Origin: Paramacrobiotus metropolitanus | Taxonomy: Eukaryota > Tardigrada > Eutardigrada > Parachela > Macrobiotidae | Reading direction: 5' to 3' | DNA: 64,000 nt | NCBI RefSeq assembly: GCF_019649055.1 | Contig: NW_026570233.1 | Span: forward strand, 868,001 to 932,000 | Shown here: positions 1 to 64,000 of the stretch, piece after piece | Numbering within the stretch: position 1 is the stretch's first letter | Layout of the letters: every line of letters starts with the position of its first letter | Made by a program: the position numbers and the translations under genes | The notes under the pieces: model-generated | Seen by the model: only the letters and a program-made list of their open reading frames with translations | Told to the model about the DNA's origin: nothing | Databases searched by the model: none

Positions 1-21
1 ATTTAATCAATTTTTTAATAG

Positions 22-2198
22 GTCCAAGGTGACACGCGTGTACTACATCGTGGAAGCCAAATCACCATACGTCCATTATCCCATACCCAGGGACATTAAC
101 ACCCCGATCCCCAGCCAACGCCTCCGCTCCATTGTCATGCCGAATAGCAGCCATGCCGCCCACAACCTCGCCGAACGCCACGCCAAGCACGCTCGCTCCG
201 TGATGACACGAGAAGCCCATCGCTTCCGTCGCCAAACTGGCGACGAGGCGCCTCCCACCGGCGGTGAGGCTGCCACGCCTGTACAAGGTGCCGCTGCCGC
301 TGTTCCAGCCACCCCGGCGCCAGAAACCGTCGCGCAGCCGGTACAAGCCGCCCCACAGCCAATACAACCCGTTCCGCCGCAAGTGGACACACCCGCACAA
401 CCGGTCGCAGCCGTCGTTCAACCAGTAGACGCCGTTGTGCAGCAACCAGCCGCCAACGTCGCGCCGGCGGACAACGCCAACGTCCAGCTGACCAATTCCA
501 CCGCGGCCCAGACACCGATACAGTTGTACTGCTACATGAAAAACAACGGCACGTTCATCCCTTATTTCAGCGAGACCGTACTGGCCCTGAAGGATGATTC
601 TCAGGGAGCCGGTAGCGCTACCAATGCCCCCGCCGTCCCGGCGGCAGCCGCAGCCCCGACCACAGCGGCACCGAATGCCGGCAGCGAGGACGACGCCTCG
701 CTCCGAATCGGCGCACCCCAATGTACGGACTGCGTTTGCGGCATTCCGGCTTATAAGATTCTTCTCAAAGGTCACGTTCCTAAGGACCAAGTGGCCAATG
801 TTACCAGGGACATCGGCCGAGCGTGGAGGGATACCCATGGTGCTATTCTGAAAGATGAAGCCGGCATTGATCTGGATAAATGGGTGCCGTATGTTGTCGA
901 ACAGGAACCGAACTACGATTACCGCGATGCCAAATAGTAAGCAAGACGGAGTCAATTAACTCATCTCATATGTTAATTACATCAGCTGACAGTTTCTTTT
1001 GACAGTTGACACTTTCTCTTTGCAGCGGTAACTTAACATACTTAACGTACACGATCCTCGTGGCGAACGGAACAACGGATGATTTACTGATCCCCGATTT
1101 GACGCAAGAGCAACTGGCAGCTTACGGCGCCAACGCCACGTACCCGCCCTGCAACGACTGCCATCCGCTGATGGACTACGTAGCGTTTGTCGGTGGTCTG
1201 CCGACCGACAATGGCACCAACAGCGTTGTGGCTAAAGCGCTGGCCGACACCTGGAGCGATGGAAATCGGGAAGCGGTCAAGGTTGCTGGTAGCCCATTCA
1301 CTGTTGATCCAAACTACTCATTAACAGGAGGCTACAGCGCTAAGATTGGGTAAGAGCTGCGTTTGCATACAACAAGCGTACGGTGGAGAATTGCATTGTA
1401 AAAAAGGATTACATTAACGGTTTTAAGGCTTTTAAATTAACGGCTCGTGGTTGACAGAAACGCCAGCATTCCCGTACAGCGTCTGGATTACACGGTGGCC
1501 GTTCCGCCCAACACAACATGGAATATGCTGGACTGGACTGTCATCGGTCTGCCCGACTTGGAAACTTTCAACAGCCACTTCCGCTCGGACGTCAGTCCCA
1601 ATGCCACGGTGTATCCTTATGAAACGGTGACTGCTACCAGAGCGGCATCGACTGAACCTGAATACAGGCTGACAACAACGGTAAGGCAGAAGAGTATTTC
1701 GAAAGTCGAACGCAGGTCTAACCATGGAACGTATGTGTTTGCAGCCCAACTGGCTACCGGCAGCCATTATTGTTCCTCTCTTCGGTGCCATCCTTATGGT
1801 CTTGATAATTGTCTGCCTCATAACAAGGGCAAGGTAAGAACGCGCCTTTCAACTAAGACTTCCGCTGGTATTGTTTTTGTCACCAAATGTCGTTGGTTTT
1901 ATTTTTTTTTAAAAAGTGGAAGTGTCGGTGTACTTGTCACCGTTGTTACCAAAGGTCGTCGGCTTTGATATTTTTAATTAAAAAAATGGATGTGTAGTTG
2001 TATGTCACCACTGCCACCAAATGTCGTCTGCTTTACAGTCGGATCTTCCGCAGCAAGAAGACCGTGGTCATCACCGACCCGGCCATGATCCAGACGATGC
2101 ACCCCAATGATTCGCCTTTCAAAGAGGGCAACGGCAAATCCAACCATGGTTTCGATGATTTCCACGGTGGTGTACGACAGGATATCAGCAAAGTATGA
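22..2198 (+). CDS. Type I membrane protein, Pro/Ala-rich ectodomain (5' end missing)
   Basis: Five exons join in phase: 22-936, 1026-1349, 1458-1680, 1745-1833 and 2039-2198 (stop TGA). The first exon opens after an acceptor (ttttttaatag), so the start lies upstream of the window. The ectodomain has a long Pro/Ala/Gln/Val-rich stretch (about residues 70-160 of the visible part), then globular-looking sequence with CTDCVCG, CNDC and several N-x-S/T sites. Exon 4 encodes a single membrane helix (AAIIVPLFGAILMVLIIVCL) followed by a basic stop-transfer. Exon 5 gives a cytoplasmic tail of about 55 residues. This indicates a surface glycoprotein with a mucin-like stalk. I cannot name a family; YYIVEA, YTILVANG and YTVAVPP may be diverged copies of one beta-strand motif. 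Intron 4 carries an internal repeat. The splice model is well supported by phase and the well-formed helix; function is unknown. Confidence 0.75.
1879..2038 (+). repeat. Intronic repeat, three units, the last holding the splice acceptor
   Basis: Three imperfect head-to-tail units (about 1879-1935, 1936-2003, 2004-2038) each begin GTCACC and contain a form of ACCAAAnGTCGTnnGnTTT. The last unit ends in the acceptor CTTTACAG used by the preceding gene; the middle unit has CTTTGATAT at that position and so lacks the AG. Confidence 0.6.
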
Positions 2199-3143
2199 AA
2201 GGAAACGGCATAGTCACGGTACATTGCGAGAGTGTGCCGTGTGCGCGCCGGTGTTTGCTCAGTATAGTCCTAGATTTTGACCAATTTACTTCTCCCCCCG
2301 GACAAAGAATGTGGCTTTCTTTTTTTGTGGATTTACGACTATAATTGTGTAGGTCAATATTCTTACATGTTACTCATTGGTTAGTGAGATTTTCCCTTCA
2401 GGTTGCGCAGCTAATTGAGTGTTGACTTGAGGCTTTGATATTCTTCCTTTGGCATTCTTCGCTTAGTTGTTGTTATGTTTGAATCAAAACTGCTGTGTTT
2501 TGTTTCTCGCTGTTAAAATTGTTCTGCATGAAATACTCTTATCGGCAAAGATGTTAATGTTATTTTGTCACAAATATCATCTTATGGCTTCCGAATCATA
2601 CCGGTGTATATAAATGTCGCAGTCCTGATAGTTATTAACTGCAGTTTTGTATGTGTTTACAATACGTATCTGTACTTACCATTAGTGCTTGCTCGAAAAG
2701 TTTTTAATAAAACAAGTGATTCGTTGCGGTCGTCGCACAGAGTGGAAAAAGAATCAGCGGTAAAATGGTTGTTGTCATTACATCTTTATCATTTAGGACA
2801 TAGCTGGTGCAGAAAAAATTAGCGCTTCGTATGATTTATTGGATTTCACATAATTAATTAATTATGTAACTCGTAATTAGAAAGCAGCTTTACAAAGTTC
2901 GATATTCATTGATAACCAGATTATGCAGAAATTCATTAAAACTACTCGTAGCAATTATACACTCTTATATATTTTGACCTTTATGACACAATCATGCAAG
3001 GCCTGCCATAATAGATGCAAAGAAGATCTGTGTTGCTGTATTACGCTACTACATATAAATATGTGCTTACGTATATACAGATGCAATGAGCGAAAGAAAT
3101 AACATGCATAATGTGACCAATTAATCTGTGTAGTCATTAGTGA
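2199..3143. other. Intergenic, no gene seen
   Basis: AT-rich 3' flank of the membrane-protein gene. No open frame with coding character and no repeat of note; one TACTCGTA octamer at 2943-2950. Confidence 0.5.
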
Positions 3144-3839
3144 TCATTTTGTCAATAAGATCAAGTCGGTTGGCACGATTATTTCCGTTGGCGTAAGGTA
3201 GGCCCTGTGACAATGTACAGTATCTCTGGCCTTTCGTCCCTGAATGCCACAACAGTATTGTCGGTATCCGTGCTGCTGGAAATGGTTTCTGCATGCATGA
3301 AAATATGCATAGAAGGACCCAATCAGTCGACGACAGCTCAGCAGTACTTCCTGCTCAGAACTACGCTTGATCCTCGAATGAGTAATCCTTTCAATCGGCA
3401 TCTCCAGATCGTGGGATGAGTTCTCTACTTCCTACGAAACCGACGGTTCTTGATTTCTGGCTCAGCTGAAGATGATTGACTTTAATATAAAAACGGTAAA
3501 TTTTAAGCTTCTTTCCAAGGTATCACACAGACAAAAAAACTGATTTGGTGAATTCATTTTAAAAATTGCTCGGATGTATTCGCCTTTTTTCTGCTTCCAT
3601 AATAATATATCACTATAATTATGCATGTCTATACATAAAAAGCCAGTTAATAATTTACGTACTTTAATTAACATTTGTCACACTTTTAATAATTTTGACA
3701 TCATTTAAACTGAAATTTAAGTTGGAACTGAGTGTACTGCAGCAAACCTGGGACATTGATTCCGGTTCTGAGGCCGTCGGCTTTGTCGCATCATTAAGGA
3801 TGGCAAGCAAAACCAACACGAGGATAGCAGAAAAAGCAT
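3144..3839 (-). CDS. Four-cysteine secreted prepropeptide, family member A (frame error in exon 1)
   Basis: Exon 2 (3431-3144) follows an acceptor TTTCGTAG and starts E-V-E-N in phase 0. It holds the convertase-type site SRIKR followed by S, then cysteines in LLSCRR, FHACRN, QYCC and VHCH with spacing close to x13 between successive cysteines, as in members C and D. Exon 1 (3839-3748) encodes a hydrophobic signal-like stretch ending SMSQ at the junction, just as the other members end in Q or R. The only ATG in exon 1 is one base out of frame with the hydrophobic reading; the offset lies at a run of five T. The C-terminus differs from members C and D and does not end in YTS. Either a real gene with a homopolymer error in the assembly or a young pseudogene. 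Donor GTTTGC is weak. Function not recognised; probably secreted and proteolytically matured. Confidence 0.55.
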
Positions 3840-4819
3840 GGCTGCTTTTTCTGCCGTTGGGGTTATGAATTTAGCTAGTGCTGGTGCTCACTTAACTCGC
3901 AAGCAACGTCATCTGGGCTAAATGCCAGCCTTATTACTGTATATACGAATTTGTACCACTGTTCGGCCCTAAAAAAAGGCACATGACGATGACGGCATTA
4001 ATGTTGAAGCCCATATTAACGGTTCACTTACTTCCGCTTGCAGTACGATATGCATCTTCCTTAAAGGTGTGCTTGCTACGCGACTTGTATCGTAAATTGG
4101 CATATTGTTTACTGTAGGTCTATCATGAGATCTACATAGGAATCAACAAACCAATCCAAAATTCTGACCAGGGCACATTTCCCGGGCCTACAATCAAAAC
4201 AGCTCATCTTTCGTAAAGAGGTATCATACTACCGTAGTCTGCTTTAAAAAATTATTTCATCTGCAGTGGTAGATGGGGCATGGCCAAAGAAAAATTAGAT
4301 CATACATATTCAAACTGTTATTGTTCAGTACCACAGATTTCCATTACCAAAGAGTTCAATACCAAAGATTTTTCGGAATTTTTTTATTTTGCGCGCATTG
4401 CATTAGATATGCTCGTGAACCGCTTGTCCTGCACTGACTTGGCAGATGCCACCGCTGCCAGATTAAATTTCTAAAACTTTGTTTGCAGTCCGTAGGCAAC
4501 GTTTTACGAGGTATGTACGAACACCAATGTTTTATTACACATTAGTCATTAACCAATAAAGTATTCCCAAAATTCGCAAAGTAGCTTATCAGCGCGGCGG
4601 CATAAATCAACGTGCATGAGATACAGATTCGTTTGGGCTGGACAACTGAAGCGTTTCATAGGCTCATCTAGTACAATGCACGCAAAATAAAAAAAAATCG
4701 GAGAAGCTGCTCTTACACTTTTTTTTCACAGCGTTACACTATTTTTATTTCGCGTTAAGAGCAACAATTTTTTTCACACATTCTGCATAAGTTCATGAGA
4801 AGCTGAAAAAACAAGCGAG
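3840..4819. other. Intergenic, no gene seen
   Basis: No reading frame with convincing composition or splice context on either strand; short frames here look random. Confidence 0.45.
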
Positions 4820-5101
4820 TTACACAGCAACATCTACGAGTACAAACACAGGCGGGCGAATAACAGAAAAGATTTCGTCTAAATTCGTCGCCGGTGGTGC
4901 TGTTCCCATAATAGATGCTGCGTTTCCTGGCTGAATTTCGATGCTGATCCGTTGACGCAAAAACTTTAGTGCTCGAGGTTCGCCTGATTGCTGCTGGATC
5001 ATCTTTCCTAGCACGTTAAACAGCCGGGTGGTTTCTGGTCCGAATGTTCCGTAGGTCTGGAAGGCCGCCATAAATGTGGTTACACCGATAGCCGATAGCA
5101 C
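4820..5101 (-). pseudogene. C-terminal fragment of a non-LTR retrotransposon reverse transcriptase ORF
   Basis: A 93-residue open frame contains the order FQTYGTFGPE, LFNVLGKMI, GEPRALKFLRQRIS, then IEIQPGNAASIMGT. This arrangement (aromatic/Gly block, leucine helix, 'GEPR..FL.QR.S..IQ.GNA') is familiar from the tail of LINE-type RT polyproteins in invertebrate genomes, beyond the palm domain. No catalytic core is present, so this is a truncated remnant. Its upstream end runs directly into a 54-bp hairpin. Family assignment is from memory of the pattern; a translated search would settle it. Confidence 0.5.
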
Positions 5102-5131
5102 ATTATAGCGCTATCGGCTATCAGTGTAACC
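5078..5131. repeat. 54-bp hairpin at the edge of the RT remnant
   Basis: Arms 5078-5099 and 5110-5131 are 22-bp reverse complements with one mismatch (GGTTACACCGATAGCCGATAGC), separated by 10 bases. Confidence 0.85.
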
Positions 5132-5817
5132 ATATTTGCGGCGTCCAGTGTATACGATAGTACCCTATCATTTTCCTCCCGCTGTACTGACTACTTAGAT
5201 TGTGCGTACATGATAGAAAGAAACACAATGTGTGCGATCTTTAAATTACCAAAAAGGTAGGCAAACCAAATTGTTTTTAATAACGTCATACTCAGTGTTC
5301 GCGCTACAGTAACAAAAAAAATATGGCGCTGCCTAGTGGCCAGTATCTACAAGTATTCATGACTATTTACGTACGTAATGATAAGTCCACCTGGCAGTTT
5401 TCGTACAGTTTCTAGATGAATGAGTATCACGTTACTCGTAGTCTCGTACCCTTTCCAGCTTTGAACTGCGTTCTATGGCATTAATTACTGTTTAATTACA
5501 ATCCACCTTTTATGCGCAGACCATCGTACGTTTGAACAAATTAGCTTACCTAACAATGGTAAAATAGTTCATAAAATAAAGCATAATTAAATTATTAATG
5601 CAACACAATTCGAGTTAAACTAATTTATGTGCATGTAAATTATCTGCTGTCGGCCCGTTTGCCGATTATAAGCGATAAGCCGGCTTGCGGGAACATGCTT
5701 CAACAAACGACAAACCGTAGAAGAACGCTACTGCTGGATGTACAATAGAATGAGCGACAGGTAACCATTTTCATCAAATTTAGACCGTTTAAGGTCTAAG
5801 GATGCCTGATAACTTTG
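5132..5817. other. Intergenic, no gene seen
   Basis: AT-rich; no supported gene. A TACTCGTA octamer lies at 5433-5440. Confidence 0.45.
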
Positions 5818-6064
5818 TCAGTCAGTTCAAGTATACGGGCGCGATCATTTCCGTTTCAAAAAGGACAATACGTGTCTGTTGCTTCGTCCAACATCGCCAC
5901 TCAGATGGTGTCGGTATCCGAGCTTCTAAAAGTGATTTCTGTATGTGCAAAACAGCTCATGAGCGATCCCGATAAGGGTGAGATAGGTTTCCGTCAGCCG
6001 AACTACAGTACGTGTCCATTCGGTGCCAGTAGCATCACCGACTCTGCTCCCTTCTTCAGGCTGA
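5818..6064 (-). pseudogene. Four-cysteine family member B, decayed exon 2
   Basis: After an acceptor TATATATTACAG (minus strand) the frame reads SQPEEGSR..., then LTLIGIAHELFC, TYRNHF, a stop codon, then KLGYRHH and SGDVGRSN, and another stop. This lines up with member A (FHACRNHFQQHGYRQYC, GIQGRKARD). At the DNA level the two loci share blocks such as GTGTCGGTATCCG. The first cysteine is replaced and two in-frame stops break it. No matching signal-peptide exon was found upstream, where the Ig gene begins. A relic of a duplication with member A. Confidence 0.5.
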
Positions 6065-6201
6065 CTGTAATATATACTTTTTAGATTTCTAAGGATTATA
6101 TTTGCGTTAAGTTTCGTAGCCATTTTTCGACAGTTAGCGGGCATATAAATTACACGCAAAATGTACCTGGTATTCCGCCTTTGTCGCCCGGAAAATGGTA
6201 T

Positions 6202-7046
6202 TCACACAACGTGGAGGTAGGCCGTCTGCATGAGCCACACCTCCCGCGTATAATCCGGCCGCACCCAGCACTCAATACGCGCCGTCGAGCGGGCCTGCAC
6301 CCTGGGCAACACCAGCGTGGTGGCGCGACGGCCCGTTGGACTGTACTCCACCCCGTACTCGGACACCGTATCCAGTGCCACAGCGTCGGGCGGGACGTAT
6401 TTGCGAAAGCTTCGCTGGCTGCTTTCTGGGTTAATAAATATCAAGGCGCGGAGCGGGTGCCTCTTGGGCGCCTCTAGCCACTGCCGGTTAAACCGCCAAA
6501 TGAAGCCAATGTGACTGTCGAACTGCTCCATGGGATGGGTGACGCTGGTCACGCACTGCAAGCGAGCTTCCGCCGCCCGACGAACGGTGACGTTAGGCAG
6601 CGGGATTGGGAAGAGTTCGCTGGCGGTGGGCGTCACCCGCAGACGGAAGGCTTGCAGCCGGCAGAATCGCAGCGGCTCATCTGGGCACGTCTGTTGGCAT
6701 TCCACTACGCCTCGGTCGCTCCACTTGGCGTTCTTCAGGATCAGAGTAGCGGCGGATGCCGGAATTTCTACGGCGGGACTAGCGTCATAGCGGGCCGTGA
6801 CATCAATGCTGTTGCTGCTGTTGACAGTCACCACTTGACCGTTATGTGCCCAGGCAATGTCCGGCATCACCGTAATGTTGGGAGTCAGTGGCAGAGGACA
6901 ATGGAATATAGCCTCGTCGCCAGAATTTGCCAACACAATGGGTAGGTTGTCGGCGGTGGCATTGGATTTTTCCTTGTTGTTATCAATCGGCAAATAAATT
7001 CTTCCGTCAACTGGATGACGAGCAGCATCATTCAGAATTTTATCCA
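6202..7046 (-). CDS. Two-domain immunoglobulin-superfamily protein (N-terminus unresolved)
   Basis: A single long exon opens after an acceptor (TCCTTTAG) at 7047 and ends with TGA at 6204-6202. It encodes two Ig-like domains. Ig1 has AIFHC, IAWAHNG and GVVEC; Ig2 has ARLQC, FIWRF and ARIECWV, giving the Cys-Trp-Cys core in each. N-glycosylation sites (NATA, NITV, NSSN) support an extracellular position. There is no membrane helix or GPI-type tail after Ig2, so the product may be secreted, or a further exon may be missing. The first exon was not placed: candidates upstream (for example an ATG near 7125, joinable in phase) lack a signal peptide. Likely a cell-surface recognition or secreted Ig protein; family beyond Ig not assigned. 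Confidence 0.75.
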
Positions 7047-8272
7047 CTAAAGGATTCACAAAAAAGTATGACCTACTGTACCAGTAAGGTACATCCGCAT
7101 TTACTCATAATAATTACGTCCATTATTGTACAGTGGACTTCGAAAATTACTTGACGTCGGACTGGGTAAGTTGCGCAATTTGATAAATCTGCCAGCGTCG
7201 CATTATTCTTAAAGGTCACTTTAAAGACAGTAATGACTAGAGTAACCCGGTATTATACAAGGACTTCAAAAATGTGGTTAAACTTACGTTACCACAAAAC
7301 GCGCGAAACCAGGCACTTATCTGTAATTTAGCACCAAATTCCGGGCTGGCCATCGGCCTGCTGATATAAACATTTGCACCTTGCACATTTCCCAATCGGA
7401 AATCATCAAACAATATCTTAAACGAATGAAAAAATGGCAGGAATTTCGACGCCAAACAGATTATCTTTTCGAGATATACAAAGGAATCGAGCTATTTAAG
7501 TTTGTCGTAGACAATGCATACGATTTCTGCGTGAAAACGGAAACTAAAACCGTTGATCCAAATCCTATGCTATGTCTACGAGAAACTTAAGGGCCTCCAT
7601 TTTCTCTTAGATCGCGTAAAGAAAAACCTGATTATTATTACCTCCTACCGAAACGAAGCGTCCGCGGCTTTAAAACAAGGTAAGTTGACCCCGTGCTGAA
7701 GCTGTTTTGGGAAAAGGCTTGGCTTGCTGTTTTGGCTTGCTGTTTTGGGGAAAGGCTAATACTCGGAGGAAAACTAAATCACTAACACCGCTTCCCTCTG
7801 TCGTCGCAAAGGGAAACGGTGCTCGTGAATTCGTATTGCTCCTTTTATTGAGTACAAAAGCTAGTGGAATGCTTGCTTCGGCTATTTTTTAGCATTTTCA
7901 ACAGCATAAAGCCATTTTGTACCCAAATTACTGTTGTGAAATTTTCCCTGCAGGCTGCAGTGCAACGGCTAAAATGTCGTTAGCACAAGCAGATCTCTTA
8001 TGGCGTCACATGTGTATTTATTACAACAAACAGACATCTGCTGTAGAATGGTCTTTGTAGTACCACTACCCGCTGACGTCGCATTAGATATTAGAGTACT
8101 TCATTCACGTAATAAGAAAGCGATAAGGAAGTAATGACGTAAATAGAAAGTTCGTTCTACTCTGTTACATGCAAAAGGGCAAGCAGGCACACATTCCTTC
8201 TTTGGTTAATGAATCGGTGTAGGCTGAGGTCAAAGAATACTAGCACTGTACAAATATTTTAAGATCACTCAC
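7047..8272. other. Intergenic or 5' region of the Ig gene
   Basis: No firm gene. Possible tiny exons near 7290-7325 (minus) cannot be joined convincingly. Confidence 0.35.
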
Positions 8273-8780
8273 ACTGTGCAAAAGTACATTCCCAACTTCC
8301 ATCTACGCACGCCAGTGTACTGGTTTCGCGTACTCTGCCGGTTTTTTGTACTGGGCATGCCAGACAAAAAAAGAAATTATGGGACATCCAGATCAGCGCT
8401 ATCATATACAAATTTAGGGCGAAGCCTCTTGGTTCGGCGAGCACGATCACGCGGTGGTTGAAGTGATCGGTGCAGTGCACCGGCCAACTTTTGGAAGCGG
8501 GCCAATCAAGCGCGTGTAGCGACAATGGATGCCGCAGTGCCATAAAGACAACTCCGAAACGGGCGGGACATACTTACTTCACGACTGTCGCTTACACTAC
8601 CAGTGGCCAGCGTGTTGCTTTATCTACAGGTGTTGACAGCGCTGCGACGACTGCAGATAAGAACATGCTGGCTTTACGACTGCACAGCCACCTACAGTGC
8701 AAACCTTCCTGTTTGTAAAGTGAAATGATGCTGCAGGCAGCAGTTCGCAGCCCGTTAAAAATGGCTCTGCAGACGTCGGA
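8273..8780 (-). other. Possible Cys-rich secreted-protein exons
   Basis: Two minus-strand segments have good splice borders. 8780-8578 follows GGTTTTGCAG and ends at a strong donor GTAAGTATG. 8350-8273 follows ATGCCCAG and ends at GTGAGT. The second reads TGRVRETSTLACVDGSWECT then FAQC, resembling a short disulphide module (pacifastin- or VWC-like 'DG.W.CT...C'). The first is Cys-rich in two frames, so its frame is undecided. No signal exon found. Either an unmodelled small gene or chance. Confidence 0.25.
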
Positions 8781-10142
8781 CTGCAAAACCAAGGCAACAA
8801 GGAGCAATACGCATCGCTAAGCAACAGCACTGCAAATTCAGATTCAACCATTCAAAAAAGGGAATTCCTAAGCACACCGATGGAAGCACTGCAGTTCTAA
8901 GCAGTCAGTTTTCAGGCAGATGCTGCACGGCAATTTAATGTCGCGCTCTAGTTACATAAAGGACAAGTTTCAAGCAATTTTCAAAGTAATTTAATTTGCT
9001 CTGCTGTACGTTGCTTTGCTGACGAAATAATCCTGTTTTGCATTACCACCACGTGCAGTTAAAAGAAGTCGTTTGCGCCTCACGCTGGTTGAAGGAAATG
9101 CTACGGCTGTTTTAAACCCGTTACCTTTTCATTCGTGAGAAGGCAGAGACTTTAGTGTTTTTTTTAAAATTTTAACTATCAAGTAGTGTACCGGTACCAG
9201 GCTAACAGCGCTCGCAGTTTTTAGTACGTGGCAGCTACTCGTATTGCCAAGTATAAATCGCATCTACTGACTGCATAGCGTAATACTCACTCCCAGTGAA
9301 GCATGGCTCAGCATCATGTTGTTTCTCGCCGCATGCTCATGGTGAAGCATGGCTTAGGTTGGCATAACTTGTAACCCGCAGACTTTTTCTGACAAAAAGG
9401 GCTTAAAATTCAGGAATATAATATGTGTACAATAACATGCAAAACACACATCCATGTATGGAGACGGGACCCCAAATAGTGATCGTAGCTGGAAGATGAG
9501 GCAATAATAAAATGCTCCTGAACTCACATTCTGTAATAATAATACTTTTTTGTAGTTGTTATAATTATAATACTGATAATAAGAAACTTAGGCAATCTTC
9601 TGTGATTAATATTTATCTTCGCTTCGCTCGATAAAAAAGAACAAGGACTGTACGATACTTTGTGAGATACGTGCGTACATACAGTACATGTACACTTTAC
9701 ACATATGTAGGCGTGCTGTTCTGCTCTGCTTTCTATTTAATACTGATAGCATTAATTACTGGTCAATCAGATTTTCTGTTTTCAAAAGCAGTTGCAATAA
9801 CCGACACATCACCGCAACCAAAGTCCAACGGTTCCAATGTATACTGTGTAGCATCAGAAGATCAAGCGCGCAGTTGCCCGTTAAGAGTGGTATTTTCATG
9901 CCGTATGCCAGACGGAAGATGGGTTCGAAGCTTTGTTTCCCGTGGGCAAATACGCCGAACATGACCGGAAACGGGCCCCAGCCATCAGATGGAATGGGAA
10001 AACATATAACAACAATAACAATAACAGCGCCTAATGTAAAACTGCACCCTCTGTTTTGCCATTATCTTCTTCACTGCGCCGTGGCGTATCTGTTCACTGC
10101 ATTACATATATAATATTAATCTGTACTACAGATACACCGTGT
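8781..10142. other. Intergenic, no gene seen
   Basis: Short frames on both strands lack motif, splice or composition support. TACTCGTA occurs at 9236-9243. Confidence 0.45.
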
Positions 10143-10206
10143 CCATTCATTTCGGCCACCATTCGTTTCGGCCGCTATTTATTTCGGCCACCATTCATTT
10201 CGGCTT
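10143..10206. repeat. Four tandem copies of a 16-bp unit
   Basis: Unit CCATTCATTTCGGCCA repeated four times with one to three changes per copy. Confidence 0.85.
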
Positions 10207-10393
10207 CAAAAGCTAGGTTACCCAGTTCGATTTTCAGTTTTAAACCTGTTGGCCTAACATTGTTAGGCTAACAATAAAGTGCGAAATTCGAATGCAAGCG
10301 TTGCTTTTATTTCTTTATGTTTGTTTTCTTATGCTTATGTTTTTTAATGTCGCTAGACACACATGGATCCCTGGATGATTGATTAATTTTGCC

Positions 10394-10491
10394 GCTCTAA
10401 ATTTATGCCTTGTTTTACACTTATCCCTATTCTAATACACCATGGTTTATTAGAATATGGATAAGTATAAAACAAGGCATAAATTTAGAGC
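10394..10491. repeat. 98-bp hairpin
   Basis: GCTCTAAATTTATGCCTTGT and its continuation are repeated in reverse complement about 45 bases on, with NcoI-like CCATGG at the centre. A further direct copy of AACAAGGCATAAATT follows at about 10499. A smaller stem (GTTGGCCTAACA...TGTTAGGCTAAC) lies just before, near 10247-10272. Confidence 0.8.
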
Positions 10492-11418
10492 TAAAAAAAC
10501 AAGGCATAAATTCAGGATAAGTATAAAACTCTTAAGATTTCAAGAATTAAACTTAGATACTCGTATTGGCGATTATAATACCCAAAAAGCGCAAATACAA
10601 TATTGCTTTTTGTGAAAACGAAGCCAAAGCGTCGTCTACACAGCAACTTTCTGCCTGTCCGGCGTGGCCGCGACAGCAGCGCCGCTTTCGTGAATGCTTG
10701 AATTTATAGCCGACACCCCTGCTCTTCCACAACCTAGCGCATGCCCAAGCTAATCTGAATCCACAAGACCGCGCCTGCATGCACGGCCGGATCTCTTCGA
10801 AAAGGCATGTGTCGGTCTCATTTCCGGTTTACACGCGTAGCTGAAACAAAGACCCCTAACTGTAGGTGCTGAGAAAACCTATTTTTTACCAGGCGACGCA
10901 TGGGCGGCATGTACATATGAGGAACAGTGAAAGGATGGGGACTGAGTCACCGATTACGTTAGCTGTACCGGCGACTCACGTATTATGTATCGCCTATCCA
11001 AGCCTGTGGTGCACTGCCAGTAAGAGCTCTAATACATGTGACGAACCGGTGCTATTATTTATATAATGAAACTTAATACCCTTGTGACCTTGTCGATAGC
11101 ATGTCTTACAAATTTATAATCGATTATTTGCGCATCAGCAGCAGTGCTTAGAATTAAACAACATCGGGGAAGCGGTGATGGTATAAGTAAATACGTGCAA
11201 AGTATAGATCATATATTCTATATAATACATGCAATATAAGAAAGCCATTACACACACAAATGATATAGCTATATCATACTTGCAATTAGAAAAGTGCCCG
11301 AAAAATGAAATGTTGCGGATTAAGTCGGATGGTTCATACTAATTGTATTTATGATACAGGTATATGTTTACAAGCCCAGCACGGATGAATATTGGCCGAT
11401 GACTATTAAAAAACAAGT
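10492..11418. other. Intergenic, no gene seen
   Basis: No supported gene between the hairpin and the 1.1-kb repeat. Confidence 0.4.
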
Positions 11419-13075
11419 ATCGGTCGCGCTAGCGCGCGACCAGTTGTGTTCAAGGTATGGAAGAATAAAAGAAATTACAAAATATACTTCGTACAACTAT
11501 AAAATATTTCAAATATAAAACCCACCGAGGCCAGCTACCAAAATATTTTAAACATATAAAAATGCGGACAGCTTTCAAGCTTTCCGGTTAAAATCGATCA
11601 GTTTATAAAAACTGTAATGTAATAATCTCCTTGATTTTTCTTTTCGTTTTTCTTTTTCATATTTTCAGTGTAACTTTATATTGATGATCTAGCCAACTCG
11701 AAACTTGAATTTTTTGGTACGACAGATCGTATTTAAACGGTGATAAAATGGATGGCGTGGGATCACTTACACGATGCCCATAAAACACCATTAAGCCGAT
11801 ATTTCGGCGCAGAATTAATGAAACTTGTGGGAAACAATAAACGGTTGCTCAAAATGACCTCGCAGACTGCATCTTTAGCTACTAATACTGTCCGCGTGTG
11901 GCGGAGCAGGGCTGTAATTGCAAGATTTTCAGCCATTCAGCAAGCTGTTCAGTATTTAATAAAATAAATTAAATAATAAATACATATTTATTAGATTTAG
12001 AGGTTAGTGAATACCTGAGCTGCCATCAGTATTACAAAGTAACGTAGGTTAGTGAATGCCCGAGCTACCACCAGTACAACAGAGCCGCTACGTTATTGAA
12101 ATCAGTAAATGGGCCGCGGGCCGGCTCTTAGATATTTAGGAATTAGATACTCGTATCAATTAAACACTTTAGACCGTGAGATATTGAGGTACTCAGATTT
12201 CTAGATATTTTAAAAATTTAGAAGGTCTGGAGGCTAAAAATATTTAGAGGTAACGGCCCCGCTGCGCGGGACCGAGTCAAAATATTTAGAAATTCGGGAA
12301 ATGTAAAAGCTTTAAAGCCGACTTTGGAAGAATTTATAGGTATTTGGAGGTAATCGAACGGATTTAAGAACGTGTTAAAGGTTTCTAGAATTATAAAAAA
12401 TAAAATTATGTTTGATGTATAATATTTGGCAATTTTAAATAACTACTTATTGTTTAGGTTGCTAAGTTGCGAACTCTCTAGAAGCTAACAGCATTTAAGT
12501 ACTACAAACATCGGTCGCGCTAACGCGCGACCAGTTGTGTTTGAGGTATGGAAGAATGAAAGAAATATGTACAAAGTATACTTCGTACAGTAATAAAAAA
12601 AACTTTGAGAAATACTTCAAATATAAAACCCCAACGAGGCCAGCTACGAAAATATTTTAACATGTAGAAATGCGGAAAGTTTTCAAGCTTTCCGGTTAAA
12701 TTCGACCAGTTTTATGAAAGCTGTGAAAACCTCCGTAATTTTTTTTCATGGTTCTTTTTCACGGTGATAAAATGGATGGAGTGGGATAATTTACACGATG
12801 CCCATAAGAAAACATTTTTCGGCGCAGAATTAATGGAAACTTGTGGGGAACAGTTAAAGGTCGCCCCAAGTGACCTCGCAGGCTGTATCTTTAGCTACTA
12901 ATGTAAGATTTTTCAGCCATCAGTCAAGCTCTTCAGTAATTACCAAAATAAAATAAAAACATATTTATTAGATTTCGAGGTTAGTGAATGCCCAAGCTAC
13001 CACCAGTATCCCAGAGCCGCTATGTGAGTGAATACGGTAAACGGGCCACGGGCCGGCTTTTAGATATTTAGAAGG
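11419..13075 (+). repeat. 1.09-kb tandem repeat, one full and one partial copy
   Basis: Copy 1 starts at 11419 and copy 2 at 12510, both with CGGTCGCGCT(A/A)(G/A)CGCGCGACC, a near-palindrome. They share AAGGTATGGAAGAAT-type, AACC(C)ACCGAGGCCAGCTAC, TGATAAAATGGATGG and GGGCC.CGGGCCGGC blocks; the period is about 1,091 bp. Copy 2 departs from copy 1 near 13075, where unrelated DNA and a palindrome intervene. An open frame within copy 1 (11740-11967) is not kept in copy 2, so I do not call it a gene. Copy 1 also carries the GC hairpin CGGCCCCGCTGCGCGGGACC near 12252. Confidence 0.8.
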
Positions 13076-13567
13076 AAACCGTTACAGGCAACCCCTAAAA
13101 CCCCCGTTTGTTATAGGCAATCATTTTGAGATGTTATTTTATTTATAATTATTACATATTATAAACACAATAAAATATTATTTACATATTCTGACATTAG
13201 TTTATTATCGTTTTATACGTTTCCTGTTAACGTGAAAACTTTGACGCCGAGGCCATCGGAAGCCATGAAGACTGATGTAGTATTCGCATCACTGGAAAAT
13301 GTAGACGACCTGAGGGATCATGGACATTTTCGTGTGGTGGGAGAAGAAAACGCTCTGGAGACTTTCCTTGAGCAAGTACAAAAAGGTTTTTTACGAATGT
13401 GTGCAGTGTGCACCATTGAGGAAAAAAAAGGGGTGCCCCGCTGTCGCCGCATGTCCAGCCCCAGCTGTACCGTAGCGAACAGGTCAATGTAGTATTTCCA
13501 GTTGTCCAGCTTCAGTTGTCGGGTCAAACCAGTGCGGCCCAATGGTGTCCTCTTACATTGTTGAACT
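13076..13567. other. Unrelated insert within the repeat nest
   Basis: About 490 bp not shared with the flanking repeat. Two short frames overlap here, one per strand; the minus frame (LTRQLKLDNWKYYIDLFATV) has a coding look but no recognised family. CCCCGTTTGTTATAGGCA at about 13102 recurs as CCCCGTTTATTACAGGCA at about 14041 in the palindrome loop. Confidence 0.35.
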
Positions 13568-14577
13568 GACCTCTACTTTTCTGAGCCTCCAGAGTTTCAA
13601 AATTTTAAAAACGTCTAACAATGTCTGAGTACCTCAATATCTCACTATCTTAATTGTCTAATTTATATATAATTTCTAAATATCTAAAAGCTGGCCACGG
13701 TCTGTTTACCGTATTCATACACGTAGCGGCTCTATCATACTGTGTGCTTGGGCATTCACTGCCTCGAAATCTAATAAATATGTATTTATTTTATTTTAAT
13801 AAATACTGAAGATTTCGACTGATGGCTGAAAAAAGCTTTAAATTAGTACTTAACTAAAGATGCAGCCTGCGAGGTCAGAAAGCTTGCAATTAGTAGCTAA
13901 AGATGCAGCCTGCGCCGTTACCTCTAATTTTTTGAGCCTCCAGAGTTTCGAAATGTTAAAAATGTCTAGAAATGTCTTTAAAAATGTCTTTAAATGTCTA
14001 GAAATGTCTAGAAATGTCTTTAAAAATGTCTAGAAATGCACCCCGTTTATTACAGGCAAAGGGGTGCCTATAATATACGGTGGTTTTAGGGTGTGCCTAT
14101 AGGGGTACCCTATTTAGAAATTACATATAAATCAGACAATTAAGACCGTGAGATATTGAGGTACAAAGACATTTCTAGACATTTTTAACATTTCGAAACT
14201 CTGGAGGCTCAAAAAATTAGAGGTAACGGCGCAGGCTGCATCTTTAGCTACTAATTGCAAGCTTTCTGACCTCGCAGGCTGCATCTTTAGTTAAGTACTA
14301 ATTTAAAGCTTTTTTCAGCCATCAGTCGAAATCTTCAGTATTTATTAAAATAAAATAAATACATATTTATTAGATTTCGAGGCAGTGAATGCCCAAGCAC
14401 ACAGTATCACAGAGCCGCTACGTGTATGAATACGGTAAACAGACCGTGGCCAGCTTTTAGATATTTAGAAATTATATATAAATTAGACAATTAAGCTAGT
14501 GAGATATTGAGGTACTCAGACATTTTTAGACGTTTTTAAAATTTTGAAACTCTGGAGGCTCAGAAAAGTAGAGGTTA
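13568..14577. repeat. 1-kb palindrome (arms about 413 bp)
   Basis: Left arm 13568-13980 and right arm 14165-14577 are reverse complements with few differences: ACCTCTACTTTTCTGAG at the left edge against CTCAGAAAAGTAGAGGT at the right edge, and inner ends AAATGTCTTT against AAAGACATTT. The loop (about 184 bp) contains short repeats of AAATGTCTAGA and a CCCC...GGGG stem. The arms are themselves copies of the 1.09-kb repeat, one in each orientation. Confidence 0.85.
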
Positions 14578-14760
14578 CGGCCCCGCTGCGCGGGGCCGAG
14601 TCGAAATATTTAGAAATATTTAGAAATTCTGGAAATGTAAAAGCTCTGGAGCCGACTTTGAAAAAATTTATAGTTCTTTTGAGGTATTCGAACATGTATT
14701 TAAAAACATCTCAAAGGTTTTAAGAATTAAAAAGAAAATATAATTTTGATGGAATTGACA
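14578..14760 (+). repeat. Third partial copy of the 1.09-kb repeat
   Basis: Continues from the right palindrome arm with CGGCCCCGCTGCGCGGGGCC, then matches copy 1 from about 12270 to 12420 (GGAAATGTAAAAGCT, GCCGACTTTG). Confidence 0.75.
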
Positions 14761-16764
14761 ATTTAAATAACTGTACAGATCTGTAGTTTAGGTTGCTAAG
14801 CGGCCAAACTTGTATTTGCTTATTCGAGACGTTTCCAGAATTTACTGGAAATTTCTATGAACTTTAAACGCTAAGTACAGAAAGTTCGAAAGGGTTTTTG
14901 AAAACGTTCCGGAAACCAAAATTTTTCTCCAAACTGCAGGTAGGAAGCTTTGGAAGATGCTTTATTTTATAAAATTAACAGCTTAGTGGAAAACTCAATG
15001 TTGATTTAGGAGATAATTTCCAAAACTAACAACCTTTAAATACTAATTATCTTTAAGTACTACAGCCTCAAAAAATTTTTTTAGACCTTCTCCAAAACTT
15101 AAGATTTTTTTAATGATAAAGGTAGGAACGTTTGTGCGATGCTCTATTTCATAAAATTATCAACTTATTGAAAAAATGAATTTTGATTTAAGAGATAATT
15201 TCCAAAAAATAAGGACGTAAGGATATATGAATCTATTGATAAGTAACTCTAAGCATGTGTTGGTTTGCGGTCGCTAACAGACTGTCATATAACATTAATA
15301 AACCCGTACGTATGTTTAGTAATATCTATATTATGATACATTTTACAAAAGTTAATCGAAACCGGAAACACGGACTGTTTACTTGTACATACAGTACATA
15401 ACTTGCAATGATGTCTGACGTGATAATGACTAACGTGTTAAGTTACAGTACATGAATTTTTTACTTTGTATTGTACTCGTACTTATTGTTAAGTAGCAGC
15501 TCAGATATTTCTACTGTTCTGGGTCAAGTTGTGTTAGAACAGTGTGTATTTCTTATCGCGTCCATGGTAACAAGCTTATGATTGACCACTGGACTCAGAC
15601 AAATGATTTTGACAAAAAGTCAACATTCTTGGATCCACCGCTATACCTAGAGAATTTTGATGTACTTTAAAGCAACAAAATTGGTGAAGTAGAAGCCGAG
15701 ATCCTTCGCCTCAAAGGACAGGGGCCGAAGTCCTGGCACAGATAATCAGTATTCATATAACTATATAATATTGAAATGTGAAGAATGCACTAATGAAGCA
15801 TCCAGTGTGTAGGGTAGTTTACCCGGCGTACTCTGTATACTCCTGCGAGTTTACGTAGCCCGGGGCTGTGGGTGGTTGCATATAAGCGCAGGTGTATGCA
15901 CGGTTGGGTTGATCGGATGAGTTGGGCGGTCAGGCAAATACAAATGCATTTATATAATTATGAAGGGTCTTGATCGGAAACTCGGGGAAGGATAGTCAGC
16001 ATACTCGATGTCGACGGAATTCCGATATAATTGTGGTATAGCCTAACGCGTCAAGGACTCAAGGTGGAAAGGAAGTGCGGGAAAACCGGCGGGTGGCCGA
16101 TTCTAATTCAGTGCATTCTCTGCAAAAGCAAAAACTATTGTTGGTCGTACATGGCTGAAAAAAATGCATATTACCCACCTACACAAGATTTTCCTGTTTG
16201 CATTTAAGTCTATTTATTGTGTTTAAAAACAGTGCAATAATATGGAAGAATACTGCCGCCGTTTATCCGCTAATCGCGCTCCATACGTTGCGGTGGATTA
16301 ACTGTATTTTACCAATAGTAATTTTTGTACAATGTTTTTTTTTAGGTGGTGAATGGTTGTTATATTCCGGGATGGCCGGAAGGGTTTTGGAAAAGGCTTT
16401 TATTAATTACGCAGGCTTAAAGATAACAGTTTCGCAGAAATTCGGTTGACCTTTAATCTAATGCTTAAGGGGAGCAATTGCATATCGCATTATTGCGCAA
16501 AAGTAATTACAAGTTTGATTAACGGCTTAAATAATAAATTTTTATGTACCGCTAATCCATTTTACTATTATCACTTTTCGCTACAGCCGTTGGCATCATA
16601 GTTTGGTGTGGGTCATTATAAGATTTTAACAGTACGGGGATACATTCTGGGACGGGTTTCAGAGTCGGGAAAGGTCTCTAATCGAAGAAAATGCTGAAAG
16701 CGTACATAATTTGCCTGAATCCGCTCACCTTGTACGCCACCGTCACTCGGAAATGGCTTTCAGT
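14761..16764. other. Intergenic, no gene seen
   Basis: About 2 kb of AT-rich DNA without a supported gene. TACTCGTA occurs at 15474-15481. Confidence 0.45.
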
Positions 16765-17148
16765 CTACCAGGTGATCTCCCCAGACACTAGTAAGTCATT
16801 CCGAACAAATCGCTTCCAGACCCACCACATGCTCAACGCAAAAACGATCCCAAAGGCCACGGAGTAAAAGGTCATTTCAGTGTACGTCGGGAGCTTAGCC
16901 GCTGGCTGCTCGGATTGTGGAATTGGTTCTGGTGCCCTGCAGCTGCAGCACTCTCTAGCGAAAAACGTTTCCGCGTCGATTGCTGGTCCACCGGGCAGGT
17001 TGACAACCGGCAGTTTGTTTAACTCAATTATCCTCCCATTGGACATTAGGTTAACAATAATTGTGGTGTTATTAAACTCCGTTAACGAAGCATATGTTAG
17101 ACTGACAGTTCCAATAAGAAGGAAGCAATACTTTGTGAAAAAGGTCAT
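16765..17148 (-). CDS. Small type I membrane protein, 127 aa
   Basis: ATG at 17148-17146, stop at 16767-16765, apparently one exon. Residues 1-20 (MTFFTKYCFLLIGTVSLTYA) form a signal peptide. The ectodomain has two N-x-T/S sites near its start and a CCSC cluster around residue 68. A membrane helix follows at about residues 94-112 (FYSVAFGIVFALSMWWVW), with a short basic cytosolic tail. No paralogue was seen in the window and no family recognised. The complete signal, ectodomain, helix and tail order makes it more than a chance ORF. A 3' exon cannot be excluded. Confidence 0.6.
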   Translation of the reverse strand: MTFFTKYCFLLIGTVSLTYASLTEFNNTTIIVNLMSNGRIIELNKLPVVNLPGGPAIDAETFFARECCSCRAPEPIPQSEQPAAKLPTYTEMTFYSVAFGIVFALSMWWVWKRFVRNDLLVSGEITW

Positions 17149-17623
17149 CGTCGCTTTAAAAAGATCAACTGTGAATTACAACACTGTGCTTAATTCCTCA
17201 ACAACCAGGTCGAAATGTGTAATTAAAATCGGGCAGCACTCTCCAAAAACCCCTGCATAGCACTATCCTAATTCCTAATAACAGCACATAACGCACAGCT
17301 TATATCCGCTGGAATTATGCAGCCCCTTATAATAAGAGCTCCCGCAGAGCTTGTTGAATTACGGAACAACAATCTGGACGAAAGATTATGATATGTTCCA
17401 TCCGGTAAACATTGGTACCACCTGCAACTGCTCCTTTTTATGAATTGGGAAATTAGAATAATGAAAGTGCGCAAATATTCTTGTCAGTATATACATCGGA
17501 CTTCAAAATCATGTTTACGCATATCCCATAGCGCTGTCGGCTGTGGGTTTATACAGTGTACATCTTTATAAAGTCCACTGGATACTTGTAGTATGCATCT
17601 GTGTTACTGCATGCAATACACAA
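17149..17623. other. Upstream region of the small membrane-protein gene
   Basis: No gene seen; presumed promoter side of the preceding minus-strand gene. Confidence 0.35.
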
Positions 17624-17669
17624 TTGCATGTACTCTGTACACTGAAACGTTGCATGTACTCTGTACACT
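17624..17669. repeat. Two copies of a 20-bp sequence
   Basis: TTGCATGTACTCTGTACACT occurs twice, six bases apart. Confidence 0.85.
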
Positions 17670-17769
17670 ACATACCTAGACGCGATGACGCGGTAGATGT
17701 ACAGATAATGTAAAATCTGGAAGCACGTAATTGAAGGGGCAAAAGTGCAAAAACGGTATCAATTTTCCT

Positions 17770-17983
17770 CACATATATATAGGGGGCAAAACTAAGCGTG
17801 TTCCATGGTTCCCCTGTATTGCTGCCGTCACCCGCCTGGAGTGTAACGTTACGGCAATACATATGGTTAAATCTGGCGCGGTACATAAGCGCCATGTTTA
17901 GCCACAACGTAAAACTCTAGCCGGGTGACGGCAGCAATACAGGGGAACCGTGGAACACGTTTAGTTTTGCCCCCTATATGTGT
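17770..17983. mobile_element. Foldback (MITE-like) element, about 214 bp
   Basis: The sequence folds on itself over nearly its whole length. Left GGGGGCAAAACTAAGCGTGT and TTCCCCTGTATTGCTGCCGT pair with the reverse complement at the right (ACGGCAGCAATACAGGGGAA and the GTTTTGCCCCC block), centre near 17876 in GGCGCGGTACATAAGCGCC. The outer ends are (A)CATATA...TATATGTG. No ORF inside. Confidence 0.75.
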
Positions 17984-19440
17984 AGGTCGTTGACTAATCA
18001 TGATCCTTATCTGCACTATAATCGTCCACATCCGCATGTACATATGCAAATTTGTTAGGATAATATCGCAAGAAAAAAAGTCTACAAACGGCAGTGTGGT
18101 AATGTTAGTTTTGTATTTTAACGGCAAAGTTTTTTAAACGGCGTTTTTGAGCGGCAAATGAAAACGGTAAAGGTAAAGGCTTAGGATTTCACGGTTTTAA
18201 GGCAAAGGTAAAGATGGAAAGGCAAACTGAAACTTCAACTTTCTAAACTGAGTGGCAACATAATTTTCTTGACTGCAGATGTGCAGTGTACAGTTTATTG
18301 CCGAATCAAGTTGCTAACAAAGTTAACTGCCAAATCACAATACTACGGTGGACTATCGCAGGAAATGAGTCATACATAATTGTACGTAACATATCGTATG
18401 TACTGTTTATTGGTGGTACTCTAGAAACAATTAACGAAGGCGTCGTTTTCAAATGTGATACAAAGTGTTAGAACTCAAAACCGATAAAATTGCTTTAATA
18501 CAAAACCACAATCTTAGATAAGCAGTCAATGAAACATCGTCACTGCTTATCAAACAACCGGAACTGTTTTCGCAAGCGTAAAGATGTGCCTTAATTGTGA
18601 ACTGAGAATCTCCGTATACCGCAACGTATTGTACATATCAGATCAATTAGAGGGGTATCTTGCTACAATTATCAGCATTGAAATGACGTTGAGGACAATC
18701 AACCACACCAACCCTGAAAAGTGTTGTTTGTGTACATGTACATTTATGCAGGATGTACCGTTTATCTGTATACGCTCTTTAGCAAGCCTCATGAAAATCA
18801 TTTTCCCGTTTAAAAATGAAAATTTTTTTATTATGCAGAGAAATTGTGGCCTGATCTGTGGCGGTCTTGTAGTACATGTCGTTGTAGTGAGTTCAGTAGC
18901 GATTGTATTGTTCTTCTGTGATTTGAGCGAGGTACCTGCGAGGGCTAGAGGTATATAAGCGAGGTATCGCGCAGTTGTAAAATAAGCGTTTGTAATTCCA
19001 ACAAGCTAGAGATCTGATCTCGATGTGACTAAATTCACGGTTTGATCTCGTGTTCGATTTCGGAGACCACTTGGTGACCTTTTACCTTAAGTCTTCAGTT
19101 GCTTTTTATTTAATTGGCGCTCGCATCCGGATTCGGGACTGCATTGCAAACGTGGTATCCTCAGCTTCTCGTTCCTTTATTGACCTTTCGGTCCCTCTGT
19201 CCTTCATTCCCAGCTAAAGCCTGGGGACGGATTACTATCGCTTCTGCTACCATCTAGCGTACAGGATCGGTAAATATTACCATTCTTCTTCGTGCATATT
19301 TCGCGTGTTTGCAGCAGGAATTCCTGTGTTCCAGTCTTGTACTCACATTTAGGCCATCCGTTACCATTCAGGTTTCTGTAAATAATTTGAGATAGAAAGT
19401 GCTTTACTGATTGTGTCGTGGTCGGTATTTATGGAATAAG
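17984..19440. other. Intergenic; one unsupported 124-codon frame
   Basis: A frame at 18584-18958 (+) begins with ATG and has a hydrophobic stretch (GGLVVHVVVVSSVAIVLFF) but no signal peptide, paralogue or family, so it is not called a gene. AT-rich otherwise. Confidence 0.35.
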
Positions 19441-21446
19441 GTCTTTCATTCGCGGCACATCTGCCCAACTCGAACTGCACTTACAACGGAAATCAGCTTA
19501 ACTACTTGGAACGAAACCTTAATATTCCAGCAGATTTCGATGTCAACCTGGTACTGGGCTCTACCAAAGAGCTACTGCCCATGTGCCCAACTATGCACAG
19601 TTCTCATAGTGACACACTTCGCGAACAAAGCGAACCTCTTCTGTTCCGTGACGCGCTTACCGCTGTCCGTTTTTATGGATTCTGAACAACCGCAAATGCG
19701 ACACTGTATCCTTATTTACGGTTTGTACAAAATGTTAAACATCAGTTAACGTGGTTTCAGATAGAACGTAGTCAAGTTGGATATTTGGATAACGAGTTTT
19801 TCCGTGGATTTCGTCCGTTGAATACCGAAAAACTTACCACAACGACACAGAGACAATTTCGCCCGGCGCATTTTAGCTACTAACGTATCCTCTGGTCCCA
19901 GCACTGAACATTGGCATTGCGCCAAAATTGGCATTTATCTCTCTTCAGGGCAAATTAATAATGGAAATTGCCTGGTCGGTCTTCGAACCATTGGCTCAAA
20001 ATTTGGTAAGCTAGGTATATTGCATCGCATTTGCGTTCGTCTGCTGTTACTTAAACCATATCATTTATACGGATAATCATTTACAGTATTTGCGTTTATA
20101 GGAACATCTACATCTTAACCAATGGGCTATCCGGTCAATGGAGCGGAGCGGCATACACTTTACATTATCATTAGTTTCTCTAAGAATGTCCCAGTTTGGT
20201 CTACCAACAATTCCAAAGAGCGTCCTAAGCACGCTAACCCCGCGAGATCCCATCGCGCCAAGTTTGGCGCAGCAACCCACGAATCGGGACTGGAATTTCT
20301 GGACGCCTAAATTCTGTCCGTCAAGCAGCAACTGCTCCTGCTGCGAAATGAAAGATTTTTTGGAATGGGCCGGAAAAATTAACAAACCTACCAGCCAGCG
20401 TCCGGTCAGCGTACTGTTCATGTGTGGTGGCGCTAACGGAGTAAATTATAATCAGACCTCCCAATTTCCGCTCGATCTTCATGCTCAGTGTAAGTGAGCA
20501 ATATAACAACAAGCTATACGAGCAATATAACAACTCAACTTTTTACTGTAGTTTATGCGCGTTATTTGTATACTGTCAGCGTATCCAGAAATATTTAGGA
20601 TAACGTTTAAATTTCATAGGCGCGGAACCAGTGAAGATATCCAAGCCCGTTGTGTGTTATAAACCGCCTCCGATCAAAGTGGAATGCACCGGCAACTTAC
20701 ATGTGACAACCAGCGAACCGAATCTACGCCGAACCGATGCGGCATCCCTTAGTGTATCGGCTGACAGTAGTTTCCGTTGTCGGACGTTTTTGTATAATAT
20801 CCATTCTAAGATTCTACAAATGGCCGAAGAAGGCAAAGAAGTCAATCAAACCGCACCGCGGACAGTCACCGCAACGTGCAATAACGGGATGATTAGCGCT
20901 GATATGTTTGATGCTTATGCGGCTGATGTTACGAAACTGACATTCGATAGCGATGCAAGCACAAACTGCCGAGACAAATTCGACTTGTTTCTAAATTTCG
21001 TCTACGCACAGAAAGATCCACAGACTCTTTACGAGGACGTGGTACCAACCATCATTCCTGTTGATCGCTGGATTAACGAGTTTCAGATTTGCTCGGATAC
21101 ACCTCCATTAACGCTCTCCTGCAATGGTGCCATCGGCTGCATTCCCGAGAATTAACATTTCGTCGCATAACTCCACAAAGCTGCTGTTTAAGACAACCAG
21201 GTTTTCCACTGCAGGAAAGCACTGAAGAACATTCATAAATATCTGCTCGAACAAAATAATACGAAAGTGGAAGATGCCGTGGAGCAAAACCATACAGACC
21301 CCCTGATTGTGGTGTGTCAGAAAGGTCAAACCGTGATATCGCACGGAACACAGGAACAATCCACATTTGCCAATATCGAATACTACGGTACTCCGCACCG
21401 GATCAGCTGTGCCGCAATGCTTTTGGTAAATTTGTTAACCGTTTAA
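19441..21446 (+). CDS. Cys-rich N-glycosylated secreted-type protein, repeated domain; breaks in 5' part
   Basis: The best exons are 20102-20489 and 20620-21155, joined in phase through GTAAGT and TTTCATAG and ending in TAA. They encode many Cys (NCSCCEMK, FMCGG, VVCYK, CRTF, CSDTPP, GAIGCIP) and N-x-S/T sites. A further coding block at 21198-21446, after acceptor ACAACCAG, starts VFHCRKALKNIHKYLLEQNN and resembles the preceding exon from FRCRTFLYNIHSKILQ, suggesting two copies of one domain; its donor is unresolved. Upstream, 19441-20013 is coding-like in one frame (SNCTYNGNQLNYLERNLNIP) but has a TGA near 19683 and a shift at a TTTT run near 19872. A decayed copy of the 3' part lies at 25.1-25.7 kb. 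Family unknown. Either a gene with assembly errors or one beginning to decay. Confidence 0.5.
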
Positions 21447-22076
21447 CAGGACTGTTAAATGTCCGCTCAGAGCCTGAATAAAACAGTCATCTTCGAGGAT
21501 CAGCATTTTCGATTGACAATTTGAAACGGAACGCTCTTATACTTTGTACATCTGTCAATGGGTCCACTATGGGAAAGCTACAACTAATTTAACCACCAGC
21601 AATTCCGTTTTTCCTGCTAACTGCGCATGATTAAAGAACTGCGAATAAAATTACGCTCAATTTGTATCGTAATGTATATACTCCAAGTCTCCAACTGATT
21701 GACCATTTTCAATACTCTATAGTGTCTGTACACTATAAATTCGTGTTCGTGCATGTACGAAAATCCCGAACATCTTTTTGCACTTTCTCACATGTACACA
21801 ATTTTTGGAGAACAGATAACTTTACTCGGCGAAAATTTTCCGGCACAAGATACATATTTGAAATGAAACCGCTTGGTGATGTATCTTGATATGCAATAAA
21901 TATTCAGACCTGAACTCCCAAAGCAACACTGTGTTTTTCTTTCAAAGTAACCTTGATCTAACGCTGCTATGGTACGAACTACGCAATACAAAGCCGGTTG
22001 TACAATATGTAAGTGCATTCGAAGTTAATTGTATTTTATATTACAAACACAGCCTATTTATCTAATTTAACCAGGA
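21447..22076. other. Intergenic, no gene seen
   Basis: 3' flank of the preceding gene; no supported features. Confidence 0.4.
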
Positions 22077-22365
22077 CTAAGTATTATGATCGTTTTGGTA
22101 AATGGTCAATGATGAAATAAAGTTTTTGTAAATACGGTTCTTATAGTCGTCAATATCTTTGAATGTGCGTTCGGTGTGCCACAAACAGCTGCTGCCTTTC
22201 CTGTGACCGCTCCTAAATTTAAACGCTGTCTCAAATAGCGGTTTAACGAGGCTCCCCGATATCTTCACGGATCTTCCGGTTGGCGAAGCGGATGAACTTG
22301 GCAAAAGCCGTCTCGATTAATGAGATGCTGTGGTTGCTATCAACGGGTGTTTCCTTTAGATCCAT
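22077..22365 (-). CDS. Small basic protein or exon, split by a frame shift at GGGG
   Basis: ATG at 22365-22363 opens a frame reading MDLKETPVDSNHS then IETAFAKFIRFANRKIREDIG. It leaves frame at a run of four G near 22255 and would stop. The neighbouring frame continues SLVKPLFETAFKF and RTFKDIDDYKNRIYKNF to a stop at 22077. The two halves have the same amphipathic, basic character, and a one-base change at the G run would give one frame of about 95 codons. No family recognised; it may be a fragment of a larger gene. Confidence 0.3.
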
Positions 22366-23973
22366 GGCGCATATCCTAACATAGACAGTCATGAGAGAGG
22401 GTTTTTTCCAAGGTGATCCTGCAATTTTGCTGCAAAAGCCCAGTTTTTTTTGGCAACAGCCGACAGCGTATACCGGCCCACCATAACAAAAATGAGTTGT
22501 CAGTTAAAAAGTACGTAAGTATATCGACAGCATTGCACGATTAACTATGTCGTAGAATTACGCAGCAGTTAACTTTATATTTTTATTCCATTCACTCTCG
22601 CTGATTTCGCACGCTATAGTACTGTTGAATTTTTAAAGAAGTAAAGCTTATTTGAGTTCTTACGTTGCCAGACTGGAGACCCCAAATCACAGGGGACATC
22701 TCCACACATAAATACTTTAGCCTTGAGAGTGATATGTGGGCTTTAACTATGTATAACAACCATGAGCTTTACAGGACAGCACAGAAAGGTCAGCCGGGCC
22801 TTTTAAGGAATCTGTTTTGCTGTAGATGATAAATTTTAGTAGGTTTTTACTTGTTGGATAAACAAATTGGCAAACCAAATTAAGTTAGATTACAAGATCG
22901 ACCAATAACCTAGCAGTCTTGACCACCATTTGATAGCAATGAAAGGTCGGTTAGGTTTAGGAAAATTCTTGCAGTCGATAAGCTCTTGAGCGCAGGTTTT
23001 ACAAGTGCCATTTCTGGACGGCTTGAACGACAGTTCTGTTCCGCGGTTATTTTAGCCTGCTGGCCGGTATTAAAGTTATCTTAGATGCGTATGTTTTATG
23101 CGCTGCTCTGATCACTTACTGTGGCCATAATATGGAATATTCATTAATTCCGTTAGCACGCTGATCAGCGCTGATTAAAACAGACGCCTCTAAAAGCTTA
23201 ACACTTATTGCGCTATACAGTTTTTTGCTCCGATAAATTTGTTTTTATGTTAATTGTTTTCGAAATCTTAAGTCGAAGTCTTTTGGCATTTGCTTGCCTC
23301 ACTGAAAAAGTTGTTCAGTTGAAAAGAATGGAAATGTGTTATTTTTATTAGAATATAATAATCTCTATGCAACCTTACAGTGACGATTTTTTGAAGGTCA
23401 CCTTGAAGTTTGAACTTGCAGTTTCACCGATCATACCGGCATGATGGCATCTGTTGGACTAATTCCTGGCAATTCTTTTGCAAACAAAAATGCATGTAAC
23501 ACAGCTTCCGAAAACCTACGCTGACTCGGATATCATTACCAGTTTCTTGATTAATTTTTTGGTTTACTCCAATCCGGAGGTTACGGGGTAGTTATATAAT
23601 AGATGTGGTTTCTTGATCCAGAAATACTATGGTATAAACATGACACGTTCCAACTTTTCCAGACCACTGTCTTCCGTATTGTCAATCAATAGGATCATGA
23701 TTTTCTACGTATACTAGGACGCAGTTATCATAAATTTGGCACATATCAGCTGGATCAAGTTTCTTGTAAAACTGTGACACGGCAACGCACTATAAAGGTT
23801 AATTATTTAATTAACAATAATTCAGACGTTGACGATTACAGAAGCCCAGGTGATAAGCCGGTAGGTTGTACGACATGGAAACGCTGGTTACGTTACGTTA
23901 GCGAAGATCTACACCGATAAAAGCGGAAAAGCGCGTTGTATAGACAATTCAAGCGTTTGCAGTAGGTTTAAAA
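22366..23973. other. Intergenic, no gene seen
   Basis: 1.6 kb without a supported gene or repeat. Confidence 0.45.
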
Positions 23974-24406
23974 TTACTTTCGGCCAAGGTACCAGTTGCT
24001 GGTCGGCAGGGTCTCACTCGATGGCAGCGCACTGGGCGGCACCAATGAACTGTACTGGTGCTTGACTGACGAAGTGCGTTCCGACTTCAATGGTTGCAAT
24101 TTTAAAAGGGCACGTAGATCTGCCGATGACGCAATGGCATTATCGGTGATTGGTTGGCTCAGAAGAAGCAGTAGATGGTCATCTTTAAACTGTCGGCTTG
24201 TATGGTCCTGGCGTTTTTCGACGGCAGAAGGTTCGACTGTAATTATTTTGTTTCAGAATACTGACAGATTTCTTAAGAATTCCCACACTCTGTAACTTAC
24301 CTCTTCGCACTCGCTCTAACGAAGTTTTAAGAGCACACCTGCATCCATCGATGGAGAATGCAACAAAAAACATCGTCAAGCACAATTTAAGTAGTACTGT
24401 GGACAT
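23974..24406 (-). CDS. Neuropeptide-like prepropeptide with amidated C-terminus
   Basis: Two exons: 24406-24301 and 24236-23974, about 122 residues. Exon 1 has ATG, a signal peptide (MSTVLLKLCLTMFFVAFSID) and ends at a near-consensus donor GAG/GTAAGTT. The 64-base intron ends ATAATTACAG and phase 1 is kept. Downstream of a dibasic VRR comes AVEKR, then a peptide starting with Gln (candidate pyroglutamate) and running about 75 residues to SNWYL-GRK-stop. Gly followed by two basic residues at the very end is the classic signal for C-terminal amidation. This combination is what a secreted, PC-processed hormone precursor looks like. I do not recognise the WYL-amide ending or the overall sequence. 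A TATA box lies at 24557-24564. A chemoreceptor-like remnant ends just upstream on the same strand. Confidence 0.65.
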
Positions 24407-24556
24407 TTTCGACAGTGTGAGAATAAGTAGCAGTAGCACACCGGAAAGTAACACGTTGATAATTCTTAAATTGCTTGGACTAATGCAAACTTCTCTTCTC
24501 GTCTAAACTGCCGTATTTTCAGTCTTACTGTGTAGGGTGTACCGCCTAGATTTGCC

Positions 24557-24564
24557 ATTATATA
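24557..24564 (-). promoter_or_regulatory. Candidate TATA box of the neuropeptide-like gene
   Basis: TATATAAT on the minus strand, about 150 bp upstream of the ATG, leaving room for a 5' UTR of about 120 bases. It overlaps the stop codon of the chemoreceptor-like remnant. Confidence 0.4.
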
Positions 24565-24966
24565 CGCTGCTCATCAAATCCCCTGTCGAGAGCAGCTAGA
24601 AACGTCTTAATGTCGCGCGGCTGTATGCGTCCAATTTCCATCAATAATTCGTTTTCTACTTTGTAAGAAACCGTCAGAAACGCGATAATTGGGCCTACTG
24701 TGTAAATATTTAACATGTCTCAGAAACTGCAATTTTGTAAGAATATAATCAAAATGTCCACGGGAAGCTTGAGTCCTTCGACTACGTCATTTAAATATTT
24801 AATGTTAATTGCTCTGCAATTACCGCTGCACCGACTGCGGAAAATTCCCGCTATGAGAGGGCAGGTTAGCGAAATATCATGCATGACAAATGGCGCATAG
24901 AGAATAAGCCGTTGGATGCTGAAGAGTTCCGACATAGCGCGGCCGCAGCCATACATTTCAAGCTCA
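24558..24966 (-). pseudogene. Chemoreceptor-like (gustatory-receptor type) C-terminal remnant
   Basis: Minus-strand frame: ELFSIQRLILYAPFVMHDIS, then LKLPVDILIIFLQ, a TGA, then MLNIYTVGPIIAFLTVSYKV followed by MEIGRIQPRDIKTFLAALDR and a stop. The order (short helix, last membrane helix, then a polar tail with G-R-I and an amphipathic helix) parallels the 3' end of the intact gustatory-receptor-like gene at 41.4-43.2 kb (FSMLLYQME, GRIDMG, DLPKFLDDIRNGI). The TGA may be removed by an unmodelled intron; otherwise this is a truncated copy. No N-terminal part was found; DNA further upstream holds another pseudogene on the other strand. Confidence 0.35.
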
Positions 24967-25111
24967 TCTATGCCATCAGACTTTCTGATGACCATACGCA
25001 TATTTAGATGATTGCGTCAATCATTAGTACATTACGGTTTTGAATAGTAAGAGTTAATGTCTTGGCTATTTTCTGCTTCATACTCGTAACAATGGCGTGC
25101 GATATATGTAT

Positions 25112-25655
25112 ATGGGAAGCTTATACCGCTGACGTTACGAAATTGACCTTTCGTAGCGACTCAAAAACAATCGCGCGCGACAAGTTCAACCACTTTTTGA
25201 ATTTTTTTTTTCGCACAAAAGACCCACAGACTCTTTACAGCAGCCATCATTCCTGTTGATCGGTGAATTTCAAGCAAACAAATTTCATGTTTGCGCGGAT
25301 ACACCTCCATTAACGCTTAAAAGGTAGATGCAATGATGCCGTCGTGCATTCCCGAGCATCGGTATTCAATCGAATGATCCACAAAGCTGTTGCTTAACAC
25401 TAACCAGGTTTTCCACTGCGGGAAAGCATTAAATGGCATCCATAAAATTAATGTCTGCTAGAACAGAAACAGAATAACACGATAGTGCAAGATGTTGAGG
25501 AGCAGTGCCATAGTGATTCTACAATGGCGGTGTGTCAGAAAGGTTAAATCGTGCTTGCATGAAGTACCGGAACAATCCACATTTGCCAATATCAAATACT
25601 GCTCCGTACCGAATTAGATATGCTCGCAACGCTTTTGCCAAGTTTATTAATCACT
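25112..25655 (+). pseudogene. Decayed copy of the 20.9-21.45 kb gene
   Basis: Protein-level match AYTADVTKLTF, RDKFNHFLNF and KDPQTLY to the intact AYAADVTKLTF, RDKFDLFLNF and KDPQTLY. DNA matches continue downstream: CTCCATTAACGCT, ACCAGGTTTTCCACTGC, GTGTGTCAGAAAGGT, GAACAATCCACATTTGCCAA. Indels and stops break every exon. A segmental duplicate in the same orientation, about 4.2 kb from its source. Confidence 0.7.
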
Positions 25656-26050
25656 TAACCACAGTATAAAATACCCGATCAGTGCTTGAATGAGATACTG
25701 TATATATCATGTGCGAATTCAGTCAATTCACGCGCAAATTCGATAGTACTCGTACCTTTGGAAAGCATTGTTTTATGATGAGTTTTATCCACTTGCTGCT
25801 TTTGTGCGTAATTGTGCGTATTTATTACTTTCTGAACCAGAAGTTGTTTGATTACGTAAAATTAATTTATTACATTTCATTATTGCCAACTGATTTTACT
25901 ATCAAAGCAACGTAGCACAAAACAACCAATGAACATTTTGCATTGCTTAGGAGTGCTATATAAAAAAACATACTTATTGCAACACATTTACACCAGCTAC
26001 CAGCAAGACCGACGTCGTGAGAATGTGAGAACGACAATGGCATGCGCAAA
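25656..26050. other. Intergenic, no gene seen
   Basis: AT-rich; holds TACTCGTA at 25747-25754. Confidence 0.4.
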
Positions 26051-26734
26051 TTAGGATGTATAGCGACTCGTAATGTACTTGCTATAAATGTCCATCAGGT
26101 TACTGCGATCGTTTCCGCTGGTGAAGCTCAGACACGTGGTGAAAATCGTCCTGGCGCTGTTGTCCACATCCAGACATTGGGAATGCCGAGATCCGGTTTT
26201 CTCATAGGTGGCCTTACACAGGAGCCACAGCTCATACAGGTTTGTGATCTGCTCGCGGCACATTATGGTCAAATCGGCGGCGGTCACATCGCGTTTTATT
26301 CGCTGAGGAGAGACGCTGGCCGATGCCAGTTGTAGAGCGCTCGACAGTTTTGTTATTTCCTGTAATACATATCTCACATTAATATTAGACACTGGTTGTC
26401 ATTGCAAAAAAACTAACAATGTGTCCTCTAGAAATAACTCTTGTAAGGAATTAGGAATACTAACATCTAACTTATTCTAACGCGCTGGCAAACTTTAAAA
26501 CTTTTTTCCGAAACCGATAGTGCGATTGAGTGGTACAGGTTTGACGGTTATACAACAATACAAAAAGATATTAGAAGGTATGTAAAGAAAATTTTTTTGC
26601 CTTTATAGCGGACTCTCTCAATACGATATTGCACCCACCTGTGTAAGAGCTTGGTCTGGCTGCTCCATTAGATCGGCGGCGGCGTACCCCACAGCTATCG
26701 ACACGAGGAGGACTGCAATAAACCTGATCGCCAT
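26051..26734 (-). CDS. Four-cysteine secreted prepropeptide, family member C (intact)
   Basis: Exon 1 (26734-26639, 32 codons) encodes signal peptide MAIRFIAVLLVSIAVGYAAA and ends ALTQ at donor GTGGGT. Exon 2 (26359-26051) follows GTATTACAG and gives 102 residues plus stop; total 134 aa. Residues EITKLSSALQ start the propeptide, and QRIKR followed by D is a furin/PC-type site. The mature part has cysteines in TIMCRE, LLCKA, SQCLD and TTCLS, each pair separated by exactly 13 residues, and ends in SRYTS. Member D on the opposite strand shares this architecture throughout. A TATA box lies at 26873-26880. Predicted as a secreted, convertase-matured protein of about 85 residues with two disulphides; the family is unknown to me, and a hormone, defence or matrix role is open. 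Confidence 0.8.
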
Positions 26735-26872
26735 CGTACCGTTAAAAATATTGGAGAACTGGAAATATATACTGGAGATCGAACGAAATATACTGGAGAA
26801 CTTAGCTGCTACTGCAAAACAAGAAAAAACTGAATTGTAACGTTGGATGCCTAACTGCTTATGCGGAATTCT

Positions 26873-26880
26873 GTTTTATA
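26873..26880 (-). promoter_or_regulatory. TATA box of member C
   Basis: GGAGTATAAAACAGAATTC on the minus strand. The same neighbourhood is recognisable upstream of member E, where the TATA is altered to TTTAAAA (GGGAGTTTAAAAAACTGAAT). Confidence 0.55.
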
Positions 26881-26884
26881 CTCC

Positions 26885-27905
26885 TTTTGCGGCCACATGA
26901 ATGAAAACATCACTGACGACATTTTCAAAGTTTTTGCATAGATTTCCGTGGCGTGTTATCCTGTTTTTGTAGCGCGATGCTTATCTCCAGTGCATGTATC
27001 GAGGCCACTGACGCCGGGTGATGTAATTAGTAAAGTACGAATCGGCGCTCCCAGTTAACAAGCAGATCGCAAAACCAGATACCTATTCACAATGAGGCTC
27101 CATATAGATTTCTTTATACGGTTGTTAAAGTACTCGTACTGACAAACATTACCATTAGTCAAAATAGTGCATTTGTCAGTTAAAATTAATGCAATAACAC
27201 CATTAAGTATCCATAATTATTACCAATAAGCGCGGCAGGCGTTTAGACACTAATGCTTTCACATTAGCTTTGGAAAGCAAAATCAAAAAGAATAAAATAG
27301 AAACATAAATTAAAGACTGAAACTCTGAGTAGCACTGGCTCAAAACTTATTGTGCCTAAATGATCACAAAATGCTCCAACAGTTTTGACACGGTAAACAA
27401 TGACTACCTTGCAGGCGCTGTGTCAAACCGCAAATACCAACAGTTTTTTCAAAGATTTTATTCTAAAACTATGCGAACTTCTAGCTGCGGTAACAGGCAA
27501 AAATAGGTTTATGAATATTATAAATGTTTGGCAAAGCACACATTCTGAATTTTCAAATGCCTTCGTTCTAGTTATTAAAAAGACTTTCCGCCTCCAGCCA
27601 TAAACAAAGGGGATCAATTATTAAAATTATATTAATTGAATTATTTAAGTAAAGACTATAAAGCTAACGTTTCCAATCTATACTTCTGCATTACTTCGCT
27701 CACAAACATAATATTGGATGATGTCATATTGATTAACCTTTGCTTTTGGTTAACCTTTGTCCCACACCCAGTGCTTTTTGCGTAATAAAGTCCAGTAGGT
27801 CATGACTCATGACATCATCCGTAACAAAAACAAAAATAACATAATACACCCAAAAGCACCTTTGGATATCGTCGTCACTTCTGTGTTACACCTTTCCAGA
27901 TCGAC
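26885..27905. other. Shared upstream region of divergent members C and D
   Basis: About 1 kb between two divergently transcribed paralogues. A 67-codon frame at 27400-27603 is not supported. TACTCGTA at 27131-27138. Confidence 0.4.
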
Positions 27906-27908
27906 TGG

Positions 27909-27916
27909 TATATAAA
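27909..27916 (+). promoter_or_regulatory. TATA box of member D
   Basis: TATATAAA, with a candidate initiator TCACA about 28 bases downstream and the ATG at 28033. Confidence 0.55.
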
Positions 27917-28032
27917 TTAAACGTTCCACCATTGAAGTCACAACTGCATTACATTGCTCACTATTAATCGTTTGACTATTACGCCTGTATTTACTGTAAT
28001 TTGATCAAGCACGATCTCGATTATCACTGAAA

Positions 28033-28740
28033 ATGGCAGCAAAGTTTCTAGTGATCTTCCTGACCGCAGCAATTTTTGCCTATTTTGGTGTCTTCGCTAA
28101 GGGAGTGCCCCAGGATGCTCTCGCACGGGTTAGTGCAACGCTTAGTACAGTCTGCATTTTTGACGCTTTTTGTTTTGGTTGTACAAAGTGCATTAAAAAC
28201 ATTCTGAGTAGATTTGCTATCGACCTTTTTCAATTTTTATCTACGAGTAGTCTTCGTCCACCATCCGATCGTGACTACAATCTTAGCGGTTTACAAACTT
28301 CGCTTCTGCCTTTTATTTAATGGAACGTAAAACTTTTGATTCTACAAAATTCACTGTAGATCTAAACTGCCAGCGAAAGCAGACCATCATAATTAACCGA
28401 CACTGCTGTTTTGCAGAAAATCACGACTTTGTCCGACGCTGTGCATAACGCTTTCGCCCACCGCGATCTTCCGCGGACCAAGCGCGAGACGGTGACTCTG
28501 GAAATCAGCGAGGCCAGCATGCCCGTAAAATGCCGCGAGACCGTCACGGCGCTACAGGAGTTGTGGCTACTGTGCAAGGCCTATTACCTGCGTCTGGGTT
28601 CCCGGTACTCCGGATGCAACGATAAAGACAGCGACATGAAGAGAACATTCGGCATCTGTCTGACCTACAGCAATGTGGCTGATCGTGAGAACCTGGTGGA
28701 TATGTATAGTAATTTCATAAAATATCAGTACACTTCTTAA
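28033..28740 (+). CDS. Four-cysteine secreted prepropeptide, family member D (intact)
   Basis: Exon 1 (28033-28128) encodes MAAKFLVIFLTAAIFAYFGV and ends ALAR at donor GTTAGT. Exon 2 (28417-28740) follows CTGTTTTGCAG; total 139 aa. The propeptide is followed by PRTKR and then E, matching the R-x-K-R site of member C. Cysteines sit in PVKCRE, LLCKA, SGCND and GICLT with 13 residues between each. The tail YSNFIKYQYTS matches YSKYITSRYTS of member C. Exon phase (0) and position are conserved across the family. Identity to C is moderate, so these are old paralogues still under constraint. Divergent arrangement with C could allow joint regulation. Function unknown; secretion and proteolytic maturation are inferred from motifs. 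Confidence 0.8.
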
Positions 28741-29685
28741 TGTAGCTGTTTGACCTTTATCTGCCTAATTTACTAGCTCGATTGTTGCAACAGTCAGTGT
28801 TGTCGCTCTTTATTTATACTGCTTAATGGTGCGGCCTTTCCTGAGTTTCCTGGGTTGTAATCTTTGTGTATAAACATAGGTACTCGTTAAGGTACCAATT
28901 TTGCATTAAAACCGATCCTTAAATGTAAAGGCTTCTTATTATCGTTACTGTGATCCCTCTTATTCGAAGGATTTCGGATTACAGCTATGCTGCCTGAAAA
29001 AATGTGAATAAAGTCAGTGCAATAACGCTCTGCTATGTCACTGAATTTTTCTTATTTGCGGTATTGCTGAAAATGCAGTGTATTCACTCCAAGTTATCAC
29101 CAGAACTTCAAACGGCAAACTGAAATTTTAGTTAGTTATTACTCAAATGGTGTTCAAAAACGTGCGCGATTCTACTAAAGCATATTATACTGTAGGCAAG
29201 CGCTACAGTAATGCCAGGCAAACTGCATAAAAAGTCCTTGGCATAACTAAATTCCGCTGAGGCCATCTTGTATTAATATTAAGTACGTATTTGAAAAAAT
29301 ACTTCCATGAAAAACACCACAAACTGCACAACTAAAAAAAAGTGCATAAAAGCTGCATAAATTTTTGCAGTACAATATGCATAAAATCTTGCTCAGAAAT
29401 TCGCTTGAACAGCCAGATGCATAAGTACAGTAGGTAATTCTATAAGACTTCCATAAAGGCCTACGCAAGAACCTGCATAAATAGGCATCTGCATAAATAG
29501 ATAGTTTTTGCATACTTGTAAGCGATTTTTCTGAATAAAAAATTTGTTTTCTTTTATTATGTCAAGCTGTAGTTTGTTTGTCAAGCTGTATCGCATCAGA
29601 GCATCTGTAGTACATGATGTACATCACAATACAATCTATGAAAGACTCTGATGATCTGATCACTTTCCTTGACATACTCGTAATT
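28741..29685. other. Intergenic, no gene seen
   Basis: 3' flank of member D and of the pseudogene beyond. Many CATAAA/GCATAAA words near 29340-29500, but no clear tandem repeat. Confidence 0.4.
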
Positions 29686-31212
29686 TCACGCTGTCCAAGC
29701 ACCAGAATTAAAAGTATTATGTCCAGACGCAATATCAACTAGGGTGCACCTGACCAATGTTATGATGGCAAAATTAATTTGATGTAGCGAGAAGAATCGA
29801 CTTGCACGATACCTGTACTGTTGAGCATGTATGAGGATCGTGTGATACTTGCTAAAGATGTCCAGCAAGTCACTGCGATAGAGTGAGTGGTTACTCCGCT
29901 AGTGTAGCGTAGACCTCTGCTGAAGTATTGCTGGACCATGCCGGCCAAATTCAACATGCGGAATACGTGGATCCGTTGTCTTCGTAGTAGGATTTGCACA
30001 CAACCCACACCGAGTACATATTCACGATGACCTCCAGGACAGTTCACGGTGTCAGTTCACGGTCGCAACGTCGCTTTTCACACGGGGATCAGGAGAAGGA
30101 GAAGAAGGAGGAGAAGCGTTCACCGATACCAGTTGCAGAGCGCTCGCTAGCATCATTATCTCCTGTACAACATAGCTGAAATTAGGCAGTGATTTTGATG
30201 ACAGACAAGTTAAGGGAAGTGGGCCGGTACATGGTACCAAATTCGTGTACATGCACAACAACTTACACTTTCGCTCCCTCCCAAACACATTTTTGTTTCG
30301 GTTTATGACATTCTATAGCCAAAAGGTTTGTATACACTGGTGTGAAAACCGTTTGTGCGCGCAACATCCAGTTCGGGAGTTATGGCTGTTAGAAAATTCC
30401 AAAAGGTTTAAATGCATTCAGGTGTACCAAAAGTCTCATTATGAACCGATCTCCCTCGAATTTTGCACGTAAATGGACATAACCACGAAGAATGTTTTAC
30501 ACCGATCCACCGTTCTAGCATGTTTTTCAAATTTAATTTAATTTCAAAAATTTTAAAATTCGTTTTAAAATTTGAAAAAAATTATGGAAGTCTGGATCGG
30601 TGTAGAAACGATCTTCATGGACATGCGCATTTACGTGCAAAATTTGAGGGAGATCGGCCCATAATGAGACTTTTGGTACACCTGAATGCATTTAAACTTG
30701 TTGGAATTTTCTAACAGCCATAACTCCCGAACCGGATGTTGCGCGCACAAACGGTTTTCACACCAGTTTATACAAACCTTTTGGCTATAGAATGTCATAA
30801 ACCGAAACAAAAATGTGTTTGGGAGTGCGCGAAAGTGTAGTTTTTGTGCATGTGCACGAATTTGGTACCATGTACCGGCCCACTTCCCTTAATTACATCG
30901 GCACCTGGGAATGTTGATCAAGAAAGCTGCAATCGGAATTATTCTCACCCGTTGGTTAATTGTGTCTTGTACTTGAAAGCACCAGTAACCAGTTATGAAA
31001 TGTAATATTAACTGCACTTTTTGCTGTCGAAAAAATTAGTAGCATCAAGTTTCACCTGCTTACACAAAAATATAACGAGGAACTTGAACTGATTTGAGCA
31101 TGGACTGTCTTGATGTAGCGTTCACTTGTGCGAGAGCGCATTGTAGGGTCCCCACCGCAGCGTATCCGACAATAATCGGCACCAGGAGAATTGCGATAAA
31201 CTTAACCGCCAT
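29686..31212 (-). pseudogene. Four-cysteine family member E, broken, with a transposon in its intron
   Basis: Exon 1 (31212-31126) is still intact: MAVKFIAILLVPIIVGYAAV, ending ALAQ at GTGAAC, phase 0. Exon 2 (from 30165) starts EIMMLASALQLVSVN after TTGTACAG and has PRVKS in place of QRIKR. It then shifts frame: WVVCKSYYEDNGSTYSAC followed directly by a stop in one frame, and SDLLDIFSKYH in another, matching SNLMDIYSKYI of member C. The intron carries the foldback element at 30210-30892. The promoter TATA is degenerate. Several independent lesions make this a genuine pseudogene rather than one assembly error. Confidence 0.7.
30210..30892. mobile_element. TTAA-flanked foldback transposon, 683 bp
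   Basis: Ends are TTAAGGGAAGTGGGCCGGTA and its reverse complement TACCGGCCCACTTCCCTTAA. The arms stay paired for roughly 300 bp each, including TTTGTTTCGGTTTATGACAT, GTGCGCGCAACATCC and CTCATTATG..CGATCTCCCTC, and meet in an AT-rich centre near 30540-30580. No transposase ORF. TTAA at both borders is the target-duplication hallmark of piggyBac-type elements, so this is probably a non-autonomous piggyBac-like MITE. High arm identity suggests a recent insertion. Confidence 0.85.
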
Positions 31213-31896
31213 TGTACCTCTAAACGTGATACTGAAATGGATTGAAAAGGATGGCTCTTAATGCCAGTGCACAACTGAACCATAATAGTTATTTCTTACT
31301 TAACTGCCTCTGCAGAATTCAGTTTTTTAAACTCCCGTTATTGTGTTTCTTAGAACTCCCGTTATTTCGTTAGTACAACATTAGTGCAGTAAAGTCAGCG
31401 AGGTCAACGGGGTACTCTGTATTGCTAGATTGGGCGGTCAGTTCGTTGGTAATGAATTAAAACAGATAATACCAGGTATCATAAAATCCCAGTTAATTCG
31501 GTTACTCAATAAAAATTCTGCAATGAACTCAATGCGTCACGCCTCAACTGGACCAGCGTCGATCTTTTCTTTTTTAAAAACCATCCTTAACCATAGTTTA
31601 CGAAACTAAGTCTCGCGTAACTGTCATTTTAATTCAAGTGAATCTTCAGGATACATAAATAAATTATTTGCACTATAATAACACATTATTTGCGCATAAC
31701 TGACACAGCATTCAACTTCGTATTCTCTACCAAATTGCATAGAACGCAGTATTTTAGCGGGATCACAGTCTGTACAGTAATAAAAAAAAGTTATTTACGA
31801 AACCAGCTAAATCTCACAATTCGGCAAATTGGGTCACGACAGAAATTTAAAAATGGGCTGCAGTTATACATCTGAAACAAAGGGTGAAGGGGTGCA
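31213..31896. other. Upstream of member E and 3' flank of the kinase
   Basis: No gene seen. Contains the degenerate TATA region of member E near 31325-31340. Confidence 0.4.
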
Positions 31897-34800
31897 TCAA
31901 AAATCCTGGAATACAGCTCGCTGCTCCTCTGGTGCCGGCGGGCCGGGATTATCTCGCCAGTCTTCCGGATAATCATCAAAATTCCCAGCGTCACCCGGAT
32001 GCGCAACGTGCGGATTATATGGCGGCTGTAGCGTAAATATCAAATTTTACCATACAATTGACGATGTACTACGGCTACACAATTTTTATTTTATTATGCA
32101 ATCATTGTAATGTACTTAATATATTTCATTATGGAATACAGAACTGGGTTTGCTAAGCCAGCTGATGTGCATTTATGCTCTTCTAAATATGTGTGCGCTT
32201 TACTTTACTTAAATATATATATATATATATATGTATATTACTTCGATTACCTCCATTTCTTTATCTAAACAGCTTTGCCAGTTTATTGTCCAGAACCATC
32301 TGTGAGCTTTAATGTCGTCGACTCCATTCTAAAATAACGATGGCATGAAAAACAGTTAACACAAATTTTAACATAATTATGCAGAGAGCAATATACCACT
32401 AAAAATTACAAGTATTACGCTATCTTACCTTCATGCTGCCCAATCGCTTCGTGCGGTCGGCCACTAGAAGCTTTTTTATCAGATCCCTACAATTAAATAA
32501 GTAAGCCACGGGTTAATTACGCTGATGACCGCGTGCATGACCGCAGTATATGAGTTCGTCTTATGCATTTGTTATTTACTTTGCAACAAGATCGAAGTTT
32601 TTGGGCCATCGTATCTTCCCATCAAGTATTTTCTGGTAAACTTCAATGGGGTTATCGGAATAGAAGGGCGGATGGCCAACCAGCATCTCGTAAACCAGAA
32701 TCCCAAAGGCCCAGTAGTCCACGGCTTTATTGTAGCCACGACTCTGGATGATTTCCGGCGCCAAATATTCCGGTGTTCCACATAACGTCCATGTCCTGTC
32801 ATATTAAATAAAATACTTTATATTATAAATATGCTTGTGATAAACGACAATTTGCTTTCCTGTGATATTTACTTAAAGGTCACAGTGCACGAGTATTAAA
32901 CCATGCCAAACGTTTTATCGTATATGCAGCTGTACATATGCTTTGCGTCGTGACTGCTGCGAAAGTAAACGCTTCCGAAAGTATTATAAGCAGCTTCAGT
33001 AATGCGCAACAAATTCATTAATTTGCTTTCCCGTTACGTTACATTAATTGCTAGCGAGTAAATATATCGTAGATATCAATCAGAAAAATAACAAACAGAG
33101 CTTAGTAGCAAAACAGGAAGTACTTAACATAGTTGACGGACTGTATTATGTAAAATGAACATCCTGCTGTACAGTGTACACGCTCCAATGAAAACGGTAT
33201 AGACAATAATATTATTGCTCCTAATATAATATGCTCGCGCATATAATGCATTCACGACTGACCGGTCGGTTAGCTCCTTGGCGAATCCGAAATCGGTGAT
33301 GCGAATGTGGCCTTTGTGATCGAATATCAGATTTTCCGGCTTGAGATCCCGATAGACAATGGACTTGGCGTGCAGGTATTCCAGTGCCAGGAGGATTTCC
33401 GCCCCGTAGAACATGGCGGTCGGCGCGGGAAACCGGCCCACCGAACGCAGATAGGTGAAGAGTTCACCGCCTAAACGGGCCACTATTTGTTATTGCCATG
33501 CAGTTTTGATGAGGTATAGCGCCGATGGTGAACAGAAAATACCGGGAAAACATGTAACGTACCTGGTGCATATTCCAGTAACATGTATAAATTAGTGTTA
33601 TCGTGGTGCGACCAGAATCTGCAATAACCAATAAGATTAATTGATTACGTGTATGTTATGGATTTAAGTAAATGGAATTTCGGGAAATTATTTGGTAATT
33701 TTCCCAGTAAACTTTCATTATGAGTTTTTTTACGTAGTTACGGGAATGCAGCGATATTACTGACCGCAAGATACTCGTAGTTTTAAACGGTCGCCTAAGT
33801 ACGCATTCTGCATAAGTAAACAGATTTCCGGCGCTGATACCACGTAAAAATAAATGGGAAATTTTATTGCACGTAAAGTTCTAAAAATAGGCTGGCCGCT
33901 GTATGACATTAAAGAAAACGACCGATGGTATAATTTGTTTATTTACAGTTTAACGATGAAGGGATGATCCAATTTCTCCAGAATGCCCTTCTCATCTTTG
34001 ATGTGCTCGACCTGTTTGAGCCGGAACACGTCCTGTATGCGGAGTATTTTCATGGCAAAGTATTTCGGTTCCTGTTCCGGCAGGGCGCCGGTGTCCTCGC
34101 AGAGTACTACCCGTCCGAAGGTCCCGGTGCCTGTAAACACTACTAGCGTGAAAACATACATCCGCATCTACTCTAAATAATATTACGGGTATATGCACTG
34201 CGCGCCTAAAAGTAAACAGATAAATCATGCCCGGAGAAAAAAATGATCAAGAGGGAGATATTTTTAATCACTCTCTCAACGCTTCCCTGATTACGCGCAG
34301 CCACCGGTTCCGCTATAAACACCGGTGACGTCACCATATATTTATATGCAGTACCGGCTACGGTTAGAAAATGGCTACTTTTGCCGCTGTCGCTCCGATG
34401 ATTGGCAATTTGCAGAAGGGGAACATGCGTATAAAATATAAACATGGATACATGCGTGGATAATGGGCAATTTATCTCGAAGCGGCCCACTCGATGTCTC
34501 TGTGGCGGCAATTAACCGGATCGAAGTTTCCTCGATTAAACTAGAATGATCTGAGGCTAATAACGGACTGAACGAAATACTAAAAATATTTATGCACCCC
34601 CTAAAAAATGGACTAAAATAAGAATTTTGTATAATTTTGAATTTATACGTCTTATATAAATTTTCGCACGCGAGTATAACTAATTATGGCAAGGCTAAGG
34701 TCCCAAATTTGTTTATATGTTTTTTCCGAGAGCCAATAACCCATACTTTGTTAGGATTTTGGTGAACGTCGTATAGTTCTGCGTTATTTGTTATTTTTCT

Positions 34801-37800
34801 TCGAAAACATGCAGGTGCGTGTACAGATAAAAATCGGTCACGGAATCCATACAAATGCAAAATATTGTTCCATGAATTTTTCACTGCCGCGTCAGCCGCG
34901 GCATGCACAGCGCACGAGTGAAAATACCCAGTTCCGCAAATCGAGAAGAGGACTGGGAATTGACAATGGATAAAGAGCATAATTTCATGTATTACAATTT
35001 GCCGGCCTTGACGTCAGCGCATTGAGAAACACCCGGTGCGCCCTAACAAACACCCGGTGCGCGGCCAATTGCCACTGCATTACGATGGACAAATGCCGGC
35101 TTTTTGGCAAAAGCGCTGATTTCCCGTCGCTAGCTATACAAAGCGAGGACACCACCGCTCCCACGTTGACTGCAGCGCAGTGAGCGCACCCATATGGAAA
35201 ATTTGGCAGTTAATTGCATAACGAGAAAAATACATATTTGCCAATTGATGTACGGGCACATACCAGAAAACAAGATTACACTGCGGTACACATGCCAATT
35301 ATGTAAGTGCATTCGAGGAATTGTCGATCGGCAATCCGCACGGGCAATATTTTGACTGTGTCTATGTAAATTCACAAATAAACAACAGACCAACTACTAT
35401 AAAAACAAATAAAACATTGACAATCGGCAAAATTTTAATAAAACTAAATAAATGCCTCATCTAACACCGATATGTGGCGCTATTTGAAATACTGACATAT
35501 ATGCATTTTAAGCCAACAGAAAAAAACTATGCACAGTAATTTAGATTGCAATTAACTTTGCTATGTGTACATAATTACATAATGTACGGAACTCGTAGTT
35601 CGCTAAATCACTTCGCTTGTCATTGTAAACGGTTCTAATTTTTATGTTGCGTGCACACTCAGCAGAAATATATCCGAGGTCGAGAAATAGGTGAAATGTT
35701 TTTGATTCTAATTAACCTTTACGCTGTATATCAGTGATTGAGCTTAATTTTTGAAATACCAGCTGCGCCGCAACCGGCACGCATCGGATATTTTAATGAA
35801 ATGTAAAACATCGTAAACGAAACTTGGCTGAAAAATTCCACCAATTCGATTGGCCATATCAACACAGAAAATTACTGAGAATCACTTAAAAAACTCCTTT
35901 TCTACAGATTCAAAAATAATACAGAACGGCTGCACATGACAGCTGTCATAAAACCGTCATTATTCCTCGGGATCAGCACCGGGATTTGTTATGTGTGTGT
36001 GTGTATGTGACTGGCTGCAGCTTATTGTCGAGGATCATTTACCGGGGAAAGGAAATTTGTGTTTATTATCGGCAACGATGAAAAGCACTTGAGTGATCGG
36101 CATAGATCAACGTATACCCTCCCAAGGCAAACATGGAGATGCTGGATCGATAAAAGCAATCAGGAAAAAAGCGCCCCCCTGTTTTGTTCGGTCATCAGTG
36201 ACTTTTGACATTGAAAAGGTTTGCATCGGCTGCGCTGTGCGTGAGCTTCATTAGCATGCCATGCTAGATTAATTTCTACTCTCAGTCCATCAACGGAAAA
36301 TATCATCATTGGTAGTACATTAAAAAGTGCTCTTTCGGCAACAGAAAATTGTATTTCCACTGGTAACAAATAACGGCCTTTTGTTACATCCTGGCATCTC
36401 AACGTACAGTTTTGAAATCAGCTGACTTAGAATTACGGGATGTAAAATCTCGTTAGCTTATTGCAAAAAAATTACACTTATTGCTTACCGGTATGATTTA
36501 CCGAAAGTTTCATAAATATACTTATCTAAATAATTTTTAAAAGGTTGGCCTTTACCAAAAGATTTGCAGTTTGAATTTTTCGGGAAATTAAAACAATTTG
36601 CTTATCATTATATGTACAAGCTTGTCCGGTAATTTCTGACGAATCCATACAGCGAAATATACAAATTTGCGTGTTATGCCAAACTCCATACTACGGCGCA
36701 CCACGCTGCCTAAGCACGTAACATGCATTTCGCTGGCTGGTGGCTTGGTGCACGCCATATAATTAAATGGAATAATAGTAATTGCCTGGCAGAAGGTGGC
36801 TGAAAAATGGTCGGTGCAGTAGGCGACAACCTAACTGCTGTGCGCATTACGAAATTTGATGAACGTAGTGAAGTGGCCATCGCTATAGGCGCAAATTTCG
36901 CGCTATCTGTAACTTTACGTAGGAAATTACCGGACAAGCTTGTACGAGATAATTTTATTACATTGGTTGTGTGTTAAAATACTGATTCTGGTAGCTAAAC
37001 TCTTATTTATGCTTTAAACGAAAGCTTCAAGAAATGGAGTAATGTGTAGCTTGTTATTTCCAGCCACAAGTTCATCAACATAAGGTCATCAGGACCAAAC
37101 AGCGCAGATGAAGAATGCGATCAAATAATGAATGTGACGGACGTGACCTTTGTCAGCTGGACCAAGGTCGGTCTGTGGGTGACTTGCCGCGGATTCCCAG
37201 GCCGGTGTCGCGTGAGTGCGGCCTTGTGCGGTGGAGCGCAAAACACAGAAGTGCAACCAACCCACAACAAACACGTACCATAGCGGCACAGCACACTAAC
37301 GCTGCTGCCCCCACCGTCATCATTATCGATGCTGGCTAATGACTGCTTACATGACTCTGTCGTCTTCACTCTTTCCTCCTATTCCGACCGCATTTTTTGG
37401 ACGCTGAGATGCGGGTAATCTGATCGGGTATCGTATACCAGACCTGACCCCAAAAATAACATCAAGCAATACAACGCCGCAGCAGTTGCGGCGTTTGTGT
37501 TTTTCAGCATGTGTACAGCTTGTCTCTCAATTTGTATGGCAGTGCACACTTGCCCGCATAGTGTGTATTCTCGTAAAGTTCGATTTCGCCGAATAAACCA
37601 GAAGATTTACAGGAAGCAGCGGTAAATTTAACTTGATGGCTGGGAAGATTAAAATTAACTGCCTTCGCGTTAAATTCAAAAGCATGCTAAATTTAGAATT
37701 TTTTATTTGAAGAATTAACGGTTATAACTAAAACTAACGGTTATTATTAAAGTTAGTTCGATAATTTCTGGTAGCAGTTTCCCATTTGAAGTTATTTTTC

Positions 37801-39626
37801 TGTGCCGTCGCAACAACGAAAACTAAAAACATACTGAGGATGGAGAATGGCGTTTCCGTTAAAATTGGGCTCACTTATGAAAAAGCAATAATTTTTTTGA
37901 AAATCACCGTTAAAGCGTCGTAAAGATTTGACGGTCAATGTCAGTTGTAAAAAACAGCCCCGACGCTGCGCACAGCTTTTCGCGCCAAAAAGCGTTATAT
38001 AAGAGATTGTCTTTCCAAAGTCAAACCGCATAACAATTATCCTCACATGATTGCGTTTGCCCACGCGCACGCCATACCCGGCGCGGGGCTTTTTCATTTC
38101 CGGCACAAACACTGCCTGATAAATATTCGCTGCTACACGACCGGTCCTCTGTATAGAGCAACGCAGCCCGCGCTTTGTGTTATCCCGCGCGCCGTATCAT
38201 CACGCTATAGTGCTGATTTCTTAATTGGCAGCGGAGTGCGGCGCGCCATCGATTGGCGGCGTAAAGGGAAATACTAACGGGCTGATTTTAAGCCCTCTTG
38301 ATTTAATACCTGTGCAAATAAGCTAATCGATCTCGCGGTTACACGGTAACGTGCCGCGCCGGCGCACGATATCGGCTAACTTTATAGTCGCTATAATTTG
38401 TCAGGCTGTGGAGAAGTAGGCGGGTGGGGAGGAAAAGTTAGCGGGCAATTAAACTATAAAGGAAAAAAAAATCTTTCTTTTAATTATACTGCAGTATGTT
38501 TGATTTTCAACGCCCGCCATCCAGCAACCTAATCAAACGAATGTTCTTGTGCAATTTTGAAATTTTCGGTGCAAGTAGCGCATGGCGATGTATCTCGCTT
38601 TGTACCTGCATTCCACGATCGATTAATTGGTAGATTAGGTATAGTAAAATAAGACGTAATTTAAAAATAAAACTGCCCGCGTAATTACGTATTAAAGATT
38701 ACGCCTCAGGTGTGAAAGGCGATACACAAAGTATTTTATCTTGTTTGTTTGCCGTACATTATGCATGGCAGGCAAACATCAACGGATTATAAAACGTCAG
38801 CTAAGTCAATATTACTGCGCGCTTACGTCAACTTCCACAATCAAACTTTAAGTGCAAAAATTCAAGGATTTAAAATTTAAGCTATACAATATTTCGGAGT
38901 GTTACATGTCATATTCAGATGTGCTGAATTTGTGCGTGTGCTTACATACATTTACGTCATCCGGCTTCTATCATAATAGCAGAAAGAGGGACTTTAACAA
39001 GTGTCATAATATGTAAATTAAGAAGGTACATAATTATTTTATATTACGACAGTGGTTAGGCATATTCGCTGTTAAGCAAGATGGATCGGTACTCATATAC
39101 TCCGGCATCAAGAAATCATTCCTGGCTTACCGATCGTCTTGATCCATTTGAAGTTATCCAACTGGAAATTCCTCCCCTTCCGCGGATCCTCCAGCGCTGG
39201 CCGCAGCAGACTGGACGTCAGCCGGCGTGTATACTTCCGGCCCACCTTCTTCACCACCTTGACCACCGCCGGCTCTCCATCGGCCTGCATTACTTCCACA
39301 TTAACCATTCTCGTGTCAATACTGCGCCTAACCCGCGGTGATGTCTGGAAGACAAAATCCACACAGACATTATCGGTGGGTGTCAGCGGGACTTTAATCT
39401 GCGGCGTTAGAGGGGAGGTGACAACCGTCGTTGTAGTGCTGCTGGTTGGGGTGCGATTATCGAGGACAACTCTCTTTAGCGCCGTCTGCAGATCCAATGA
39501 GACATCGGCCGATACATCACCACCACCCTCGATGCTGGCCAAATTCCGTGGCCGGCCCTTCGTTGACGACCTCCTTGACAGCGAGATGGTTGCTTCCGCA
39601 ACGCCTAATGTCTGTCCGTCACTCAT
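31897..39626 (-). CDS. PRKX: PRKX/Pka-C3-type cAMP-dependent protein kinase catalytic subunit
   Basis: Eight exons join in phase: 39626-39131, 34130-33947, 33618-33563, 33470-33263, 32795-32580, 32486-32429, 32328-32251, 32025-31897; 474 aa. Exon 1 starts [14 protein letters not shown], has an RRSS site, a Ser/Thr/Pro-rich stretch, and ends FKWIKTIG. The glycine loop GTGTFGRV spans the first junction. The core has AMK (ATP lysine), [14 protein letters not shown], activation loop [14 protein letters not shown] and DYWAFG. The tail has NFDDYPED and ends VFQDF, the F-x-x-F that docks on the small lobe in PKA-type kinases. Features such as [33 protein letters not shown] and the YPED..W tail place it with PRKX/Drosophila Pka-C3 rather than classical PKA-C. 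It phosphorylates Ser/Thr at basic sites under cAMP/regulatory-subunit control. The N-terminal extension of about 160 residues lies alone beyond a 5-kb intron. It looks intact. Confidence 0.93.
32212..32232. repeat. (AT)n microsatellite in a kinase intron
   Basis: About ten uninterrupted AT dinucleotides. Confidence 0.85.
34131..36613. other. Kinase intron 1, proximal part
   Basis: No nested gene seen on either strand. A TG-rich run lies near 35992-36008. Confidence 0.4.
36614..36945. mobile_element. Imperfect foldback element in kinase intron 1, about 330 bp
   Basis: GTACAAGCTTGTCCGGTAAT at the left end is repeated in reverse complement at the right end (ATTACCGGACAAGCTTGTAC). The next 35-40 bases also pair with mismatches, through the CAAATTTGCG/CGCAAATTT blocks. 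No ORF. A MITE-like insertion, older than the element at 30.2 kb. Confidence 0.7.
36946..39130. other. Kinase intron 1, distal part
   Basis: No nested gene supported. GC-rich patches near 37140-37330 and 38040-38370 may be regulatory, but I see no defined motif. Confidence 0.35.
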
Positions 39627-40330
39627 ATATGAAATATTATGTATTCCGCTGGTTGTGGAATATAAAACAAAAATACACACCGCGCGCGTGTGTGTCGGTG
39701 TGTTGGCGATTGTCCTCCTTTAACACACTGTAAAACGGGACACTAATGGGCACACATGCGGTGTCCGTGAAAGGAGGACATGCCGGCAGAATGAGCACTG
39801 CTCAGCCGCAAATAAATACATCAACATCCAACGCTACTTTGAGTTGCAACAAAACTGAATGAGTGTGTGTGTGTGTGTGGAGATACATAGCAGCGAGAGT
39901 GTGCGGGATCATCCGCAGCGGATACATACTTAATTTGCCGGCAATCTGCGTCATAGCGTTCAGGAAACGTCAACAATGTTTTGTGCCGGTTGTGTGTGCC
40001 TGATCCGGTCGGTTAGTGTATGTATGCTGTAAAGCTGGGCTCTTCCTCTCTTTTCTCTCTCTTCTCGCTCTTCTTCTCTCGTTCAGTGTGTGAAAGTGGA
40101 GCGAGCCTGCGTGTAAGCTGTCATGATCGGTGAGAGAGCCAATTGGATTAAACGCGTCGCTTCTCTCGGGTGTACGGCTATACGGATGCGGATACACAAC
40201 GTCATATATGCGTGAGGATTCTGTGGGTGCTGAGGAACAGCCTCCGGAGACGCTTGCTTTGCCAATTGCACAGTTACTTACAAACAAACCCAAACCCATT
40301 GATTACGGGGATACGACGTCCTGATTGGCA
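39627..40330 (-). promoter_or_regulatory. Kinase 5' UTR/promoter region with CT and GT runs
   Basis: Upstream of the kinase ATG are a (GT)n run near 39860-39880 and CT-rich tracts near 40045-40082 (TCTCTCTTCTCGCTCTTCTT), on the minus strand GAGA-type purine tracts, typical of invertebrate promoters. No TATA box identified; exact start site unknown. Confidence 0.35.
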
Positions 40331-41439
40331 GGCAACCGCGTAATCCCGGCAAATTATCCAGCTGATGACGCGTTGATAAACAAAGTGCAGCTAATCAGAC
40401 ACTCCCTTTTCTTTGTGTTCGCTCTATCCGTTGATTGTGGCGAAACGTTTCAAGATTTGAACGTTTAACGAGGTTAAGACGGTTAAGCAAATCTAGCTGT
40501 TGTGGTAACCAACGGTTTATAAGGACGATATGTATTGCTGTATAGACGGCTTTGCTGCACTTTCGCCGCACAATCTCGGATGACGGTTACCCATAAATAA
40601 ACAATTAATAATAATTACTGACGCATCCTTAACTGGCATAAATAGACCGCAACCCCGGCAGACATACCCTCCCCCACAAAGCCCCGTCTAATGCTTGACC
40701 GCTTTTGACTTCCTGTCGGCCAAAAGAGGCAGTATCCGCGTGGGACAGTGTGCTGTTTTTCTCGGTTGGGAATGTGGAGCAGCTAAAATTATCATATAGT
40801 CCTCGTACGGAAAAGGATGTATGGCCGTATTTGTATACATTCGTTAGCGACGCTCGATCTGTCCGTTAGAACTGTCGCGTTGTTATTTGTCTGTTATGAT
40901 GCGGAACGCATCATAATTTCTAGAGCTGCCATGACGCTTTCGTCACTATACGGCCACTATATGAACGTTCCTTGTATACATTCGCGCTAAAATAATTTAA
41001 TTTCTGCATGTGCGAATGATTTTTGTTAGCAATTTTGGCATTTTAAAATTGTACGGGACTTCTGCTTCGAAACCACAATAATTTAGTTGCTATCAGTATA
41101 AAATGGTACCGTACATACGTCGGAAGTATTACGGTACGATTAACAAAAATTGTAACGGCGTTTGTAAATTAGTGAATGTAATTCAAGACTACGTGGTGCT
41201 CGGTAAAAATTAAAATTTGCCGGCACCGCTGGGTCAATGGAAAACATTAACGTAAGTACGTACTGTAGGTAACTTTGAAATCTGAATTAGAAAGTCATGC
41301 TCCCAGCACTGTGAGATGCTGCCGGAGCGGCTTTTGGTCACTAACTGATATTTATACGACGCTGCAAACAATCTAAAGCAGTTTTTACATAGTGCCTAGT
41401 TCAAAATCCAGGCAGACAAAACTAAGGGGGATCGTATGG
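40331..41439. other. Intergenic, no gene seen
   Basis: Between the kinase promoter side and the 3' end of the receptor gene; no supported features. Confidence 0.4.
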
Positions 41440-43184
41440 TTAACCATTTCGTGTGGTGTTGCCTGACATTAATCCCAACACTATGCCGTTGCGAATGTCG
41501 TCCAGAAACTTTGGAAGATCCTTGGATTTCACTAAAACTCCCATATCAATGCGGCCATCCTGCAATAATAATAATGTTTTGCCTTAATTCTGTAAATTCC
41601 AGCTGTTGTCGATCACAAACTATATGTCTGTGCCCAAAGTAACCACACTGCTTACCTCCATCTGATACAGCAGCATGCTGAACGTAAACATCAGTCCCAT
41701 CATCTGCAATAATTTCCATCGTCGAAATTTCAATCGCTTATTTGAATTTCGGTCAGGTTTGCTTACCGTTACGAGAAATGTTACGGTCAACGGTAAGAAT
41801 CCGCCAGCCGTCAGGGTAATCGGTTGTTCGTCCAATCGGGCCATAAACTCCAAAGCATCCAGTTTGACCGACTGCTCATTGGCGGACAAAGAAAGTGCTT
41901 GTAAAACATCCATACTTCTGTGTGCCTGCAAATAATCATTTACGAAAAACTTGAAGCAGGTTTTGTGACCTTTGAAATGTTTTACTCAAAGATTTTGCCC
42001 ATGTTATATCACGTGTGAAATACGAATACACCCCTCGTGGAAAAAGTTAGATTTGTGACGTACGTGACCTTATACTGCATTTAAGTTTATTTGTCGTATG
42101 GCGTTTAGAGATTTCACTTCATTGCCTGGTCGGATAGCCGAATGCAGCTCATGGCCACGCCCAATGCACCCAAACCGCTAACCACAACCACCACGGCAAA
42201 CGGCGCTGTCATGAAGGAAATAATATCCCCCGAACCGCTTTTTGTCAGACTCCACTCTGGAACGCTCCGCACGTTTAAGCTTACACAGGAAACAATACCC
42301 AAGCATGTTGCTAAGTACTGTAAAAGAAGGATCAAAGAGAAGATGTGATCCAGTTTGCGTACTAAATGGCTGTGCTTTCGATGCTCCTTTGCGATATCGT
42401 GCAAGCGAATGTTAGCGTTGCGACCTTCTTGGAAACTGTTTAAAGCCGTAGCGGTGACATCAAAACTGCTGGATAACGTCAGAGCCGTGACGGCTACCGC
42501 GAAATTGGTGATAACGTCTACCGCGCAGCACAGAGACATTCCAAAGGCAAAAGTAAAGGATACAACGCCATACGGCACCATTACAGCATTTGGCTGTAGT
42601 GGCAGCAATGGGACACTGAAACTGTAATCGAATGACGGAGTGAACACGAACTGGTTCCATTTCAGGAGGTCACGAAAACTAGAATAACTTGTAACCGCGA
42701 CGGACATGATCGCTGTCAATATCAGCATCCGCAAACATGGATATCTGTTTATATAAAACCGAAACAATTTCGTCGTGCAGAAACTGCCGGGATTTTTAAA
42801 ACTTTGCACAACTTTACGAAGCTTCGTTGAACGAGATGACATAATGTAAATGATTATTATGGTTTTGATGTGGTAAAAGCAGCGGTATGCTATGAAACTC
42901 ATGATGAAGAACTCGCTGTCGCGCAAACTCGTGCCGTAAGCATTGTAGAATGTCTCGAAGTCAACCCAAGTGTAGAACGTTATAACCGCCATCAAAGCGA
43001 AGGAATAAAAATACCGAAGAGGCTTCAGGAAATTAGAACCCGACTGTGAAATTGATAGGGGATGGAGACCAAAGAGCTGCATACAGAGCAGAATCTCTTT
43101 GCAGGCGATCCCGTCATTTTGATCATTATCCATTAGAGTAAGGTCACTCTGCTTGCGGCGTCTCAAACATTTCAGAAAAGGCAT
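41440..43184 (-). CDS. Gustatory-receptor-like seven-helix membrane protein
   Basis: Four exons join in phase: 43184-42118, 41917-41767, 41703-41656 and 41559-41440; 461 aa. The long first exon holds at least six hydrophobic helices, for example YFYSFALMAVITFYTWVDF, LRMLILTAIMSVAV, FTFAFGMSLCCAVDVITNFA, LILLLQYLATCLGIV and FAVVVVVSGLGALGVAM. The short 3' exons (LTAGGFLPLTVTFLVT, then MMGLMFTFSMLLYQME) mirror the conserved C-terminal exon pattern of insect-type gustatory receptors. After the last helix a polar tail of 39 residues begins DGRIDMG. Length and layout fit the 7TM chemoreceptor (Gr) superfamily, which forms ligand-gated cation channels in the plasma membrane of sensory cells. The donor of exon 1 (AA/GTGAAA) is weak. 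An ATG frame at 43453-43172 could be a 5' exon but lacks family support. Ligand unknown. Confidence 0.75.
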
Positions 43185-44666
43185 TTTGTGGCTGTAATGT
43201 TACTGTAACAGAAATCCACAGCGTTGTGGTCTTTATTAAGACTGCTAAGTGTGAAGCGGCAAATCTGCCACAACCCATAATGCTGTTGCCGGTCCAGCAT
43301 CACGTCCCTGTTTGCATTTCGAACAACAACGATTCCTGGGAGAATCAGCTCAAACGATAGGTCAGCAGGTTTCGCTTGCTCGTTCTTCGAAAATGCTGCG
43401 CTAGTTTTGAAATGATAAAAATAATTACCAGTAAGAGAAGAGATCTCGATCATTGACTTTTCACAATTTCGGAGAAAGACGTTGCTCTTGGCGCTCGATA
43501 TTTTTCAGATAAGTACCTGTTTCTAACGCGGCTGTTTGCCGAACGCCGTTCATGCGCGCAGCACCGGTTCCAGAGATACACTTTGTATGCTGTTTCAAAA
43601 TGGACAAAAAGCTTTGTTGTACACCAGAAGTTGTTTTGTCTAGTTGTTACCCGATATTTTTTTTAAATTTGCTGTGAAGACTTATTATGACTTAAAGCCA
43701 AATCTGATCCAAAAGAAGGTCCATGGAATTTTTTAATTTTAAAATATTTATTCTATTTAAAAATGTTTTATAACTAGTTTTAAAAACTGTGTATGTCCAT
43801 AAGTTTGTCCATTCATATTACTAGGAAAGTGCACCGCTTAGGGCTAGCACTATAAGACCGAAGCGAAGCTACTGTTAGAAACAGTAAAAGGGAATATAAC
43901 CCAGCAAGGTCATACGTTCAACTCTGCTTGCGTACTTACTTTTCTATGTAATGTAAGTAATACAGCAAAGTCTTTGATAACGATATTGGCACAAGAATGT
44001 ATTTCCGTAACACTCGTACAGAGTATACTAACGTTCATTACTCAGAATTTGTACAAGATGCAAGGAATATTAACGCCGCTTTCTGCTAAAGGCACGAGTA
44101 AGTGCCTGTTATCTTTTCTAAGTTGGAGCCGTACTTACCGCACTCTATATACTGCAAGTGATAAGAGCAGCAGTGATTCATATTATAAGCTTGCGATAGG
44201 CAATTTATGACGCATTGCCATCAACGCCATCCATCTCGTTTCCTAAAGCAAGAGACAAAAAGCACAGGAAATTTTACAGTACCAGCAGCAGCTCGTCATC
44301 GTTTAGCCCGTCACAGTGCCATCGGCAACGTGTAATGGCATATTAAAGCAATTTCTTAATTTGATTTGGAATGAGGCACGCCTCAGACTTTTCTTTCCTA
44401 AAGATATTCTACTGTAGCAAAAGCACCTCTTGGTCAAACTGGTTAGTGACCTTTTCATGATAAAACCATTTATGTGATCTTCAGCATGATAAAATGGCAA
44501 TAAATGAAATTATAATGGCATTAATAACTGTCGTATCTGATAAATAAAACTTGCTTGACCAGCTTCTGTCTATGAGCGAAAAACTGGAAGTGGAAATTTT
44601 TATGCGGCCTTGGCACAATTAAGCTGTACCGAAGTAAATAGCGCACTTTTCGTTGAACAATTGCGC
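43185..44666. other. Intergenic, no gene seen
   Basis: AT-rich; no supported gene on either strand. Confidence 0.4.
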
Positions 44667-44672
44667 TATAAA
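44667..44672 (+). promoter_or_regulatory. TATA box of the defensin-like gene
   Basis: GCTATAAAG, 95 bp upstream of the ATG, with an initiator-like TCAGTC at 44683-44688. Confidence 0.5.
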
Positions 44673-44766
44673 GTCGTGCTCGTCAGTCCTTTGAACAGAT
44701 ATATGACAGCCAGAGTCGCATTTACAACCCTTCATAATTTCTGAAAGTTTCAGTACCTGAACAAAC

Positions 44767-45129
44767 ATGAACCGCGCAGTACTCCTCTACTTCTGCACGA
44801 CTGTTTTCCTTATCACTCAGTTCTCCGGTAACACGGTATTTGGTCAAGAAAACTTCTGGAACCTTTTCCAGTCGAACAGCCCACCGGTACAGCCAGACAT
44901 CATTTTTAAGAGAAATTTGCGTTTGCTATCTGTACTGAAGACTTTTATCAAGAAACGCATAGTAAATGCGAAATTTACGCTTTCATCCCGTAACGGTGGC
45001 CAGAATACCGCAAGCCAATGTGACAGAGGATGTGGTGCTCGATGTAATCGAAGGAATTTAAACAACGGCCGTTGCAAGTCTTTCTTTACCGGCATGGAGT
45101 GTTATTGCAATGGACGAGCGCTGCAGTAA
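44767..45129 (+). CDS. Defensin-like (CS-alpha-beta) secreted cationic peptide
   Basis: One exon, 120 aa. The signal peptide is MNRAVLLYFCTTVFLITQFS. A pro-region follows with basic processing candidates (FKR, IKKR). The C-terminal domain has six cysteines in the order C-x3-C-x3-C-x9-C-x8-C-x-C (QCDRGCGARC ... GRCKSF ... ECYC), including the CxxxC and CxC pairs that define the cysteine-stabilised alpha-beta fold of arthropod defensins. Net charge is clearly positive. Likely an antimicrobial peptide secreted to haemolymph or epithelia. Spacing between C1 and C2 is shorter than in classical insect defensins, so it is a divergent member. The last codons overlap a second Cys-rich frame (45110-45289). 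Confidence 0.65.
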   Translation: MNRAVLLYFCTTVFLITQFSGNTVFGQENFWNLFQSNSPPVQPDIIFKRNLRLLSVLKTFIKKRIVNAKFTLSSRNGGQNTASQCDRGCGARCNRRNLNNGRCKSFFTGMECYCNGRALQ

Positions 45130-45289
45130 ACTGCAGATGACTAATCGTCTCTCTTGCCGGTGCAAGAAGACCAACGGAGAATTGCAATGCAATTGGAAAT
45201 CTCTGGACAAATACAGTCCTTGCGCATTAGAAGGGACTTCAAGGGAGCAGGTTTTACTACGTTATCTACGGAAACCAAAATCTGTCTAA
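45110..45289 (+). CDS. Overlapping +1 Cys-rich frame after the defensin-like ORF
   Basis: Starts at an ATG inside the preceding ORF, one base out of frame, and runs 59 codons: MDERCSKLQMTNRLSCRCKK, then a Cys in GELQC and one in YSPC. It continues past the stop of the first ORF and is Cys-rich rather than random. Three explanations are possible: an alternative or second C-terminal exon, a frame-shift artefact that splits one longer protein, or chance. No intron joining the two was found. The SCRC..NGELQC block is pacifastin-like in spacing, but this is weak. Confidence 0.35.
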   Translation: MDERCSKLQMTNRLSCRCKKTNGELQCNWKSLDKYSPCALEGTSREQVLLRYLRKPKSV

Positions 45290-45660
45290 TGACTACCCTA
45301 AAGTAAAGTTATTGCACTAAGCCGAAGTAAATCTGTTGTTCCTCTTTACAGTGCCCGCGTGCCGCGCGTACGTATCACAGCATCTACTACCAACTTTTCT
45401 CCTCAAACAGCTTGTCAAACCAGAATAAAATTGCACGGTACCAGAGTTTAAGGCCGGAAGGTACTACCTCGTATAACAAAACTATCTCACAGTAGGCCAT
45501 CAGCTGATCACTTTACAAGCGAATACGTGCAAGATTAATTAACAGCATGCAAACTGACGCGAAAAAACTAACTGGAACTAACAAGGGTCTTCCAGAATTT
45601 GTTGTATACCGAAAAAGGACAGCTAACTGATCTGCATTTCTGGGGTTTTTCGTTATATAT
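45290..45660. other. Intergenic, no gene seen
   Basis: Short spacer without supported features. Confidence 0.35.
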
Positions 45661-45673
45661 ATGGTAAAAAAGG

Positions 45674-45943
45674 ATGACATCAAAAGAGGTGAGTGCCCCT
45701 GCACTGACACCAGCCAAGCTTGCGGAGGTACACAAACTGCCTGCGCCCCGGGAGAAATCGTTAGGGCAAACGAAGAAGATCCCGGCTTGGCAAAGAGTGT
45801 GCCGGATGATGGCGCACCGCGTGATTGCTGGGCCGCTACGGAAGACAATAGACATAAGGAAATTCATTGCGCAGAACGTACCCGCTGGTGAGTTTCCAGC
45901 TAGTAAAGCCATTCCTGATGGCGGATGCTGCATACTGTTATAG
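45674..45943 (+). CDS. Small orphan protein ending in a CaaX box
   Basis: ATG at 45674, 89 codons, TAG-type end at 45943. Basic in its first 60 residues (TKKIPAWQRVCRMMAHRVIA, GPLRKTIDIRKFI) and ends GGCCILL. The last four residues, CILL, fit a geranylgeranylation CaaX motif, with a neighbouring Cys available for palmitoylation, so the product would be membrane-anchored on the cytosolic face. It has no GTPase motifs, and its length is near that of G-protein gamma subunits, but I see no other similarity to them. A TATA-like TATATATAT lies only about 12 bases upstream, so the true transcription start is unclear. Confidence 0.4.
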   Translation: MTSKEVSAPALTPAKLAEVHKLPAPREKSLGQTKKIPAWQRVCRMMAHRVIAGPLRKTIDIRKFIAQNVPAGEFPASKAIPDGGCCILL

Positions 45944-46016
45944 CTTTTCTGTTGTTTATAAGTTGTATATTAATGCTGTATCATAATTAATGTCTTGGCC
46001 GCGTTACGGTCCAATT

Positions 46017-46298
46017 TTAAGTTAGCCCGTTATGCCACAACATGCCAAAATGATGCCAGCAGTAGAGAATAACATAGCAATGGCGGACAATAAATAATAT
46101 TAATGCGGTGAACTGTACAGAGCACAGATATGTACTGCAGGGTTTTGCAGAGGGCCCGATTACTTCAAAGGAGCTTAAATGCGACATCTTCTTCGATTTG
46201 ATTGCGATGGTCCTTTTGCTTTTCGACGTTTTCACAGATAGGTAATGGAGCTGTAAAGATGTATGAACATCGTACGCTTCTGTAGTTTTCTCACTCAT
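46017..46298 (-). CDS. Small possible membrane protein, divergent to the XKR-like gene
   Basis: ATG at 46298-46296, 93 codons to TAA at 46017. The N-terminal half is basic and polar (MSEKTTEAYDVHTSLQ, KTSKSKRTIAIKSKK). The C-terminal third is hydrophobic (FTALILFIVRHCYVILYCWH). It faces a palindromic promoter-like hairpin shared with the plus-strand gene. No family recognised; it may be a first exon only. Confidence 0.3.
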   Translation of the reverse strand: MSEKTTEAYDVHTSLQLHYLSVKTSKSKRTIAIKSKKMSHLSSFEVIGPSAKPCSTYLCSVQFTALILFIVRHCYVILYCWHHFGMLWHNGLT

Positions 46299-46373
46299 CT
46301 TGTTTCCTTGTGAATTCTACAATTACCAACTGCCTTAGAAACGCTATTTATCGTACTTAACAGGTTTATCGTA

Positions 46374-46421
46374 CTTCAGTTATAAAGAAACGTATGATCA
46401 GACGTTTCTTTATAACTGAAG
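46374..46421. promoter_or_regulatory. Perfect 20-bp inverted repeat with a TATA box on each strand
   Basis: Arms CTTCAGTTATAAAGAAACGT (46374-46393) and its exact reverse complement (46402-46421), eight-base spacer. Each strand therefore has TATAAAG pointing outward, toward ATGs at 46449 (+) and 46298 (-). Confidence 0.6.
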
Positions 46422-46448
46422 ACTAAAACTGGTACGCCTTAACGTTAA

Positions 46449-48291
46449 TGGTTGTTCTACTCACTCATATCCTCCTTATACACTGGGGAATCATCTGGTA
46501 CAAGGAGCAGCTGAAGTTAAACGCTCATTTACTCAGCAAGCACATCCCCGCTGAGGAAAGATGCACGCGCTGTATCACAAGTGAATTCCAAGGTACCGGC
46601 TTTTAAAACTGCATTGGAAACGAATTACCGTTAAAAAAATTTACTTATGGTATTTTACGACCGTACGTGTGGGAAGACCAGCTGCAAGCACCGACACTGC
46701 ACATCTGCATTCACCTCGTGCAACTTGGCCCGGCGCTGCGGTAACAACGAGGCACTATTTTCAGTTATTCCGTGGCTAACTGTCACTACCTTTACGGTTT
46801 GTAGGTATTACTACTTCCTTCGCTACAGAAAAGAGTTTGCCAAAGATCCTAAACTATACCGTTATCAGCGTCGTGTTGTCCACTTAACCACCAGTCGCTT
46901 GCGATTGTGGGAATCGTTGATGGAAGGTGTGTCACAGACCGTTCTGCAAGTGTACAGATATTCTGTATATTCTGTATATTCTGGGTACAATGCTAGCGCG
47001 CGGCCCGGTACCGTTCTCGTTCCAGGCTGTGGCCCAGGAAGCCGTCTGCATCGGCGGTGGTGTCTACCGCTGTTGGTGTGGTCTTCTTCCGGCACAAAAC
47101 CAAATTCTTCTTTAAAGCGTTCCATTTTGAACACATGAGATGGTAAAAATCACGGGATGCCTGATGCTGTTGGCAGCGCGGATCATGGCGATGGCGTTGT
47201 TCACTATCCGTTACAAATCCTATATCGCGATATTCTGCGCCCTTCACTGCATCTTCACGGTGATTATTAGCAGGTGCGAGAGCAATCGGCGACAATCCAC
47301 CCTGATCAAACACAATCTCGCGACGATCTCCGATGTGTATAATGTGTGGTGGTGGGTGACGACGATCTCGCAGTGGACAGTGCAGTTGTGGATTAATCTG
47401 TAGGAATTCGAATATTTTGGCATGTGGACGGCATACCGGCGGTTCTTTTTCATATACTACGTGGTATACTGCATTGAAAATGCAGTTTTAATTATTTTGT
47501 GGAGCATGTCCTATGTTTCTTACGTAGACACTTTTAATGACCCACAACCGGTTGGCGGTTGTTCTTGTAGTAACGCTGGGGTCTTTTGTTGGCATATTAT
47601 TGTGCACGGCATGCAAAGGATCTTGCCGATATGTCAGCTCGTGCTGAAATGTTTTGGTTCTACTTTGGTATGTAGTAATTTGCTTCTCTGTGTTTGCGCG
47701 AAAGAAGCGATATTAGCAGAAATTAAAGTCCGCACAATGATAATCATTAGATATTCAAACCAACAGTTTCGTAAAGTATTTGGTAATGAATAGTGCGTGG
47801 TCATACAGTCGGATCACGTGCATACTCTGTGTATTATGGCGCGCAAACAAAATAGAGACTCTGCGATATCCGACTGGACTGCCGTTATGGTCCGTAACAT
47901 ATCCGCTGATATTTCTTAGTTTGACCATCGGTTATTTCCGGTTACTTTGTTATGGACGGATTCTGGGGCGGAAGATTATCTCTGGTTATCAGCTGCCATT
48001 CGTTATTTCATTGTCAGTTAACTTCCGAATGTCAGCAACTTCATACACCTCGTCCCTAGTGGAACGTTTCGTGAACGTGTATACGATGACTTTGGCTACA
48101 CGTTTCGACTTCAGTGACAGGAGAAGGATCCGAGGCGCACACAAGCGAACAAGAAGATATTAAAGACGATAAGTATCAGAAAAGTACATACTCTACATAG
48201 GCTACATAAGTTGACTAAACTAGCCTTTTTGCAGGAGTCCGACTCGGATCATTCGGACGGAAACTTCCGTCTTACTGAACTGGGGAATTAA
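46449..48291 (+). pseudogene. XK-related (XKR) scramblase-family gene, apparently disrupted
   Basis: Coding blocks in order: 46449-46592 (MVVLLTHILLIHWGIIWYKE), about 46800-46984 (YQRRVVHL...LRLWESLMEGVSQTVLQVYR), 47026-47130 (FFRHKTKFFFKAFHFEHM), 47140-47403 (LLAARIMAMALF, VYNVWWWV), 47404 onward (MWTAYRRFFFIYYVVYCIEN, AVLIILW) and a terminal exon 48235-48291 (ESDSDHSDG...LTELGN). The 'LWESLMEG..Q.VLQ' helix, 'ARIMAMALF' and 'IYY...CIENAVLIILW' follow the order of XKR proteins, membrane lipid-scramblase or related transporters. Two lesions are visible: a one-base frame change near 47130 and an in-frame TAG at 47401-47403 inside otherwise continuous homology. The 46647-46795 segment does not fit the family and may be intron. 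Pseudogene, or real gene with assembly errors. Confidence 0.55.
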
Positions 48292-49671
48292 GATGATCCG
48301 GTAGGAAATGGCAAGCTACAAAGGACAAGTATTCAGGCAAATCCATTAGAATACACATATTCTAAAGTCTTTGTATAGTCTAGATAAAGGCTTTGATTTA
48401 AGGCAGCGAACCAAGAAAGAGATACAATGCGGGAATTCGGCAACTACAATAGCGACAGCACCAATTTCGGGATATTTGTAGCGGGGGCCGAGATAGCATG
48501 TAGGTAACTGTGCCGTCTACTTTTACTGTTTGTTGGGGTGGAGTGATAACAAAGAAATGGTAAATTTCAAACGTAATTACTGCACATATTTCGGTACGCA
48601 GATTGCAAAACTTTAATAATAATTTTAATAATGACTGTTGACTGCCTAAACCTTCCTCGAATCATGCCAGCTATACGACGCAATTTCTACAAGTGGGTAA
48701 AATCGAGTAGACTCTAAATACATGTATTTTGCTAGAGTATTCTTAAGTACTTGAGTATCTGAGGCATGTGTACCTAGTAGTACCTACTGAATTTTAATTT
48801 GAACGGGGCACATAAACACAGTGTCAACAGCATTCGTATTCTGCAGAGGTTGCTCATATGCCTGCACTTTCTGTCTCTTATCCTGCTGCTAGGATTTTGG
48901 TAATTTACGGCACTAATGTTCAACTTAATCCCGCGTATTTTCCTTCTACTGTGTTTGCTCGCACGGTATTCCATAACATTCGCTGGGTACGTTTCTAGCA
49001 TCGTTTCAACATTCGCCGATATTCTCACATAAAATGTTCTCAGCATTCTGTTGTTGTTGCCCTGTGTTCCGGATCTTTTTTAATAATCAATGCAATCAAT
49101 GCAAGTAACGCTGCAAAAGATTTGCATACCTTTACTGATGTTTCTTCTTAAACGTTCGGGGATTACGCAGGTTTAGCAGTAAGTAATGTTTAAATAACGT
49201 AAAAAAAGATTGGGTACATTACTTTACGTACAGCAACGCTGGTACTGTGCCTACGATGGAGCGTATTGGTAACAACCAAAGAAGCCGGCAACGTTGCCGC
49301 TTCCGCCATCTACCATATTGTAGCGATAGTATTTGTACGAACGATAAGACCGCCCAGTTATGATGAATCATTCCATCGCGTTATGAATTTGTCCACTTTA
49401 CCGGCTAGTTTCCTTTCTCATGGACTTCTAGAATTCAGTCTTGTGCTCAGCTTGCTACAGCTTGCATCTACTTGATTGTTCCTCTTGCTGAAACCCTTGC
49501 TTACAACCTTGCTGTGTTCTTGATTCCCTTGTCATTAAACATGCCTTGAGTTACGTTGTTGCGTTTGACCGCTTGGGATGAACTAGCGTCATCCCAATCG
49601 GAGCCACCTGTGTAATTGTGTACATCAGTAAGAGCGTCCTCGGCCAGCATCGTTGCCGGCCGTGCCACCTT
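48292..49671. other. Intergenic, no gene seen
   Basis: No supported gene between the two XKR-like pieces. Confidence 0.4.
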
Positions 49672-49917
49672 TCACCAACAGCCGTTTAATCGTGGTAAGG
49701 CTGATCGCCACCCCACTAGAACAGTAGCCAGATAGGCCACTGTTACATGGCGCTCCTGTAAGAACCATTCCACCTGGACGCCTGCATATACCAGCAATTT
49801 CCATAATATCACCACTTCCCACACCAACCAGCGGAAGTCCCGGAACGGATCGCCGTTTCGTGAGTGTTTACTGTGTCCGTTGACGCAGTGAGATTTGCTT
49901 TTTTCGGTCTTGATACA
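49672..49917 (-). pseudogene. XKR-like N-terminal exon, inverted relative to the 46-48 kb part
   Basis: The minus-strand open block reads FRDFRWLVWEVVILWKLLVY, then VEWFLQERHVTVAYLATVLV. A charged lead-in, a first helix, then '.FL...H...A.L..VLVG' corresponds to the N-terminal helices of XKR proteins, the part lacking from the plus-strand gene. No ATG in the block; it opens after a possible acceptor (GTATCAAG). It may belong to the neighbouring gene, separated by an inversion, or to a second copy. Confidence 0.4.
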
Positions 49918-50479
49918 TTAATAACATCAAAGTTTTGTATTAATTTTCCGAACGCTAAATTAATTAACATCACTGTTCCTGTTGCGATGCCATTTTATCA
50001 GAATATATTAAAACTGCAAATATAGAAAAATAATTTTTGCTGCATTATTTGTTCGCGCTTTGGCTAACCGTTATATTACCGTTTTTCACCCGGCGCCGCT
50101 GTGCCGCCGTGGTCTGGTTCGCGCCAAAACTTCCTTGTGTATCGTAAACACTGGTCTAGATGCTCTGAGAGCACAACCCTTAAGATGAGGCTGAAGCAGT
50201 TGTATGATAAAATAATGGGGAAAATGTTTACTAAAGTTGTTGATGGTAAGACTAAAAAGCTGCGTGGGGAAGAGGTGTTCGGTTGTGGTTCTATTGACCT
50301 TTACCTGGCTATTTTACGTTCTAATAGTCTCCTGTAATAATATGTTACCCCGACTGTTCTGCCATCTGGATGTTGTTTTTTAGTTATTTTTATCTTATTA
50401 TCTGACCAGACTAGCGAGTGCCTCAGGGTTTGTCTGCTCTTGAATAAACTAAACTAACTAAACATGGTCCACCAGTTCA
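49918..50479. other. Intergenic, no gene firmly seen
   Basis: A frame at 50101-50337 has no support. The stretch ends with an A-rich AATAAACTAAACTAACTAAAC just before the next ORF. Confidence 0.35.
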
Positions 50480-51331
50480 ATGGAATCTGAGGAAATAAAT
50501 TTGCAGTCTCAGCTTGGTGAACTCACCAAGGCGCAGTTGCAGGACATCAGCAACAGTCTAAACGTGTACATTAATCGGAAAGTCTCTAGGTCAGGTTATG
50601 TTGATAAATTATCTTCCTACATGTTAAAGCACAACATTACTTTGCCGAACACTTGTATCAACAATGATAACACTGGAAAGATTAACGCGCTTTCCCTGTC
50701 GACATTACACGCAGCGTCAACGTCTGCTGTCCAGTCTTGGTCCTCTGCCCAACCGGCCCGCAGCCTTACACATGCACCGTCAAGGGAAAACAGTGGACAG
50801 AGCGCAGTGCGTGGGAATACAGCATGCACTCACATCAGCCACACAGAACCGGTGCTTCGACACGACAGACTGGAGCAACGTTATAAACAGGAAGAAACAA
50901 TAATTACCTTTTCAGATGATGAGCCTTCCGATGAGTCACTCACTCAAACTGCTTTGCACAGCGCTCCGTTAGCAACCGCACAGAGAGAGCATGCCGCGCA
51001 CACAGCCGCGCAGCACGCCGCATCCGCTCATACCGATACAAACATTACTACTGTACAACTGCCGCTTGATATTAACCGCTTGGTACAAGTGCTCGCGTTA
51101 CAGTCGCGTTACGGATATACTGCAAAAGATACGTTGACGAGGGCCGCGACATTGCCAGTCCCAACACACCCCACGCACACACAGTGTTTGCAAACACTGC
51201 ACGAAGCGGTACGATTTTTTCCTCGAGAATTAACAGACACCCTAAAGAGAAAAAACGCCAGCCCAACACACCGGCGAGGCCGCGAGAGATGGAAGAGAGG
51301 GAGCAGAGCGGGTACGGACAATTCCCTCTGA
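50480..51331 (+). CDS. 283-aa ORF with SAP-like N-terminus and low-complexity body
   Basis: Intact frame from ATG 50480 to TAG-type stop at 51331. Residues about 12-50 (LGELTKAQLQDISNSLNVYI, then KVSRSGYVDKLSSYMLKHNI) look like a SAP-type helix-extension-helix DNA-binding motif. The middle is rich in Ser, Thr, His, Gln and Ala with an acidic island (FSDDEPSDES), and the end is basic (RKNASPTHRRGRERWKRGSR). This could be a nuclear or chromatin protein or the first ORF of a retroelement, since SAP-like motifs and a basic tail occur in both. No RT or integrase follows. A splice to a downstream exon is possible. It lies in the upstream region of CAPS. Confidence 0.4.
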   Translation: MESEEINLQSQLGELTKAQLQDISNSLNVYINRKVSRSGYVDKLSSYMLKHNITLPNTCINNDNTGKINALSLSTLHAASTSAVQSWSSAQPARSLTHAPSRENSGQSAVRGNTACTHISHTEPVLRHDRLEQRYKQEETIITFSDDEPSDESLTQTALHSAPLATAQREHAAHTAAQHAASAHTDTNITTVQLPLDINRLVQVLALQSRYGYTAKDTLTRAATLPVPTHPTHTQCLQTLHEAVRFFPRELTDTLKRKNASPTHRRGRERWKRGSRAGTDNSL

Positions 51332-52178
51332 CATACACAGCACAACACATTGGGCGCTTAAGCACATATCTGGCAGGCCTCGCGAGCGCGCGCTGCCGCC
51401 CGGATCAATATCCCACTCGGAATGCATACAAAATTCCCCCGAATCGATCGCGCAGGGGGATCGTCACACACAGTCACACACATACTCGGACATATACACA
51501 TCGTCACAAATGTGTATGTTGTGTGGTGATGCATCCATAGCTCTTCCTTCCTCCACACATGGCCCCATCAGTGTACTGGTCTACTCCAGTTTCCACCTGC
51601 TTGAGCATTCTACACACACACAACACACACACGATGAGGGAGAGAAGGGAGGGAGGGAGAGCGATTTCTCATCTTTCCCGCTTTCCCATACCGCCGCGGC
51701 AGTATGCACACACACAGTACTGTGCAGTGGCAATACGGTGGGGGTAATATGGTCGGGGCTAGTTACGGGGAACACCAGGCCTAACAACGGCCTGACACTT
51801 TGACAATTGGAAATTTAGCTCCAATGTTTAGCAACTATCAATAATTCTCTCTCTCTCCCTGGTGCGCTCGCGCGGCACACTGCCTGCACTGTGCGTTTAT
51901 GTGCGGGCTGCGTTGATATGTACCGAAGTGCTTGTGTGCTGTTGTACGAGAGCCACACAACGACAGATCGACTTGATGAACAGTGCGCACCGCACACGGA
52001 TATATGTGTATGATTATTATCATTTTACACACATGCGGATCCGTCTTATATTCTCCTGCCATGCACCCGCGCGCGAGTGTGATGGAATGATAACACAACA
52101 ACGGATCATTTAGCCGATGGTTTCCTGTTGGATGGTATTGACTAACCGTGGATTATTGTTCTCGGACGGATTGTTATT
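51332..52178 (+). promoter_or_regulatory. CAPS upstream region, CA/GA repeats
   Basis: Rich in (CA)n (51470-51500, 51612-51635), GA-rich (51640-51665, GAGGGAGAGAAGGGAGGGAG) and CT-rich (51846-51860) tracts; GC content is higher than elsewhere. This is likely the promoter and 5' UTR of CAPS, but no start site or TATA box is identifiable. Confidence 0.4.
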
Positions 52179-55100
52179 ATGTTGGCCCCGTCGTCCAGTG
52201 AGGATGAGGACGAGAGCTATGTACCGCATAATCATCAGCCGCTGTCGTCGCAGTCGCAGCATCAGCCCGATCGCGCTGATAGTACATCATTGGCTTCCAC
52301 CGTTACCGATCGCACTTACTTACCGGGCCAGCTCAGTGGGGATTCCCGTAGTCTACAACTGCCGCCCATCTCCAGTAATGCTTCCTTACGGAGTCTCCTC
52401 ACGCCGGCCTCGTCCGAGCCGTCGACCAGGGTGGCCAGTGCGGCGCAAGTGCGCCCCTTGAGGTACGTCTGCAGCGGCCGAATATCGCTGTTTCATGGCT
52501 GTCAGGGTTCGCGACGCTGCGTCGCAGGTGGTTGAAATTCAGAGCGTGGTTTCGGCGCTTGTGTATGACGATCTTTTCTTGCTTGCTGTGGTAATGAATT
52601 TTTTATTCGCGTGATGCGTGGGACGTTATCGAAATGGCAATGGTAAAATCCTCCGTTAAGCACCAAAGCTTACGAAAGGAATTAATTTACTCTTTAGGAA
52701 ATTATTTCTGCATTCAGTTTCAAAATTTTTTTTAATGAAAACATTCTTATTTTTACTGATCTGAATTATAAGATAGTAAAAAAATTAAAAACCACGCGAA
52801 AATTTCCGAAGAAAATTGTCACTTACGGACCAGCTGATTTTAAATTTTTTCCATAATATTATAAAAAAAATACTAGCTCTGGAGGCGAACTTCCGCACAC
52901 ATGCGCAACGTGCTTCGTAATGTTGGCAACAACCGATGTTGCTCATAGTTGTGACTTGTGAGTGGCGGTATGAATTGCCCAGCCACGCCAGGCATTTGAC
53001 GCGGTTGTTTTGTTCGGAGTGGAAAAGCATAATCCTTTCCGTTAATCACCGATGACAGAGTCCCGATCCATACCCTGACGCTCATTTCCCTCCCATTTAG
53101 CCGGCACACACACAGCAGTTAAAAGTAAAACCCGATATTTTTTTGGAAGCGCCGGGCGTCAGTTAGCACATCCACAATGGTGCGCATAGATGCGGCAAGT
53201 TAACTATAAACTTCCGCTCTAACTGACAATGACTTTTGTCACACAATCAATGTCCAACGCAATACGACGCCGACGGGCATAAAAAGCCAACAGCGGAAAT
53301 ACCACGGTAGACACATTCATTAGTCGGGCCTGACTCTCTGGCTGGCCTGGCTGCGATGGATCCATGCCAGACGATTATTACCTCACATACTACACACACA
53401 ATGCATCCGCGCGATGTAGGACACACAGATGTTAAACGCAAATCCCTCGATATCACGCTCGCGCACTTGATGACTATTTTATGACCAACGAGTCACTTTC
53501 CAATATTGCCACTTTTAAAGGTTTCCGCGCATGCAATCTTTATTTTGAAAAATCCAATAAAATTCTGTGTAATTTTGAACCATTTTCAAAAAGCATTTCC
53601 TCGTTGTACATTCCGTAACTACTTTTTCATTTTTTAAAATTTGGTATACTGCCCCGCAGTCGAGGCAGTCTTTTCTCCTAAACCGGAAGTTCTTTCCTTC
53701 TTTTCAGTATCAGCTTAAAATTATTCGGTTGGTCATTAATAAAGAAAAAAATCGATATATTGTTAATGAATTACTCTGGGTGAATGAATCGTTGTAATTA
53801 TTGAAGGATCCTCTTTCCAGTCACGAGGGTAATTATGCACCCGGGTAAAAATGACGCAGTCCTGCCCAATCGATGCTACTCTGACTTCCCGCTTATCCCG
53901 TACTATGAAAACAACTATCAAGTAGCGTCACATGTTTGGTTATCCTATTAATTGTGGATGTGTCGCAATATGCGGCCACTATGTGACTGTGTCGTTACGA
54001 TATGATCGGGCCAGCGGATATGACGTTATCCGCGGTACTGGGTCCATTGTCACCATGGAATCTGTTAGGATTAATAAAGCAAACTGAAGGTGGAGTGCAC
54101 TGTGTGTGTTACACTGTGTTGCGTAATCGCTGTCAACTCAGCGGAACCGCGTTACGCTGCGCCGAACAAATTGCGCATTTACCCGCTGTGGCGGCGGCCA
54201 GCTGTAGAATTACACTACACTGTCGTTTCGGTGTCGTTGTGGTTGAGGATGTGCTACATGGCCATCAGTGATGGTTATGACTTTCTGACGGCCCCGACCG
54301 TCCCCACGGGACGCAACCGGGAATTGAAAGGGAATTTCGCTACGGCTATCCGCCGTGCAGCAACACTGAAACACAATTTGCCGGTATTAATGGTTCAAAT
54401 TAAAGTCAGTCCAGAAAAAAAATAATTCCCCACTTTCCCTTCTCCCAAGATTCCAAAAAGGGAAGAATGGGGAATTTCTCGGTTGGACTGGGGAATTTAT
54501 ATCGGTCATCTGAAAGATTAATGAGGATGTGATAGATATAAAAGCGCCGGCTGTGGACACTACAATAATTTCCCATTAATTATGCATAACAACTTCCCTC
54601 CTGTCTTTTCTCCCGGCCCGTTCCCCGGGATGAATTTGTCGACTGGAGCATCTTTGAATCACGCATTTTGTTTATTGATTTTTAGCCCCATCCGTGCTAC
54701 GTCCAGGCAGCACCAGCGATTAAGGTGTCGATTCTTTAGAAACCAACAGGAACTGCCCGCGCGACACTGTTAGCGTAATCAATTTTTATTCGAGTTTTGC
54801 TGCCGCAGCTTCCTCTTTTTAATATTCACCCGACATCGACAACGGCGGCGCGTCCGTCCACCGGACGAATTTGTCGATCAAGCATGGATAACAAATTTAT
54901 TCCAAGTGGCTGACTATAGTCAATGTACATAATGAACTTCCTTTCTCCGGGTGCGCACAGCCGTGCCGATGAGAACAGGGATGACGGCGGGTGCGCCGTG
55001 TGTAGACGCTGTGCGTTGTGTGTTGATTTTGTAATTAGCGAAACGGGCCAATCGGCGCAATTGGCTGTGTGTGCTCAGTGTGCAGGGGCTAATTTTAGAC

Positions 55101-58100
55101 GGACCCGCACAAAGAAATGAGCTACTTGTGTAAAGAAAGGAAGCTGTATCGATGCGCGAGCGCCGCTATCGAGCTGCCTAGACGCGAATATGGCCACGGG
55201 TGTGTCGTTCCAAGGTCATGTAGCGCGCGGCGATGGGCCTTCTTATGCAACTGTATAACATTTGCATAATTGCGTTCTTTTGCGGCCTACAAAAAATTCG
55301 GGGGTAGCGGGAAAAGCTGTCCCGTGTGCATTACGTAATGCTGGTAGCAAATGTCAAGCGGTTGATTGTTAACAAACACAACGTTGCGTGTTGCAGGGAA
55401 ATGTTTCCTCATGGTCAGTTTTAATCATGACACGTGCCATTGCGACTCGTTTGTAAATTGTACGTACGTACGTACGTACGTACAACAGTTTAGAGTTCAA
55501 ACGGAGTTTGCGCACCTGTAAAATATCCGGTTACGCAATTAGCATTCACAGTGCAGAAGACCGTCATTCATGTTTCAACATGCACAACTCCGCTCTGACA
55601 AAAAATTATTTACATAATTTGTGGCAAAATACAAAAGTGGGAAATGAAAACAGCAGCTGCAAAATTTTTGATATCCTTCAAATTTAATATTCAGAATTTT
55701 CGTTCGAATTTTTTGCTGTTGATGTTCTTTGTCATCTTCATACAAACTACCGAAATTTTTTTTTAAATTTCTCGAGTGGGATTCTGCGGAACCGTTTCTC
55801 CTGCGCACGTCTCTCCATATTTGCTTGTTTACTTGCTAACGTATACGAGGGCCGAACGGGGGGAGATCGATTGCCCAGAGTGGCAGCTGATGGACAATTT
55901 TTGGCGTTTTGATGGTGCATCGTTTGGTTTCCGTCAACTTTAGCCTAATTTACACTGCTGCGACACACTTTCGCGCTATCATTTCACGGAAGAAGAGTCC
56001 CGGTAAACACACACCGCTTGAACCCGGGCATTAATCACTAGGCTGTGCTTCCTTATTGGTCGACCAGGATTACTTGCAATTAACCCGTATCAGTTCAGAA
56101 AAAATCGCTTTTGGCGACACGAAGTGTACGAGTACCAGAAAATGGTGACAGAAAGTTCAGCAACTTGTCTTGCTTTTGCAGTCCCAGTCCCTCGGTAACA
56201 TCGGAGCCGCCCACCGCCCAGCATGGCCGTGCCGTCAACAGCCTGCACAGTCAGGACAGTAAGGATATGGACGCGGTGGAGCGGGCCGAGAAGGAGGAGG
56301 AAGAGCGCAAACGGCGTCTACAGCTGTACGTCTTTGTGTCGCGCTGCGTGGCCTATCCCTTCAACGCCAAACAGCCCACTGATATGACCAGGTAAGAAAG
56401 ACACCAGACAGTTATTCACATACAATCGCTGATTGGCTAATTAACGCGCCACCGCTGTTTGCCGTTGATTTACCTAATACGCCCGGCTGTTTGTCCTTGT
56501 TGTTAGCCAACACAGGCAAAAAAAGTCAGATCAATATTAGTGCAATTATTGCTTTGGCTTTTTGGAGTTTACTCGTCGTGTTAGCTGGCTACTCGCAGTG
56601 GAAGAGCGGTTTTGGAAGAAAAGATCAATACGCTAATGGGATTATGAACATACGTACTTATTAAAATTCGGAAAAAGTGGAATCGTTTCAGAGGGAGGAA
56701 TATCATACAGTACTTAAAAGCAACGAAAAAAGTTTTGCCGGTTTTTTAAGGATAATAAAGAGCCATTGAGTGCGCTGGGATAATTTTTGACGATTTCGAT
56801 ACTTCTACAATAAGAAAATTCCATTTAAACTTAACAATTTTCTGAAGCATTTTTGTTATTTAATTTTGATCTAAATGGTTTTGTACGTGATGAAAATTCG
56901 CCGTTGCTAATGATTTTATTAATGTACAGTATAACTTATGTGATTTGAATGATTTCATTATCACAAATGTTGTTCTACTTCGCTATAAATTTCTTAGAAA
57001 AGTAAATTGCCGGATAGTCGATTTTTAATAGACAAAATTAAAGAGCCCTTGAGCGCGCTGATGCAGTTCTCTATAATACGATACTCCTGATGATAACGAT
57101 GATTTAATTTAACCATTTTTTTGTAAATTTAATTTTATTTCAATTTTATTGCGTGTCACGAAAATTCTCCATTTACTATTAATATGATTGAGAATAATTT
57201 CGATAAATTACCAGACATGTTATCCTAGTTCCGCTACCGACTTCTTGGAAATATTTCCTGGACACGGGGGAAATTTATTAAGAAAATTTAAATCATTCTT
57301 TTTTGTTCCGGGTGATAATAATTGTCTAGCAATTATTATCATCTGGCCCCGTGCGTCATGTTAATTTCCGGTGAGATGGGGAGCTTTTATCCATAACCCA
57401 CACATTTGCACAGTATTATGGATTTAATGCGCGCCAAAAATGAGGATAAATTGGATAAACGTCGGGGCCGTCTGTGTGTGTAGCGGGGAGATCGCCGGGT
57501 CTTTTTATGGAACAAGTGTGCAATTTCCTGGGATTAATCTTTGAGTAACCCAATCCAGCCGCGGCGCTGGCGTCCATCCATCCGGGTGGGGATCGGCACT
57601 GTCATGTGTGCTGTGTGTGTGTGTGACTGCGTGGGTGCTCTTCAGGGCCAACGCGGGCATTAATCAAGCAGCTGGCATTTACCTGCAATCAACAAGATTT
57701 CCGCTCGCGCTGGACGTATATTATACGGGGCATATGTAATTTCCTAATATCTCGGTCAATAACGCTGACTACCGGCATTTTTCCTTCGGAACCGTCTGCA
57801 GTAAAATCAGACAAATCAGTTAACGCTTTTACGACGGACGAGGCAGCGTGTTTCCTAAATTCTCTCTTTGATTATAAAACTGAACAGCAATCGTGGCATT
57901 ATATTTAAATTAAAATGTAACCTCAATTTTGTACATTAACATATATTTTTTCCAGTAAAACTTTTTTTAGATGAGTGTATAAAAATGTATATAAACAAAC
58001 GGAAGTATGCTTAAATATATGAAATAGACATTAATGTTGGTATACCTAATTCGTGCAAGTTTAACAAATTTGTAAAAGCAAATTAAGTAAAAGTATGTGC

Positions 58101-61100
58101 ATTCGTATGTCGGAGATGATAATTGGCACGATTTATACGTGACAGTATAAAATTACATATACAACGAAATGTTTGCTTTCTGCGAAATAATATTGCGATG
58201 ACCGATTCCATCGCATTAAGTAAGTCATCATAAGTTGTAGTATTCGGTTGTAGAAATACCGGTAATTATTGGAGCCGGTCCTTCACATTCTGCACACTTT
58301 GCTGCATTTGTAAGGAATGCTGTATCTGCAATCAGAATCACTGATAATTGATGTTGTGTTTGCAGGAGGCCGTTCAAGATGACCAGACAGCAGCTGCAGT
58401 TAACGAAGGAACGCTTCCAAGCATTTCTCAACGGTGATACGCAGATCGCCGCCGATGAGGCCTTTATTAACTCCATTAAGCAGTACATGGAGACCTTTCT
58501 GAAAACCGACTCCTGCGCCAAAATGGTCCAGAGTGGCGGCTGTTCCTCCAATGATTTCCGGAAATCTTCAAGAAAATGATCGAAAAACGAGTAAGTCACT
58601 GACATTTGTGCTCCAGTGCCCAAATACTGTAAAATGTAGCGCTTTCATCCAACTAACAGAGAAGATTTCGTGCTGATGGGTTCGGACTTCCGAGACAGGT
58701 TAATTTCGTGCGTTTCTTGCGCAACAAAGTTTTGTATGGAAATATGCAAAATCCAATTAAATAATCCGTTATTTATTTTTTCGGGATGGTAATTTTGTCT
58801 TTTAAGTTTTTTACATAAAGTGTGAGCGTTATTGCAGCAGAACCAAACTTAAGCAATAAAAAACATTAACTTACGATAAAGAATTTTCAATTAGCTTTAG
58901 CTTTACACTGCTTGATAAACTTACAGTTCTTAAATATCAGATAAAGCTATCAAATTGTAAAAAAGATTTGAAATTGTTGGATTTATAGATTAGTATTGTA
59001 TTGGATTGATGGAAAATGATATAGTTTTTTTATCTGATAATATTTTCTTAATAAGTATACGATAATATTTAATTAATTCAAATAGGTATATGATAGTATT
59101 TTTTTAATATTTGCTTGGTACGTGTGTCACATGATGTGTGTACAATACCGTCAATACGTACGAGGCAGTGTAAAACAAATTTTGATAATTTTATTTTTCG
59201 TTGAATGAACGTTTCAAGCATGAAACGTATTTATCATGAAACGTATTTAAACGAACGTATTTAGTCTAAATGCTTAGGGAAACTCCATGTTAGACAGGAT
59301 AAATATAATAAACTGCCGGCTATTAGCAGCACAATCAAAGTGGGAACATGCAATAACCGGCATGTTTTTTGTCCGATAACTGATCCTACTGGCGAGTGCA
59401 GTGCGACTTAATATACTGCCATGAAAAATGACTCTCTATTCCCCGGCGTAATGTCACTGTGTGAAAATTGTGGAAGTAGTATTGATTTGTGTCTTTTGTA
59501 CTGAAATCCGGCAATTACACATGAAAAACGAGATGCCAGCCGGATTTCCTCGGCAGCAGCATCGCGTGTCGCAGCAGCCAGTGAACGGCCACTGTGCGTC
59601 GTTTACCGTTCCGCTTTCGGGAGATTTAAAGCTTGGGAGAAATGCCGGCTTGGCGCAATGGATTTTTTATATACAGCTGCATATGCCGGGCGCAAGATGC
59701 CGTTGCGCACTAAGAAGAGTGGCTCAGACTGTGCAAATTAATCGAAGGTTGGGGGAAAAAATTCGATAGAAGCTGATTCCCGATATATGCGCACTTTGTC
59801 CCGTACAATGGTCAAAAGGAGTTTGTTGTCAGGGAATTGCTGCATCATGTGCGGCGTTCTTGAGACTGGAGAGGCCAAAAGAAGAGCGCTAAAAATATAT
59901 GTATCACACGGAACAAAATGCGCCGCGCCGCGGATGGCTACGGGCGAAACAATGTAACCGGAAAAATCCAGGAAATTCTCCAAAATCAATAATTAATTTT
60001 GGCAATATTCTTTGACAGCTATCGTTCGCGTTTAAGCGGAAACTTTTCATAGGTTCAATATGGGGAAAATCCAATTAATACTCACTAAATCAAACAGCCG
60101 GTTCTTACAGTGTATGACAAAAATTTTATAAATGATCGTAAAAATATTTTTTTTAAGCTTGAAATGGATGATCTGTACTGCTATATGCCATATATTTTCG
60201 AGAGATGGAGCTTGAAATAATAAATAACGTTTCCTGTTTTTAAGCTGCCGGAAATGTCCGGTTTAATAACGTACAATTATTAATTTTCTATTTTAATCCA
60301 TCGATCGCGGGCTGGTATGTGATTATACTGAGAATTTCCTTACAAAAACGGGGATGAAACATGGAGTTAAAAATATATAACAGAATTATTGACGATGGTT
60401 ACGGTGGTGTTTCTTGCAGATCCGCAATCTTCCAGAAATTGATGGCCTTAGTAAAGATACGGTGATGAACTCGTGGCTTACCAAATTCGATACGATATTC
60501 CGCGGTGATGACGATCAGCGGAAGGGCATGCGCCAGACGCAAAACGCCGCATCCGCTTCCGAGCTGATCCTCAATAAAGACCAACTCTATGATGTGTTCC
60601 AGAAGATTCTCGGTATTAAGAAATTCGAGCATCAACTCCTCTTCAATGCCTTACAGGTATTTCCATAATCTTACAGGAAAAGGTTATTGAAATTTCCATT
60701 TAATTACCCATCTGTCTTTTGGAAAAATTGTTCTAGTGAAATTATTGTTTCTTGGAATTATTCTGTCGAACTTTCCGTAGGAAGTATTGTAAGGAATTTT
60801 TAATGTACTTTTTGTTTTATAAGCGTTTTTTTTGTTTCACCGGCTACCGCAAAATATTCTCCCGTTTCTTTAATTTAATATTTTCAGCTGGATTTTTATG
60901 CTGAATTTCGCAGGGTTTTACTTTGACGCAAACAGAGTCGTGTAACAGGTTTGATATTTATTTATTAGTATTTATTTATTCAAGTGAATAAATAAAACCA
61001 TTAGTATTTATTTATTCAAGTGTTGTTAGCAGTAAAAACAGTAGCCTGGCGGGCGATCAATAATGTTGTTGTGATTCCTGTATCTGCATGGTGTAGTTGG

Positions 61101-64000
61101 AAAATTCCGACGAGCAAGCGGCAGCCATCCGGCGCGAGCTAGACGGTCAAATGCAGAAGGTCAACTCCATGGAGAAAAATCGTAAATTACTCCCCTAAAT
61201 TCGTGGTGAAGGAAATGGAGAGTTTATTCCTGGAGGAACTCCGCTCCGGCATCAATCTGCTGATGGCCAATCTGGAGAGTCTTCCCGTGTCCAAAGGCGC
61301 CACTGATTCCAAATACGGCCTGAGAAAATTCGGACGCTATAATAACAGGTTAGACGCTCGATGTTAAATGCATGCGTTATTAGTGTTTATAAAAAAAGCA
61401 TTTGCTAGCAATTATCGAACGGTTTCCTGTTCTCTTGCGGGTTTACATTAGTACTCGTACAAATATTAGGCGATAAAAAAGCGTTTTTTTTTACAGCAAG
61501 ATGTGTATGCTACAAAATTTTGATTTGTTGGATAACTTCATGGTTCTATTGTGTAGCCACTGCTCTACACTGCGTCATCGTTTGTTTTGCACAGTGTATC
61601 AAAGTTACTTGGTCGATGACTGCATTTCGCGGCTGATAGAAGCTTTTGGTTTTCGGTGAATGTTGTAAATTTCGCGAGCGTTGAACGTTTCTTTGTTTGA
61701 TCGCTATAATGTTATTATGGTCGCTGTTCAGAAAAATTAAAAATTTATTTAAAAAAATTAATAAAAAAGTAAATCCACTTAACAAAAAATACAAATTTTC
61801 TGTTAAAAATTTTCTCAGTACGAAATACATGTACGCGTATCACACGGTTTTGATGCCGGCATGTTTATTAATACTGTAGTCTGTCACAATAATCACATCG
61901 TAGATCGTTGCATCGCTGAACAGTTCTCGCTCATGCGATATCGATATTATACATTTTAGATTTGAAGTCGAATTATGAAATACCCGAATACCTGCTTGTA
62001 CAGTCTGTAAACAATGTGTATAATACAGTTTCCGACGGTCGCGGCGCGGCACGAATTCTTCCCTGAACAAGCACGAGTCGAGCGACAGCAGCGAGGGCGG
62101 CTTGAACAAACTGGACGTGGTTTTATCCTTCAACATCGAGATCATCGTGCAGGAAGTGCAGGGCCTGAAGATCATCGCGCCCAACCGCATCATCTTCTGC
62201 ACCATGGAGGTGGAGGGCGGCGAGAAGCTGCAGACGGACCAAACTGAAGTGTCCAAGCCGCACTGGGACACCCAGGGCGACTTCACCACCACCCATCCCC
62301 TGCCGGTGGTCAAGATCAAACTCTACGCCGAAAGCAACTCCGTCTTCTCCCTCAGCAACCAGGTGAGCGATATGCTGTTAACAGAATCTGTTATGTAGAA
62401 AAACTGGCAACGAAACAGTTGTTATAAACTACACAGATTTATGTTTTACTGACAAGACTTGCCGGTGGAAATTGTACAGGTATATTCTACGAAAATTGTT
62501 TACTGTGTTCAAAAGACATTATTGCGTTTTCTTGTAGTTGTAAACTTGTAGTGCAGTGGCTGCATTATCTCGGAGTAATTTGCGTTGTAGCTGAATACTG
62601 AACTGAAACAGTTTTCGACATGAAATCCAATTTATTTAAAAGATTTTTTTACCGATCCCTTGAAGATTATAAATTTATATTTTCATAAATGCACTTTTAT
62701 TTACTTGCTAGTTGTGATTCGTGATCACGTTTTCAACTACGTAAACCGGCTGGTGGTCCGTCCCAGAAAATTTTGTCGGTAGGAATTGTGCTGATAATAC
62801 TGTTGGGAATTTCGATTACCATTTTCTATCGGAACTTTCGTATGCGTTACTTATCGAATATTCTCCACCTTTCCTGCCGTAATTAACGCGGGTTTCTACA
62901 GGAACTCTGCGTATTGCTTGGCCGTTATAACTGGAATGGGGAAGTGTCGTAGGGTAGTGTCTGCAGTGGCCTGCGCTGTTTACACTAGCGTTGTAACTGT
63001 AGCAACTGAAAACGGATACATGGTGGCCTAGATTAAGCTTATTATTTCGCGGATTTTTTTTCAGATCCATTTTTTGCATTTCAAACTTATATACTTGTAT
63101 TGGTAATGTCGGTTGTCATAAATGAATTTTTGTTTTGCTTGTTGGGTGATGATGTGGACTAATGACCACTTTTTGCAGGAGTTAGGCAGGCTGGTGGTGC
63201 GTCCCATACCCAACACCAACCGGGTGGCGGAGTGGAATAAACTGGAAGTGCCCAAAAATTGTCCGGATCAGAATCTCAAGATGAAGATCACACTTCGCAT
63301 GGACCGGCCGCAAAATATGAAGTGCTGCGGTCAGCTGTACGCGCTGGGCAAGCATGTGTGGAAGAAATGGAAGAAACGGTTTATGGTGCTAGTCCAGGTA
63401 TGCAAACATATATTACCTCCTCAATGTGCATCAATGATATTCTGTCGGTGACTCGGTATGTCTTGGAGGCATTTTGGTCTTTCGTTATCTGTTAGAACTT
63501 TTTCTTATTACTGCAGCTTATCTGTTCTTTATTTTATTTTGGTGATTTGTATCGTTACCGGCAATGCCATTCGTTTTTACAATGCATATATTTTTTTAAA
63601 ATTTTAACCTAACTTTTGCGTTTTGTAAAACTTACGCATGATGTTTTGCATTAATTTCTCGTTATGTTTTTTCGTATAGAAGGACTTATCGTTTATGCGA
63701 TTTCGAAGTGCACATGTACGGTGATCTTGCAATATTATATCAACATCCATATAGAGAATACTTTCCAGTTTCAAAAAAGAGAATTTTTTTAAATCCAAAG
63801 TACGTTACACTCAAATATACCTGTGATGTTTGCTAATTTAGTATTAATGCTATACCGGCTTTGTAATTAACTCTGAACTTAACTATCATGACAGGTCTCG
63901 CAGTACACGTTCGCCATGTGCAGCTACAAGGAGAAGAAGAGCGACCCGACGGAGCTGACCACCCTGGACGGCTACACCGTGGACTACACGGAGCCGCTGC
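52179..64000 (+). CDS. CADPS: CAPS, calcium-dependent activator protein for secretion (3' end beyond window)
   Basis: Eight exons: 52179-52462, 56182-56391, 58366-58590, 60420-60656, 61097-61348, 62029-62362, 63179-63397 and 63895 onward. The start [13 protein letters not shown] matches the family's acidic N-terminus. Then come [68 protein letters not shown], the C2-like region (DVVLSF...[20 protein letters not shown]) and the start of the PH domain ([20 protein letters not shown]). CAPS primes dense-core vesicles for Ca2+-triggered exocytosis in neurons and endocrine cells. Two single-base frame errors occur. Exon 3 is one base short near 58560 (CCGGAAATC), reading to an early stop although the downstream sequence and splice phase are preserved. 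Exon 5 is one base long at CCCC near 61191-61195. Both sit in homopolymers, so assembly error is the best explanation. Confidence 0.95.
52463..56181. other. CAPS intron 1
   Basis: 3.7 kb with no nested gene supported. Contains an inverted pair AATTCCCCACTTTCCC / GGGAAGAATGGGGAATT at about 54423-54475 and the (ACGT)n tract. Confidence 0.4.
55460..55483. repeat. (ACGT)n microsatellite in CAPS intron 1
   Basis: Six uninterrupted ACGT/GTAC tetranucleotides, self-complementary. Confidence 0.9.
56392..58365. other. CAPS intron 2
   Basis: 2 kb, no nested gene. Stem-loop GATAATAATTG / CAATTATTATC at 57314-57340. Confidence 0.4.
58591..60419. other. CAPS intron 3
   Basis: 1.8 kb of AT-rich intron without a nested gene. 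Confidence 0.4.
60950..61024. repeat. Duplicated AT-rich palindrome in CAPS intron 4
   Basis: TTAGTATTTATTTATTCAAG occurs twice; the first copy continues into GTGAATAAATAAA, forming a short palindrome around CAAGTG. Confidence 0.6.

Follow-up and report, generated by a model that had tools for sequence, protein, structure and literature searches.

A family of predicted secreted four-cysteine prepropeptides in the tardigrade Paramacrobiotus metropolitanus

Introduction

Five loci, here called A to E, lie in one stretch of 64,000 nucleotides of the Paramacrobiotus metropolitanus genome, which was analysed at full length and is referred to as the window. They raise the question whether they belong to a single family of secreted peptides and, if so, of which kind. 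We found that C and D together with relatives elsewhere in the genome form a genuine family of prepropeptides predicted to be secreted, and both the family and its gene plan are well supported. As to its nature, the main reading is that its members are small signalling peptides, secreted, resembling hormones or cytokines and restricted to one lineage; we assign this a probability of about 0.5.

Two intact genes and three broken copies in the window

Genes C and D are intact and divergently arranged, as the first-pass annotation of this DNA had stated. Exon 1 of gene C (26639..26734, minus strand) contains the start codon and a hydrophobic signal segment and ends in ALTQ at the phase-0 donor CAG/GTGGGT, with a TATAAAA box at -146 from the ATG. 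Its exon 2 (26051..26359, minus strand) encodes the propeptide, RIKR and a mature peptide of 79 amino acids with the spacing C-x13-C-x13-C-x13-C, followed by the stop codon. Gene D has the same two-exon organisation on the plus strand: exon 1 (28033..28128) runs from the start codon through a hydrophobic signal segment to ALAR and the phase-0 donor CGG/GTTAGT, with TATATAA at -124, and exon 2 (28417..28740) encodes the propeptide, RTKR and an 84 amino acid mature peptide, again with the exact 13-13-13 spacing, up to the stop. Both were training members of the family profile, against which they score 120.2 bits (C) and 116.0 bits (D). Read in six frames, the window contains the strict C-x13-C-x13-C-x13-C pattern twice, in C and D, where 60 second-order Markov simulations averaged 0.017 occurrences, with 1 as the highest count.

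Locus A had not been counted among the broken copies, but it is not intact. Its exon-1 remnant (3748..3840, minus strand) is a hydrophobic frame ending in Q, with phase 0 at 3748, and no ATG is present from the upstream stop to the hydrophobic part. Its exon-2 remnant (3124..3431, minus strand) carries RIKR and the cysteine part in one frame and the tail homologue, GNNRANRLDLIDKMITNDYTD, in another, which marks a frameshift. Against the family profile the first part scores 27.2 bits (E 6.3e-7, Z = 3000), and the tail reaches 7.9 bits, which is not significant alone. We place A in the family because of this profile match, its RIKR site and its exon start. When A was used as a protein query against the genome, it matched nothing but itself, and the DNA alignment of A and C scored at null level.

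That B and E are broken was borne out. B (5806..5945, minus strand) is degraded and related to A: the DNA alignment of the two scores 43, and the highest null score among 300 resamplings was 25. Nothing exceeded the null in DNA alignments of B with C or with D, and B has no match of its own to the family profile; judged by the alignment, it is a remnant of A's kind. E consists of a relative of C exon 1 (31126..31212, minus strand; DNA score 51 against 31 for the null) and an exon-2 remnant (29951..30162, minus strand; DNA score 59 against C exon 2, null 29), in which RVKS replaces RxKR and three TGA stops interrupt the mature part. One piece of it matches the profile with 25.5 bits, and no TATA box was found upstream of exon 1. 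E is a remnant of C's kind.

Further members and the family signature

The family had been described as comprising five loci. The shared plan is real and the count was incomplete, as searches of the own genome revealed five further intact relatives on three other contigs: F (contig C213), G (contig C6) and H1, H2 and H3 (contig C31), the last three forming a second cluster alongside a frameshifted copy, H4. The intact members are therefore seven (C, D, F, G, H1, H2 and H3), spread over four contigs. A search of the genome with the profile consensus gave nine matches, none of which is a new member besides the seven and H4. Profiles from which the member in question had been left out recovered G with an E-value of 5.4e-8 and H2 with 9e-6, where Z is our own estimate of 2.2 million frames. 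A profile built from H1-H3 alone misses G (E 12) and D (E 38).

The 13-13-13 spacing, proposed as the defining signature, is found in C, D, F and G, and H1-H3 have 13-12-13 instead. Invariant in all seven are R-x-K-R, the four cysteines, one glycine, and an L, a D and a Y of the tail, whose motif DRxxLxxIYxxW/Y forms the C-terminal segment of most members. Mature peptides are 71-84 residues long with a net charge of -1 to +1 in every intact member, and paralogue identity to C is 21-45%.

A phase-0 intron ahead of the propeptide is clear in six of the seven, exon 1 of F being tentative, and the mature part lies within a single open exon in all of them. By inspection, each has an N-terminal hydrophobic segment (in F again within the tentative exon 1). 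The rule that the signal exon ends in Q or R does not extend to the family, since exon 1 ends in A in G, in N in H1 and in T in H2 and H3. A TATA-like box is found 94-146 bases upstream of the ATG in all seven genes, compared with 15% of 4,000 random stretches of the window.

R-x-K-R stands behind the propeptide in all seven intact members with x being I, T, A, N, V, V and D, a variation which is expected if selection keeps the protease site itself. Such a conserved basic cleavage site after the propeptide characterises convertase-processed secreted peptides. It bears on the proposal that these are structural or storage proteins of cuticle, egg or gut lining, whose cysteine staple would serve only to keep the protein stable during drying. 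Small disulphide-rich secreted proteins are frequent in such layers, but a conserved convertase-type site and a short single mature peptide are atypical of matrix proteins, and we consider this explanation very improbable.

Selection

Purifying selection acts on the mature part in four close pairs out of the five compared. For C-D, the pair for which this check had been suggested, pN-pS is -0.206 and 0.5% of 2,000 codon bootstraps (a fraction of 0.005) are at or above zero; the fractions for C-F, H1-H2 and H2-H3 are 0 of 2,000, 0.002 and 0.0185. In the H1-H3 pair purifying selection is not significant (0.142). The C-D propeptide is looser, with a dN/dS of 0.81 over 19 codons compared with 0.47 for the mature part. 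Values above 1 were obtained in several comparisons between subfamilies (D-H1 1.88, C-H3 1.38) and for some of the short propeptides (H2-H3 2.11 over 16 codons), which we read as saturation, differing third-base composition and small numbers.

These patterns bear on a further explanation, in which the peptides are secreted defence or reproductive effectors that act on microbes, mates or food and whose clustered genes diverge and decay. Both clusters contain broken copies (A, B and E in one, H4 in the other), adjacent copies lie on opposite strands and identity among paralogues is low; divergence and frequent pseudogenes would also fit defence or reproductive secretions. Typical antimicrobial peptides, however, are cationic and lack such purifying selection, whereas the mature parts described here are roughly neutral and conserved in most close pairs. 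We regard the effector explanation as rather unlikely.

Searches outside the family

No Pfam family was matched above cut-off by any of the seven intact members (best sub-threshold E 0.022). Among the sequences of solved structures, no significant match was obtained with a four-member profile (best E 0.75), with a seven-member profile (a Rop variant at E 0.25, the bc1 hinge subunit at E 0.55) or with H3 alone (best E 0.8). Scanning the viral_contigs and genome_contigs collections with the mature part of C gave 16 and 72 pattern matches, respectively, of which none was confirmed by tblastn; these are viral and prokaryotic contigs, so the result is silent on other tardigrades.

Two weak pieces were taken as chance matches, one on contig C60 (E 0.0113) and one on contig C20 (E 0.047), each with one stop and without the four-cysteine pattern. 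Scored against the seven-member profile, the C20 piece reaches 16.3 bits (E 0.0016, Z = 3000), so that its exclusion is not clean.

In the literature, judged by title or start of abstract, no description of the family was found, and absence from print is not claimed. Tardigrade peptide precursors were reportedly treated by Koziol in 2018. Separately, the telomere repeat GATGGGTTTT, described for Hypsibius in a passage of PMC6797769, has no match in this one genome, a result that speaks neither for nor against a tardigrade origin.

Comparison with known cysteine-stapled proteins

The statement that no named family carries this signature stands as far as significant Pfam and solved-structure matches are concerned, but the same spacing is present in the bc1 hinge subunit QCR6/UQCRH. 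In PDB chain 9f5x_1I the C-x13-C-x13-C-x13-C cysteines are at 17, 31, 45 and 59 of the aligned segment, a spacing shared exactly by C, D, F and G. We take this subunit to be a helical hairpin with C1-C4 and C2-C3 bonding and to lack a secretory signal and a convertase site; it has two cysteines more than the four of the family. With a profile E-value of 0.55 no homology is claimed. An hhalign comparison of the family with the single hinge segment scored 15.6; among 150 cysteine-preserving shuffles three reached this value, and among 150 full shuffles one did. The occurrence of 13-13-13 in the hinge makes a disulphide-stapled hairpin a reasonable guess for the family.

According to passages in PMC8452992, QCR6/UQCRH resides in the intermembrane space. 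The hydrophobic N-terminus (by inspection) and R-x-K-R of all seven members would speak against a protein of this type. An unusual twin motif, CX13C/CX14C, is found in Mix23 (PMC8452992; table in PMC5404111). Like other twin CXnC proteins, Mix23 is an intermembrane-space protein recognised by Mia40 and not secreted, and its likeness to the family lies in the cysteine motif.

The other comparison is the CHH/ITP superfamily, of which the family could be a degenerate branch that lost two of six cysteines and re-paired C1 with C3. C2, C3 and C4 would then presumably correspond to CHH cysteines 26, 39 and 52; the ITP-type protein encoded in this genome has x12, x12 between them. CHH/ITP precursors similarly comprise a signal, a propeptide, a basic cleavage site in most members and a cysteine-stapled peptide of about 70-80 residues, so that precursor plan and size are alike and the spacing of three cysteines is similar. 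In an hhalign comparison with four CHH/ITP sequences, of which three are partial, C2-C4 align with those cysteines; two of 150 cysteine-preserving shuffles and none of 150 full column shuffles attained the score of 14.3, but the probability is only 1.2% and the single hinge segment scores slightly higher. The genome carries an orthodox ITP-type gene (contig C11, PF01147, 51.6 bits), whose intron near mature residue 40 is absent from all seven members. None of them matches PF01147 at E <= 10, although few matches with E beyond about 0.1 pass the HMMER filters. Passages in PMC7560641 describe long CHH/ITP forms that are likewise non-amidated, but also six conserved cysteines in three disulphides as the invariant signature, compared with four in every member of the family. 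The resemblance appears weak, and descent from CHH/ITP seems quite unlikely to us.

Proposed nature and significance

We infer secretion, cleavage, bonding, fold and a signalling role for these peptides as follows. The chain would enter the secretory pathway through the exon-1 signal peptide, and a furin/prohormone-convertase-type protease would cleave behind R-x-K-R to give the mature peptide of 71-84 residues. Two disulphides, C1-C4 and C2-C3, would hold it, the likeliest fold being an antiparallel helical hairpin with arms C1-C2 and C3-C4 and a turn at the conserved glycine, joined by a third, C-terminal segment. Chou-Fasman propensities lean towards strand rather than helix in several stretches and do not separate the two, and crude moment calculations do not settle them either, which bears on the helical bundle suggested in the first-pass annotation. 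The free, non-amidated and roughly neutral peptide would bind an extracellular partner. Birth-and-death evolution is the best reading of the family's history: copies would multiply in small clusters and frequently decay.

A more specific version of the signalling reading, which we consider unlikely and offer as speculation, is an undescribed family of peptide hormones or cytokines, restricted to tardigrades, with a secreted helical hairpin of the twin-CX13C type as its fold, either reinvented in the secretory pathway or derived there from a CHH-like ancestor by a disulphide swap. To our knowledge, this staple geometry is otherwise known only from mitochondrial intermembrane-space proteins.

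Surveys of peptide hormones mostly rely on similarity to known hormones, and a family without outside relatives would therefore be overlooked. With seven intact members and a clear cleavage site, a role in moulting, drying or reproduction is directly testable, and the 13-13-13 staple would provide a simple, naturally occurring framework for stable peptides.

Gene plan and family members

The loci C (26734-26639 and 26359-26051, minus strand) and D (28033-28128 and 28417-28740, plus strand) have the plan proposed in the first-pass annotation: two exons with a phase-0 junction, an R-x-K-R site and four cysteines separated by three gaps of exactly 13 residues. Within the window the strict C-x13-C-x13-C-x13-C pattern is found in C and D only, and it occurred on average 0.017 times over 60 simulated windows. 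With gaps of 12 or 13 there are three occurrences, and because this count reaches the simulated maximum (3, mean 0.35), spacing alone is weak evidence for the locus A (3124-3840, minus strand).

The window is C13:868001-932000 of the species' own assembly (533 contigs, 169,799,020 bases), in which the Hypsibius telomere repeat had no match. We searched this assembly with exon 2 of C and found D (46%), F on contig C213 (43%) and G on contig C6 (28%, E 0.0016). F as query led to contig C31 (E 0.021), where reading the DNA and more searches gave H1, H2, H3 and the frameshifted H4, with the second exons of all four spanning about 6 kb. A consensus query of the genome found no additional members. 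Member counts are lower bounds, with at least seven intact members (C, D, F, G, H1, H2 and H3).

To test homology across the clusters, the members under test were left out when the profiles were trained; Z was our own estimate, and the cysteines add to the scores. These profiles found G (E 5.4e-8), H2 (9e-6), H1 (6e-4) and H3 (0.0099). In the reverse test the H1-H3 profile recovered F (1.7e-4) and C (0.022) and missed G and D (E 12 and 38). All seven intact members have R-x-K-R, C, C, G, C, C-L, D and Y in common, and six possess a phase-0 intron between the signal and propeptide exons; exon 1 of F has more than one possible join. The tree places H1-H3 apart from C, D, F and G with moderate support (92/95, no starred branch), and G forms a long branch. 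The family and its gene plan are well supported.

TATA-like boxes and selection

A TATA-like box lies 94-146 bases upstream of the ATG in 7/7 intact members, compared to 15% of random window stretches. Selection between C and D had been named beforehand as a test that could speak against the family, and their mature parts are under purifying selection (dN/dS 0.47, bootstrap 0.005). The same holds for the mature parts of C-F (0 of 2000 bootstraps, dS saturated), H1-H2 (0.35, bootstrap 0.002) and H2-H3 (0.49, bootstrap 0.0185), and is not clear for H1-H3 (0.75, bootstrap 0.142). The C-D propeptide is looser than the mature part (dN/dS 0.81, 19 codons).

Ratios above 1 were found between subfamilies (C-H2 1.08, C-H3 1.38, D-H1 1.88, D-H2 1.63, D-H3 1.05, G-H3 1.07) and in some propeptide comparisons of 16-19 codons (C-F 1.38, H2-H3 2.11), and these go against a simple story. 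We leave them uninterpreted, because synonymous sites are near saturation in these comparisons and third-base G+C is unequal, ranging from 0.52 to 0.88.

Remnants in the window

A had been described as sound, which was not borne out: it is without a start codon before the hydrophobic part and has a frameshift before the tail. The case for A as a family member consists of the profile match (27.2 bits, E 6.3e-7 at Z = 3000), together with RIKR and the start of the exon. Used as a query against the genome, A matched itself only, and its DNA alignment to C is at null level (17 vs a null maximum of 28).

B (5806-5945, minus strand) and E (29951-31212, minus strand) are remnants, as the first-pass annotation had it. 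B aligns to A at the DNA level above the null (43 vs 25) and is not recognisable by DNA alignment to C or D. E aligns to C above the null (59 vs 29), carries RVKS in the RxKR position and has no TATA box upstream. Its intron contains two near-alike frames in opposite orientation (30176-30472, plus strand; 30631-30888, minus strand), which by eye look like a fold-back or inverted-repeat insertion.

Neighbouring sequences

A second, much larger cysteine-containing family has at least 100 matches in the genome, and a Pfam scan of one member gave no match at E <= 1. One copy lies at 20604-21152, 4.9 kb from C, and seems interrupted downstream of 21152; a fragment lies at 25110-25241, 0.8 kb from C, and another copy at C31:1008121-1008477, 1.6 kb from the H1 second exon. 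That its copies adjoin both peptide clusters was noticed post hoc; it suggests either a block of old origin common to the two clusters or a functional connection. None of the matches listed is near G, which is at 0.67 Mb on C6 (matches on this contig: 2.8-2.9 Mb), and the match on C213 is about 80 kb from F.

By eye, exons at 32576-34167 (minus strand) resemble a cAMP-dependent-type protein kinase catalytic domain, and a 300-aa frame at 6202-7104 (minus strand), adjoining B, resembles an immunoglobulin-domain cell-surface protein.

Predicted processing and fold, and comparison with known families

We infer that the precursor has a signal peptide and a propeptide and that a convertase cut probably yields a mature peptide of 71-84 residues with two disulphides; the net charge of this predicted peptide is -1 to +1. 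No amidation signal, a glycine before basic residues, was seen at the C-terminus. When solved structures were searched with the family profile, the bc1 hinge subunit QCR6/UQCRH (PDB: 9f5x_1I) came up at E 0.55, which is not significant; its cysteines 17, 31, 45 and 59 of the printed segment have the same 13-13-13 spacing. The hinge subunit is a helical hairpin with outer-outer and inner-inner bonds, from which C1-C4 and C2-C3 pairing of the four cysteines would be predicted. Hydrophobic moments calculated for a helix are larger than those for a strand in the first arm of 6/7 members, the second arm of 5/7 and the tail of 4/7; secondary-structure propensities are ambiguous, with strand often favoured.

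The CHH/ITP peptide hormones have a similar precursor plan and partly similar spacing. Aligned by hhalign, the family scored 14.3 against CHH/ITP (reached by 2/150 cysteine-preserving and 0/150 full shuffles) and 15.6 against the single hinge segment (3/150 and 1/150), and neither score is evidence of kinship, because the single segment outscores CHH/ITP. Six cysteines are described as invariant in the CHH/ITP superfamily in PMC7560641. The family has neither these six cysteines nor a PF01147 match nor an intron in the mature part, whereas an orthodox ITP-type gene of the same genome (G000:C11:413915-414763; PF01147, 51.6 bits) has an intron between its fourth and fifth cysteines. The family may act like a CHH/ITP hormone and is not classed as one. 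Its members are predicted to be secreted prepropeptides, and we regard it as a genuine family for which no match has been found so far.
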